DNA of 64,000 nucleotides from Pseudoscleropodium purum (Eukaryota > Streptophyta > Bryopsida > Hypnales > Brachytheciaceae), in NCBI GenBank assembly GCA_963969395.1, contig OZ017795.1, forward strand, positions 15,996,001 through 16,060,000, given 5' to 3'. The stretch's first letter is position 1. Each line of letters starts with the position of its first letter. The position numbers and the translations under genes are program-made. Shown piece after piece: positions 1 through 64,000 of the stretch. A model generated the notes under the pieces. It ran no database searches, had not been told where the DNA came from, and saw nothing but the letters and a program-made list of their open reading frames with translations.

Positions 1-528
1 GGATGCCAACTTCTACACACTAAACCTCGCAAGTACCAGCTCTCCCGAAGGACCCCAGAGACAGCCTCGCGAAGCACTCCAGAAGCAAACAGAAGGTTGC
101 GGACTGGCAAGAAGGACGCGGTTGAAGGACGACAAAGTGTCCCTCAAAAGTCTGACAACGCGCATTGATCACGTGGGCCGGCCATCATGCAGCGCAGATA
201 CTGGCACAGTTTTTCGAATATACTAAATGGGGATTCTTTAATGCTGAAAACTGACACAGTGAAAGGACATGGTGGAGCCAGCGAGCTCCGACTTCCGAAA
301 ATTTGAGCCAGCTCCAGCCCCCGTCGGGAAAATTTGGTAAATTTGAGGTCCGCGAGACGTTACCTCATGTACCCGAGCAATTCATTACATCATGTACAGT
401 ATCGAGCAACTCATGTGGCCTGGGCCCCGCCTCGTCTTGGCTGACTTCGTCGTTGCGTGGACAGCAGCTTGCCAAGCTGTCCTTCAAGCCGCTCCAAACA
501 TACCCGGCTTGCGCAACTTCTGAAGTAA
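1..528. repeat. Segmental repeat block, left copy
   Basis: This stretch closely matches 53134-53580 and then 54945-55051, in the same orientation. It contains a recurring unit around 230-350 (AAATGGGGATTC then CTGACACAGTGAAAGGAC). Diverged relatives of that unit lie at 53393-53530, 53757-54130 and 57195-57310. Short reading frames on both strands are not conserved between the copies, so I do not call them genes. Confidence 0.75.
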
Positions 529-532
529 TTAA

Positions 533-1179
533 CCCCTCAATGCTCAAGGCCTGTTTTGAGCCTCTTGGAATTTGCTCTAAATGGAACAAAGTGCCAACAT
601 TTTGATAAGTTGTATCAATTTATTTGGAATTGTAACTGTACAAATTTAAACTAGACATGTTAGAGAATTCATAGGAAAAGAAAACACAACAATATCACTT
701 ATGGAGTGAAAGATTATAATGTTTGACTATGAAGGTGTGAAAACTACAAAAGTGATGCAAAGTTTTCAATCCTCTTTTCACAAGTCAAATCTAAAAAGTT
801 GGTGACCCCCAAAAATATGAGGTTAAAGGGCCTAACAAGTATATCCTCAATCAATTTATGGCTTCTTAAAATCTACTCTACAATTTTTTGAAATGAATTG
901 TAAATGTGATTTTTACTCCAAAACCTAGTCTCTATGAGGCTCATTTCCAAGAGCTCTCAACACTACAAGAAGTCAAGATTGCAATGGGTACCCTTACACA
1001 AAATCTTGAATAGAAAAATCATTATCATTTATTTTCAAGATTGGATTTTTGATGCTAAAACTAAACTTCAAGAAGAACTTTCCAAAAACATAAACTACTA
1101 AAAATAGCAACTTGGTTAGGTTTTATTTCACTTCAAAGTTTTGCAAACACCAAATTATGGTGCCCCGGGCAACTAGGGG
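533..1179. mobile_element. 647-bp non-autonomous element with TTAA duplication (piggyBac-like or PIF/Harbinger-like)
   Basis: The sequence is an insertion relative to the paralogous copy, which reads straight through TTAA at 55052-55055. TTAA is present on both sides here (529-532 and 1180-1183). The ends are short imperfect inverted repeats, CCCCTCAATGCTCAAGG on the left and CCCCTAGTTGCCCGGGG read inwards from the right. It has no coding capacity. TTAA targets with CCC-type ends are the hallmark of piggyBac, which is rare in plants. A three-base TAA duplication would instead suggest PIF/Harbinger. An inverted relative lies at 9182-9705. Confidence 0.7.
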
Positions 1180-1183
1180 TTAA

Positions 1184-2310
1184 GCTCCTTGTTAGTAGGA
1201 TGAGCCTCCTTGTCTGAAGTGAGTTCTTCAGTCAAGTTTGTGAGGGTAATCTCAATGAGAACCTTCGGATTAAGTGTCAAAAGTAATCCTCCCGCACAAG
1301 GAAAGAATTTGTTATGAGTTCAAAATGAGCTCCTTTTGATGAATGACCGATTACCATCCCTGCTTACAGATATCTTTGGGAGAATATAGCCGTATCATGG
1401 AGATTAATTAGGTGAGGAAACCAAGAGAAGGAAAGCATTACTAAAAGGGGAAGGGTGCCTGGTGTCCGAATGTAAAGAGGAAGGAGTGTGGGTTACGAAC
1501 TGCTTCAAGGTCTTGAAGAGGATAATTATGTGAAATTTAAAAAAATGAAGCGTCTTCTCAGTGAGTACCAATTGAGAACAATTGATGGATGTGTGCTGAA
1601 CTGAGAGCTTTAGATCTCCAGGTAAAGCATGGTACATTTGTTGATAATAAAAATCATTTCTGCAGTTTATCAGACAGAGTTTTCGTCATATATATACTAG
1701 CCCTCACATACAGTGCTGGTTTTCATTGCAATGGGAAAACTGAACAAAAAGAACAATTGATGAGAGTATTCAGATCAATCAATGGTCGAAAAATTCAAAT
1801 CCAGTATCAACATATCCTCCATATCTCTTGCTGCAGGAATGTCACTCAAAATTTTGCACTCGCACTTCCATTACATCAGCCGAGCTAACATTGACACCGC
1901 TTCTAGCCTATCGTTTAAACGTATTCTCATCCAATACACCTCCATAAAAGCAAAATCTGGGAATTCTAACCATGCCCATGCACCATGTATCCACAGAGCT
2001 AATAAATCCCCAAGTTTAATTGATAACCCGCCTTATCTCTTTCCTAGTAGTATATACATAGATTCGGGTGTAAATCAAAGTCAGCATGTATTAAGACCCT
2101 TTGAACTTGAAGTACGAGATTACTTTCTCGTGGTACGCACCAGCTCCTCATTGCTTTTCAGGAAGAGTTGCATTTTGGTGTATCTGGCTTAACCTTAATG
2201 AAGTACTAATTCAGCCTACAACGGACCAACAGAGCAAGAAAAACGAAACTAATGTCCAGGGATTCGTGAAGTTTATTACAAGAAATGCTGAAGTTCAGTC
2301 AAAGTAACCC
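1184..2310. repeat. Segmental repeat block, continuation
   Basis: 1184-1780 aligns with 55056-55640, and its 1310-1700 part also aligns with 33790-34200 and partly with 55620-55950. 1700-2160 aligns with 41218-41640 and then 42270-42310. Open frames here differ between copies and are broken by indels, so I treat this as a non-coding repeat family. Confidence 0.7.
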
Positions 2311-4965
2311 GAAGCTGCAGATGCGAAATTGATCCCGTGCACAGGGTTCTGCCCTGTTGCATTTGGGTGAAGGAAGGGTAACGGCATTGGCGGACCTAGC
2401 CTTGTAGCTGCATCTTAACTAAAACAAAGCAACCATTCCAACAAAGTCAAAAGGATGGACTGCTTTCACTCTCTTAAACTCTTTACTCCACTCTCTAAAT
2501 TTTCAAAAACTTATGAAACAGACCTTCAAAACACTGCAGCTTCATCCCGTGTTCACAAGTTTCAAAATACTTGAAAGTAAAGCACTCTACAGAAACTCTG
2601 ATTGACAACTCTAAAGCAGCGAAGTATCACTACTAGAATAGGTTCTATATGTAATCCCTTTCGTTCTTTTGCAAGGACTATGCAATGAAAACAAGTTGAC
2701 CACAAGAAGTTTGAGCCAGGTGAAACATTGTCGCCAGAATGCCAAGAGACCGTCACAAAAGTGTGTAGCGCGAAATCATGTCGGGAAAGAAGGTTACAAA
2801 ACAAGTGCAACCTAATGCACAAAATAAATTACGAAACCATTGTTGGCACTAGATTTTGACTATACCGGGAGTAGTAGCGTGATGATCTTAACCATGGCAT
2901 GCGACAGATGAATGGAGGGGCTTGATTACGTACCCGCAAAGTCACCAACCAAGCGGCCAGCCATCCGCGAATCTTCCTGTGGCCGACTTGGTTTACAAAT
3001 CACGTCCGTAAGGTGGGAAGTTGGTCTTGTTCCCCGCGTCAGTTGCAGAATCACCAAACAGAGTGCATTCTGATTTCACATATGAGAGCCAATGCATATG
3101 AGAGCCACAACTGGGACAACCAAGATATTCTGATCTGCCCCGAACTCGCTTGTCTGCACAGCAGCAACAATTAAACACTCAAACCGCATGAAAAACTAAT
3201 GTAATGAACTTTACGTGCACCCTGCTCTCCATTTTTACGTCAAATGACTGAGCCGCCTCAAGTAAATGTAGATTAAAACATGGAGAGCACACTGAAGCTC
3301 TTTCTAAACTGGAGAGTAGGATGAAGCTCTTCTTTAGAACCACACTGAACCCTCTCAAAAGATTGTCTTGAAGAAAGTAGCAGGTTTCTAAATGATCCCA
3401 CAACAGCCATTCACCACATGACCAGATTTGGGGCAAAACAGCAGCAGATTCTGTATAGGGCAATGCTTCTTATCGTTGGGGATTCCGCAAACAAAAGTGC
3501 CAACAAGGGATCCCTAAAGTCGAGAGGCAGGGAATTCCAAGTCCCGCATGTCTGCCATGTGCCGTCTCAGATTACGCCATGTAATCCACCAGCCTTTCCA
3601 ACGAGGAATTTCTTGCTTGTGGTTTATGTCAAGTTATTGGGATGCGTTTGAAGGAATTTTAAGGAAGATTGAAAATGTAATAGCTCCACATTCTGGATGT
3701 ATACAATTACATGCCTATGTTGACTAATCGATGAAGGCTATAACTTACACGAGTGCCTACATTTCATATAATCCCAAAGAGCTTCAAAGTCTATATTTGG
3801 GATGATGAATAGAGTGATTTAAAGCTATGGTAGGTTTTTTCAAAATCATTTCTAACTCATCTAAATTTATCCCTAAATCTCTTATAGACAACATTTGTTT
3901 ATGACTAATTTAACAAATTTAAGGTAAATAATGTATATTTGTTCAAGATATTGTAAGTGAAGGGCATGATAACATACTTTCTATCAAATTTTTTTATTTA
4001 ATTCTAAAGGAAAAAAAAAGATTCAACAAATGAAAAATTCAAAAATATTTTTGAACTCCTAAAAAGAGGAATTTTGAAAAAATGGAATTTTCCAGAAAGT
4101 GTGGCATCCCCCTGGCTACCGAACTTGCTCTAAGGTACAGGGAGGTTCTAAAAGTACGCAAGTTCTCAAAGCATCCACCATCTTAAATGTGCACTTCATG
4201 TAAATGTTACTTTTTTTAGCCTTCAGCCAGGTACAAGCAGTGTACATTTTAGGGGGGCGACACTATTAGAGCCTTATGCCACTTTAGCTTCAAAACTTCA
4301 TAACTAATTTCACAAAGATTGAAAAAATATGAAATGACTTGGGTTAAATGCCAATTCTACTTGTCTTTCAAGAAAAAAGTACTGAAAATTATTTGAAGAA
4401 ATTTCACCTTCCCAAAAATCAATTCCAGCTCTTAAATGGTCAACTTATGGACCTCCTACCTTACAACTAACTTATGGAGTAAGCAAGCGTGCATGTGAAA
4501 TTGTGGATTCAGAAATTCAAAAACAGATTCAAAAACAGATTCAAAAACAGATTCAAATGGAGAGAGTTGCATTGATTGCAGCTACAGATTAATAATTAAC
4601 TTAAGCTTAGCATTTGCAGCAATCTTTTAAGAAAAGGGATGATATATTGTTGTTGTCAAGGTTATGACTCTTGATTTGTAATAATTTGTAATAATTAATA
4701 CCTAGAGGATGCAAACATCTCTTAGGTACATTGACAAAAGAGTCAATTTGCGAGAAACCACACATTATTTCATGGGATGCTAAGCTTTTACAAATTCTTT
4801 AAAATGGGTGTACATGTAATTTTCCTATTGGTTGTAAGACTTTAGAGTCAACCCATCATGTGAAATGAATTCATGAATTATTATTGCCAATTACACCCAA
4901 TTGTCCATATTTGTATTTTTGGGAAGTAGTGCAACTTGTGAACCATATTGAATAAATTTATATTT
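2311..4965. other. Intergenic; partial repeat relatives only
   Basis: 2835-2925 resembles the promoter-side part of the duplicated small-membrane-protein pseudogene (12585-12655 and 60645-60715). 3655-4100 resembles 12700-13140 and 61060-61445. A three-fold short repeat (ATTCAAAAACAG) lies at 4514-4555. I see no supportable gene. Confidence 0.5.
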
Positions 4966-4971
4966 TTATAG

Positions 4972-5424
4972 GCCCCTACAGAGGACGCTTACGCTCCCCT
5001 GCAAGGGAACTTCAGCGTTCTCAATACGGCCTGAGTGGAACTTGAGGGGAACTTTCATCGCCATGTCTATTCTTCTTTGGACATCTTCATCGCCATGTTT
5101 GCTGGTGTGTGATTGACGGATTGTGTCGGAATTCGAGAGATGCGGTGTCGCTTCATGCGATATCACTCAATAGTGCAGAGCCTTCGCTTGCTTCAAACGC
5201 GGACAGCACGTCCGCCTCAGATTTGTATGCTTTGTAATCGCCTCCCCGCACCACCACACGAACCTGAGGCCCTCCCTGAGGGTTCAAGCGACCAGGGAAT
5301 AAACACTTTACAAGTGCGATGTCGTAAGATTTTCGAGTTTGGACGATTTACAGAAATCAACCTTCTTGATGGCGTATCCATTCTACTGCCGATACGAGAA
5401 GATGACGACGGCGGCATCCCAATG
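4972..5424 (+). other. GC-rich exon-like segment upstream of the VPS9 pseudogene
   Basis: This block has clearly higher GC than its surroundings. It is preceded by a T-rich tract ending in TATAG and ends at a donor-like CCAAT|GTAAGT near 5425. A 104-codon frame runs through 5113-5427, but I do not recognise the protein. Because the VPS9-like exons begin 1.4 kb downstream on the same strand, it may be a 5' untranslated or first exon of that gene. That is inference only. Confidence 0.25.
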
Positions 5425-5754
5425 TAAGTTTCAATTCAACTTCTGTAAAGTCTAGGAACTTTTAAAATTTTGTTTTGACCAGTTTTCAGTTACCGATCTA
5501 GCTATATATTGATCGATTGACGAACACCCTCTGCAGGCAATACCGTGATAGAAACTTAATATGGATACACAATGTGAGTTCTATTGGTTTCACTACCAAG
5601 TGAATTGATCACTTTTGAACCTAATTATATGAGTCCTTGGTCTTTTTGGTGGAATCTTAGTTTTAACAAGAGTACGTAATCTTCATTTGTAAGGCCACTT
5701 GGGCCTTTTGCGGTAAATACTGTACATCGTTGTTTTGGGTGCAAGATGTACGTG

Positions 5755-6388
5755 CACTAGTGCAGAACACAGGTTTTTAATGACATTTTTAATGACATTT
5801 GGATGTCATTTCAGCCACCCGCAAAGGTGGTTGAAATGACATATTGATGTCATTTAAAATGTCATTTTTTTGATGTCATTTCAACATACTTGTAGTGTAC
5901 ATTTTAGTTCTTCAAAATCTATCAAATAAGTAGATTTTACTTTCTAAAATCTTCAACAAATGTAGATTTCAATTCCCAAAATCTTCAAAAGATGTAGATT
6001 CTACTTTCCAACATTATAGATTATACTTTCCTAAATCTTCAAAAATGTAGATTTTACTTTCTAAGAATCTATGTTATTTGGACATATGTACCTTACTTCA
6101 CTTCAATGTTTTTCACAAGAAAATTTAATGTCACTAGATTTCCTACTCGAGTTATTTATTTCTATTACTTATCTTCCCCATGACAATTGTTATAGGATAA
6201 TGTTTTCTTCTAAAATCTACCAAATTTGTTGCACAAAATGACATTAACCTCATTTTTGATTGAAACGAACATACTGGGATCAATAATTCTTCTAAAATCT
6301 ACCAAATTTTCAATGGCATGGTTGAAATGACATTTTCTTGAGAAATGTCATTTCAACATGTCATTTCAACCACCCTTCTATACTAGTG
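5755..6388. mobile_element. 634-bp non-autonomous CACTA (CMC/EnSpm) element
   Basis: The left end reads CACTAGTGCAGAA and the right end, read inwards, CACTAGTATAGAA. The 3-bp target duplication GTG is present on both sides (5752-5754 and 6389-6391). Just inside both ends are clustered copies of ATGTCATTT/AAATGACAT, as expected for CACTA subterminal transposase-binding repeats. The interior holds loose repeats of TCTTCAAAA..TGTAGATT. There is no transposase, so it would need help from an autonomous relative. Confidence 0.85.
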
Positions 6389-6831
6389 GTGTGACTGTCG
6401 GGACCTTATCTGATTCTAAATTTATGACCAGTTTGACTTTCATGCTATGAGAGATCAATTGATTCTTCTTGTGCCTGAGACTATTCAAGTTGAGCTTCTT
6501 ATGCAATTGGAGATGCATGAAATTTCAATTTCATTAAAATGATGATATTCCCTTAAATGCCATATTTAACTACTTTTGGATTTTGCATCATAAGGTCTCT
6601 TAAGAAAAACATCATGAGATCTCTAGATGCATCTATTAATCTCTTGATGTTTTTATAGATCTCTTGATGTTTTGTATTGATCTCTTGAAGTTTTGCATAG
6701 AATTCTCAACGTTTTGGATTATCTCCTGATGACCATTTTTTTTCTCCCGATGACTATTATTAATTCTAGACTTTCAATAGTCCAAAAGTAGTTAAATGTG
6801 GCATTTAACCATTAGAACTCGTCGTGTTGAT
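6389..6831. other. Spacer with short imperfect repeats
   Basis: 6590-6760 carries several imperfect copies of ATCTCTTGATGTTTT. Nothing coding is visible before the first VPS9-like exon. Confidence 0.4.
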
Positions 6832-8141
6832 ATGTTCGATGCGGCAACAGCGCCGCTCATCTTTCACGATTTCTTGGATTGGAGGCGCCATCCTCAAGCC
6901 ATAGATCTTGTGAAGTCCATCAAAAGGTGACGTCTATACTCTCGTCTTTGAAAGCAATTCTGTTTGAGTGCTTCCTTGTTTGCTGCGAGGGTCTCCACGT
7001 GAATTCATGCTCTTGCGAATATTGGAGAACCAAACATGAAGAAAATAAACCAAATATATGTGTACATTGCGAACTTGGAAGCTTGAAGCCGATCTCATGG
7101 CGGATGCTCGTTTTGAAATATGGAGTGGAGGGTGCGCATTCACTGGTCTATGCTGTGACCTCTGTGTGCAGCTTTATCGTCGAGTTTACAAGCAGGACAC
7201 CTAATGTAGAAAAGGACAGTGAAAGTGTTCAAGCGTTTTTTGACTACAACCAAAGGTGCATTCGATGCCCATGTTGATGCAACCAAGGAAGAATTAGATA
7301 GTGCTTGCGAGGTTTCCCCGTCACCACCATCTCCTTCATTTTAGTGCTATCTTGAGTGAATCATGGTGTGGGAGAATAGATTTCCAATGAAAATGGAACC
7401 AGCTCCAAAATTCCGCCACTTGATATGTAATACTCAAGAACAGGCGAGAGTTTGTCTGTGCAGGAAGTTGTTCAGAGATGGAATTTTTTTATTAGAGATT
7501 GTTATAATTCTAACATCATCAGCTGCTAGATTTTGGTTCTCTCTCTTCTTGCATGAATTGGTGCTTGTTGATTGTAGGGTCTAGAAAAATACCTGATGAT
7601 GAAGCTATTTAGTCGAGCATTTGCACCTTTTCCTGAAGAAGTAGAACATGATCAAAGGTTGTCTGAGAAGATGTCAATGTTGCAACAATTTATTCGTCCT
7701 GAGTATCTTGATATTCCACCAAACTTTCATGAATCTTCATGGCTGGTATGTCCTTGATTATTTGGGTCGTTTTGCTCATAAATGTGAAGTTTGAGTGTTG
7801 AAGTGTTGGTTCGCAGCTTAGTGATAACTGCACTTTCTGTCTTGGTCTTCTGGGAGTGACCATGCGAACTGAAATCTTCTTGATTGTTCCATGATGTTTA
7901 TTGCCAATGAGGCTAACTTGTGCGATTTTGTCGATTTTGTCAATTTTAGGTGTGTTTGGTTTGAACAGTTAGCCTACAAGGAGCTGCAAAAAATTAATAC
8001 TTATAAAGCACCTCCAGACAGACTTGTGTGCATCCGAATTGCTGTCATGTTATCAACAATCTCTTTCTTAATGTTTCTATTGGATCAAAGGATGGCGCTG
8101 ACGACTTTCTTCCAGTTTGAATCTATGTGGTGATCAAAGTG
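6832..8141 (+). pseudogene. VPS9-domain Rab5 guanine-nucleotide exchange factor, 5'-part pseudogene (VPS9A-like)
   Basis: Four exon-like pieces match the N-terminal half of plant VPS9a, which activates Rab5/ARA-type GTPases on endosomes. They are 6832-6926 (TAPLIFHDFLDWRRHP), 7172-7311 (SFIVEFTSRTPNVEKDS, then after a frameshift DATKEELDSACE), 7578-7745 (an intact 56-codon exon starting GLEKYLMMKLFSRAF) and 7969-8141 (KELQKINTYKAP, then NNLFLNVSIGSKDGADDFLPV). GT/AG splice sites are preserved at the boundaries. Lesions are an indel near 7250, a 1-bp loss near 8037 that shifts out of frame before the conserved NCC stretch, and a TGA at 8118-8120 in place of the Leu codon after FLPV. The sequence for the rest of the VPS9 domain is absent. 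Family assignment rests on remembered plant VPS9a sequence and is firm. The start of the coding region is uncertain. Confidence 0.85.
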
Positions 8142-9180
8142 TCTTACAGTGTGGTCTTTTGAATATCTTTCAACAACAATATTACAGTTGGTGTCAATTT
8201 ACTTCATGATAATTGATAGACCAAGAATCCATGGACTTTGAAGTAGGAAGAACACCAAGGACTCAAAGGACTCTGACATTTAGGACAAGTATACATTGCT
8301 AACATCTAGGGCACTTTTAGATTTCAAAAATTTAGGACTAATTTAGATATTAGACTTAGCAATCTGAAACATCTAGGATTGCTATAGATTTTAGATATCT
8401 AGGATACCTGTAGATTTCAAAAATCTAGTACTAGTATAGATTCTAGTATTAAAAAAATGGTTCAAGATGCATGGTCTAAACTACTAAAAGTATCAAATTA
8501 ACGGAATACCGCCATTTTAATGAAATTTGCTATAATGACAATGACAAATGAATGACAATGACAACAATGACAATGAGCTGAAAAGAGGCGAACCTTCCAT
8601 TTCCTCCAATTTCCTCCTCCTTCTCCCAATGAAAAATTAAGAGCCGTTGATTTAAAATTGAAAAAAAAATCCTCCCCCCTCCAAATGCCGTTGATACAAA
8701 TCCAAATAAAGATGTAGATACAAATATAGATACGGGATATGATTACAAAATATGAATACAAATATGGATAAGTATACAAATATTACACAAGATACATATA
8801 TTGTATGGCATACAAATATTGTACCGGATACAATATGGGGATACGGATATGGAATTAATCCCACATCAAATGCCACCCCACTCTCACTTCAAAATTACAA
8901 AGTGGAGGGATGGGTTTCGATTCCAAACAAAAATTAGATTAATTAAAAAAAATTATACCCTAGGGGATTAATAATAAAAATTAGATTTTATTTTATTTGA
9001 GCTCATTGTAATAGTTTTGTCACAATGACAATGAGTTCAAAAGAAGCAAAGCAGCCTCAAACACAAAGTAGTACCTATAGGGCAAGTAATACAAAACGGC
9101 TCCTTTCAATAGTCTCCAACATTCCCTTTTGTTTTTACTTTATGAAAAAGTCCCAAGATAGCAATCACTTTATTCTTTAA
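8142..9180. other. AT-rich spacer with simple repeats
   Basis: 8320-8460 contains repeated TCTAGGA/TTTAGGACTA words. 8530-8580 is a run of ATGACAATGACAA-type repeats, and a related stretch is at 9015-9040. 8700-8860 is rich in GATAC and ACAAATAT words. The short frames here are products of the repeats. I see no gene. Confidence 0.5.
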
Positions 9181-9181
9181 T

Positions 9182-9705
9182 CCTTAAATGCTTGAGGTAC
9201 CAAAATTTGGTGTTTGCAAAACTTTGAAGTTAAATGAAACCTAAACACGTTGCTATCCTTAGTAGTTTATATTTTTGAAAAGTTCTTCTTGAAATCTAGT
9301 TTGAGCCTCAAAATATCCGATCTTGAAAATAAATGATTGTGATTTTTCTATTCAAGATTTTGTGCAAGAGCACCCATTTGCAATCTTGACTTCCTGTAGT
9401 ACTGAGAGCTCTTGGAAATGAGCCTCAAGTACACTAGATCTTGGAGAAAAAATCACATTCAAAATTCCTTTCAAAAAATTGTAGAGTGGATTTTATGAAG
9501 CCATAAATTGGTTGAGGTTGTACATGTTAGGTCCTTTAACCTCATATTTTTTTGGTCACCAACTTTTAGATTTGACTTGTGAAAAGAAGATTGAAAGACT
9601 TTTGCAGTTTTAACACCTTTATAGTTAAACATTATAATCTTTCATTCCATAAGTGATATTGTTGTGTTTTCTTTTCCTATGAGATCTTTAGCATATCTAG
9701 TTTGA
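9182..9705. repeat. Inverted relative of the 533-1179 element
   Basis: Read on the minus strand, this matches 640-1160. Examples are GGTACCAAAATTTGGTGTTTG against the right end of the first copy, and the shared tract around AAGTGATATTGTTGTGTTTTC. The end near 9182 reads CCTTAAATGCTTGAGG and resembles the CCCCTCAATGCTCAAGG end of the first copy. The outer end on the right is not clear. Two opposed copies 8 kb apart flank the VPS9 pseudogene. Confidence 0.65.
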
Positions 9706-11749
9706 ATTTGGGGACCAAAAAACACTTTTCAATCATATTCATGCACTTTTTCCTCGAAATTTGGCAACTTCATCCACATTTTGAATAGATGTGGAAAAAT
9801 TATGGCGAGAAAAGATTACTTTTTTTTGGTAAAACATAGACATTTAGTTTGAAATGGTACAATATAGCCCCATAGTACCCCCAAAAAAGGTTGGGCTCAA
9901 GTGCTAATAAGTTGGGACCATCCAAAATCACACCTTGCCTATAAGCACCATCATTGCTATGACTGTGTATATCTCCCAAATCAATATGTACATATGTAAA
10001 AGAAACAATTCTTGAACATCTACCCAAAAAACATTTTGACCCTTTATAACTTTTGCAAACTTTATCCAAATGTTGCGTTCGTTGGTGAGTTGGAACCTCC
10101 TTTCACTTTCCAACAAGAAAATATGAAAATTTGACAAGTGTGATGATAGTAACTAAGCACAGTAGTAAAAAGTGGCGGTTTGGGGGGATATCCATCTTAC
10201 CAAGGGTTTATTTTATTGTATTTTGAACAATGTAAAAAAGTGATCTTTCTTAGAGTGATGTAATGGTTTACTTAAATGGATGAAGCATACAAAATGCAAA
10301 TGAAACTTCAATTATTCACTTAAAAGAGTGGGCATTCATCTCCAAAAAAAGGGTTCAGCCTTTAGAATATGAAGCACACTAGCGATTTCATCCGATGAAA
10401 ATAGAAGATTATACCATCTAAAATTCCTTCAAAACAAATTGTATTGCTTTTGAAGAAAATATTGTGGAAAAAGTTGGTTGATACAATTCACAAATATGCC
10501 TCTTTGATGTAGCAACAAGACTTAACTTAGATATTGGTACTCAAAATTGAGCACCTTGTACATCCTACAAGATTAACATTGACTCACATTTATTTGGAGA
10601 TTGTGCAATTTGTTAGGTACTATTGTAATGTGGAAGTTCACAATTTCATAGATATAATTAATACAATATAATTTGCAATCAATATTATTTTTACACTATC
10701 TTAAATAGTATGATTGTCATTCAACTTTCATCCAACTTTCATCTCCTTACATCTATATTAATTTAATTTTCATTGAATAATGCTCATAAATATTATAAGC
10801 AATAAACAGTTCTTGGACTAAAATTTGAATTAGTGTGAATAACTAATATGGTCAAATCAATCAAAACGAAGAAATATTCTTTCGTATATAGTATGATCAT
10901 ATACTTATAAAGTCTAATTTTTTTATTACAAGTAGATGCATTGTAATTAATTTTATTGTGGTGAATTGAAGTGAGCATCTGGATATTGTATGCAAGTGTT
11001 ATGAGAGGTCAAAAGTTTTACTAGAATACTTCCTAAATTCACACCCTAATTTCAATGTGGCTTTACAATCAAGATGAGTGTGCCATGAGCATTTATTTGT
11101 TATCTAGACATATATTAGTATAGAAGGAGTACTTAGTTTGAAAAAAAGCTCAATGTTGATCAATCTAAATACCTTCAAGGAACCACACCAAAAGTGTCTA
11201 AACAAACAGAAGATTGAGCACAATTTCCCTTATTAAATTACCTAAGTATTTAATTGATCTTGTTGAAAGAGGATTCTAGATTCTAGATTCTTTTAGATTG
11301 TATTTACTAGATAGCATATGAAATAACTATGAGCTTTGAAAGTGATGATTATAGTTGTTTAACCATGTAAAAGATAGTTGTATAAGACATGCCTACATCA
11401 CTCCCCAACCATTGCTACAATATAATGATTTATTTGTAGAGAATACTAGTTACGTCACTTGAAGTATTTTAATTTATGTAAGAGCGCAATTTCGAAGAGA
11501 TGCATGGAAACATCCTTATATAAAATTAGGCTATTTATTTGTTTGTTTTGTTTGTTACGTTGAGATCTCCCATGCGTCTTCCATTCGTGTGTTTAGTATT
11601 GTAGGAAAGCCCTCAGCAAGGAAGGGTGCACAAACTTTGTTTCAAAGTAAAAAGTTATAGACCAGTATAATATTTTATCCATTTTCCAATCATTGAGTAG
11701 TAGCAATAGACATCTGGGCTTTTCAATAAGTCCAACCAAATGTTCTCTT
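9706..11749. other. AT-rich intergenic stretch
   Basis: I see no gene, RNA gene or clear repeat structure beyond short low-complexity runs. A loose match to the CCCC-ended element family appears around 9790-9880. Confidence 0.4.
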
Positions 11750-14327
11750 ATTCCAAAGCCCCTAGCAAAGCGAAAAACAACCAATTGACAACCATTCCAA
11801 TATAAACATGAAACAATTTTCATGTCCAAAGCCAGTAACAAAATTTAATCCTATCTGATACTACAAAAATGTGTACATCAGTGCCGTGCCAAAGTGTGCA
11901 ACAATGGTGATTATATACTCAAGAGAGACCTACAAGTAGAAGATTCCACCAACAGCTAATGAAAGTCTCACTACCTTGAAGCCACGTCTCGCAAGCAACT
12001 AGTAAATTGTGTGTACGATTGATGCTAATTCAATCACCATAGAAAAGACTACAACTCCATTTGACAAAAGAAGCTTCAGTATCCCTAATTTGGTGGCACA
12101 ATAAATCTTGAATGACAATGCTAATTAGAAAAAAAAAAAAAAAATCTAATGCAAGCAAGAAATCTAAAGCTTCTAGAGGTTGAGGAGGTTATGAAGGTTT
12201 AGAATGGGATGGCACTGGTGACACGAGGATAAACCACTCGGTTGGGGTGGTGCAACAGATGCCGAGCCTTTTGTTTCTTGAAGGAGTACAATGCCGCTCA
12301 TGGCCATTCCACCACAGCCGTGACAAGAAACGCTACGATTCTGAGTGTTGGGCCGATGACCTTGCAATGGCAAGGGTTACATTTTGTCATGTCCCACATT
12401 GCACGCACGACAGAATGGCCATCATTTAGAGTTTTAGGGGACTCAGGGCCAAATCTTGCTCTCTCTCGCTCGATCCCTTTCTCTCTCTCTCTCTCAATTC
12501 CAAGCTTTCTAATGTACCAAGAACGAGTGCCTTCTATGGACTTTGCAGAACAAGTGCAATCTCCTCTCCAAACCAAATTACGAAACCTGATTGTTGGTTA
12601 TACCAAGAACAATAGGGTGAGGATCTTAACCATGGCATGCGACAGTTGAATGGAGGGTCCTGAATAAGAAGTAGGGTCTTCACCGGAGCACAGACACGCT
12701 AAGGGCATCACAATGGTCCTAAGTTGATTCTATCATCTGCTAGTCTAGATGCTCTCATGAAGGCTTTACATAGTTGTTTGCATCTGTTTTAACCCCTTTG
12801 AGCTTCAAAATCCATATTTTAGATGATGAATACAATGATTTAAAATTCCCTTTTTTTCCAAATAACTTTTCATTCGTCCAAATTCATTTTTGAATCTCTA
12901 AATGACAATATTCGTTTCTAACAAATTGGATGAATTGTAGGTAATTAATGTATTTGTTCAAGATACTGGTGATGAAGGGTATGAACAATCAACACATCTT
13001 TGCAAATTTTATTAAAAAATTCTTGAACAAAGGTTCAACAAATGATAAATATAAACATAATTTTGCAATATTTTTCTTCTTTTTATAAAATAAGAATTAT
13101 AAAAAATAGAATTTTCTAAGAAATTTGGCATCTCTTTGATCATTATTTATATACAATATTATAATAAGAATGAGTACTTTATTGAAAAATGAATAGAGGT
13201 TCCTAAAGAAATTGTGGCCATATGATTAGTAGAACAAATAAAGTGCTTAATCTACCTTCCATCCATTCAAAGACAAATCTTTAGGGTTGTTATGCCATGT
13301 GTTGTTTTGACGCCAAGCTCTAAATATAGTAGCAATTGTTTTTTGTTTTTTTATTCCATATAGGTTTAGTGTATGTACTTACTTGCAAAGTGGCAAGAAG
13401 ATTTGAGGTGAGCTATGAGGTGCTTTGCAATTATTCATGGTCTCCAAAATGAAATCGCTTCTCTTTAAAGTTCTTGCATATTTTTCTCTTATAATTGTTG
13501 CAAACCAAATAATGAAATTGGACTAAAGTAGAAGTACCTATTATAGACAGGCCTCCTATAATTGCTTCTTAGGCTAACCTATTTTGAACATCAAGTGGAT
13601 GCAATGGTCATTGAAAAAGATTCTTGGTTTGTTACTTTTTGTTCACTCATCTCTCTTCCTTCTTGGCCTAGGAAAAAGTGCCAAAGCTAACCACAATAGG
13701 TGAGTCTATGAAACTAAAATGGGTTAGTGTGCAAATACACTTTTACATTCAATAAAATATTCAATTTTGAAGAATTTTTTTTGTTTTTTTGGCATTCTTC
13801 CACAACCTTTTTTTTGGACATATTGAAAACAGTTCCTCATAACTTTCCCACATCATCCAAACTGAAATGCTTAAGTTATCCAAAATAGGTACTTGTACCT
13901 TAAAATGATGAAACAAAATAATACAATTATAGAATTGAATGAAGAAATCACATGTCTAATGATTTTCAAGCAACGAGATAAGGTATGAACAAAATGAAGC
14001 AAAGATGTTAATGTTTATACATATGCAATGCCATAGCCATCAAAGAAACGATACATTTAGAACATATATTAAGTGCAAGCAAAGTACTAAGCATTTGATA
14101 AACATGAGTATAGCAAAGGAAAAGAAGATAGTTGCAACTTGGGCAAAGGAGCATCAATTTGCTACAAAGTCTCAAGATTTTAGATCATAGAAGTTTTATA
14201 GCCCAAGTTCTTGTTGCATTTACTATTAGAATAAAAGTATAGAAAGTAGGAAACTCCAACACGCTTGAAGTAGCTACTTAATTAGTATGGCTCAAAGATC
14301 CTCAATTAGACCAATTGTAGACCTAAG
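11750..14327. repeat. Segmental duplication, copy 1 left part (partner 59768-62093)
   Basis: The sequence runs colinear with 59768-62093 with several indels, for example extra sequence around 13195-13370 and 13545-13900 that the partner lacks. The alignment stops exactly at the 8-bp GACCTAAG where the hAT element begins, and resumes at 30770. It contains the small-membrane-protein remnant and otherwise no gene. Confidence 0.85.
12188..12430 (-). pseudogene. Small plant membrane protein remnant, copy 1
   Basis: On the minus strand a frame reads CHCKVIGPTLRIVAFLVTAVVEWP, then a TGA, then AALYSFKKQKARHLLHHP and RVVYPRVTSAIPF before a TAA. The layout is a hydrophobic membrane segment, a basic linker and a conserved-looking C-terminal VVYP..NAIPF tail. 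I recall this tail from small uncharacterised plant membrane proteins but cannot name the family. The partner copy (60228-60472) has no stop at this TGA but has a TAG elsewhere, so the two copies decayed independently. A CT/GA microsatellite at 12471-12500 lies on the 5' side. Confidence 0.45.
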
Positions 14328-14393
14328 CAGGGTTGTCAAACTGGACGGACAGACCGTCTGTCCGTCCGTCCGATTGAAGTTGTGTCCGTCCGA
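14328..14393. repeat. Left hAT terminus: inverted repeat and TCCGTCCG subterminal cluster
   Basis: The terminal CAGGGTTGTCAAACTGGACG is followed by GTCTGTCCGTCCGTCCG and a further TCCGTCCG. The mirror-image cluster is at the right end. Such subterminal repeats are where hAT transposases usually bind. Confidence 0.9.
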
Positions 14394-14482
14394 AATGGTC
14401 AACGGGCAGCTGACTTTTAGCGGATGAAAAATCACCCAATGGAAACGAAAATCGTCAACACGTGGCGTCCAGCATGGCATTA

Positions 14483-14570
14483 GGGCGGGGACGTATTCTA
14501 GGGCGGGGACGTACTCCTGGGTGGGGACTTGTTCTAGGGCGGGGACGTATTTCGGGGCGGGGACGTATTT
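14483..14570. promoter_or_regulatory. GC-rich motif array at the left end
   Basis: Five direct copies of GGGCGGGGACGTAT or close variants occur every 17-20 bp, one of them degenerate (GGTGGGGACTTG). On the opposite strand they read (G)TACGTCCCCGCC and point to the left terminus. The mirror arrangement is found at 30448-30566. Confidence 0.85.
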
Positions 14571-16111
14571 CAAATCTAATCCAACAAATTTGACTAAAAA
14601 ATTGATAATATTTTGCTTGTAATTGAATTTAGAAGGAATTTTGGATTTCCCCTTTCAAAATTTGTAAAAAAATAATGGAGATAACATTGATGAATCTAAC
14701 CGTATGGATGGAATCTAAAACTCTAAATCTATAACTTTCCTTTGTATGTGACTTTCGAAATATTATTTGAAACCACACATTATAACGGTTTTTTCCAAAA
14801 TTCTCAATTCTAGAGATGACTCTGGACGTTCATGGGATAATGTTGGATCTTCATTTAGCCATTTTTCACCTGGTTCATATACTTAGAAATGGTGAAACAT
14901 CTTGTCTAATTGAATATAGTCTTCTTACTTTTATATCTTACATTTTAACTCCTAAAGGACCAAGATCATTTGTTTGTCCAAAACCACTCAAAATTGCCCC
15001 TTCTGTTGCATTCATCTAACAAAACAAACAAACAAATAAAAAATAGAATCTAATTGTAGGATCTTATACTTTACTTGACTGAAATCATATGGTAAAAATT
15101 TATGAAGTCTTTGGTAAACCTAAACCGTAATCCCCCCCCCAAAAAAATTATTACTCCACGCCCTTCTAAACCTAAACTAACACACTCCCAAATATTTTTT
15201 TAATCCATCAATTTTAGCCAAATGCAAAAACAAACCCTCCCTATCTTTTTCCATTGCATCAAGTCCCTCTAACAATAAATCCACAGTCCCACACACTCCG
15301 AAATTTTTGAATCTTCCACCAACTTCCACCAAATCTAAACCCACGTACTCCCCCCAAAAAATTCAATCCAACAAATCCCTAAAAAATTAAAATCTTAAAC
15401 TTAAACCCTCTTTTTTCTATTTTGCATTCCACAAAGACTCAACAAACCTAAACCCCAAGTCCGGAAGTCCCCAACATTTCCATTTTTTTCTTTCCATAAA
15501 GACTCTCCAAACTGAAATCCACATGCTTTGAAATTTTTCTTAATTCTCCAATTCACTCCCTCCCTCCAAGACTAGAACTTTTGACTGTAATACTCCCAAT
15601 TTTTTGTATTCTACAAATTTTTTCCAAAACAAAGCTCACACTTTTTTAAAGGAAGCCCACACTTGTTTAATTCTTTGCAGGAATAAGTATTGTTTTAGTT
15701 TTAGCCAACATTATACCCTCCAATGAAATAAAGTAATCCTATTTGTTTCAACTTTCAAACTGTCCATATCTCCTAATCTTCCAAGCAAAAATATCGGGAA
15801 TTCATTTCACATCTTTTTAAATTAGCATACTGCAAAATCCTATCGTTATATGTGTTTAATTTTTTTATTTTATTACATTTTGGTCCTCGCAGTAAAAATG
15901 GCAATTTTGGAATGTTTATAGTAAAAAAATACTCCAAAACATTAAGTAATTAAGGTAAACGCAAGTGTCAAAAAATTTTTACTTTTTTAAAATAATATAA
16001 TTCTCGGATAATTCCAAGTACATAAAGCATGTTCAAAGAACTCACACTACGTCCTTCATAACCTCTTCTTCTTCTACCACCTCTTCTAGAATATATACGA
16101 CTTTTAAACTC
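14571..16111. other. AT-rich non-coding part of the hAT element
   Basis: No gene is visible. 14950-15070 (CTCCTAAAGGACCAAG, then CACTCAAAATTGCC) is repeated inside the element at 19788-19915. 15120-15660 is pyrimidine-rich with many CCAAACC/TCTAAACC words. Confidence 0.55.
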
Positions 16112-17122
16112 CTATCTACGATAACAACATTCTGGCATTAGCCAACCGTACGGTGGTTTTCTCAATGTCTCCAGAACATCTCCTATAGTTGCCCGATCAT
16201 TCACATCTTCCTTCTGCAAGCTTTGAAGATGTGTTTTAAGTAATGCATAATTCATGCATTTTTCTTTAACGAAGTACTGGGAATCCCACTCCTCATTCCA
16301 AATCTTTTGTGCTATCCATCCTGCGGAATATGTATCAGCTGCTACACTATACAGATGCCTTCGTTGCATCACTTCCAGCGAGTTCTCTGAACCTATACTT
16401 TCGTATACATAGAACAATTCTGGAGCAACAAATTTTTTCACCTGCTTTATTTTCGCTAGCTTTTCCATGCTGTCATAGCCATATTTTGATGGCTCCTTCT
16501 CCACAACTCGGCTTGATATTCCCCAATCACATATACCAATGTATATTCTATTCTTCTTCCAAGGGTCAAAATGTAGCAACACATTGGATGGAGATAAATC
16601 GTTGTGCATGTAGTTCTCATTGTGACATTTCCAGACTGTCACAAGCAAGGACAACGCCAATGTAACGCGATTTTTCCTATACGTTGCAATCCATTCCAGT
16701 TGCGCTTTGCTCAGCTCTGAGTCGTGTTGCTTAACAATGTCTTCGATTTCGAGCACCTCAGAAACCTTGTTGTCCATATTCTTCCAAAAACTTGCCAAAA
16801 ATCCACCATTCCACCACAACGAATAACCGGCCATTGTTTTGGGATTCAAATACGAAAGTCTGATGATGCCCGGATGCTTCACGGGACATCCTCCAGCCTC
16901 ATTTATGATTTCCAAACGTTTTTTCTTCTGATTCTCTTCTTTGAGACGTTTCTCGGCAAAATCCATCCACATTGGCATGTTGTTCAGTCTTGTGATGTGC
17001 ACCTTCATCACAGTCCCATACCTTCCTTCCGTTATAAATCCCGGCATCTGTACAACTTTTATTGAGCTGTCAAGCCATTGAAACGTTCCACTAACGCAGT
17101 GCGTCAATACAGCATTCTCCAT
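16112..17122 (-). CDS. Protein-kinase-domain protein of the hAT element (C-terminal portion of a split gene)
   Basis: This frame is a divergent eukaryotic protein kinase. Residues from the frame's first Met: a glycine loop ITEGRYGTVMK at 30-40; a Lys in FAEKRL (K58) where the ATP-anchoring Lys belongs; HND at 173-175 in place of HRD with the catalytic Asp kept; N180; DWG at 199-201 in place of DFG with the metal-binding Asp kept; APE at 233-235; and the F-helix Asp263. The key catalytic residues are therefore present and activity is plausible. The substrate is unknown. The frame continues upstream without a shift into 17147-17689, separated only by one TGA (17147-17149) and eight codons, so both were probably one protein of about 525 residues. 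The TGA follows GCA and precedes GGA, and a CGA-to-TGA change would explain it. Readthrough or separate translation from this Met is possible. Confidence 0.8.
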   Translation of the reverse strand: MENAVLTHCVSGTFQWLDSSIKVVQMPGFITEGRYGTVMKVHITRLNNMPMWMDFAEKRLKEENQKKKRLEIINEAGGCPVKHPGIIRLSYLNPKTMAGYSLWWNGGFLASFWKNMDNKVSEVLEIEDIVKQHDSELSKAQLEWIATYRKNRVTLALSLLVTVWKCHNENYMHNDLSPSNVLLHFDPWKKNRIYIGICDWGISSRVVEKEPSKYGYDSMEKLAKIKQVKKFVAPELFYVYESIGSENSLEVMQRRHLYSVAADTYSAGWIAQKIWNEEWDSQYFVKEKCMNYALLKTHLQSLQKEDVNDRATIGDVLETLRKPPYGWLMPECCYRR

Positions 17123-17146
17123 CGATTCCTTCCATGGTAATTTTCC

Positions 17147-17689
17147 TCATGCCCGTGATTTTGAAAAACCTTGGCAAAATGTCTCGATCATCGATAGTTT
17201 TGCAAAAAGTTCCTCGTCTGCAACATCCCAGTCAGTTCTATTCTCTTTTTTATTAGCATCGTAACGCCATTGCATCACGATATTTGTTGCCAAAGCCTTC
17301 ACAGTTTTTTCAAGCCACTCCGAAGCTAACCAATAATCTTGGTAATTGTTGAAGTCTTCAGATGATTCCATAGTCACTTCAATCTCGTAACGTAGCTTCT
17401 CCAAGAGTTCATGGTAACCATTTTCGTTCTTGCTGACGTACTCCCTCTCCAACATTGCTAAACTCCGTCGTCGATAAAAATCCACACCTATTGATCGTGC
17501 CTTTTGTGTGTACTCTATCGGAGGCCAATCGGGTCGTGCCGGTTTTACTTTCTTATGACTTGATGATGTCGGATTCGAAGATGATGACGGTTGAGTGCTC
17601 TGTTCGGCAACAACTATTTCTTCGATGGGCACATCCAAGTCCCAGGCCATTGGGCGTTTTCCCGTCGAACCACTTCCTGATGCAGCCAT
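17147..17689 (-). CDS. N-terminal portion of the hAT-borne kinase gene
   Basis: I start at the Met followed by AASGSGSTGKRPMAWDLDV. The frame is open 16 codons further upstream, but those codons look like leader. The protein begins with a Ser/Thr-rich, low-complexity stretch containing a basic patch (SSSHKKVKPARP). A mostly helical region follows, rich in Glu, Tyr and Trp (for example YHELLEKLRYEIEV and WLASEWLEKTVKAL). I recognise no named domain. It ends at a TGA in frame with the kinase domain, which suggests this is the regulatory half of a kinase split by one point mutation. A TATATA lies about 150 bp upstream (17839-17844), with the GC-rich motif array beyond it. Confidence 0.7.
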   Translation of the reverse strand: MAASGSGSTGKRPMAWDLDVPIEEIVVAEQSTQPSSSSNPTSSSHKKVKPARPDWPPIEYTQKARSIGVDFYRRRSLAMLEREYVSKNENGYHELLEKLRYEIEVTMESSEDFNNYQDYWLASEWLEKTVKALATNIVMQWRYDANKKENRTDWDVADEELFAKLSMIETFCQGFSKSRA

Positions 17690-17838
17690 AGTATTCGAAA
17701 AAAAATTCGAAAATCTCCCGTACAAATAAAGCGCCACACCTGTGCACCCTCCGACTCACTGTATAGGCCGCAAATCGCGAACTAACACGTGAGGCTAAAA
17801 GTGAAGGCCTGACAATGTCAAAATGAGCAAAAAAAAAA

Positions 17839-17844
17839 TATATA
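17839..17844 (-). promoter_or_regulatory. TATA box of the kinase gene
   Basis: TATATA on the minus strand lies about 150 bp upstream of the chosen start at 17689. It sits between that gene and the shared motif array at 17860-17998. Spacing resembles the other hAT-borne genes. Confidence 0.5.
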
Positions 17845-17859
17845 GGGAAGGCAAAAACC

Positions 17860-17998
17860 ACTTCCCCGCCCACCCCGCGAGTATGTCCCCGCCCTGCCCC
17901 CAGTTCGTCCCCGCCCTGTCGCGAGTACATCCCCGCTTGTACCCAGTACGTCCCCGCCCTGGATGCGAGTACGTCCCCGCCCCTGCCTTGACGTCCGC
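17860..17998. promoter_or_regulatory. GC-rich motif array in the divergent promoter
   Basis: At least five copies of GTACGTCCCCGCC or one-base variants lie between the divergent kinase gene and the short coiled-coil gene. The motif points towards the plus-strand gene. It combines an ACGT core, the type bound by plant bZIP factors, with a CCCCGCC box. The same array type marks both element ends and the other two promoters. Confidence 0.85.
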
Positions 17999-18007
17999 GC
18001 TCCTCGG

Positions 18008-18014
18008 TATAAAA
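18008..18014 (+). promoter_or_regulatory. TATA box of the short coiled-coil gene
   Basis: TATAAAA lies 130 bp upstream of the chosen start at 18144 and just downstream of the motif array. It is a good match to a plant core promoter. Confidence 0.65.
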
Positions 18015-18143
18015 GGCCGTGCCTGCTTCCTCACTTTCTGCCCTCTGAACTCCCTCGTGCACCACCTCTGAGCTGGTTGTCTGGGCGTCTCAGTGGGCCC
18101 TACATCACATTCCACGTCATTTTTGTTGCACAAACATCGTGCG

Positions 18144-19058
18144 ATGGACACATCACCACGGATGACGAAAAACGAGCGAGACAAAACAAGAAAGAGAAGT
18201 GGACAGGTACAGAAGAAGCGGATGCATGTTTTACGAAATCTGTTAAAAATTGCTTTCAAGGGGTGGGAGGAAGTACAGAACCCGTGGAGCATGGACACGT
18301 GTGCAGATTACATTGAGTGGTGTCACATCGATAAGGCCTTTCCTGAAGAACGACACCACTACTACCGATACTTCCACAAAGCAAATTTGCGATATTGCAT
18401 GAATGATGCATTCAAAAATCGGTGCATTGAAGTCTACCAAGTCCTTTACAATAGAGCGAAGGTGGAGCGCAATGAAGTTCACCTTTTCATTGCAAGAGGA
18501 GTACACGCAGAGGTCACGCTAGGGAAGAGGGTGGATTGGTCAACCATCAAGGAGAGAGGTTCCAAAATAAAAGTTCCTCATCCAAGCAATGGATTGATTC
18601 CAATGGGTGTTCTAACGTTTCCCGAAGGTGGGTTGGGGCACTTGAAGACAATCGTAAATCCTCCTACAGCTCATGATGACACCGAGGATTCTACGACGGA
18701 TGACAATTCAGATGGAGCACGTACTCCACCGCATCCTCTGACGGCCAAAGGGGAACAACGTGGTAGGCGGAGGAGGGCCCTACAATATGCTCGAGATCCT
18801 CAACCTCAACATGAAATCCAAAATGAAGTGCACGAGGAAGTTTACGCACAACCCACTGAAAATAGAAGAAATGTATATGATACAATCTCGGCCTTGAGGA
18901 ACGAACTTGCTGAAAAACACGAAGAAATTAATCGTCTGCACGATTACAGGCACACGTCGAGGGCGGCGTTGGAAGAAAAGAACCAAGTCATTAGCAATCT
19001 CAGACAAGAAATTGCACGATTGGAACATGCTTTAGAGCTTGCTACATCAAGGAATTAG
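18144..19058 (+). CDS. Coiled-coil protein of the hAT element, short paralogue without RING
   Basis: The start is the Met before DTSPRMTKNERDKTRKR. The frame is open 17 codons upstream, but similarity to the paralogue begins at this Met. The protein begins with a strongly basic segment that looks like a nuclear localisation signal. A conserved domain of about 190 residues follows, including MDTCADYIEWCHI, NRCIEVYQVLYNRA and VDWSTIKERGSKIKVPHP. Then come an acidic/Ser-Thr linker and a C-terminal coiled coil (AALEEKNQVISNLRQEIARL). The first 210 or so residues are very close to the minus-strand gene at 21878-23311, with almost identical DNA over the VDWSTIKERG part. It ends where the paralogue continues to its RING, so it could pair with the long form through the coiled coil and modulate it. 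I recognise no characterised family. Confidence 0.75.
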   Translation: MDTSPRMTKNERDKTRKRSGQVQKKRMHVLRNLLKIAFKGWEEVQNPWSMDTCADYIEWCHIDKAFPEERHHYYRYFHKANLRYCMNDAFKNRCIEVYQVLYNRAKVERNEVHLFIARGVHAEVTLGKRVDWSTIKERGSKIKVPHPSNGLIPMGVLTFPEGGLGHLKTIVNPPTAHDDTEDSTTDDNSDGARTPPHPLTAKGEQRGRRRRALQYARDPQPQHEIQNEVHEEVYAQPTENRRNVYDTISALRNELAEKHEEINRLHDYRHTSRAALEEKNQVISNLRQEIARLEHALELATSRN

Positions 19059-21093
19059 TTAGCAATATCCAATTACATAGCTATCTCGAGGTTTTTAAAT
19101 TTTCATGTTCTTTTTTAGTTCTGTACAGTTGTGCTCATGTAATGAGACAATTTTTATCAATATATTCATATTCTACGGTATTACCCATCCAAAATACAAA
19201 AATTATTTTTGGCTAAAGACGTGTCACTTGCAAAATTGGATTGCTTCATTTCATATACATTTATTGTGTTGGTTTAGGGTTCATACTTATTTTTACTTAA
19301 ACATCTCATATCTTGACCATACTTTTGTAAAGTACTGAACTTCAAGGATGTTTGGTTGAATTTTTTATAAAACAATTCTTTTTGAATTTTTGAATTTTTA
19401 ATAACATACCCAAAAATTGGCTTTTTGCACAATGTCTTTTTAAAAAATAACCCTGGTCCATTAGGTGTTAATGCAATAAATAAAAAATTTAGAAAAAAAA
19501 TTAAATTACATAATTCATATAAATATTAATTAGGGCGTGAATTCTAATCCAGCAATGTGTACATTGAAATGTGTCTTTCAATATAATTTTTACTTTTTTT
19601 ACTTTTTTAATTCTATTTTGTGATCTAATTGTCAAACTTTTGCATTCATAAGAAATTCATTTTGCTCTTTTGCAAACTTTTAGACATTTCATATGTATAC
19701 AGTGCCATTTTAATTTTTTAGGTGTGTATTTGTATTGTATGCACATTCCTTATGAATTGAATAGCTCCCGTTTTTTGTGAGTTAAAGTGTAATCCCTAAA
19801 GGGCCAAGGCCTTATCTAGCCCAAAAACACTCAAAACTGCCATTTCTATAGCAAAGACTAAGAAAATATTGAAATTCATTTATTTTCACATCTAACCGTA
19901 GGATATTACACCTGACTAGTATAAACTAGTGTGGGAAAAAAACCAAAAATTGTGATTGAATAAATTGCAAGATATTTGTGTTTAAAGTAGAAAAAGCAAG
20001 CTTTTCCACACATTGAGCAACTGGATTTTTTGACTTTGAACATTTTCAACTTAAAATTTTTGCACTACAAAGCTCCGAGCTTTAAATCTTCATAGTGGAG
20101 ATTAGAGTTCAGAGTCCAAAGAAAAAAAAAAAAAAATGAAAACTTAATTTTCATTCTTAAAACAATTGGCAACTAGAAATACGTACTAGACAAAATGAAA
20201 ACCTAAAATATCAATATGGGGTAGATGGAATTAAAATGCACTAATCCAATAGGAAGATTGTTCTACAAAGTAAATCAAACCACTCAAATTTATTTTTTTT
20301 GGAAAAAATGCAAAGCATGCATTGACAAATGAATCGTGCAAGTCGTTTTTTCCAAGAACATGCTGTAATTGCCAGAAAAACTAGAATGTCCATAACTTCC
20401 TCATACCAAATCCAAATGAAATTAATCAAAGCTTTCCAGATAGACAAAAATTTAATCTATGAGAAAAAAAATTCCGCAGAAAAAATTCAAAGTATGCCGA
20501 AAATTTTTTGGCTGACCGAACTGCCTCTTGTCCACTATTTTGAGCTTATTTGGGCATAATTTTTGTTCCCATACACCTATTGAAAAAAAATTATATTTCC
20601 ATGAAGCTTATCAATTTTTTTCTCTGAAAAAAGGCATTGTGAAAAATCTGGACGAAAATTCAGCCCGTACATACTTGCCCAAAAATGCATTTGTCTCCCT
20701 TAGGAACAATGGGACTTTTTGAATTCATAACTCCCAAACCCCCAAACTCCTTCAAAGGTGTCATGATTTGACTTTGGACACTTGGACGGGGACGTTGGGC
20801 TGGGACTCAGGGATTCAAGAAACCAAAAACATTTTAAAGTTGCATTACCAAGAAATCATTTCCAGTTGTATGCACCTTAAACTTTAAAAATGAAAGTAAT
20901 ACGTAGGTCATAAAAAGAGCATTTTTATTTCATATGTGTCGCACAATATGGTATTGAAAAATTGGACAAAGTCAACAATGTAATCAAACAAAGTTCCACA
21001 CATATAATAGTAGCTAAAAAGATAAAAACTAGCAGCCTTTACATAGCTATATATTTACATTTTTCCAAATGCTTGAAGTACGCAAAAGTGCAC
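19059..21093. other. Non-coding AT-rich part of the hAT element
   Basis: No gene is visible. 19788-19915 repeats 14950-15070. One stray copy of the GC motif (GGACGGGGACGTTGGG) lies at 20784-20800. Poly-A and poly-T runs are frequent. Confidence 0.5.
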
Positions 21094-21924
21094 TTAGTCC
21101 AAATGAACTAGGCTATTTGCGGTACCACTTGTACCGGCCTCGGTGTCATGCGTCCCGGACATTGGAATATCATCTTCATTGGAGTCCAAACGAAGTCGCC
21201 GCATTGCACCGCGTGTTCGTCTTGCTGGTCCATCCTCCTCCAGTAGGCCCCTCAGAATTTGAGATTGTTGAAGTTCTTGAAGAGCTATACGAGTTCCCGG
21301 ACTGTGTTCTTCTAGCAAGAAGTCTACAGCATCATTTCTAAATTGCTCTCTCCATTCAGATTCAGACATCATTACTCTTTCTCGTGCGGTAGGAGGTACA
21401 TATTCACCAGGATCCACAAGTTGAACTCCGTCGTCATCGGTGATACGTTGTCCGTCGTTGCCCCAAATCCAACCCTTTGGATGTGGTCCAAATCGAAATT
21501 GATGCTCATTTCCATCCCAATAGCCATTGAAGTATTGGTAGAAGAAATTTCTTCTTCCTTCACTAATAGCGTCCGTGCCTTTAATCAAATTGTGGCACAC
21601 ACGAACAACTTCAGTTGGGTTTGATTCCCATCCCCAGTTGTTGGAAAGCCCAGAGACCTCTAAAGAGTGATACTTATAACGCCAATTCCAAATGAGGTCT
21701 TCTCCCCATTTCTGTGGATGATCTGGAGCATTCATTACATCAAATTCCCAGCTTGGCGGCATATGCTCGTACAAGCCAAATAGCTTGTACAAACGCTCAT
21801 GGAAAGGAGCCTTGCAAAGTACGCAATGCCTTCGATTGACCATTAATGCAATCAAACAAATTGGATGATACAAATGCTCACATGTGCCCAATTGGAATCC
21901 ACCTTCGGGGCCAAAGGCATTCAA
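21094..21924 (-). pseudogene. RING-finger C-terminal half of the long coiled-coil gene (frameshifted)
   Basis: This frame carries the second half of a RING-H2 zinc finger, TCEHLYHPICL followed ten residues later by CVLC. The first CPMC pair is in the neighbouring frame just upstream. Joined, the pattern is C-x2-C-x14-C-x-H-x2-H-x2-C-x10-C-x2-C, a canonical RING, which in eukaryotes usually means a ubiquitin E3 ligase recruiting an E2 enzyme. Downstream is a Trp-rich region (PKGWIWGNDGQ, NWGWESNP) and an Arg-rich, acidic tail that I do not recognise. The frame has no good ATG near its start. It is entered only through the frameshift caused by a 7-bp tandem duplication (TCAAACA twice, 21921-21934). 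Confidence 0.75.
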
Positions 21925-23311
21925 ACATCAAACACATTGGACATTGTGTACCATCGAACACAAAGCTCGGTGGTTTTGGCCACAACAATGTACTCGGTTT
22001 AGTCACATGGGCAGACCTTTCATTTTCAAAATCCCACCCATTTCGAGGCCAATCAATGATGGTCTGATTTCCAACTCCAACTTTGGTCTCCATTTTGTCC
22101 GAGAATAACTCATCCATTAGTTCCCATGATGTTAAGCCAAAAACACGTTCTTGATTGTGCATTGCATAATGATAGGCAATTTTCTTCAATTCTGCTCCCA
22201 TTTGTCGGTTCTTGTCCACAGTAAATACACACGCCAACTTCCACTCATAATACTGTGACACCAATGCATCCAAATGTTTCTGGAGCTCGACATTTTTTCC
22301 ACGAAGCACTTCTAGCTCTTCGGCACCTACAATAAAGTGAGATGGGTGACCAGCTTTGTGCAGACCTTCACCAACGTGGCCTTCGCTGAATACATTACCA
22401 GCTTGTAGAGCTCTTGTAAGGCGGGCAATTTCTTGGGACTGTCGGTCAATGACGTCGTTCTTTTGTTGGATCTCGACCTTCAACTTGTGAGTGTCTTCTA
22501 ACAAGTTTTGAATTTCCTTTCTTTTTTCGTTGAGGTTACTCTTCAAGGTTGGGATTGTATCTTCTTCACTTTCGACAACTTCATTTGGTAGCCGAAGATC
22601 TTCTACTTCCATTGAATCTTGTAGTCGGTCATTTAAAACTGCTTCCGAGACAACTTCTTCTGTGCTCATTTCCTTCTCCCTTCTTCTTTTCACCCGATGT
22701 TCCACTCTATTACCTAGAGCACGCGGTGGAGTGCGCGTCCCGTCGGAGTCATCATCAGGAGAAGAGTCACTGGTTACATATGTGTTAGGGGGCAACTCAG
22801 TCAGTGGCCTCACGAACCCCAATCCGCCGTTAGGGTACCTTCGCACACCCATTGGAATCAATCCATTGGTGGGATGAGGAACTTTTATTTTGGAACCTCT
22901 CTCCTTGATGGTTGACCAATCCACCTTCTTCCCTAGCTTGACCTCTGCATGTACCCCTCTTGCAATGAAAAGGTTAATTTCATTGCGTTCCACCATTGGT
23001 CTATCGTATAACACTTGATAGACTTCAATGCAACGATTCTTAAATGCGTCGTCGGTACAGAACCTCAAATTGGCCTTGTGGAAGCGACGGTGATAGTTGT
23101 GCCGGGCTATGGGAAAAGACTTGCCAATGTGGCACCATTCAATGTAATTGGCACAAGTGTCCATATTCCATGGATCAGGTTCATCTTCCCATCCCCTGAA
23201 TGCCAACTTCAACGGATTGTTTAAAACGTTCATCCGTTTCCGTTGCTTCTGTCCAGTCCTCTTTCTTGTTCTGTCTCGTTCGGCCTTCGTCATCTTCACT
23301 GCAGGGTCCAT
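21878..23311 (-). CDS. Coiled-coil/RING protein of the hAT element, long paralogue, N-terminal part
   Basis: It starts at the Met before DPAVKMTKAERDRTRKR, the equivalent of the start in the paralogue. The order is: basic NLS-like N-terminus; the conserved domain shared with 18144-19058 (NRCIEVYQVLYDRP, VDWSTIKERGSKIKVPHP); an acidic linker; a long coiled coil of roughly residues 245-330 (KLKVEIQQKNDVIDRQSQEI); a second helical region; and finally CPMC, the first zinc-ligand pair of a RING. Right after this the frame is shifted by the 7-bp tandem duplication and stops after PIGHM. The uninterrupted protein would have had about 736 residues. The coiled coil followed by RING is a common E3-ligase layout; the target is unknown. 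Confidence 0.75.
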   Translation of the reverse strand: MDPAVKMTKAERDRTRKRTGQKQRKRMNVLNNPLKLAFRGWEDEPDPWNMDTCANYIEWCHIGKSFPIARHNYHRRFHKANLRFCTDDAFKNRCIEVYQVLYDRPMVERNEINLFIARGVHAEVKLGKKVDWSTIKERGSKIKVPHPTNGLIPMGVRRYPNGGLGFVRPLTELPPNTYVTSDSSPDDDSDGTRTPPRALGNRVEHRVKRRREKEMSTEEVVSEAVLNDRLQDSMEVEDLRLPNEVVESEEDTIPTLKSNLNEKRKEIQNLLEDTHKLKVEIQQKNDVIDRQSQEIARLTRALQAGNVFSEGHVGEGLHKAGHPSHFIVGAEELEVLRGKNVELQKHLDALVSQYYEWKLACVFTVDKNRQMGAELKKIAYHYAMHNQERVFGLTSWELMDELFSDKMETKVGVGNQTIIDWPRNGWDFENERSAHVTKPSTLLWPKPPSFVFDGTQCPMCLMFECLWPRRWIPIGHM

Positions 23312-23427
23312 CACACGGCGGTTTGGGTTGAAGTAAAGAGCGTAATATAAAAAGGACCTCACAAGGACGCCTAGGCAACCAGCTTAGAGGTGGAGCACAC
23401 GGGAGTTTGTGAGGCAGTTGCTAAAAG

Positions 23428-23578
23428 GGCGGGGACGCGCATATATACTGCTGGTCCGCGCTGTCAGGGCGGGGACGTACTCAAAATAGGCGGGGACGTT
23501 TCTGCCCTGGGCGAGGACGTACTCGTCCTAGGCGGGGACGTACTTGTCCAAGGCGGGGACGTACTCGTCGCTGGCGGT
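23428..23578. promoter_or_regulatory. GC-rich motif array and TATA of the long coiled-coil/RING gene
   Basis: Six copies of GGCGGGGACGTAC or variants occur here. Read on the minus strand they point towards the gene at 23311. A TATATAT (23441-23447, minus strand) lies about 130 bp upstream of the start, the same distance as in the short paralogue. Confidence 0.8.
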
Positions 23579-23754
23579 AGGTGGAGAAAATTAGAATAAA
23601 AAAAAAGATTTTGGAAGATTTACCTTGTACCTTGCATTTAATGTCACTCATCTTTTATTTCATGTGAGTTGTCAAAGACCCGTGAAGCTCCCATCATCCA
23701 AGAGAAAAATAAATTAACATTACTAATAGTTAAAAGGATAAATAAAAAAAATTG

Positions 23755-23780
23755 TTAAACCCTAAACCCTAAACCCTTAG
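23755..23780. repeat. Short telomere-like repeat
   Basis: Three consecutive copies of the plant telomere unit (CCCTAAA) occur, followed by degenerate ones. The run is too short to mean a former chromosome end. Confidence 0.6.
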
Positions 23781-23959
23781 CCTAAATCCTGAACCATTTC
23801 ACAGCACAATAAAAAATGCTCACATTTCATTCAATTTCAACCCTTGTATGATGAGTCCAACAAATTTTCATTTGATTCTCAAACATTTTTATATCCCCAT
23901 ATATGGTAATTCCGTTATTTTCTTCATTTGTTTCTATAGCTTATATCCCGTCGTTAAAT

Positions 23960-24470
23960 TATTCCAATTTTTTATTTATTTGAGTCTCTCTTTTGTTTAT
24001 AACCCCACATATGGTTAATCCAATTTTTTATTTATTCAAGTCTCTCTTTTGTTTATGTCCCCCTGTATGGTTAATTCAAATTTTTATTTATTTGAGTCTC
24101 TCGTTTGTTTATGTCCCCCCATATGGTTAATCCAATTTTTTATTTATTCAAGTCTCTCGTTTGTTTATGTCCCCCCATATGGTTAATCCAATTTTTTATT
24201 TATTCAAGTCTCTCGTTTGTTTATGTCCCCTCATATGGTTAATTCAATTTTTTATTTATTTGAGTCTCTCGTTTGTTTATGTCCCCTCATATGGTTAATC
24301 CAATTTTTTTATTTATTTGAGTCTCTCTTTTGTTTATAACCCCTCATATGGTTAATCCAAATTTTTATTTATTTGAGTCTCTCTTTTGTTTATATCCCCT
24401 TTCTTGGTTAGTCCAATTTGTTATTTATTTGAGTCTCTCTTTTGTTTATCTCCCCCCCCCTATACGGTTA
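23960..24470. repeat. 56-bp tandem repeat, nine copies, inside the hAT element
   Basis: The unit contains GAGTCTCTC or CAAGTCTCTC, TTTGTTTATGTCCCC and ATATGGTTAATCCAATTTTT. Copies of the first word begin at 23982, 24038, 24094, 24149, 24205, 24262, 24319, 24374 and 24431, giving a period of 55-57 bp. Decayed pyrimidine-rich relatives continue to about 24750. It lies between the divergent RING gene and transposase promoters. Confidence 0.9.
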
Positions 24471-24750
24471 TTCCAATTTTTTGCCCATTTGTTTGTCTAA
24501 CTTATTTATCTACCCTCATATGATTATTTCAGTATTTTTTTATTTGGTTCTCTGAATTTTTTATCTCCCCTTACATGATTATTCGATTATTTTTTTCATT
24601 TCATTCTCTAACTCATCTGTCTCACCTCACATTTTTATCCCGAAATTTTTTTCATTTGATTCTGTAACTTATATGTCTTCCTCTATGTGATGCATCTCGT
24701 AGTTATTTTTTTTGGTTCTCTAACTTCTTCATGTACCTTCATTTCGATAA

Positions 24751-25220
24751 ACCGTTCATTTCTTACACCTATATATTCTACCATTTTTTTATTCTCTCAT
24801 TTCTTCCTTCCATTTTTGTGCCACTTTTTAAATGTATAGCCTTCCTTTTAAAAAACCGGTTGCAATGTCTCTCTATGGATTCTACATATTTCTGTCCAAT
24901 CCTTAATGTTGTTGCAATTCTCTTTGTCATTTTTTTCCAATTCACGCGTAATTTATTTGATGTTTCCCGTTTTTGACAAATTCAACGTTTCTTCAATTGA
25001 TTTGTTATACACAATTTCTTAAATACTAAAACCGCATTTTTTGTAGCATCTATCTTTGATATTTAGAATGATGTAGTGAATGAGTAATTAATGCTTGAAT
25101 ACTTCATATCTTAGGAAATCTGCAAAAATGGGGGGCAGCTGTAGAGTGCAAGTACAAGTATTTGAAATGTCTTCCCTCGAAGGTTTTGAGGAGGGAAACC
25201 CAAAACTGATTTGAATCTCT
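24751..25220. other. Non-coding spacer in the hAT element
   Basis: AT-rich sequence without a recognisable gene or repeat, leading into the GC-rich array upstream of the transposase. Confidence 0.4.
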
Positions 25221-25975
25221 CCCCCGCCTAGCGTCCCCGCGAGTACGTCCCCGCCCATACAAAAATACATCCCCGCCCTGAAGTCCCTACCCGAACGCCT
25301 TGACGCGTGGAATCGGGAGTGCGGGAGTCGGGAGTCCCTGAGTCCCCGCCCTAGCGTCCCCGCCTTGACGTCTTCGCCCGAACGCCTTCTGGGGCGGGAG
25401 TGCGAGAGTCGGGAGTGCGGGAGTCGGGAGTCCCTGAGTCCTCGTCCTAGCGTCCCCGCCCTGACAAGTACGTCCCCGCCCCGACAAGTACGTCCCCGCC
25501 TTGACGTCTTCGCCCGAACGCCTTCTGGGGCGGGAGTCGGGAGGGCGGGAGTCGGGAGTCCCTGAGTCCCCGCCCTGTCAAGTACGTCCCTGCCCTGACG
25601 TCTTCGCCCGAACGCCTTCTAGGGCGGGAGTCGGGAGTCGGGAGTGCGGGAGTCGGGAGTCCCTGAGTCCCCGCCCTAGCGTCCCCGCCCTGACAAGTAC
25701 GTCCCCGCCTTGACGTCTTCGCCCGAACGCCTTCTGGGGCGGGAGTGCGGGAGTCGGGAGTCCCCGCCCTAGCGTCCCCGCCCCGACAAGTACATCCCCG
25801 CCTTGACGTCTTCGCCCGAACGCCTTCTGGGGCGGGAGTCGGGAGTCGGGAGTGCGGGAGTCGGGAGTCCCTGAGTCCCCACCCTGACAAGTACGTCCCC
25901 GCCTCTCCCTAGTACGTCCCCGCCCCTCTCTAGTACGTCCCCGCCCTTGTATAGTACGTCCGCGCCCTTACGTGG
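25221..25975. promoter_or_regulatory. Expanded GC-rich minisatellite array upstream of the transposase
   Basis: More than ten GTACGTCCCCGCC-type motifs are embedded in a larger repeat. The larger unit contains GACGTCTTCGCCCGAACGCC (copies at 25367, 25503, 25597, 25711 and 25804) and runs of CGGGAGT. The unit length varies between about 93 and 136 bp. The motif points towards the transposase. The long GC-rich frames here are products of the repeat, not genes. Copy number could well vary between element copies. Confidence 0.85.
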
Positions 25976-26000
25976 AGTTCTACCAGCCACCAGGAGGGAG

Positions 26001-26007
26001 TATATAA
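26001..26007 (+). promoter_or_regulatory. TATA box of the hAT transposase gene
   Basis: TATATAA follows directly after the motif array and lies 229 bp upstream of the ATG at 26230. The longer leader could hold an intron. Confidence 0.6.
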
Positions 26008-26229
26008 GGACGAGTAGGCAGAACTAAAGGCACGTTTTCCCCTGGACCTCATCATTCTCGGACCTCTCAGAGCTCCTTGATAGAGTTTATTGGGTGGAAA
26101 GCGGCCTTGGTTCTCGGCTGAGGTGATGTAAAAATCAGTTCAAGTAGGGAACCGACGCTAACTACTTTTACAGGTACAAAGTTGTAGAAGACAATACAAG
26201 CACAAGTGAGGAGTTCCAACTTGTAAGTT

Positions 26230-26736
26230 GTGATGGCGACAAATCGAAAAACCACAAGAGAGTGGGAACCGTGGTATGATTTCTCTATTGATGGATCTAA
26301 AGTCACATGTGTCTTTTGTGGCGGGACAACGGCTTACAAACGGGAGCGTGCTTTTGCACACTACGATTATAAAGCAAAAAGTGAGCGAGCAGTGTGTTCC
26401 AAAATACCTCGAGCGGTGAGACATAAATTTGCCAACTGCGCTGGATTTGTTCCACAACGCACAAATTTGGAGGACCCACACGACGGTGAATCAATTCCGA
26501 GCGATCCATCCGTAGCAGCTCCAAATGTTGCTACGGAAAATATAAACGAACATGCTCAGAATGAAGGAGAAAGAGGGGGAAGAAGGCGTTTGGAGGTTCT
26601 AAATGAAAATGAAGACCAACTACCAACATCAAATAGTGAAGCAGCATCGAATTTCACAAGATCAAGATCATTACGTCAACAACAAATGGTAGATGCCTTC
26701 AACATTGCAAAGAGGAAAGAGTTGGATGAAAAGTAG
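26230..26736 (+). CDS. hAT transposase, N-terminal part with BED-type zinc finger
   Basis: The protein opens with a short aromatic/basic segment, then CVFCGGTTAYKRERAFAHY and a Cys 15 residues later in RAVCSKIP. This is the arrangement of BED-type fingers in plant hAT transposases that bind element ends. A Ser/Asn-rich linker and a basic helix (KRKELDEK) follow. The frame stops at TAG (26734-26736), but the same frame resumes at once with ASFFYEANVPFN, the usual beginning of the DUF659/catalytic region. A TGG-to-TAG or CAG-to-TAG change therefore explains the stop. This copy may be disabled, or may need readthrough. Confidence 0.85.
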   Translation: MMATNRKTTREWEPWYDFSIDGSKVTCVFCGGTTAYKRERAFAHYDYKAKSERAVCSKIPRAVRHKFANCAGFVPQRTNLEDPHDGESIPSDPSVAAPNVATENINEHAQNEGERGGRRRLEVLNENEDQLPTSNSEAASNFTRSRSLRQQQMVDAFNIAKRKELDEK

Positions 26737-29700
26737 GCAAGCTTTTTTTATGAGGCAAATGTACCCTTCAACATTACAAGAAATCCTGCTTTCATTGAGG
26801 CAGTCAAGTCAACTTCTTTGGCACGATTTGAATATTCTCCACCTTCGTACCACCAATTGAGAACAAACTTGATTGAACCGAAGAAGCTACAGATTGAGAA
26901 TGAGATATCTGCAAAAACAAGTTTTGTAGTAAAAAATTATGGGGTAACGATTTGCACGGATGGTTGGGACGATGTAAATCGACGGCCTCTCATGAATGTC
27001 ATGATGTCATGTCCCGCAGGTGATGTGTTTATGGGGTCCATCGACACTACAGGGCAGAACAAGACAATGGTCTATATAGCAGACCAATTGAAAACCTTCA
27101 TCGAGAAAGTGGGTCCCAATAATGTAACTCAAATTTGTACAGACAATGCGAGTAACATGCTCGGTGCAATGGATGACGTAGTTCGCACATATCCGCACAT
27201 CTTTAAGCAAGGGTGCGCGGCACATGCATTGGATTTGTTGCTTGAAGATTGGGCCAAGTTGCCGGATTTCAAAGATTTAATAGCAAGGACAAAGACAGTG
27301 TGCAATTATATCAAAAATCACCATGCAACAATGTCAACTTTCCGGGAGTTGAGTCCAAACTTGCAGCTTGTAGTACCGGCTAAAACTCGTTTTGCTTCGC
27401 ACTTTCTCATGTTGCAACGACTGGTGACACTAAAACCTGTCTTGGAGCAGTTGGGAGGACAACCACGAGTCCAAAATTATGTTGCAGCACTTCGGAATAG
27501 GCAAAACGGACCGCAGAACCGGAGGGACGCAATGTGCGTACTGAATACCATTGATGATTTAACATTTTGGCAGAGGTGTAAAAATTACGTGTTCATTGTG
27601 GAAGACGTTTTGAAGGCCTTGCGTGTGTTTGATGGACGGGAACCAGCTATGGGCAAGGCATGGATCACAATGCACAGGTTGCGACGACATGTTTTTCAGC
27701 TCAGAGAGGGTCCTTTCTTCCTTCCGGATCACCTAGCTACGGTCATGGAAGAGACATTTGAGGAGAGGTGGAACATGTTTTTTACCGACGTGCACTATGC
27801 TGGGGCATTGTTGAATCCTTATATCAAGGACAACCCAGCTCTAAGGGAAGATGGAACGGCCCTTCGTGCACTACATCGGGTTGTTCAAAAAATGAAGGAT
27901 GTGGTGGGTGTGTGTTTTGATGACGTCATACAAGAATATGTGCAATACGTGGAGGGTGAAGGACCCTATAGTCCTGACGCATCACTGGACATTCGGGAAG
28001 CAAAGTTACTTCCACATCGATGGTGGAAAGCAATTGGAGATTGCTTCTTGTCCAAAATTGCGAAGCGTGTTTTAGCCCTTACATGTTCAGCATCGTCTTG
28101 TGAACGAAATTTCAGTATGTATTCCTTCGTCCACAACAGGAACAGAAATCGTCTAGCAGTGGAGAAGGCTGAGACTTTGGTGTACATTTATACCAACAGT
28201 CGCGTCCTTCGTCAAAAACCTGGAGCAGATCCAGTTCGTTGGTATGATTTGAACAACGTATCAGAGGATTCGGATCCGGATGAACTTGGACCCATTCCAG
28301 TCGATGAACCTAACCGCCATCGAGAATTTGATGCTATGCTAGCGGCAGAAGAAGAAGAAGACGACATGAAAGCGAATCGGCCACCACCTGCACCCCAAGC
28401 AAACCCACATGGTTGGGGGCGAGACATGGACCACCGCGAAGAAGCAAGAAACTATTACGGGGAAGAAGATGATATGGAAGACAACATTCGTCATGAAGCT
28501 TGGGGACCTTGGGCTCCCAATCCTCGTCTTAGTCCATCTCCTATACATCAGGAAGAACAAGAAGATGAAATTGGTAATGAAGTAGATCCTTTTGTTTTTC
28601 CTGTAGAAGAGGATGAAGCCATAGTTGGAGATGACAATGTTCAAAATGACGACAACGACAACGATGAAGACAATGATGATGACATTCCTCCACCTCAAAA
28701 CAATCGTGAAAATAGAGATGATGAAAATGGTGGAAATGGTGGAAATGGAGGAAATGGCACAAATCCTACAGTTCTAGACCATGAAGGGCCTATTGAGGAT
28801 GCTCCAATGATTGTAAGCGACAACAAGCTGGGCGGACCTAACAACGTCAACGCAGATGTACATAGACATTTGAGAGCGAGCCTCGAAAATACAAGGACAA
28901 GCGAGACCATCGACATAATTGAACCAACTGGTAATATTCCGAGGCTATTTGATGTCCAACGTGTACGGAACAGAGGAGGCGCTCGAGGAGTCGATCGTAT
29001 CCATCCACCCTCTTCTGTAGCAATTCCTAATACAATGCAAGAGCATCGTACGTTTGTGCCCCCTCGGCAACATTCTTCTCCGAATATATCTGGAAATTCT
29101 AATCCCAAATCTTTTCAAGAAGGGTTACGCTCAGTGGGAGATGGAAATGTCGTAGTGGATAATGCTCCCAATATCGGAGCAGATGGTAGACCCTCTGAAA
29201 GCACTGTAGTCCATGCGGTGGGTCAATATACTACTCGCGGTTCTGGTGGTCGTGGTGGTCGTAGTGGTCGTGGAGGAAGAAACAATGATGGAGACCACGG
29301 AGACACAGTGTCAATAGCTCGCAAACGTCCGCATCGTGGAGTCGGAGTCAGGTTAGCTGAGCAACAAGTATTGCCATTTTTGCAGACTTATACTCCGGGA
29401 CCTACATCCTCAACCCCAGCATTTGTGATTCTTGGAGGCCCAGTTATAAATTCTGATGCGGAGGACCCAGATGCTAGAAGACACAAAATGTTGCGGTTGA
29501 ACCGTAGTGGTGGAAATAGAATTACGGAGGTCCGCAATGAGAACTCAGAGTTTGAAGGTCAACAAACAGACGGAGATGAACATGTTGGAAGTGAAGATTA
29601 TACAGACGGGGATGATGAGTACGACGAGGACTGTAACGAAGCCCCGGATGACGACGATTTGCTCATTCGCCATGTTGAGCGAGCAGGCCCTTCTACTCAA

Positions 29701-29745
29701 GCAGTTCGCCGATCAAGTCGTTTCAAAGATGTAGGCGAACCATGA
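26737..29745 (+). CDS. hAT transposase, catalytic core, dimerisation domain and long C-terminal extension
   Basis: In frame with the upstream part, this holds the DUF659 region and RNase-H-like core. The first catalytic Asp is in TICTDGWDD (codon 26959-26961) and the second in TQICTDNASN (codon 27142-27144). The catalytic Glu is in SSCERNFSMYSFVHNRNRNR (codon 28102-28104), which is also the start of the hAT C-terminal dimerisation motif that ends near VYIYTNSR. All three acidic residues are intact. Beyond it is a tail of about 510 residues, unusual for the family. It has acidic runs (EEEEDDM, NDNDEDNDDD), a Gly/Asn run, an RGG-like segment (SGGRGGRSGRGGR, near 29240-29280) and a final acidic stretch before RRSSRFKDVGEP. 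The joined transposase would be about 1171 residues. Confidence 0.9.
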   Translation, partial: ASFFYEANVPFNITRNPAFIEAVKSTSLARFEYSPPSYHQLRTNLIEPKKLQIENEISAKTSFVVKNYGVTICTDGWDDVNRRPLMNVMMSCPAGDVFMGSIDTTGQNKTMVYIADQLKTFIEKVGPNNVTQICTDNASNMLGAMDDVVRTYPHIFKQGCAAHALDLLLEDWAKLPDFKDLIARTKTVCNYIKNHHATMSTFRELSPNLQLVVPAKTRFASHFLMLQRLVTLKPVLEQLGGQPRVQNYVAALRNRQNGPQNRRDAMCVLNTIDDLTFWQRCKNYVFIVEDVLKALRVFDGREPAMGKAWITMHRLRRHVFQLREGPFFLPDHLATVMEETFEERWNMFFTDVHYAGALLNPYIKDNPALREDGTALRALHRVVQKMKDVVGVCFDDVIQEYVQYVEGEGPYSPDASLDIREAKLLPHRWWKAIGDCFLSKIAKRVLALTCSASSCERNFSMYSFVHNRNRNRLAVEKAETLVYIYTNSRVLRQKPGADPVRWYDLNNVSEDSDPDELGPIPVDEPNRHREFDAMLAAEEEEDDMKANRPPPAPQANPHGWGRDMDHREEARNYYGEEDDMEDNIRHEAWGPWAPNPRLSPSPIHQEEQEDEIGNEVDPFVFPVEEDEAIVGDDNVQNDDNDNDEDNDDDIPPPQNNRENRDDENGGNGGNGGNGTNPTVLDHEGPIEDAPMIVSDNKLGGPNNVNADVHRHLRASLENTRTSETIDIIEPTGNIPRLFDVQRVRNRGGARGVDRIHPPSSVAIPNTMQEHRTFVPPRQHSSPNISGNSNPKSFQEGLRSVGDGNVVVDNAPNIGADGRPSESTVVHAVGQYTTRGSGGRGGRSGRGGRNNDGDHGDTVSIARKRPHRGVGVRLAEQQVLPFLQTYTPGPTSSTPAFVILGGPVINSDAEDPDARRHKMLRLNRSGGNRITEVRNENSEFEGQQTDGDEHVGSEDYTDGDDEYDEDCNEAPDDDDLLIRHVERAGPSTQAVRRSSRFKDVGEP

Positions 29746-30447
29746 GCACACGTAGGACATGTAGGCAATTCTTAAAATGACCTATGTGTAAAGAATGAGT
29801 AGTAAGTTGTGAGGTAACAATATGACAGGAGCACAAGTTGACAAAGTCTGGAAGTCTCATTTTCATAGTCATGTTATCGGATTATGTATGGACGAAATCC
29901 CAGATTATTTGTGTTTTTCGCAAAGAAACATGCATATATATTGCTTGTAGCTTGATGTTGTGTGATGCATTTGAATTATCTTGTCCATAGCCATGACTTT
30001 GTAAGAGGAAACTCAGGAAAGTGAAATGTATTAATTTCTCATGAAATGAATAATTTAATGAATTCATAGAATTGTAGATAATTGGAATATAAAAGCAGTG
30101 GTGTATGTAAGCATTGACTACTTCTTTTTTTTTTCTATCAAAAGCAGGAGTTAAGGTAACCAAAGCCCAAGGGGCCATAAATGCAATCACTTTCTATTTT
30201 TTTTTAAAACAAGAAATAAAATTGTGTGGTCCTTTGGAGAAAAAAGAGATCATCCATAAATAGTGACTAACAATGGTTTGGTAATTAAAGTATTTTACTT
30301 TAGAGGATAACAAATGGGGCACCAAAACATTCACTCAGATATCTTTTTTGATCAAAGTAGGTAGAGTAATTAAAAGGTCAGCAAAGCATTGTCTTTTCGG
30401 AAATAATATAGAAGACTTTAGAATAACCCCAAACACGCCTAGACACG
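29746..30447. other. 3' non-coding part of the hAT element
   Basis: AT-rich sequence after the transposase stop, presumably 3' UTR and spacer. I see no gene. Confidence 0.5.
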
Positions 30448-30566
30448 AATACGTCCCCGCCCAGACAAAAGTACGTCCCCGCCTCATCATGACGTCCCCG
30501 CCCAGACAAAAGTAAGTCCCCGCCTCACCATGACGTCCCCGCCCAAACCTAAGTACGTCCCCGCCT
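30448..30566. promoter_or_regulatory. GC-rich motif array at the right end
   Basis: Six copies of the TACGTCCCCGCC type (two GTACGTCCCCGCC, one with ATACG, one with GTAAG, two with TGACG) point to the right terminus. They mirror the left array at 14483-14570. No promoter lies between this array and the terminus, so a role in transposition rather than transcription is likely here. Confidence 0.85.
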
Positions 30567-30679
30567 CTACGTCAGTGCGCTGATTGCAACGTGGCTGGCC
30601 ACGTCAAACACTTCCGGTCAGGAGTAGGGAAAATTTTGATTAGGGGCAAAATTTCCTGCCCGAAGTGTCCGCTTAGGGT

Positions 30680-30761
30680 TGGACAAGTCCGTCTGTCCGT
30701 CCGTTTTGTCCGTCCGTCCGGGACGTCCGGTGACCCTGAAGCGTCCGATTTGACAACCCTG
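30680..30761. repeat. Right hAT terminus: TCCGTCCG subterminal cluster and inverted repeat
   Basis: A cluster of TCCGTCTGTCCGTCCG and TCCGTCCGTCCG is followed by the inverted terminus GCGTCCGATTTGACAACCCTG. The 8-bp duplication GACCTAAG follows. Confidence 0.9.
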
Positions 30762-30769
30762 GACCTAAG

Positions 30770-33000
30770 GGACATCCCCATGTATATTCTCGTGGCTTAT
30801 TTTTATAACTCTCTTTGAGATGATCTTTGGCTAGATGGACGTACAAGTAATCCAAAACCATAGTACTCTAATGAACAACATGAATGCACAATTGATGACT
30901 TGCAAGGCACTGGTAATCCTGATGAATTCACATTCTACTATCAACATTGTAGAGTTGTCCTCCCCATGAGCAACTCCTTCAAGATTGGAAAAAAATCCTT
31001 CACAAACAATAAGAAAGAGATCTTTGTCACCAAGCTACAAGAGAGACTATGGTACAAGGATTCACTATGTAGATTGTTGCACTACCTCTAGTGATCTTCA
31101 TCTATGTGTGTACTTTTTAAATGGGAATATGCCATTGTAGAACTCACCACTTTCATTGCCAAGCACTTGAGCAGCTCATCTTTATCACAACTTTGAGTAC
31201 AATACTAATATTTGGATTGATACATTTTTGTCAAATAGCATTGCACACACACATACAAAATGTGCCATCTATTAGAACAAAGAACAATTGAGCTTCTACA
31301 TAATGTTGTGTATGTCTAATTTGAAAGTAATGAATTAACTTCCATGATTCTATAGAATTTAGAGAAGGTTTGCTTGATCACATTCCAACACGTCATATTG
31401 AAAGCATTGCTTTATCAACTCTAGTGCCACTGGAAGATGACAATAATGATGAGTTTGATGACATGGTAGGATATAATGGCTCTTCTATAAATTCTAGTGA
31501 AGAAGATGTTGTTTTGAATAACATGCAATCATGGAGTGAAGATAGCAAGGGAAACACAATCAATGACAAGGATGACTTCTTTTAGAAAGCTTTAACATGC
31601 TATGCGAATCTTTGAGCAAGGAGATCTTCTCTAGCTATCCTTGAAAAGAATACACTATTGACATGGCGACACCAAGTTCAAAACAAGAATATAAGATTGC
31701 TACAATAATAGAGGCTTTTAGTATCTCCTACCTTATATCACAAATTAACCCCATCATCGTTTTGACATTGTTTTAATGTTAAGAAAATTGTTCAATTGAA
31801 TTAGTGTTGCTCTAATGTTGTTTTGTTACTTTATTCACATTGTTTCCAAATGGTATTGCAACAATAAATACTTTGGAAATTTTGAACTAAGTAATTGTTT
31901 CAAACTAGATTGAAATGGCATTTCATAAATATTGAAGAAGTAATTAATTGTTATCAATGAATATTAAGTTAATATTGATGCCTTATTATTGCTATATATA
32001 ATGTGTCAACAAAAGTTCAATTAATGTTTTCATCAACATTGATTCAATATTAGATGTTGATCACATTATTGCAATGCATATTGTATCAACATTATTTCAA
32101 TTTCTACTTTTATCAACATTGAATTTGCACTTTTAATATTCATAGATTCATTCATCCGGTGTTTTAAAAGCATACACTACAAATCATAGATACTAATATG
32201 TAATCTACTTTTGATTGATTTTGATTACCAACAAGAGCCAATGTTCAATTAATTACTAAGACATGCTTAGAAGCTTGTTCGATGGCCTTTGGTGTGGTTA
32301 CCGCACCAACAATGAAATGGCACTAGAAGATTTTCGGCAAGCTAGGAGGGCTGTTTTAGGGCTATTTCCATCATTGTTTTCTGATAGCCTGAGAATGGCC
32401 ACTATTAGATTTATTTATATATATTTTTTTGAAAGAAAGTTAAATGAAAAAAAAAATGAATTTGTTAAAAGATTTTTCTTGAAATTTATTTTAATGATGT
32501 GGTAATCGTTGTGCCACATCAGGCAGCTAGTGGAGTGAGTTTTCAAAGTCTAAAAACCTCAAGGAACTTGTAGTCAGGCTCCAAAACAGTTGAATTTGAA
32601 TTTACTTGAATAAGTTCTTTGGGAGGTTTTTATCGACCAAGAGCGTACTACTTGGATCAAATCTATCAAGTTGTATGCCTTACACCTCGATAAGATCAAT
32701 GTTTTCTTTAAACGCTTCAACAACTTGTGGCTTTAGTCTAATTTCTTCAGAGTTTGATCTCACCTTTGCATGGAATGGAATCTTGCCATGCCAAAGATGG
32801 GGACCTTCTCATAGGCTCGACATTCGGGTCCTCATTGTTCAGTTGTTGATGGTTCTCGAAGGGCAACTCTTGCTAGGTTCTGAGTCGTTTTCTTGAGATG
32901 CCTTGCCAAGCTCCGTTGGGTCTGTTAGTTGCTTAATGACTTGGTTTTTAGTCAGTTTAAATTGATTGTATTATTACTGATCTGCGATTAGAAAAAACAA
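30770..33000. repeat. Segmental duplication, copy 1 right part (partner 62094-64000)
   Basis: Colinear with 62094 to the end of the window. 31370-31585 contains an acidic 71-codon frame (LVPLEDDNNDEFDDM..NSSEEDVV) whose partner near 62700-62850 is broken by a frameshift and a TAG. 32263-32505 contains a frame starting MLRSLFDGLWCGYRTNNE, with a partner at 63577-63771. I recognise neither, and both look like decayed remnants. 51180-51420 holds an inverted, diverged relative of 32390-32520. Confidence 0.8.
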
Positions 33001-33789
33001 AAACAAATTTCTGCTAGGACTTGTTCCTCTGGTTCTGTGTTCTTTTCCCTATTTCAATGGAAATGGTTTATGTGTTTCAAGAAAAAAAAAAGTTGAATTT
33101 CTTCTAATGCATTTCTAATTAGAGATGGGCTTCCGAACTTCCCTGGCAACCTGAAAAAGTTGTCTAAGAGAAAGCCATAAGGCTCTTGTAGGTCAAATTC
33201 TAACAAATTGACTGTGGGAGGATGTGCCTTCAAAGTTTGACAATGTCAAGCAATTGCTTGTGACTTGGTCTTTGGGGTGGCACAGATTCTCCAAAAACTG
33301 CTGCAACTCCCGAATAAGGAAGCCTAGAAGAATTTGCAAATAGAACTTCATGGAACCTCATAATTATGCAATAAATAATTGTTAAAGTCTTCTCACTCAC
33401 ACAAAGTATTTTAGTTCTCCTAATTGAAAGTGGCGGTGAGAATTAGCCCTGCACGGACGGACTGGTCTTTGTGGAAATCATCCATTTTGACATAGTGTGC
33501 ATCATTTACTTTAAGAAAACTAAAAACACTCATTCAAAGACAAGCTACTCTAAAAGGTCTCCCCTTTTTGTACAAAATTCCTAAGATGAACAACGGCAAC
33601 TTTGTCCTTCATGCAAAGATTCTTTGTCATTCATTGGACACTTAGTGTCCACGGCAACGTTACAGGATTAATCTCACGTATTGCTTATAAGAATCAATTT
33701 GTGCATTTGCAGATATAGATGTTCCAAAAAACTGCTTTGTCTTTGGTCAACAATTTTAGCTAAATGCACAAAATTTGCTTGTCTGGATT

Positions 33790-36108
33790 CAGGTTGTAAG
33801 GGAAAAATTTGTTATGAATTCAAAATGAGCTTCTCTTGTTGAATGGCTAATTGCCATCCCTGTTGATAGAAATCCTTGGGGGGAATATATCAGTATCATG
33901 GAGATTAATTAGGTGCAAGAAACAAATAGAAGGAAGACATTACTAGGAGGGGAAGGGTACCTATTGTCTGAATGTGAAGAGGGAGGAAGGAGTCTTGATT
34001 ATAAATTGCTTCAAGGTCTTAAAGAAAATAAATATGTGAAACTAAAAAATGAAGCATCTTATTTTTTAGTGAGTACCTATTGAGGAAATCTGATGGATGT
34101 ATTTTGAACTGAAGGTTTTGGATCTCCAACATGTTACATTTGTTGCTAATAAGAAACAATTACACAATTTATTAGATAGAGAGTTTTCGTCAGCATTCAT
34201 GGTATTAGTTTATGGTCCCTATCTATAGGTGAATAAGGAGTGACTTGTAGTGTCTATAACTCCATTTGTTGTTTGGGTGAACTCTTCATAATCACAAGTG
34301 TTGAATTGTCACAATGACTCCTCTTTCAAATAAATATTTAGTTCAAAAGCTCATTTAGAGCTCCAAAATTGTGATGTAGTCACACGTGTTGAATTGGCAT
34401 ACTTATTTTCTTCATTCCAAGTGATATTCATCATCTTAGCTTATTTTGGAGGGTTCAAAATTGTGAGTTATAAATGCCCAAAGCTCTTAAATCTATGATA
34501 AATATAGATATGTGGCTTTAGTCAAGCAACTACAATTGCAACAATTTGACTCCAATGAGCCATTTTTACAAATATGAGGATTTTTGAAGAACCGCTTAAG
34601 ATTTTGAAGAAGAAGCTTGATTACTGCGTGAATTGTGTTTTAATGCTAACAAAAATGTGCACTTCAAATGTAGTAAGAGCAAGCTTGATTAATGTTGTTT
34701 CAATTCTACTAAGGAGAGTTGTTTTTTCAATCTCATTGAAGCTCCGTGAAAGTCGGATGCAAACTGAGTTTCATTGGCATTGCCTTGTTATGCTTGGTTG
34801 TGTGTGCATGCAGCCTGCTTCATAAAATAGTGAGTGTGAACAAATATCCACGAAGTTGATAGCCATGAAAATGAATATTGATATAATTATTGGTATGCAA
34901 GATAACATTGTCAATTCAAAGCTACTTGTGCACGTTGTGTACTTTTCCTAACTTGCTATTTTCTTCATTGTCTTTTTCTAAGCATTCGATAGTTTGCACT
35001 AGATGTTTTATAAAATATTCTTCATGATCTAAGCAGCTCTTCTGCTTCTGGGGCAATCATCAATAGACTTTCAAAGCTATGGAATCAATTCAGCATACTA
35101 ATTGGGGAATACAAATTTAACTTGTTTGTGGCAGTAGATCAAAATTCGCATGTTTATAGCATTGATGTTGATGTTCTGGTCTATTGATAGAAGATGTGGC
35201 AATCAAATTGTATTTAAATGGAAGATCATACTTAAATATTTAAAGATCGTATTGTATTTAAATCAAAATTTATTTCCATTCTTACCTAAAATGAAAGATA
35301 AATTGTATGCTAGAGGAATTTTTGCAATTGCTAAAGTTATACGTACAACATTACATTCTCTGTTGTTCAGTGTTTAGCTTAGTTTACAAAAAAATAAAAA
35401 AATTCCTACATCAAAGCCTTCACTTGCTCTTGAGTTGAGTGAGTCTTGAGGCACCAGGTCCCATGCATCGCGCTCTAAACTAATGTATAAAATCCCTTCA
35501 GTATCATCTATTAAGCAAAATCATGTAGCTAATTGAAAGCTACTTAAAAAGCATACAACAATTTATTTTCAATAAGAGAAGTGATGTTCGCTGATGACTG
35601 CACTATGATAAGCATATGTATGTGATATATGTAAATGATGCAGAAAGGTTGTCCAAATTTTATTAGTTAAGGAGTTCTCTATGTTTGGAATATTTGTCCA
35701 TTTTTCAATGTTTCACTAGTAGAAAATAGGGTCAATTGTAACCACTAAAAAAATGACTAGGTGACTATTAGGAGCCCATCAATTATTAAAATGGCGGCAA
35801 AGTTGACATGTTGCAAATTGTAGTCATTATGTAGTCGCAAATGAAAGTATTGGATGATGGCCAAATGAGAATAGTGACAATGAAATCATTCATCTATGTG
35901 CCTGCATCCATTCTTGGGCTCTATCGTTGATGTGGACTACATAGAGTCATACTTAAGTCATGTAGTCATAAATGGAATGCAATGTATCCTACACTAGAAC
36001 TGAGATATGACTAACACTGAGACAATATGGAAATTCGAATTTTTAATTTACAATTACTGAATTCTATAATAGAATGGTTACGTTGTAGTCATTTCTAGGG
36101 TAATGACT
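33790..36108. repeat. Second duplicated block (partner 55620-59452)
   Basis: 33790-34600 matches 55620-56340. 34600-35410 matches 57425-58215. 35640-36108 matches 58988-59452. The partner carries about 1.1 kb and 0.7 kb of extra sequence in between. The 72- to 83-codon frames in it (for example around 34574-34825) are only partly preserved between copies, so I do not call genes. Confidence 0.8.
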
Positions 36109-36213
36109 TAACTACTTGAAGCAAGGTACAAGATCTGTTCACGATTGGCTTCATTAGGCAATTCAAGGGGGAAACTTCACAAATACCTTTTAGACACTAT
36201 TGGTCTATAACTC

Positions 36214-36271
<58 letters not shown>

Positions 36272-39200
36272 GCTACCTATCTAATTAAATTTATAAATTT
36301 AAGAACGTAGTTGTGTGCGTAGTAGTATAGTTTGAATGAGTCCAAAATAATTAATTGGAGAAAAAATTCATAGGAAAAACTGTCAAAAGGACATAAATCA
36401 CCAACTATGAGACTAAATTTATTGTCTATATTACAATATAGCACTTTAAAAAGTCATTGTTATCCAATTTATTTACACTTTTCAAGCATACAAGTATTAA
36501 AAGTTATTTTTAGTGATTAAATTTTAGATATAAAATAGTCAATATTTTAAATTAATTAATTAATAATTAGTTAATTCTTGATTTATTTTTAAAAAAATTA
36601 AGCATTCAATTCCAAAATAGCTTATATAGGGACATTGAAGTGAATAATATATACATTTTTATTTTAACACCATCATCACTTGGATTATTTTTTATATTGA
36701 AAAGAATGTTCATATATTTTTACTTTTGATAATTATATAAAATGGAAAATTATTCAAATTGTAGCAAAAGAGTCTTTTTCTATTCTATCGTATCAATATA
36801 TATACATGATTTTTTTGAATTCAATCACATCATTATTCATTAGAAATAAGAATTATTTTCTACCATTGAAAATTAAACCTAACAAGTTGACATTTGAACT
36901 TTATTTAGAACTTTAATAAAAAAAATTTAATTTTTTGATGAATAAAAAAATATGAATCTTAATATGACTCAAAGTATGAGTCTTAAGGACTAAATCCCTT
37001 ATATTTATTAGATTATTTAAAAGAAAATATAGCTCAAGAGAAGTTATATTGTAGATTTGATTGTGTCTGACTCCTTTTTTTTGTACCTTTGAGGGTGATT
37101 TAACCCAGTGACTTCCTCACACATTATTTGAATGAAAATTGCTTCAAATATTTTCCAACTTGGCAAGGAATTGGAGACTACCTTCAAAGTTGTTGTAGTT
37201 TACCAATTTTGGAAATGAATAAATGGTTTTATTTGAGCTATATAAGCATTTTAAAGAAACAATCAATGAAATAGCAAGCATATGTGAAGACAAGATCTAT
37301 AGAAATCAATTTGGGACTTCTATGCAATTAAATGTAATACACATTCTTTGCCATGACGAATTCAATGAATGTATATGTAGACTATATTAATACTACAGTA
37401 CTTAGTATATGGTAGCAAATGATCCTACTCAAGCAATTCTATAATCCCAACTAGAGTTAGCTAATTTAGACAATAAAAATAAAGTGCATTCTAGCCAAAA
37501 GGAATACCTCATCAAAAACATGTTTGAAGAAAATTGTCACCATGATCTAAATCAACATATGAATAATTCTGTGAAGTCATTTTGAAGTCATTCTCTAATG
37601 ATGTCTCCTTCTAGTGACAATTGAATGACTTTGTCACTACTGCAATCATTCATAGCACAGTCATAACTCAATTCAAATTTTGACAAATGGACAATTTAGA
37701 TTGCATCATATTTGGGTGGCAAACCCTAGACGACATTTTAGGTTAGTTGCCTTTGTACTTGTATGGTGGCTATCATCTAGCTTGTTCTGATTGCATCTCA
37801 TAGATTAGTCATCAATGTCGTAGCCATAGGTTGCATCTGCAACTGTTATAGATGGACGGTAGAGATTTTGTCTCTCTCATTCACAATTAGGGTTTAGGTC
37901 AGATGTTGCCTCTTCGGTGCAACTTCTTCTTCTTGTTGCTTGTTCATCAATCTATTCTCATTTTTTATTTTTGTTTTTGCCTTCTTCTTACTTCTTGTTC
38001 ATCATCTTTTCATATTTTCCTCTTGTTTTTTCCTCCTCACTTTTTGCTCATCAACCACTTCTCATTTTTTTTATTTTTTATTTTTTTTGCCTCCTTGCTT
38101 CTAGATCATCAATCTTCTCTCAATTTTTCTGCCTTTTATTTCTAAGTGAAGGTTTAAATCAATTGCCACCTCCTAAATGTAGGTTTTTACATTCTCTTTG
38201 AATGCTATTTGTTGTTTTTTTACTTGTTATTTGTTATTTGTTGTCTTCTGTTGTTTGTTGTTTGTTCTCCTTTATAGATTGTTGTTCATTGTTTGCTATC
38301 TTGTTTTTTGTAAATCACCTTTTTTTTCATCTAATAAGTTCTTTAGTTTAGATGAGTTTAGGTAGTTAAGGTGAGTTTTGCAGGTGTATTCAGGTAGTTT
38401 AGGTGAGTTTTGCAGGTGAATGCAAGTAGTTTAGGTGAGTTTTGCAGGTGATTTTAGGTAGTTTAGGTGAGCTTTGCACGTAAGTTCAGGTAATTCAAGT
38501 GATTTTTGCAATTTTACATCAAGTGATTTCTATAGTTTTTTGATGGAATGCTAATTGTTGCTTTATTTTGTTTTTGTGATGTATTTTTCATAAGATATGC
38601 TTGATTCATTTTCAATTGGTGGTTGGTTGCAATTTTCAATAGAACAAGAGGCAAAAGAAATTTAGGGCTTGGAAAGCACAAGTCGTTTCACATATAGTGC
38701 GAAGACTATGACATAGTTTAGTCATATTGTAGTAATAATGTGATCATAGTGTAGTCACAATGTAGTAATAATGTAATCATAGTACAACTATAATGTAGTT
38801 ATAGTGCAATTACAGAGAAAATGGTGGATTACATTTCTTTGAATACTAAATGACAACTATAGATACAGTCATTTATGCTTTTAGTATTGTGGCCAAATTA
38901 CTTCCACCTTTGTATTGCTAGTCATTTTTCTATGATGAATATTATACATGACTCCAAAACTACTACATTTGCCATTTGTTATGCAACCAATGTATGACTG
39001 CAAATCCCAGAAATAGTCATATGTTGGGATACAAAATATTTACTCCAGGTAGCACCTTTACTAATAATGACTCTCTAAAGCTTTTTGAACTTGCTTAAAC
39101 TCACTACATCAAACTACAAAATGACTTGATAATGACAATACCAACCTACATCATGACAAGAAAATGATTGAAAATGATTGAAAAGGTATTCTTCAGGTGT

Positions 39201-39500
39201 GATAAATGGTAGGAAATTCAGCCACGTCATCCCTTAAAACATCCTATAGAAAACCTCCACATGTGTATGCCACGTAGAGGTTGCTTGACAAGTCAATTAC
39301 CCCTTTTAATCACATAGCAATGAACTTTGTGATGAACAAACAGATGAATCAACAACAAATGACAACTATGTCTGAAATTACTTGTCCCAAATTACAGCCT
39401 CCAAAAATGAGACGATAATCATACTTCGATTATACATGTCTGAAATGACTGGTTACATAGTCATAAACACCAGTAATTGATAGCCCTTTTTCTACTAGTG
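35714..39500. mobile_element. 3.8-kb non-autonomous CACTA element
   Basis: Left end CACTAGTAGAAAATAGGG and right end (read inwards) CACTAGTAGAAAAAGGGC, with the 3-bp duplication TTT on both sides (35711-35713 and 39501-39503). TAGTCAT/ATGACTA words cluster inside both ends, for example 38720-38800 and 39370-39470. The inside includes a (TA)n run at 36220-36267, a C/T-rich tract at 37900-38200 and repeats of GTTTAGGTGAGTTTTGCAGG at about 38390-38480. There is no transposase frame. Confidence 0.85.
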
Positions 39501-40331
39501 TTTAAGAATTGTTGTGTAAGTAATGTACTAGAAGGAATCTATAGTTTTAAGAAGTAGGTGTTAAGAAAGCGGATTGGGTCTTTATATGGTGAACTCCTAC
39601 ACAAAATTCTTGTTTTACACTAGTTTAGATACTTTCAACTCAAACTATACACATAAGTTACTATCCACATTTACATTTATATACATGGGTTGATGGGATT
39701 AAATACAAAGGATAAAAGTGTACCATGTTCAAATGGCAAACTCAAACATTCTACGGAGTGTTAATAAATTTTAGTACACAAACTTTTTGTCATGATTCAC
39801 TCATATGCACCCAAATTAACCTTGGTTTGTGAAAATGGACTATAGATTTCTATAGTTTTGAACTCGAATGCACATTGGTACATCATGACAAAAAGTATGT
39901 ATACATATAAAGTGCACAAATACTTTGTGATGAAGAAATAGATTACAATATGAAAACTAAGGTTTGACTCCAATTCTAGAATTTAATTAAAATTCATCAT
40001 ATTATAGGAATGAAATATGGTTGCATGAATCAACTTCAATAAGGTCATAATCTAAATTCAAACCTTGAATTATGATGTTGAAAGAATATAAATAAGCATT
40101 AAGGACAAGGAGTACTCTATGTGACTATGAGAGGATCAAATTGGACATGACACTAGCAGAAAATTGGTCCTAAAGCACTAATAAGAGCACTAGAGAGCTT
40201 GTTGCCATAGGCCCATATGCAAATCAAGCTTTGCTCCTCTAGGACCAACTTTCTACTTGTAAAAATCAAGTCATTATAGTCAAATATAGAAAGAAAAAAG
40301 AGTGGCATGTGACATCCTCTCATTGGTTTAA

Positions 40332-43300
40332 TCCCTAAAGTTCTTTGACTGTGTTTTCATCAAAAATGTTCCAAAAGTACCATTTCTAATAAAAAGTACC
40401 AAATTTTAGAAAAATAAATAAATTTTGGACACATGTTACCATAGGATCTTGTAATACATTGGTTTAGGAAGATGTGGAAAAAATTCAGAATTTTCCACCG
40501 AGTAGATGGTAAGATATTCGCATTTGAATTGAGAAAATTCAGTTTTTTGGCCCTACAAAAATCCAAGCAACTACACTTTACAAGATCACATTTGTATTAA
40601 AAAAATCTCTATGTTGGAAGTCATTCTTTGAAGTCATTTTCCAAGGCAAGTTGTCTACATGCCTGCAAAATTATAGATGATTTGGATTGTACAACATATA
40701 GGAGAAAATAGTAAGTACAAAGAAGTAGGAAGTGATTTAAAACACTCAATTGTTAAGAATTTAATTGTGGAATTGAAAAATCCTAATCTTAATGGTTATA
40801 GTGTTGTAAAAAACAATCTACCCCTAAATTTTTGAATTTTTTTATAAAAATATTGAAAATTAAGCTAAATAAAGGACTCCAAAGTTTATTTTAGAGTAGA
40901 AATTCCATAACTACCTCTAAACTAAAACTCATTATAACTTTCATCTTATCTATCAAAATGGAATGATTCAAAACCTTCCATGTATACTTAAATTTAAAAA
41001 ACCAGTTTCAAATTTTTAATTTTTTGAAAAGTAATTTTTTAAGAAATTTTTGGGTTGCATCTTGAACAAAGAAATGACATATTAAAAACAACTTTTTAAC
41101 TATGCAATGCAAAGTTATGGAAATTATTAGGCCTTAAAGTTACTACTTGGGCACATGTTGTGTGAAAATTGCAAAAAAAATAAATAAATAAAAAACTTTG
41201 ACATGGAAATTCAATTTTGCCCCAACCTTATGGAAACTGGCCCTCACATACAATATTGATTTTCATTGCAATGGGAAAATTGAACCAATAGAACACAAAT
41301 GGTGGATGAGGGTATTCACACATTCACATGCACTATACATTGATATCCTTTATTTGACTTGTCATGCTATAGGAACGCCACTAAAAAGTTAACATTTGCA
41401 CCTCCATTAACTCTCCTGAGCTCACATAGACTCTTCTAGCCTATCATTGAAATGTACTCTCATTTAATGCTGTGCAAAATGGACCTCCATAAGAGCAAAA
41501 TTTGGGAATTCGAACCTTGCCAATACACCATGTATCAACACAAGTATTAAATCCCTACAACAAGTTTAATTTGTAACCCATTGTTTCTCTTTCCTAGTAG
41601 AATAGGAAGTCCATAAAGCGCCCATTTAAAGACCTGAAATTGAATTAGGGGGAGGTGTCAAAACTTCTTGATATATTCTCAATGAGTTATCTTGGATAGA
41701 CAAGTGAAATGGCATCTAATCCAAGTGGTTTTATATTTTCTGGAGCTTTGTGGAGTTAGTTATGAACTTTTGAAGTTGAAGTGGCAAGCGACTCTCCGAT
41801 TCAAGGTTGATAAGGTGTTCGGATGTCTGCGGACGTTGGGTTTGCAGCGTCCCGTAACATTTGAAAAACAAAAAAAATCTTTGTTGTCTGCAAGATCTAA
41901 CAGCTTAGATTTGTCCGCATTCTCCATCCACAAGATTTAATGTCCAAGATCAATCTGATGTGTAGGGCGGACGGTGATGTCAGAAGATAGATGGTAATTC
42001 GAAAGCTGCATCTGAATGTCCAAATTTTGGACATGAAATTAGCCCGGACGTTCTAATTTGTCTATCTTACTGCAATTGCCCTAATCCTAAAATGTATAGG
42101 AGAAACTATTCATACATTGCCACTACAATGGAAAAACAACATGTACAAATAGTGCACATTTGAGGATGTGGGCAACTGATTATAGAGCTTGAGTGCTCTG
42201 GGAGCCTCTTTACTTATATACATACTAGATTCAAGCATAAATTAGATGTAGTATGTTTCTTAAACTCATTGAACTTGAAGAAGGATATTATTTTCTCGTG
42301 GTAATCATTAGCTCTTTGTTTATTGACCAATTATGTGGGATGTAACAAATCAAAGAAGAAGTAATTGGATGCATTTGAACATGTTCCCATGCTACTTGTG
42401 TGCAAGATGCCACTATGGAAAATACACACTCTCTACAACACATATACTTGGTTTCCAAGTAGCCTTCCAAAAGATTAGCCAAACACAAAGTAATTTGAGA
42501 AAAAATTCAACTCCAATTTTAGCCCAATGTTACAAAACAAACTTATTGTAGGATGAATGAAGCTAAGCAACTAGAACCTATAATAAAATCCTACAAATAG
42601 GGTCCCTACACAATGCATAATGCATACCATGCCTACAAGCATTCCTAAAGATTTACAGTTAAAATTTGCATACCATTGCATTATAGAAGAATATGGATCT
42701 AGATGCATCCTACTTATTAGCTACATTTGAAATGGGCATCATCCAATTGTTATCCTATAGAAAACTATGTTTTCAATTGTCAAAATTGGTGTTAAGGAGG
42801 GTCTTAGAATGAAGCTATATACACAATTGGACTAGATTCACTTTTCTAAAATTATTCCAAACACCCAAAGTGCAAATGGATAAATTTGTTTGCACTTTGA
42901 GTGAAAAGTATGTGGTGTACTAAGGGTGCATTTGGGTATACCATTAGAACTTCTTCACTTCTAATATTGCTACTAACACCAATGCCAATACTAAGTCCAA
43001 ACATTCCTCACTTGTAAGTGATGCTATTTGTGAACATCCAATGAATGAAGTGTTCATTGTGGATTGAATATAGGTATTGATTATGTGTTGGTGGACATCC
43101 AACGTTGGTGGTTTGTAATCCATGTCACTACCACTATATATCATGTTTAGTGTACCTTTTATGCTTATAGTCAAAGCCAAGCCACAAGTATCACCACTAT
43201 TGATAAGTTGAAATGATTTTTGTACAAAGTATGAGGAAAAGGGAATATGAACTTCTTGAAAGGACCAAACAACCTATTTTGGCAATGACATAGTGATTTT

Positions 43301-44189
43301 TGGCTACTCGCTACAAATGTAAATTCCAAATTTTGAAATTTGAAATTTGCACACATGTACTTGAGGACTCGAGGAGTAGCTTTAAAGGCCCAAGAAATTT
43401 TATGACTTCTAGTTAAATGGTAAAGAATTTGTTATATGATGTGTTATTTTCAACGAATTGCAAGCAATTGGAGGGGCTAAAAAACTTCTTTTGAAATCAC
43501 CTTTTTAAGAAAGAAAAATTTGAAATGGGTTTCCAAGATTTACAAGCACATCAATAGCTTTGAATCATTCAATTTTCATTCACGAGATAAGAGTTATGAG
43601 CAAGTTTAGTTTGTGGGTAGTTATGGAGTCTCTACTCTAAGATTAACTTGGGAGTCCATTATTGAACTCCATTTTCAATATTTTTGAAAAAAATAAAAAC
43701 ATTGGATGAAGATTTTTTATTACAATATTACAAACCATTTGGATTGGCACTTCTCAATTCTATAACTCGATTCTTAACAAATTAGTATTCTAAATCATGC
43801 TCTACTTCTCTCTACTTCCTATTTCTGTCCATTATGTTGTACAATTCCAAATGATTTGTATTTATCAAGTATGTTGCCAATTGCTTTGAAGAATGAATCC
43901 AAAGGAGCACTGCCATTTTGGACATTTTTCCTTAAAAATATGACCTTGTGAAGTGCAACTTCACGTTTTCTCCTTGGGCCAAAAAAAGTATTTTTGTAAA
44001 TTCAAATGCTAATATCATACAATCTACACGGAGGAAATTTCTAAAATTGTTTCCACATCTTGTGAGACCAATGTCCTACAAGATCTCATAGTTAGATGTA
44101 TCCAAAAGCATGGTTTTACAAAAAAACGGTACTAGTCTTAGAAATGGCAATTTTGGACTGTGCAAAAATAGTCCAAAACTATGAGGGGC
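40332..44189. repeat. Element with 0.8-1 kb imperfect inverted arms
   Basis: 40332-41160 matches the reverse complement of about 43380-44189. Clear anchors are TTGTACAACATA..GTAGGAAGTGA near 40690-40735 and the opposed tract near 43805-43850, and GATGTGGAAAAAATTCAGAA at 40470 against CCACATCTTGTGAGACC at 44065. The outer ends read TTAATCCCTAAAG and, inverted, TTTAGCCCCTCATAG, similar to the TTAA/CCCC ends of the 533-1179 element. The centre (41218-41640 and 42270-42310) carries a diverged copy of 1700-2160. No transposase frame is visible. Confidence 0.6.
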
Positions 44190-46516
44190 TAAATTATTTA
44201 TCATATTTCAAATGGATGTTGAAAATCTTGTACATAAGTTAGTACCAAATCAAATGCAAAAACTTTAAATTTGATGAATTGGCCTTCCATTCGTGGACTT
44301 GCAACTTGCATGTTTTCGTTGTATGTCATTGTGATCACATTTTGGTCCTCCATAGAAGTTGTTTGATCTCTAGTACCAAAGGTGGTAATTTGCATAGGAA
44401 TATGCCAAAGGGAGGGCATCCCCCAAGTCCCAATCTTTCATGCTCATGCTTCATGTAATTTTCATAGAATAAAGGTCCTCCAAAATTTGAAAATGAATCC
44501 CTCCAGCCAGGATACAAATGAATGCCGTTACAAATTTATTTGCTTGCAAAATTTAGGCAAGAAAAATAAACATATTACCTTATAGAGTCTACGTACAATT
44601 TAAAATAGTGCAAATTTTTGAGACACATGCTAGTGAATCATAAGTGTAAACATTTACACTAGAATGTAAGGATCAATTTCAAATCCAAATTTGACAAGTA
44701 TTAAATGATTCTTCATCTTTGGAACCTAGAAACTATAATTATTACACCAATCAAAGGAAAATAGAACACTTTTATTTCCTACTACTATCATCTAGACTTA
44801 TTGTTGGATCTTGAATAACCAACCTCTTGTGAGAGAAATCAAGTGCACTCTTCACATATTTGCAAGTATTTGCTTTTATCTATATGCCCATACATCTAGT
44901 GATGCACGTTTAGACTAATATACAATTTGTCTTGTGGTGACTTTAGATTCAATTAATCAAGAACCCCATAGACACCTATTTTTGTCAAAGAAATCAATAG
45001 TCTACATTTTCAAACAACTTAACTTTTGTGGCATCTTTCAAAGTAATAAAGCATCCATCAAAAACTAATCCTCTCTCTAGCATCGCTTGGTGGATTCCCT
45101 TCGTACTACCTTAGCCTCCATTGACATTCAATCTCAAATTAGAAATGTGAAAGCCTTGGAAATTGACTTCAATAAACATCTAGTGCCCTTACCAACCCAA
45201 AACCTTGCATTTCATCAAGAAGGTGCAATCCATCAAATAAGTCGAATTAATATAATGTAGAAAACATGTCCATTGCAACGACATAAGCTCAACAATGGAG
45301 TGCAATACGAGGAAAAAAGAGATTTGAAAATCATTGCTACATTTCATCGCTACACATGAGGCAAGAGAGCAATCGCCTAACAACTCTAAACCCTAACTCA
45401 ACATGTTGTACCTCCTATAGTGCCATTCATGCATGAGCAAGCTAATCAAAACATCACCTACATTTTGAGAAAATGAATCACAAAAGCAACCAAAAGATGT
45501 TGACTTTAATTTCCATAAACTCAAGTGCCTCGTCAAGTGCACACTATGCCAATGACAAAATAATTAGGGAAAACAATAAGCATTCTAGGAAAGCAAATAT
45601 AGAGAGAGCACTAGGAAGAATTATTATTTTTCATTGAAATAAGGCAATATTCCATCCAATACTAGGAGTTTGTTGAGCACCAACATTTAGTGCTCATTAC
45701 ATACCATGTCTACACTTAAGCAACTTATAGGTAATTTCTTGGATGCCTTTATTGGTACGTATGATGTTAGAGCATGAAGCTATAGAAAATAGAAATCTAC
45801 ATACAAACATTAATGACATCTAATCCTCTTCATTTATCCTTGAAGTCAATAGCACATATCCATCTACCCTATTATATATCTAGGCAAAGTCTATTTGATA
45901 GAACATAAACAAAAACTGCACCCTATATTGTCATATATAAAGAATTCAAAATTATGCCAATAACTTCCTTCAAGATTCTTCAACTAGTGAGTATATTCTT
46001 AGAGCTCCTTCAAAACTTTGTACTCTCAAAAATCCAAAGTCAATATAAGATTCTCAAGCCTTAAATAATTTTAAAAAAACTTTTGAAGGATACCAAGATT
46101 TCTAGATCCAACCATATGAGAAGATTTAAATACTCTATCTCTTTCAAATACCCATTCGAAAATTCTCACATATGAGGTCTCAAAATTTGAAGAAATTTCA
46201 ATCTTCCACTATTAATTGGCAAGTCTTTCAAAGATTGAATTCATTGAGATGAACGTAACTTGTTAATGTTCTCCAAAAGCTACCTAAAGGATATAGACAT
46301 TTCTAGATTCTACGTTTTGGAGCAATCCAAGCCTCTAATCCTTTTAAGAAGTACTTCTAGGGATTCACATCATTAAAGATCCAACACAATGCGAGAGTTC
46401 AACTTGCCAATGTTCTCCAAAAGCTCACTCAATGATTCACATCCACTTAGATTCAACTCCGTAAGACAATTCAACCTTCTATTGCTTTGAGCAAGTACTT
46501 TCCAAGCTTCAAGGAT
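44190..46516. other. AT-rich intergenic stretch beside the NLR gene
   Basis: No recognisable gene or RNA gene. 45980-46516 contains weak, degenerate matches to the LRR repeat on the minus strand (TTCAAG, CTCAAGGATTCACA words). This suggests that the NLR once extended further or that its 3' region decayed. Confidence 0.45.
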
Positions 46517-47305
46517 TTACCACCTTGCTACGATTGAACTCATTGAAAGCTTCAACTCGTCAATGTTCTCTAAAGGCCCACTCAAGGATGTACACTCATC
46601 TAGATCCAACTTTATAAGACATTTCAAGCCTTCAATGCTTTGAGGAAGCACTTTCAAGGATTTACACCCTCGAAGATCCAATTCAAGAAGAGAGTTCAAG
46701 CATCCGATGCTCTCCGGAAGCTCACTTAAGGATCCACACCTGTAAAGATCCAACTTTATGAGACATTTCAAGCCTCCAATGCTTTGAGGAAGCACTTTCA
46801 AGGATGAGCAGTATTGAAGATCCAATTCAAGAAGAGAATTCAAGCATCTGATGCTCTCTGGAAGCTCACTTAAGGATCTACACCCGTAAAGATCCAATTT
46901 TGTGAGACATTTCAAGCCTCCAATGCTTCGAGGAAACACTTTCAAGGATGAGCAATATTGAAGATCCAACTCAAAAAGAGAGTTCAAGCATCCGATGCTC
47001 TTCGAAAGCTCACTCAAGGATTCACACTTTAATAGAACCAACTTTGTGAGACATTTCAAGCCTCCAATGCTTCTAGGAAACACTTTCAAGGATGAGCAAT
47101 ATCCAAGATCCAATTCAAAAAGAAAATTACAACATCCGATGCTCTTCAGAAGGTAACTCAAGGATCCACACTTCAATAGAACCAACTTTGTGAGACATTT
47201 CAAGTCTCCAATGTCTTGAGGAAGCACTTTCAAGGATGAGCAATATCTAAGATCCAACTCAAGAAGAGAGTTCAAGCATTCGATGCTCTCGGGAAGCTCA
47301 CTCAA
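46517..47305 (-). pseudogene. NLR gene, distal LRR segment
   Basis: An open stretch of 262 codons made only of leucine-rich repeats of the type SLSELPESIGCLNSLLELDL, ending with a short non-LRR tail and a stop. It is in the same frame as 47390-47665 but separated by stops at 47390-47392 (TGA) and 47318-47320 (TAG). If these were sense codons it would be the C-terminal part of the NLR. Confidence 0.75.
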
Positions 47306-47389
47306 GGATTTACACCCCTAAAGATCCAAGTTTGTGAGAGATTTCAAGCCTCCCATGCTATGAGAAAGCACTTTCAAGGATGAGCAGTA

Positions 47390-47665
47390 TCAAAGATTCA
47401 ACTTGAGAAGAGAGTTCAAGCATCTGATGCTCTCCGGAAGCTCACACAAGGATCCACACATCAATAGATCCAATTTTGTGAGAGATTTCAAGCCTCCAAT
47501 GCTATGAGGAAGTATTTTCAAGGATGAGCAGTATTGAAGATCCAACTCAAGAAGAAAGTTGAAGCATCCAATGCTCTCCGGAAGCTCACTCAAGGATCCA
47601 CACTTCAATAGAACCAACTTTATGAGACATTTCAAGCTTCCAACGCTTTGAGGAAGTAATTTCAA
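47390..47665 (-). pseudogene. NLR gene, middle LRR segment
   Basis: 91 codons of the same LRR type. It is separated from the main NLR frame by a 1-bp deletion near 47711 and a TAA at 47678-47680, and from the distal segment by TGA at 47390-47392. It has no ATG of its own at its start, so it is a remnant rather than an independent gene. Confidence 0.75.
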
Positions 47666-47685
47666 AGCTGAACATCCTTAAAGTT

Positions 47686-50292
47686 TCAACTCAAAAAGAG
47701 AGTTGAAGCATCAATGCTCTCCGGAAGCTCATTTAAGGATCCACACCCGTAAAGATCCAACTTTGTGAGACATTTCAAACCTCCAATGTTGTGAGGAAGC
47801 ATTTTCAAGGATGAGCAGAATTGAAGATTTAACTCAAGAAGAGAGTTCAAGCATCCGATGCTCTCTGGAAGCTCACTCAAGGATCCACATTCAAATAGAA
47901 CCAATCTTGTGAGACATTTCAAGCCTCCGATGCTTTGAGGAAGCACTTTTAAGGATGAGCAAAATCCAAGATTCAATACAAGTAGAGAGTTCAAGCATCC
48001 GATGCCCTCCGAAAGCTCACTTAAAGATCCACAGTTATATAGAATCAATATTGTCAAACATTTCAAGCCTCCAATGCTTTGAGGAAGTGCTTTCAAGGAT
48101 GAGCAGTATCCAAGATCCAACTTGAGAAGAGAGTTCAAGCATCCGATGCTCTTCGGAAGCTCACTTAAGGATCGACACCCATTAAGATCTAACTTTGTAA
48201 GACATTTCAAGCCTCCAATGCTTTGAGGAAGCACTTTCAAGGATGAGCATTCTCCAAGATCCAACTCAAGAAGAGAATTCAAGCATCCGATGTTCTCTAG
48301 AAAATCACTCAAGGATTCACATTGACTAAGATTCAAGTTTGTGAGACATTTCAAGCCTCCAATGCTTTGAGGAAGCACTTTCAAAGATAAACATCTTCCA
48401 AGATTCAACTCAAGAAGAGAGTTCAAGCATCCGATGTTCTCCGGAAGCTCATTGAAGGTTGTACATTCTTGAAGATTTAAAACCAAAAGAGACCTCAATC
48501 CAAACATGTCGGGGAGCTTTCCATCAAAGTTATTCTGTGAGAGGTCAAGATATTGCAAGGCTAGTAAGTTGAAGAAGAATTTCTTTGGTATAGACAATCC
48601 TTTTCTACCATTTGACAATGCTCGTAGCAAACACACTCGAAGATAAGGAGCGTGAATTTGGTTTGGCCATATCAAAATGGTGCTTTGAATAAATGACATC
48701 CTCTGCACCTTTTCTAGAGACTTCTTTGCAAAAGGAGATGTCATGACTTTTCCCGATTGAAACCAACATTTGGATGCACAATCATTCGGTTTTGCTGTGT
48801 CAATGATGTACATTGCAAGATCCCGCATAATGTCATGTATAGTTATAAATCCAAAATCACGATTCCAATCAATCATGGACCGCTTCTCAAGCAATCGAAG
48901 ATGTTCTATGGCTACATCTTTTGGATTCATTCCATCATGTACACCAAATAATCCTTCCGTAATCCATATCTTGGATAAATCTATAATAGAGATTTCGTGG
49001 TCTTCTGGGAATGCAGCACAATACAAGAAACATACCTTTGTCTCATCGTGTTTTAAATTATTGTAACTCAATTGTAGACGTTGATACAACTCATCATCCA
49101 CATTGGAATTCAATATTGGCTTCGATTGCTCCAATTCACATAAAGCAAAATTCCACTCATCCAATTCATGCTTGTCTAGCATGGCACTACCAATCACTTT
49201 CAAGGCTAGAGGAAGACCTTTGCATTCTTTGCAAACCTTTTTTGCCACATCTTCCAAAATATTTGGTGGTAGAAGACCACATTCAAATGCATGAGAACAA
49301 AACAATTTCCAACTATCCTCGTTGGAGAGTGATAACACCACTTCCACTTCAGCTTGAACTTTGGAGAGGATCGTTGCACATCGGGTTGTTATCAAAGTCG
49401 TAGATCCAGAAGCTGAGGCAATATTCAACCAGTGTATCATTTCTTTATGATCACATTGTTTTTCCCAAACATCATCTAAAATTAGGAACACCTTCTTTTT
49501 CGCAAAGGCATTCCACAAATATGTGTGTTGGTCTTCTTGGTTGCGATGAACATACTCATCTTCAAATACCCCATCATTCAAGAACTTTCCCATGGTTTTG
49601 TACAAGTCAAGAATTCTAGCATCTAAGCCAACCGTAATCCACAAGATACTTTGTGATCCATAGAGGGCTTTGATGTCTTGATCATTGTTCAATTGCGCTG
49701 CAAGTGAAGTTTTCCCAGCGCCACCTCTTCCTTGCAATCCAAAAAAAGTAGGCTTGGCTTTTGTATAGCTTGCCAATATGGATGTCTTCAATTTGTTGAA
49801 GGGTTTCTCCACCCCCACAATCAATGAAGGAGTTGGTTGTATTACAAACTCCGCTTTTGACTTTAATTGCTTTTGAGCTAAGTTTGAAGATTGCATATTC
49901 ACACCAAGTGTGGCTAGAATTGCATTCAATCTTGCCTCATCAATTTGATCATTAATGTGATTTAAGCGAGATGGTAACTTGCACCATTGGCACACTTTCA
50001 TCAATCTCATAAATGTGCCAACTCTCGACTCTTGGAGACATTCTTCAAGAATACTTTGAACATTGCTCAATATTGTATTGAATTCGGACAACCAATTCAA
50101 ATGAGCCTGCTCATAGATGGTTGGATTTTTCTCAACCACCTCTAATAGAGGTACAATTTTATCCACCTTCACCTTGAGAGCTTTGCAAGTCTCTTTGATT
50201 CTTATTGCACCTTTGGCAGCATCAATCACCTTTGTGAGCAACAAACTCACAATTACTCCTATGATTGCTGGAGTAAGAAGTGGATCCCCCAT
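47686..50292 (-). CDS. NLR disease-resistance protein (RPW8-like coiled coil, NB-ARC, LRR), C-terminally truncated by a frameshift
   Basis: An intracellular immune receptor. The N-terminus (residues 1-150) begins with a hydrophobic helix (IIGVIVSLLLTKVI) and helices resembling the RPW8/CC-R type. The NB-ARC has a P-loop GRGGAGKTSLA (about 188-198), kinase-2 LILDDVW (270-276), RNBS-B STTLITTR (297-304), GLPL (359-362), CFLYCAAFPED (421-431) and IHD in the MHD position (485-487). LRRs start at about residue 590 and repeat every 48 residues as pairs. A missing base near 47711 (GCATCAATG where sister repeats have GCATCCAATG) shifts the frame and ends the protein at 868 residues. The LRR-coding DNA continues to 46517, so full length was about 1258. 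The receptor part is intact, and a shortened protein could be made. Nothing on expression can be read. Confidence 0.9.
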   Translation of the reverse strand: MGDPLLTPAIIGVIVSLLLTKVIDAAKGAIRIKETCKALKVKVDKIVPLLEVVEKNPTIYEQAHLNWLSEFNTILSNVQSILEECLQESRVGTFMRLMKVCQWCKLPSRLNHINDQIDEARLNAILATLGVNMQSSNLAQKQLKSKAEFVIQPTPSLIVGVEKPFNKLKTSILASYTKAKPTFFGLQGRGGAGKTSLAAQLNNDQDIKALYGSQSILWITVGLDARILDLYKTMGKFLNDGVFEDEYVHRNQEDQHTYLWNAFAKKKVFLILDDVWEKQCDHKEMIHWLNIASASGSTTLITTRCATILSKVQAEVEVVLSLSNEDSWKLFCSHAFECGLLPPNILEDVAKKVCKECKGLPLALKVIGSAMLDKHELDEWNFALCELEQSKPILNSNVDDELYQRLQLSYNNLKHDETKVCFLYCAAFPEDHEISIIDLSKIWITEGLFGVHDGMNPKDVAIEHLRLLEKRSMIDWNRDFGFITIHDIMRDLAMYIIDTAKPNDCASKCWFQSGKVMTSPFAKKSLEKVQRMSFIQSTILIWPNQIHAPYLRVCLLRALSNGRKGLSIPKKFFFNLLALQYLDLSQNNFDGKLPDMFGLRSLLVLNLQECTTFNELPENIGCLNSLLELNLGRCLSLKVLPQSIGGLKCLTNLNLSQCESLSDFLENIGCLNSLLELDLGECSSLKVLPQSIGGLKCLTKLDLNGCRSLSELPKSIGCLNSLLKLDLGYCSSLKALPQSIGGLKCLTILILYNCGSLSELSEGIGCLNSLLVLNLGFCSSLKVLPQSIGGLKCLTRLVLFECGSLSELPESIGCLNSLLELNLQFCSSLKMLPHNIGGLKCLTKLDLYGCGSLNELPESIDASTLFLS

Positions 50293-51654
50293 GGCAAGTT
50301 GGCAACCTATAAAGTTGGCAAAAAGAATATTTTAGATTAAAATAACATCTTAGAGAAGAATGCAATTATTCTTAGACATTAAAAACTCAAAGCATAATTG
50401 CAAAGATATGATACAAATTTTCTACAAACGTCTATCAAATGAAAGTATTGGAATTAATATCCAAATTTTGTGCAAATTCTATAGAAAGCAATGGATATAT
50501 ATATTATAAGATCCCTTGTTAAGAAAATGATTGAATTGGTATCAAAAAATATTTGCATCCTAAAGGTCATGCATCATTCTTTCAACAATCAAAGTCTTTT
50601 CTATGTTCATATTTAACATCAAGTTGTCTAAATCATCAATTTATTAAATGGTTTTGATGTTTGAAAACTATAGATTCTTCTATGGTTGCCAAACCATTTT
50701 GTTATTCACTAAAAACTTTCATTATTGCATGCTCGAGCTACTTCAATTGAACCTCAATTTCATCATTTAAGACTAATAGTCTTAGATTGATTGTACAATG
50801 AGCATGAAGATGGAAAAGTGAATACAAACAGGTTCAAAAGGGTTTCTAGTAGACTTTTTAACCATATCCATTGGAAATGCATATTCTTTCCATTCATGAT
50901 GGAATTGGTTTAGTTGATATAGCACTCTTGTTGTACTATAAAAATCCATAAACTCAAATCCAACATGCATGTTTGAACAATAAAGATTGAAGGGCTTTTC
51001 AACATGCACTATTAGATATCCATCTCAACAAGAAAAATATAACCACTAAAAACAAAATGTTAAATAAAGACATATGTACTAGGACCCCCCAAAATACCAA
51101 CTATGTGTCCATGCTATATCCCAATTCCTATAAAATATACAAAACCATTAGAAGATATTCAATTGCTTTTGAAATTATAAATTCCCTAATGTTTTGAGAC
51201 TATAGGAACTTAGTACACCAATTGCTTGATGTGGCACAATGACTACCACATCATTGAGAAAAATAAGTTATTTTTAATTTATTCATTTTTCATTAAAAAA
51301 CTTCAATTTTTTTTCAATTAAAAAAATAAAAATAAAACTTCACAATGACTGTTCTCTAGCTACCAAGGGATCAACAATGGGAATGGCCTTGAAATGGCCC
51401 TCCAACCCCCCAAACTCCTCTAATGCATGATAAATAGACACAAGGGTACAACATGGGATAAAGTACACATACGTCATTATTAGTATGGATATAGATACAA
51501 CATTTCACATCATTTGTACCTCTTGTAAACCTACCCATCTCTATACAATACTTCTTTCATCTCATATTTTTATCCTTTTCAAGTCAAAAAGTGACATGTC
51601 CCAAACTAGCACGTTCATGTGTAAGTTCCCAAAGCTACTACCCCATGAGAGACA
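50293..51654. other. NLR upstream region
   Basis: Contains the presumed NLR promoter on the minus strand, which I cannot delimit. 51180-51420 is an inverted relative of 32390-32520 (GATGTGGCACAATGACTACCACATCA against the opposite-strand version). No gene seen. Confidence 0.45.
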
Positions 51655-53130
51655 AGGAATGGATGGATACCAAGAAATGGCTGCGTTCTCCACAATAGAA
51701 TAGGAACTCTTCGCTACAGCCAATGTCAACAAATCTATTTCAGGTTGATTTCTTCCACACGTCGACAATCAAAACCCACGTTCTCCAACAAATGGATATG
51801 TTTCACTCCACAACAAATCCAATTGTAAGCAAACTCCACCACCTTTGAGCAATTGTTGATGCCACATAGAAGCGCTTTCAACCTTGCATCCTACATGTCA
51901 TTATTTAAGAGTGATGGTCTTAGATTGATTCACATTTAGCATATGATGGAAAAAGTAAGTGCAAAAAGGTTGAAAAGGGTTTGTGATGAACTTTTCTACC
52001 ATATGATTCATTGAAAATTCATATTTATTCAATTCATGATGGATTTGGTTTTGCTAATGTAGCATTCTTGTTGTCTACAACAATCTATAAACTCAACTCC
52101 AACATGCATTTTTGAACCAAAAGGATTCAAGATATTTCTACACACTCTATAAGATACCAAACTAATTAAGAAGAATACAACTACTAAAAATTAAATGCTA
52201 AAAAGCACAAATGTACTGTGACCCCCAAAATACCAACTATGTTACCTATGAATCCAGAATGAATGGATACCAGGAAATGGCTGCGTTCTTCACGGCAGAA
52301 AACGAAAGAGCTCTTCGCTGTAGCCAATGTGATCAGACCCGTAACAAGCTGATTTCTTCAGGACACCCACAATCAGAACCCGTGTTCTTGAGCAAATGGA
52401 TGTGTTTCACTCCACAGCAAACCCAATTTCATGCAGACTCTCCACCACCTCTGCGGAGCTGCAGATGCCGCATAGAAGTGCTTCCAACTCCACCTCCCAA
52501 GCTCGTCCGCCAGTCGAAGCGAAGGAAAGAAACAGTTCCAGCCAACGAACAAAAGTAGAAACAGAAGTACAGCGCTAGGTCCCTGTAACCAACAATCTCC
52601 TCTAGAACAGAATGCCAGCTTCCAGACACTAAAACCTTGCCTAGGCACCCCAACAGCACTGAAACAGAGTTTGGCAAGCACTAGCCCTCCCACAGGACCC
52701 CAGAGACAGCCTCCTGCGAAGCACTGTAGCAGCAAACAAAAGGTTAAGGGCAGGCAAGAAGGATGCCGTTGAAGGACAACAAAGTAATGAGAAACAAGGA
52801 ATGGATGGATACCAAGAAATGGCTGCGATCTTCACGGCAGAATAGGAACTCTTCGCTGCAGCCAGTGCCAGCAGACCCGTAGCAAGCTAGTTTCTTCAAC
52901 ACACCGACAATCGAAACCCGCGTTCTCGAACAAATGGATGTGTTTCACTCCACATCAAATCCAATTTTAAGCAGACTCCACCTCCTCCGTGCAGTTTCTG
53001 ATGCCGCATAGAAGCGCTTCCAACCTCACCTCCCAAGCTCGTCCAGCGGTCCAGGCGAAGGAATCAAACGGTTGCAGCGTCATAGAAACAGAAGGACAGC
53101 AATCCCTGTGACAAACAATCTCCTCTGGAA
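51655..53130. repeat. Degenerate tandem triplication with relict minus-strand coding pattern
   Basis: Three units of about 540-600 bp begin near 51655, 52258 and 52799. Each starts with GGATGGATACCAAGAAATGGC (or one change) followed by CTCTTCGCT. On the minus strand each unit keeps the reading pattern LEALLCGI, followed in the better units by EVVES. Stops and frame changes differ between units. I do not recognise the protein. The third unit runs on into the block shared with 1-528. The first unit is more AT-rich than the other two. Confidence 0.6.
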
Positions 53131-53133
53131 CAG

Positions 53134-55640
53134 GATGCCAACTTCTACACACTAAACCTCGTCTGGGCACTGAAACCGCACTGAAACAGAAAGAGTTTCA
53201 CAAGTACCAGCTGTCCCGAAGGACCCCAAAGGCAGCCTCTCCGAAGCACTGCAGAAGCAAAGCAATGGTGCTGGGCTGGCAAGAATGACGCGGTTGAAGG
53301 ACGACCAAGTCTTCCTTGAAAGTCTGACAACGCGCATTGATCACGTGGGCCGGCCATCATGCAGCGCAGATACTGGCACAGGGTTTCGAATCTACTAAAT
53401 GGGGATTCACCATTTCTTTAATGCTAAGAACTGACACAGTGAAAGGACCTGGTGGAGCCAGCCAGCTCCGACTTCCGAGCCTCGGCCGGAAAATTTGGTA
53501 AATTTGAGTTCCACTAGACGTTATTTACACAAGCACTTCGTTACGTTGTGTATCGAGCAATTCATGCGGCCTAAGAGTCTCCCATTGCAAATATGAATTC
53601 AGAAATTGCAAATTTCATCATATGTGTCAAATAAAATATTTCAGTGTTTTCTACAAAAGTATAACATCGGGCAATAGAGGGGTCAATCCTCCCTAGCCAT
53701 GAACGGACCCCCTCCCCTCATCCCCTTGGATTTTATTCCTTGAGTTGAATTTAATAACATGGATCACCATTTCTTTAGTGCTAAAAACTGACATAGTGAA
53801 AAGACCTGGCTAGTAGAGCTAGCTCCAATTTTTAGTTGGCGTGAAATGACCCCTTGCTTGCCCCCTCGAGAAAATGCTGAATTTTTAAAAATTTTCATGT
53901 ATAAGAAAATTTGCAAATTGTAAATTCCTCTTTCAATTAGAGGCCCCAAATCAACTAGGAGAGATGAACCAAGTAATTTGATCAAGCATAAAATGGGGCT
54001 TTATTTTTACTTACACCCTCTGGAATGACTTGGAGGGATTGAGCGAGGGGGCCAATTCACCCCGACCTAATTTCTGGGCCCATTAAAAAAAACTTGGTAA
54101 ATTTGAGTTCCATGAGACATTAACTCCTAATTGCTAGGGTGACCATATAAAATTGCTCTAAAATTTCAAGCCCATTTGGGTACGAACACTTAAATTGCTT
54201 TGCCTATTTTGATTTTGGGGGGGGTAGTTTTTAGAATTAACTATTGAAAACTTTCATTTTTTTACTAGAAAAGGTATATATTTGATTGTTAAGAGGTCTC
54301 CAAAGCCATATATGTCTATTAGTAGAAGAATGAAGCTTGATAATTTTATCTTCATTTCCCAATTTTGAGTAAAGTTTGTCAATTCACATGATTTGAGATC
54401 TAAAAACTTGTACTTATCCATTTGCTTTGAAACTGGTCCCAATGGAAAGAGTAAAGTGTTTTCATGATTTCGCCATTGCAAATTTAAACATGCAAGTGTT
54501 TATTTGGAGTTATTTGTGATTCGTACTTTTTTTAAATATTGCATGTCAACAATTGCAAAGTGGATTGTTAAATGAATTTAATGGCTTTTCATATGAAATT
54601 AAGTTTTTTGAAAGTTCATTTTAGTATGTTGACACAATTTGTAGTTGTCCATGTCACCACCAATCCCCAAAAAAATTCAATGTACAAATTTCTGAAACAT
54701 TGTGGAGAGAGGCAAGCATACTAAAAATAGAAAACTTTCATTTCACTTGTTGTAATCTCACAACTCTTTTGCAATTTTTGCATTCAAAATTGGTATGCAT
54801 ACTAATAAGCAAGCTCTTTAAACATCTATATGATTATATTTTGAAAAAAAAACAATTTACTTCATTGGGGATAACTATAAGCTCATATTCTTTTTCCATA
54901 GTCAAAATGCACTTGAAAAGGCTTGGGCATCTAGGGGATAACTTACCTTATGTACCCGAGCAATTCATGCGGCCTGGCCCTTCCTCATCTTGGCTAACTT
55001 CGTCGTTGCCAGGACAGCGGCTTGCCACGGCTTGCGGAACTTCTGAAGTAATTAAGTTCCTTGTTTGGGGGAAGAACCTGCTTGTCTGAAGTGAGCTCCT
55101 TTGTCAAGTTCGTGAGGGTAATCTCAATGAGAACCGTAAAGTGTCAAAAGGAGTCCTTGTCCGTCAGGAAAGAATTCATTATGAGTTCGAAATGAGCTCC
55201 TCTTGATGAATGACCGATTGCCATCCCTACTTACGGAAACTTTTGGGAGACTAAATTAGTAGCACGGAGATTAATTAGGTGCAAGAAACAAATAGAATGA
55301 TGACATTATTGAACGGTGAAGGGTGCTGGTTGTCCAAATATAAAGAAAAATGAGTCTTGGTTATAAACTGCTTCCAGATCCTGAAGAGGATATGTGAATT
55401 TGAAAAAATGAAGCATCTTCTTCGTGAGTACCAATTGAGAACAAGTGATGAATGTGTGCTGAACTGAGGGCTTTAAATCTCCTAGTAAAGCATAGCACGT
55501 TTGTTGCTAATAAGAAACATTTCTGCAATTTATTAGACAGGGAATTTTCGTCATATATATACGAGCCCTCACATATGGAACTGATTTTCATTGCAATGGG
55601 AAAACTGAACAAAACAACTGATGACAGTTTGGGAGACTAA
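53134..55640. repeat. Segmental repeat block, right copy (partner 1-1780)
   Basis: Colinear with the start of the window, with two differences. It lacks the 647-bp element, showing a clean TTAA at 55052-55055. It also has about 1.4 kb extra at 53575-54945, bracketed by a repeated CGAGCAATTCATGCGGCCT. The extra part contains a further diverged copy of the GGATCACCATTTCTTTA unit (53760-54130). No gene seen. Confidence 0.75.
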
Positions 55641-58600
55641 ATCAGTATCATGGCGATTAATTAGGTGCAGGAAACCAAGAGAAGGAAGGCATTACTAGAA
55701 GGGAAGGGTGCCTGGTGTCCGAATGTAAAGAGGAAGGAGTCTGGGTTATGAACTGCTTCAAGGTCTTAAAGAGGATAATTATGTGAAATTAAAAAAACTG
55801 AAGCATCTTATTCTTAACGAGTACGTATTGAAGAAAACTGATGGACGTGTCTTGAACTGAAGGTTTTGGATCTCTAGCATGTTAAATTTGTTGCTAATAA
55901 AAAACAATTACACAATTTATTAGATAGAGAGTTTTCGTTGGCATTTACAGTATTAGTTTATGGTCCCTATCCATAGTTGAATAATGAGTGACTTGTAGTG
56001 TCTATAACTCCATTTGTTGTTTGGGTGAACTCTTCATAATCACAAGTGTTGAATTGTCACAATGACTCCTCTTTCAAATAAATATTCAATTCAAAAGCTC
56101 ATTTAGAGCTCCAAAATTGTGATATAGTCACAAGTGTTGAATTGGCATACTCACTTTCTTCATTCCAATTGATATTCATTATCTTAGCTCATTTTGGAGG
56201 GTTCAAAGTTGTGAGTTATAAATGCACCAAACTCTTAAACCTATGACAAGTATAGATATGTGGCTTTAGTCAAGTGAATGCAATTGCAATAATTTGACTC
56301 CAATGAGCCATTTTTACAAATATGAGGATTTCTGGATAATTGGTTCACAATCTTAAATGCTAGAGTCTATATCTAGATGCTTCATCTTTGCCTCTACTCA
56401 CAAAATCTAGTGGATGTCCATTTCCTAGCATCCAAACTAGAAATAACCTTCAAAATGATTTCTCATTTGCATAAGATATTCTAATTCCAAATTGATGTGT
56501 CAAGTAAATATAGATCTCATAGTATCAATCTAGTTTGTAGTCTTTGAAAAATCAAATGGATATGTTGAATGTGATCAAAATGTTCTATGATAATGCACTA
56601 TATGTAGCCATTTAAATTTTTGTTTTAAATCTCTTGACTTGTTGAGAGTGGACACAACCTGTGTTGGTGTCTCATTATTAGAGATAATCCCAATGGTTAG
56701 ATCTTGTTCAACCATACTCAATGAAAAGATCTAAACAAAAGTCACCATAACTATCAGAAGAACATGATTATGAGATACAAGTTTACTTTTTAAACTTAAG
56801 CCAACTCATATTGAAAACCTAGTGCCAAGCTAGGGGAATTTCAAAAAGATCCCTTGAGTGAGAGAAGGATCCAAGTGAGGAAGTGAGAAGTTGACCAATT
56901 CTGTAGTGTCAAGGGTATGAAACCTTTGAGTGCCTTGAGAAACCCACAAAATCCACTAAAATATTCACATCTAACATTTGTCCATCACAAACACCTTTCA
57001 ACAATTCACATCATTTTTCAAAAGTGGAATGCAATTGATGCAAGCATGTCAAGACACAATTTTGTCATTTCACTTGTGATCATGGACTAAAGAGCACTTT
57101 AATAAACTAATGCCAATAAGAAAACCGCACTAATCACGAAGGTCAGCCATTATGGAGTCCAGATATTAGTGGAGCATTAGTGTTTGGAATATAATAATGT
57201 GGGGAATTACCATTTCTTCAATGCTCATATTAACAACAATGAAAGGACCTAGTGGAGCTAGCTCCATCTTTCCCCCCAAGGAAAAATTTAGAAGATTTGA
57301 GTTCCTATTTGGAATCAGGGCCCCTAGTGTTCAAAGCCAAGAGGTCCATTCTTCGTCTAGCCTCTACCTGCATCTGACTTCCTCCCTTGGACCGCCTCCC
57401 CTCCGACCTCCCACTCAAGATTTGGAAGAACAAGCTTGATTTCTATGTGGATTGTGTTTTAATGCTAACAAAAATGTGCACTTCAAATGTATTAAGAGCA
57501 AGTTTGATTAATGTTGTTTTGATGCTGCTGAGGAGAGCTCTTTCTTCAATCTCGTTGAAGCTCTGTGAAAGTTAGATCTAAACTGAGTTTCATTGGCATT
57601 GCCTTGTTATGTTTGGTTTTGCATGCATACTGCCTAATCCATAAAATAGTGAGTATGAACGAACATCCATGAAGTTGATAGCCGTGAAATGAATATTGAT
57701 AGAATTATTGGTATGCAAGACAACATTGTCAATTCAAAGCTAGTCATGCACGTTGTGTACTTTTCCTTAACTTGCTATTTCCCTCACTGCCTTTTTCTAA
57801 GTATTCAATAGTCTACATGGATGTTTTATAAAATAGTCTTCATGGCTGATCTAAGCAGCTCTTCTGCTTCTGGGACAATCATCAATAGTCTTTCAAAAGT
57901 ATGCAATCAATTCAACATACTAATTGGGGAATACAAATTTAACTTGTTTGTAGCAGCAGATCTGAATTAGCATGTTCATAGCACTGATGTTGATGTTTTG
58001 GTCTATCAATAGAAGAAGTGGCAAATCAAATTGTATTTAAATGGAAGATCATACTTAATTATTTAAAGATCGTATTGTATCTAAATCAAAATTTATTTCC
58101 ATTCTTACCTAAAATGAAAGATAAATTGCATGCTAGAGGAATTTTTGCAATTGCTAAAGTTATACGTACAACACTACACTCTCTGCTATTCAGTACTTAG
58201 CTTAGTTTACAAAAAAAAAAAATCCTACATCAAAGCCTTCACTTGCTCTTGAATTGAGTGAGTCTTGAGGCACCGGGTCTCGTGCATGTGCCTGCACTCT
58301 AAACGAATGTATAAAATCCCTCCAATATTGTCTATCAAGCACAATGTGTCGATGTAGCTACAAAGAGGGTCTTTCCTTAAAAAGATCATAAAACAATTCA
58401 TTTACAACAAGAGAAGTCAAGTTGGCTGATGACTGCACCAAGGTTAAAGTTCAAGAGTACTTCCTTCAAAAAGATGGTTCATAAAGTGAACACTTAACAA
58501 TTTGATTCATATTTTTTTTGGAAGGGGGAGGTGGACTTCTTTACATTGTGTAACGTTTTTCAATAGATTTTCTTTTTGATAAATGAATTAGATAAATGAA

Positions 58601-59452
58601 ATTTGCAACTAATCCAAGTTGTTTTATAGTTTTTGGATCTTTTGGAATGAATTATGAATTTTAAAGTTGGAATCAAACTAGACTTGAAAAACGTATGTTC
58701 ACTCTATATTATGGTCATTATTGAAACATTGACAAAAGACATGTGTAGGTTGTGTATCAAATATTTAGGCACAGTTGATAATGAGTGCTCCTAGTGTAAA
58801 AAGGAGAGATACATATGCTATTCCAAGTTGTATGTGTTGCCCATTTTTTTTCTTTAGGAAGCATAACTTGTGATAGAAGTGCGACCTTTGATCTAAGCAT
58901 CCTATTGATTGAAAAAGAAATAGAGCAACACTTTGAGTCAAAATTTCAAAAAGAACAAGCGTATATATGTGATATACATAGATGATGCAAATAGGTTGTC
59001 CAAATTTTATTAGTTAACGAGTTCTCTATGTTTGGATTATTTGTCTATTTTTCAATGTTTCACTAGTAGAAAACAGGGTCAATCGTAACCACTAAAAAAA
59101 TGACTAGGTGACTATTTGGTGCCCAACAATTATTAAAATGGCGGCAAAGTTGACATGTCGCAAATTGTAGTCATTCTGTGGTCACAAATGAAAGTATTGG
59201 ATGACAGCCAATTGAGAGTAGTAACAATATAAACATTCATCTATGTGCCTGCATCTATTTTTGGGCTCTATCGCTAATGTGGACTACATAGAGTCATACT
59301 AAAGCCATGTAGTCATAAATGTAATGTAATGTATGCTATAGTAGAATTGAGATATGACTAACACTGAGACAATATGGAAATTTGAATTTTTAATTTACAT
59401 TTACAAAATTCTTTAATAGAATGGTTACGTTGTAGTCATTTTTGGGGTAATG
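55620..59452. repeat. Second duplicated block, right copy (partner 33790-36108)
   Basis: Colinear with 33790-36108 except for extra sequence at about 56341-57424 and 58330-58980. The frames at 57387-57575 and 58018-58200 are counterparts of those at 34600-34760 and 35210-35375, but neither pair looks like a functional gene. Confidence 0.75.
59061..59452. mobile_element. Truncated left end of the CACTA element
   Basis: Begins CACTAGTAGAAAACAGGG and matches 35714-36108, after which the similarity stops. The 70 bp before it match the flank of the complete copy, so this is part of the duplicated block, not an independent insertion. The remainder was deleted. Confidence 0.85.
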
Positions 59453-59767
59453 AATTACCATGATCATTCTATGCTTTCAATGTACACTTTTTGGTTAAAC
59501 TGGCCTGTAGAATAAAGGTAGCAGGGGGACACTGGTCTAGAAAGCCCTGGTTCAAAGTCAAAGAGAGTTCTCTAGCAAATCAACAAAAATTGAGCAATCA
59601 TCAATCCAGAATAAGCAAGCAAGCACAGAAACATTTAGTAATCAAATGCACCGCACTGTACATTAATAGAAGCTCTGCTCCAAAGGAGCCATTCCAGGTT
59701 AGTAAAGCTTAGATCATCCTAGATCACACACGTTAATGACATTGTGCAACAATCCATGTTTCGAGGA
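59453..59767. other. Short spacer
   Basis: Sequence between two duplicated blocks. I see no gene or clear repeat in it. Confidence 0.4.
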
Positions 59768-60227
59768 TTCAAGCCCCTCCACAGCAACGCAAAAAACAAC
59801 CGATTGACAACCATTCCAGTATAAACGTGAAACAATTTTCATGTCAGAAGCGGTAATAGAATTTATTCATCTCTGATAGCTACAAAAATGTGTACATCAG
59901 TGCCTCGCCAAAGTGTGCAACAATGGTGATCATATACTCAAGAGAGACCTACAAGTAGAAGATTCCACTAGCAGATGATGAAAGTCTCATTGTGCCTTGA
60001 AGCCATGTCTCGCAAACAACCAATAAATTGTGTGTACGATACACTGTTGTGGAGGATTGATGCTAATTCAATCACCATAGAAAAGACTACAACTCCATTC
60101 GGCAAAAGAAGCTTCGGTATCCCTAATTTGGTAGCACAATAAATCCTGAATGACAACGCTAATTAGAAGAAAAAGGAAAGGAAATCTAATGCAAGCAAGA
60201 AATCTCAAGCTTCTAGAGGTTGAGGAA

Positions 60228-60472
60228 GTTATAAAGGCTTAGAACGGGATGGCATTGGTGTAGCGAGGATAAACCACTCGGTTGGGGTGGTGCAACAGAC
60301 GCCGAGCCTTCTATTTCTTGAAGCAGTACAATGCCGCCCCCAGCAACCATTCCACCATGGCTATGATGAGAAATGCTACGACTCCAAGTATTGGGCCAAT
60401 GACCTTGCAATGGCAAGGGTTATGCTCTGCCGTGTCTCGCACTACACGCACGACGGAATGGCCATTGTTTAG
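60228..60472 (-). pseudogene. Small plant membrane protein remnant, copy 2
   Basis: Minus-strand frame with a hydrophobic segment (GVVAFLIIAMVEWLLGAALY), CFKK, a TAG, then KARRLLHHP and RVVYPRYTNAIPF before TAA. The TAG stands where copy 1 has CAA (Gln). Copy 1 has its TGA next to the membrane segment, where this copy reads on. The ancestral gene was therefore probably intact in both. CT repeats at 60530-60552 lie on the 5' side. Family not named. Confidence 0.5.
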
Positions 60473-62085
60473 AGTTTTAGGGGACTCAAGGCCAAATCCT
60501 GCTCTCTCTCGCTCAATTCCAAGCGCTCTCTTGCTCTCTCTCTCTCTCTCTCAATTCCAAGCTTTCTAACGTACCAAGAACGAGTGCCCTCTGTGGACTT
60601 TGCAGAACAAGTGCAATCTCCTCTCCAAACCAAATTACGAAACTTGATTGTTGGCTATATCAGGAACAATAGGGTGAGGATCTTAACCATGGCATGCGAC
60701 AGTTGAATGGAGGGGCCCGAGTAAGAAGGAGGGCCTTCACCATATCATATTGGGCCTAAGGGTGGGCTTACATGCTTGCTTGGTGGGCAAACTTGACCCT
60801 AAAACAAGCGAGAAGACAAAATTGTCTCCACTGATTATCTACCAAGGTGGGAAAGCGGGAAAGGAGTTGAAGTTTCATAGATATCGGTGGACATTTCCAT
60901 TGGTAAAAGCTAGTGGATCATGAGAGACTCTAATATGTGTCGATTCCTAATTGTATCCCTTCCCACCCACTAGATCCACATAAAACTGCAATTTGAATTT
61001 TTCCCTATAACTCGCCATGTAGCTCTCTGCCCACCCACCCAACATGTAAGGAGGCTCTAAGTCATCTGCCAGTCAAGATGCTTTGATGAAGGTGTTTGAA
61101 CATGATATAATTCCTTTGAGCTTCAAAATCCATATTTTAGATGATAAATACAATGATTCAAAGTTACCTTCTTTCCAAATTACTTCTCATTCATCCAAAT
61201 TCATACTTGAATATCTAAATGACAATATTCATTTCTAACGAATTGGATGAATTGTAGGTAATTAATGTATTTGTTGAAGATACTAGTGATGAAAGGTATG
61301 AACAATCAACACATCTTTGCAAATTTTATTAAAAAATTCTTGAACAAAAGTTCAATAAATGATAAATATAAATATATTTTTGCAAATTTTCCTTTTTATA
61401 AAATGAGAATTATAAAAAATAGGATTTTGAAAGAAATTTGGCATCTCTATGATATTTATTTATACACAACACTATAATAAAAATGAATATTTTATTCTTT
61501 TTATTCCAAACGGGTTTAGTGTACGTGTTTACTTGCAAAGTGACAAGAAGATTTGAGGTGAGCTAAGAGGGGCTATACAATTAAAAATGGCTTCAAAATG
61601 AAATCACTTCTCTTTGAAGCTCTCATGTTTATTTCAATTATTGTTGCAAACCAAGTAATGAAATTGGACTAATAAAGAAATAGAATAATGCAATCATTGA
61701 ATTGGTTGAAGAAATCGCATTTCTAATCGTTTTCATGCAATGAGATAAAGTATGAGCAAAATGAGGCAAAGATATCAATGTTAATATGTATACAATGCCA
61801 TAGCCATCAAAGAAACCACACATTTGGAACATATATTGAATGCAAGCAAAGTACCAAGCATTTGACAAACATGAGTATAGCAAAGGGAAAGAAGATAGTT
61901 GCAACTTGGGCAAGGAAGCATCAATTTGCTACAAAGTCTCATGATTTTAGATCATAGAAGTTTTATAGCCAAAGTGCTTGTTGCATTTACTATTAGAATA
62001 GAAGTATAGACAGTAGAAAACTCCAACATGTTTGAAGTAGCTACTTAATTAGCTTGTTCAAAGATCCTCAACTTGACCAATTGTA

Positions 62086-62093
62086 GACCTAAA
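62086..62093. other. Empty target site of the hAT element
   Basis: TTGTAGACCTAAAGAACATC is the unoccupied counterpart of TTGTAGACCTAAG|element|GACCTAAGGGACATC at 14315-30776. It has a single copy of the octamer, with one substitution. Confidence 0.9.
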
Positions 62094-64000
62094 GAACATC
62101 CTCACGGATATTCTCTTGACTTTGATTTATGACTTTCTTTGAGATGATCTTTGGCTAGGTGAACTTACAAATAACTCAAGACCACAACACTCTAATGAAC
62201 AACATGAATGCACAATTGATGACTTGCAAAGCACCAATAATTTTGATGAATTCACATTCCACTATGAACAATTCCCCATGAGCAAGTCCTTCAAGATTAA
62301 AAAAAAGTCCCTACAAACAATAAATAAGAGATCTTTGTCACCAAGCTACAAAAGAGACTATAGGACAATGATAAACTATGTATATTACTGTAGCACCTCT
62401 AATGATCTTCATCTATATGCGTACTTTTTAAATGGGTTATACCATTGTAGAACTCACCACTTTCATTGCCAAGCACTTGAGCGGTTCATCCTTATCACGA
62501 CTTTGATTACAATACTAATATTTGGATTGATACATTTTTGTCAAACAACATTGCACACGCACATACAAAATGTGCCATCTATTAGAACAAAGAACAATTG
62601 GGCTTCTACATAATGTTGTGCATGTCTAATTTGAAAGTAATGAATTAACTTCCATGATTCAATAGAATTTAGAGAAGGTTTGCTCGATCACATTCCAACA
62701 CGTCATATTGAAACCATTGCTTTCTTCAAATCTAGTGGCACCGGAAGATGACAATGATGATGAGTTTGATGACATGGGAGGATATAATGACTCTTCTATA
62801 AATTCTAGTGAAGAAGATGTTGTCTTGAATGACATGCAATCATAGAGTGAAGTTAGCAAAGGAAACACAATCAATGACAAGGGTGATTTCTTTCAAAAAG
62901 CTTCAATATGCTATGCAAATCTTTGAGCAAGGAGATCTTGTCTAGATACCTTAGAGAAGAATGCACTATTGACATGACGACACCAAGTTCAAAACAAGAA
63001 TATGACATTCCTACAACAAAAGATGCTTTTGATATCTCCTACTTTCACTCATTACAAATTAAACTCCTCATTGTTTTGACATTGTTTCAATGTTAGAAAA
63101 ATTGTTCAATTGAATTAGTGTTGCTCTAATGTTGTTTTGTTACTTTATTCACATTGTTTCAATATGGTATTGCAACAATAAATACTTTGGAGATTTTGAA
63201 CCAAGTAATTGTTTCGAACTAGATTGAAGTGGCATTTCATAAATATTGAAAAAGTAATTAATTGTTATCAATGAATATTAAATTACTATTAATGCCTTAT
63301 TGTTGCTATATACAATGTTTCAACAAAACTTCCATTTATGTTTTCGTCAACATTGATTCAATATTAGATGTGGATCACATTGTTGCAATGCATATTGTAT
63401 CAACATAAGTTCAATTTTTACTTTTATCAACATTGAATTTGCACTTTTAATATTCATGGATTCATTCATCGGGTGTTTAAAAAGCACACGCTACAAATCA
63501 TAGATACTAACATATAATCCACTTTTAATTGATTTCAATTACCAACAAGAGCCAACGTTCAATTAATTACTAAGACATGCTTAGAAGCTTGTTCAATGGC
63601 CTTTGGTGTGGTTACCACACCAACAATGAAACGGCACTAGAGGATTTTTGGCAAGCTAGGAGGGCCGTTTTAGGGTTGTTTCCATCGTTGTTCTCCAACA
63701 GCCTGAGAATGGCCACTATCAGATTTATTTATATATATTTTTTTGAAAGAAAGTTAAATGAAAAAAAATGAATTTTTTAAAGATTTTTCTTGAAATTTAT
63801 TTTAATGATGTGGTAATCGTTGTGCCACATTAGGCAGCTGGCGGAGTGAGTTTTTAGAATCTGAAAACCTTAGGGAACTTATAGCCCTCCAAAACAGTTG
63901 AATTTGAATTTACTTGAACAAGTTCTTTGGGAGGTTTTTATCGACCAAGCGCGTACTACTTGGATCAAATCTACCAAGTTGTATGCATTATACCTCGATA

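What the first reader, a model, noticed from the sequence alone, without database searches (positions are those of the whole stretch)
14320..30769. A 16.4-kb multi-gene hAT transposon with exact boundaries and an empty site in the same window
Seen directly: 8-bp duplication GACCTAAG on both sides, CAGGGTTGTCAAA inverted ends, TCCGTCCG subterminal clusters, a hAT transposase inside, and a paralogous locus at 62086-62093 without the insert. Established: 8-bp duplications, CAGGG ends and the CERN-type dimerisation motif define hAT elements, and autonomous plant members are normally a few kb with one gene. Inference: the kinase and the coiled-coil/RING genes belong to the element and move with it. 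This would be a cargo-bearing hAT lineage that I do not know to be described.
Basis: partly seen in the sequence, partly recalled or inferred. Interest (0 to 1): 0.93.

Follow-up and report, generated by a model that had tools for sequence, protein, structure and literature searches.

The report
Giant four-gene hAT transposon family
In a plant genome, probably a moss, a jumping DNA element of about 16 kilobases carries its transposase together with a kinase gene, a RING gene and a shortened RING relative as one unit, under a shared private DNA motif, a far more complex design than the usual one-gene elements of this class.

Summary
Window 14328-30761 is a 16,434-bp hAT element with exact 8-bp duplications and an empty paralogous site. 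The 313-Mb genome has 30 right termini (<=3 mismatches, control 0). All 30 pair with a left terminus, and all 30 elements carry kinase, coiled-coil, RING and transposase genes; 24 have exact and 4 near-exact duplications, 2 have none. No transposase-only copy with these ends was seen.

The association is old: 38 of 55 diverged kinase relatives lie beside a RING relative, always divergent (null 0.69). A distant, more numerous family pairs kinase with transposase.

TACGTCCCCGCC is arrayed at both ends and upstream of all four genes: 30 sites in the element, none in the rest of the window. A tight pair of its core occurs 272 times genome-wide, control 0; the 100 places listed all lie in family copies.

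Function is inferred: self-regulation or anti-silencing, laid out like VANDAL/VANC. The window copy is decayed. Nine literature searches found no description.

The parts
14320..14327 (.). left target-site duplication GACCTAAG
14328..14340 (+). left terminal inverted repeat CAGGGTTGTCAAA
   Evidence: 30 paired copies genome-wide
14361..14392 (+). left subterminal TCCGTCCG cluster (3 exact sites)
14484..14567 (-). left array of TACGTCCCCGCC (4 sites, <=1 mismatch)
16112..17689 (-). kinase gene (525 codons in the reference copy); one stop in this copy
17844..17844 (-). TATA-like box on the kinase side (first base)
17882..17981 (+). motif array (4 sites) between the divergent kinase and coiled-coil genes
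18008..18014 (+). TATA-like box of the coiled-coil gene
18144..19058 (+). coiled-coil gene, 304 aa: N-domain and coiled coil of the RING gene without the RING half; intact here
21094..23311 (-). RING gene (736 codons in the reference copy); 7-nt insertion in this copy
23447..23447 (-). TATA-like box of the RING gene (first base)
23468..23563 (-). motif array upstream of RING (5 sites)
25244..25966 (+). motif array upstream of the transposase (11 sites)
26001..26007 (+). TATA-like box of the transposase gene
26233..29745 (+). hAT transposase gene (1,170 codons in the reference copy); one stop in this copy
30450..30565 (+). right array of TACGTCCCCGCC (6 sites)
30696..30720 (+). right subterminal TCCGTCCG cluster (3 exact sites)
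30749..30761 (-). right terminal inverted repeat
30762..30769 (.). right target-site duplication GACCTAAG
61671..64000 (+). paralogous flank with the empty site (GACCTAAA at 62086-62093)

Best explanation
This is one decayed copy of a recently amplified family of multi-gene hAT transposons. SHOWN: one unit with defined ends and 8-bp target duplications (16.1-21.6 kb in the 9 copies read in full) has inserted at 30 places with the same four genes, and much of the gene association also exists in older relatives. INFERRED: the transposase cuts and pastes the unit through the terminal and subterminal repeats; the kinase, the RING-type ubiquitin-ligase-like protein and the shortened RING paralogue are working parts of the element, not passive cargo; and an element-encoded DNA-binding protein (candidates: the transposase N-terminus or the domain shared by RING and coiled-coil proteins) reads the private TACGTCCCCGCC arrays at both ends and at all four promoters. 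The arrays would mark the element as self and switch its genes together, with kinase and RING modifying or removing host silencing factors or tuning the transposase, and the coiled-coil protein moderating RING by mixed coiled-coil pairing. Confidence by layer: multi-gene mobile unit about 0.97; accessory genes functional for the element about 0.8; self-regulation or anti-silencing role about 0.4.
For: 30 right termini, all in elements with all four genes; duplications exact in 24, 7 of 8 in 4 of 30; colinear in 9 of 9 copies read; kinase and RING relatives adjacent and divergent at 38 of 55 old places, null mean 0.69 and maximum 4 in 1,000 trials; kinase catalytic residues conserved in 30 sequences including one of a distant family, 7 zinc ligands invariant in 20 RING homologs, transposase acidic, CxxH and E positions conserved in 22; Ka/Ks 0.19/0.86 between the N-domains of coiled-coil and RING genes; private motif arrays at ends and promoters. 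The layout matches VANDAL21/VANC21 (PMC5735166, passages).
Against: Among the nine copies read, omega is about 1 or more in all four genes (0.99, 0.91, 1.31, 1.46) and shared variants are no less nonsynonymous than singletons, so no selection on accessory genes is visible in the recent burst; the transposase behaves the same. Old kinase-only, RING-only and transposase-only places exist (13, 35 and 9). The old places may descend from one ancestor. Protein binding to the motif, kinase and ligase activity are untested. P0092 scores below the Pfam cut-off for RING (23.8 against 27.3). Two of 30 elements lack duplications.
Confidence: 0.8

Rival explanations
1. Passive cargo: a hAT element once captured host kinase and RING genes; they ride along without a function for the element, and the amplified master happened to hold them.
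For: Neutral variation in all four genes among the nine copies; gene capture by plant DNA transposons is well known (recalled; Pack-MULEs in PMC6431247, passage).
Against: Kinase-RING adjacency at 38 of 55 diverged places; a distant family with kinase next to transposase; conserved catalytic and zinc residues at 22-59% identity; shared motif at all promoters and both ends.
Confidence: 0.12
2. Transposase-only regulation: the transposase alone binds the TACGTCCCCGCC arrays at ends and promoters (as Ac transposase binds its subterminal repeats, recalled). Kinase and RING act on the cell (cell cycle, repair, transposase stability), not on silencing.
For: Arrays lie in both subterminal regions, where hAT transposases bind (recalled); the transposase has a cysteine/histidine-rich N-terminus, not called by Pfam.
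Against: The subterminal TCCGTCCG clusters nearer the tips could serve that role; the promoter arrays of all genes need a further reason. Neither is decisive.
Confidence: 0.35
3. Nested or composite insertion: separate mobile elements or genes fell into a normal hAT at this locus.
For: Three of nine copies do hold extra inserts with unrelated frames.
Against: All four genes in 30 of 30 elements at the same relative places, colinear in nine.
Confidence: 0.01
4. Virus-derived: the unit is the remnant of a DNA virus that uses a hAT transposase to integrate, as Teratorn uses piggyBac.
For: Kinase and RING genes are common in large DNA viruses (recalled).
Against: Seven element frames given to Pfam show a kinase and hAT domains and no polymerase or capsid; no match of the N-domain model among viral models. 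Viral contigs were not searched.
Confidence: 0.03

Closest known systems
Canonical hAT elements (Ac, Tam3, hobo, Tol2; recalled)
   Same: 8-bp duplications, CAGGG ends, DUF659/dimerisation transposase, subterminal repeats
   Different: They are a few kb with one gene (recalled); here four genes in 16 kb or more with promoter arrays
VANDAL21 with VANC21 (Mutator-like, Arabidopsis; PMC5735166, abstract start and passages)
   Same: Multi-gene plant DNA transposon; dense same-orientation arrays of a short motif, highly enriched in the family, in terminal and intergenic non-coding DNA
   Different: Other superfamily; VANC is shown to bind and de-silence, here no binding is shown; no kinase or RING reported in the passages seen
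ToxhAT, now ToxTA (fungal; PMC12506042, abstract and passages)
   Same: About 14 kb, several genes, once called a cargo-bearing hAT
   Different: Single-copy, TA duplication, reassigned to Tc1/Mariner, non-autonomous; so not a precedent for a multi-gene hAT
Giant transposons: Starships, Polintons, Teratorn (PMC6431247 passages; listings)
   Same: Large eukaryotic DNA elements with many genes
   Different: Tyrosine recombinase, PolB/integrase, or piggyBac-herpesvirus fusion; none is a hAT
MuDR and En/Spm (recalled)
   Same: A second, accessory protein encoded beside the transposase
   Different: Other superfamilies; no kinase or RING module

Membership tests
hAT superfamily | 8-bp target-site duplication | tested here: met
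   24 of 30 exact, 4 of 30 with 7 of 8, 2 of 30 none; empty paralogous site
hAT superfamily | short terminal inverted repeats beginning CAGGG | tested here: met
   13 of 13 bases; 30 copies
hAT superfamily | transposase with hAT C-terminal dimerisation region | tested here: met
   PF05699 37.5 bits against cut-off 21.4, PF04937 124.6 against 34.7
hAT superfamily | catalytic acidic residues and CxxH | tested here: met
   D48, D109, C133/H136, E429 conserved in an alignment of 21 of 91 homologs plus the window; assignment of these as the triad is recalled; no PDB sequence match to confirm
hAT superfamily | BED zinc finger at the transposase N-terminus | tested here: inconclusive
   cysteine/histidine pattern seen, no Pfam match for that frame
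hAT superfamily | cut-and-paste activity | not testable with these tools
   needs an excision or transposition assay
RING-type ubiquitin ligases | zinc-ligand pattern and RING fold | tested here: met
   7 ligands invariant in 20 of 29 homologs aligned; P0112 above the Pfam cut-off, P0092 below it; most of the 50 structural matches listed are RING domains, best E 0.33, low-confidence model
RING-type ubiquitin ligases | ligase activity | not testable with these tools
   biochemical assay needed
Eukaryotic-type protein kinases | kinase domain with catalytic residues | tested here: met
   PF00069 41.5 bits against 31.7; K247, E264, H362-N363-D364, N369, D388-W389-G390 invariant or nearly so in 28 of 40 homologs plus P0093 and L080; no PDB sequence match at E 0.001
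VANDAL/VANC anti-silencing system | element-private, dense, same-orientation motif arrays in non-coding DNA | tested here: met
VANDAL/VANC anti-silencing system | element protein binds the arrays and removes methylation | not testable with these tools
   needs gel shift, ChIP and methylation data
VANDAL/VANC anti-silencing system | VANC homolog and Mutator-type transposase | tested here: not met
   the transposase is hAT; no other Pfam family than kinase in the seven frames scanned
Starship / Polinton | tyrosine recombinase captain, or PolB with integrase | tested here: not met
   no such Pfam match in seven element frames

The most novel reading that the evidence does not exclude
A deep lineage of complex hAT transposons in mosses carries its own signalling and ubiquitin module: kinase, RING ligase and a natural truncated RING partner, all under a private cis-motif that also marks the ends. 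The element would run its own self-recognition and anti-silencing circuit, which I do not know from any hAT, and at least one distant, far more numerous family of the same genome (kinase and transposase usually 5.4-5.8 kb apart; RING relatives 8.5-12.4 kb from a kinase at 12 sites) would be built alike.
Probability: 0.4. Interest if true: 0.88.

Novelty: new variant of a known kind. Interest (0 to 1): 0.76.

Why it matters
hAT elements are textbook one-gene transposons. A lineage that keeps kinase and RING genes with its transposase over long divergence suggests that a cut-and-paste plant transposon can grow into a multi-gene system without viral or conjugative genes. It offers a concrete test of how a plant transposon might counter or tune its host by phosphorylation and ubiquitination: a defined motif, four defined proteins and young, near-identical copies.

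Tried and rejected
dN/dS among the nine copies was meant to show selection on the accessory genes. It shows neutral decay after insertion in all four genes, transposase included, so it is reported as uninformative and listed under evidence against.

Nested insertion at this locus was rejected by the 30-copy counts. A viral origin was considered and found no support, without a search of viral contigs.

Whether the numerous distant family has all three genes in one element stays open. Kinase-transposase pairs are clear (29 pairs, 26 of them divergent at 3.7-7.7 kb; null mean 1.15, maximum 6). Kinase-RING pairs are moderately clear (14, of which 12 share one geometry; null 1.5, maximum 5). RING-transposase pairs (5; null 1.5, maximum 6) are not above chance and have no common geometry, and no locus showed all three. 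The lists were truncated by the tool. In one search I added rows to the kinase and transposase lists, and two kinase places (C47:8228, C46:13915) stand there twice; neither gave a pair.

Rows dropped before the count: copies of the family itself, second pieces of split hits, the distant family's rows (kinase and RING near 30%, transposase 39-41%) and a few short RING hits.

A first duplication script gave 1 of 28; its loose matching and unhandled orientation were at fault, and one search replaced it. Structure predictions gave no known fold for the N-domain and a low-confidence model of the whole RING protein. Nine of ten literature searches looked for a description and listed none that I recognised from titles and abstract starts; the tenth (106) was for VANC. 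Only open-licence PMC papers are held, so a subscription paper or preprint may exist.
Full report
OBSERVATION. The boundaries are exact: GACCTAAG at 14320-14327 and 30762-30769, CAGGGTTGTCAAA and its inverse just inside. The element is 16,434 bp. Joining the flanks with one duplication gives a 2,351-bp uninterrupted alignment (89.3%) to window 61671-64000, an empty paralogous site reading GACCTAAA.

COPIES. The window lies in a 313-Mb genome of 52 contigs. A 27-base right-terminus pattern (<=3 mismatches) hits 30 places, reversed control 0. The left pattern hits 33, control 0: the left ends of the same 30 elements, plus three with 3 mismatches, one of which (C49:5220562) lies 2.6 kb beyond a kinase relative of an older cluster at C49:5210162-5217955. 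Left-end and right-end searches pair into 30 elements, 28 of about 16-22 kb and two of 29 and 34 kb. A further left end at C43:12562678 has kinase and part of the coiled-coil gene but no right end, RING or transposase hit near it. Duplications: 24 of 30 exact, 4 with 7 of 8, 2 none. So every right terminus found by that pattern belongs to a multi-gene element; no short derivative with it was found. Mean pairwise divergence among the nine copies read in full is 1.2-1.6% in two coding slices and two end slices; variants are mostly singletons, and most are C-to-T or G-to-A: a young, nearly star-like burst that decays neutrally.

GENES. Kinase, RING, transposase and coiled-coil genes are each found in 30 of 30 elements at 93-100% amino-acid identity (in a few copies a gene is split or cut short; the transposase query was its first 461 residues after the window's stop, the RING query its C-terminal 276). 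In the reference copies they are single frames of 525, 736, 1,170 and 304 codons from the first methionine. The window copy has a stop in kinase and transposase and a 7-nt insertion in RING, so it is not itself an intact element. The coiled-coil gene is an inverted, shortened paralogue of the RING gene: shared N-domain and coiled coil, no RING half. Ka/Ks between their N-domains is 0.19/0.86 (whole overlap 0.36/0.96), that is, constraint before the recent burst.

PROTEINS. The transposase carries DUF659 and the hAT dimerisation domain; the D, D, CxxH and E positions are conserved in 22 sequences (their role is recalled). The kinase passes the Pfam cut-off and keeps lysine, glutamate, HND...N and DWG in 30 sequences, one from the distant family. 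The RING protein keeps 7 zinc ligands in 20 homologs; its best structural matches are RING ubiquitin ligases, with weak E-values from a low-confidence model. The N-domain is predicted with confidence as helical and has no match in PDB or viral models. Homologs come mostly from environmental contigs, plus Physcomitrium patens and Ceratodon purpureus entries for the transposase. That the host is a moss is inferred from this alone.

AGE OF THE GENE SET. Relatives outside the family, most of them with stops, were listed by hand (55 kinase, 66 RING C-half, 65 RING N-half, 22 transposase places; dropped rows are told under Tried and rejected). 38 of 55 kinase places lie within 8 kb of a RING place (1,000 random placements: mean 0.69, maximum 4), all 38 on opposite strands; 12 of 22 transposase places lie within 12 kb of a RING place (null 0.21, maximum 2), all on the same strand. 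Of the clusters formed, 10 hold all three genes, 32 kinase and RING, 3 RING and transposase, 35 RING alone, 13 kinase alone and 9 transposase alone. Of the ten, eight read plainly kinase(-) RING(+) transposase(+), one has in addition a RING-N hit of opposite strand, and C49:5210162 differs. So the older order is likely kinase, RING, transposase, and the present family added an inverted duplicate. These old places may share one ancestor and are not independent events.

A SECOND FAMILY. The transposase search also lists about 40 places at 39-41% identity, and the kinase search a group near 30%. With queries from one such locus (L080, L081), the kinase and transposase lists (92 and 94 rows, truncated) give 26 pairs within 9 kb, 25 in divergent order, 22 of them 5.4-5.8 kb apart. 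A RING query from that group (L082) gives 150 rows, 12 of them 8.5-12.4 kb from a kinase in one geometry (14 pairs in all, null 1.5), but RING-transposase pairs (5) are not above chance. No element of this family was read in full; that it is a multi-gene hAT is likely, not shown.

THE PRIVATE MOTIF. TACGTCCCCGCC (<=1 mismatch) occurs 30 times in the element and not once in the other 47.6 kb of the window, in five clusters: both subterminal regions and upstream of all four genes (kinase and coiled-coil share one), with a TATA-like box between array and gene in each case (base-shuffled element mean 0.01, maximum 1). The nine copies have 25-37 sites at corresponding places. A close pair of the 11-base core occurs 272 times genome-wide, control 0; the listing shows the first 100, of which 97 lie inside the paired elements and 3 in the truncated C43 copy; the other 172 places were not listed. 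Dense, same-orientation, family-enriched arrays in terminal and intergenic DNA are what VANC21 recognises in VANDAL21 (PMC5735166, passages). This is an analogy of layout; binding is untested here.

MECHANISM AND NOVELTY. The evidence makes the accessory genes integral to the element and ties all genes and both ends to one cis-motif. I take self-recognition with anti-silencing or self-regulation as the most likely role of that layout (about 0.4), transposase-only regulation as the main rival (0.35). By duplication, ends and transposase this is a hAT; in gene content, size and regulatory layout it departs from the one-gene members known to me. A 2019 review of giant eukaryotic transposons does not hold the word hAT (PMC6431247, word search and passages), and the fungal ToxhAT has been moved to Tc1/Mariner (PMC12506042, abstract and passages). 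Nine searches of the open library listed no description of a multi-gene hAT in plants.

Noticed in passing
window 46520-50292 (-): A host NB-ARC/leucine-rich-repeat resistance-like gene (868-aa frame) with a second LRR frame beside it.
   Followed up: partly
window 14567-14700: This part of the element's left end matches 8 other listed places at 87-88% without the rest of the element: a separate, probably high-copy repeat.
   Followed up: no
window 23851-24652: A tandem array of a 56-bp unit between the RING promoter and the transposase promoter.
   Followed up: no
G000 C46:391137/406095, C1:12222728/12241107, C44:13714121/13728412, C47:8228356/8255451: Pairs of distant-family genes with equal scores in inverted orientation 14-27 kb apart: palindromic duplications or an assembly artefact.
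   Followed up: no
G000 C49 (12.7 Mb): This smallest of the large contigs holds many of the decayed older relatives; it may be a poorly recombining or sex chromosome.
   Followed up: no
G000 C49:5080111 and C48:646381: The two elements with good ends but no matching duplications; recombination between copies would explain them.
   Followed up: no
copies C49:6.28, C41:27.0 and C44:0.07 Mb (L043-L053): Longer copies with inserts whose frames of 439-554 aa match no gene of the element, probably nested mobile elements.
   Followed up: no
G000 C40:42858804 and C46:5845636: Two left-terminus matches with 3 mismatches that may be ends of older elements.
   Followed up: no
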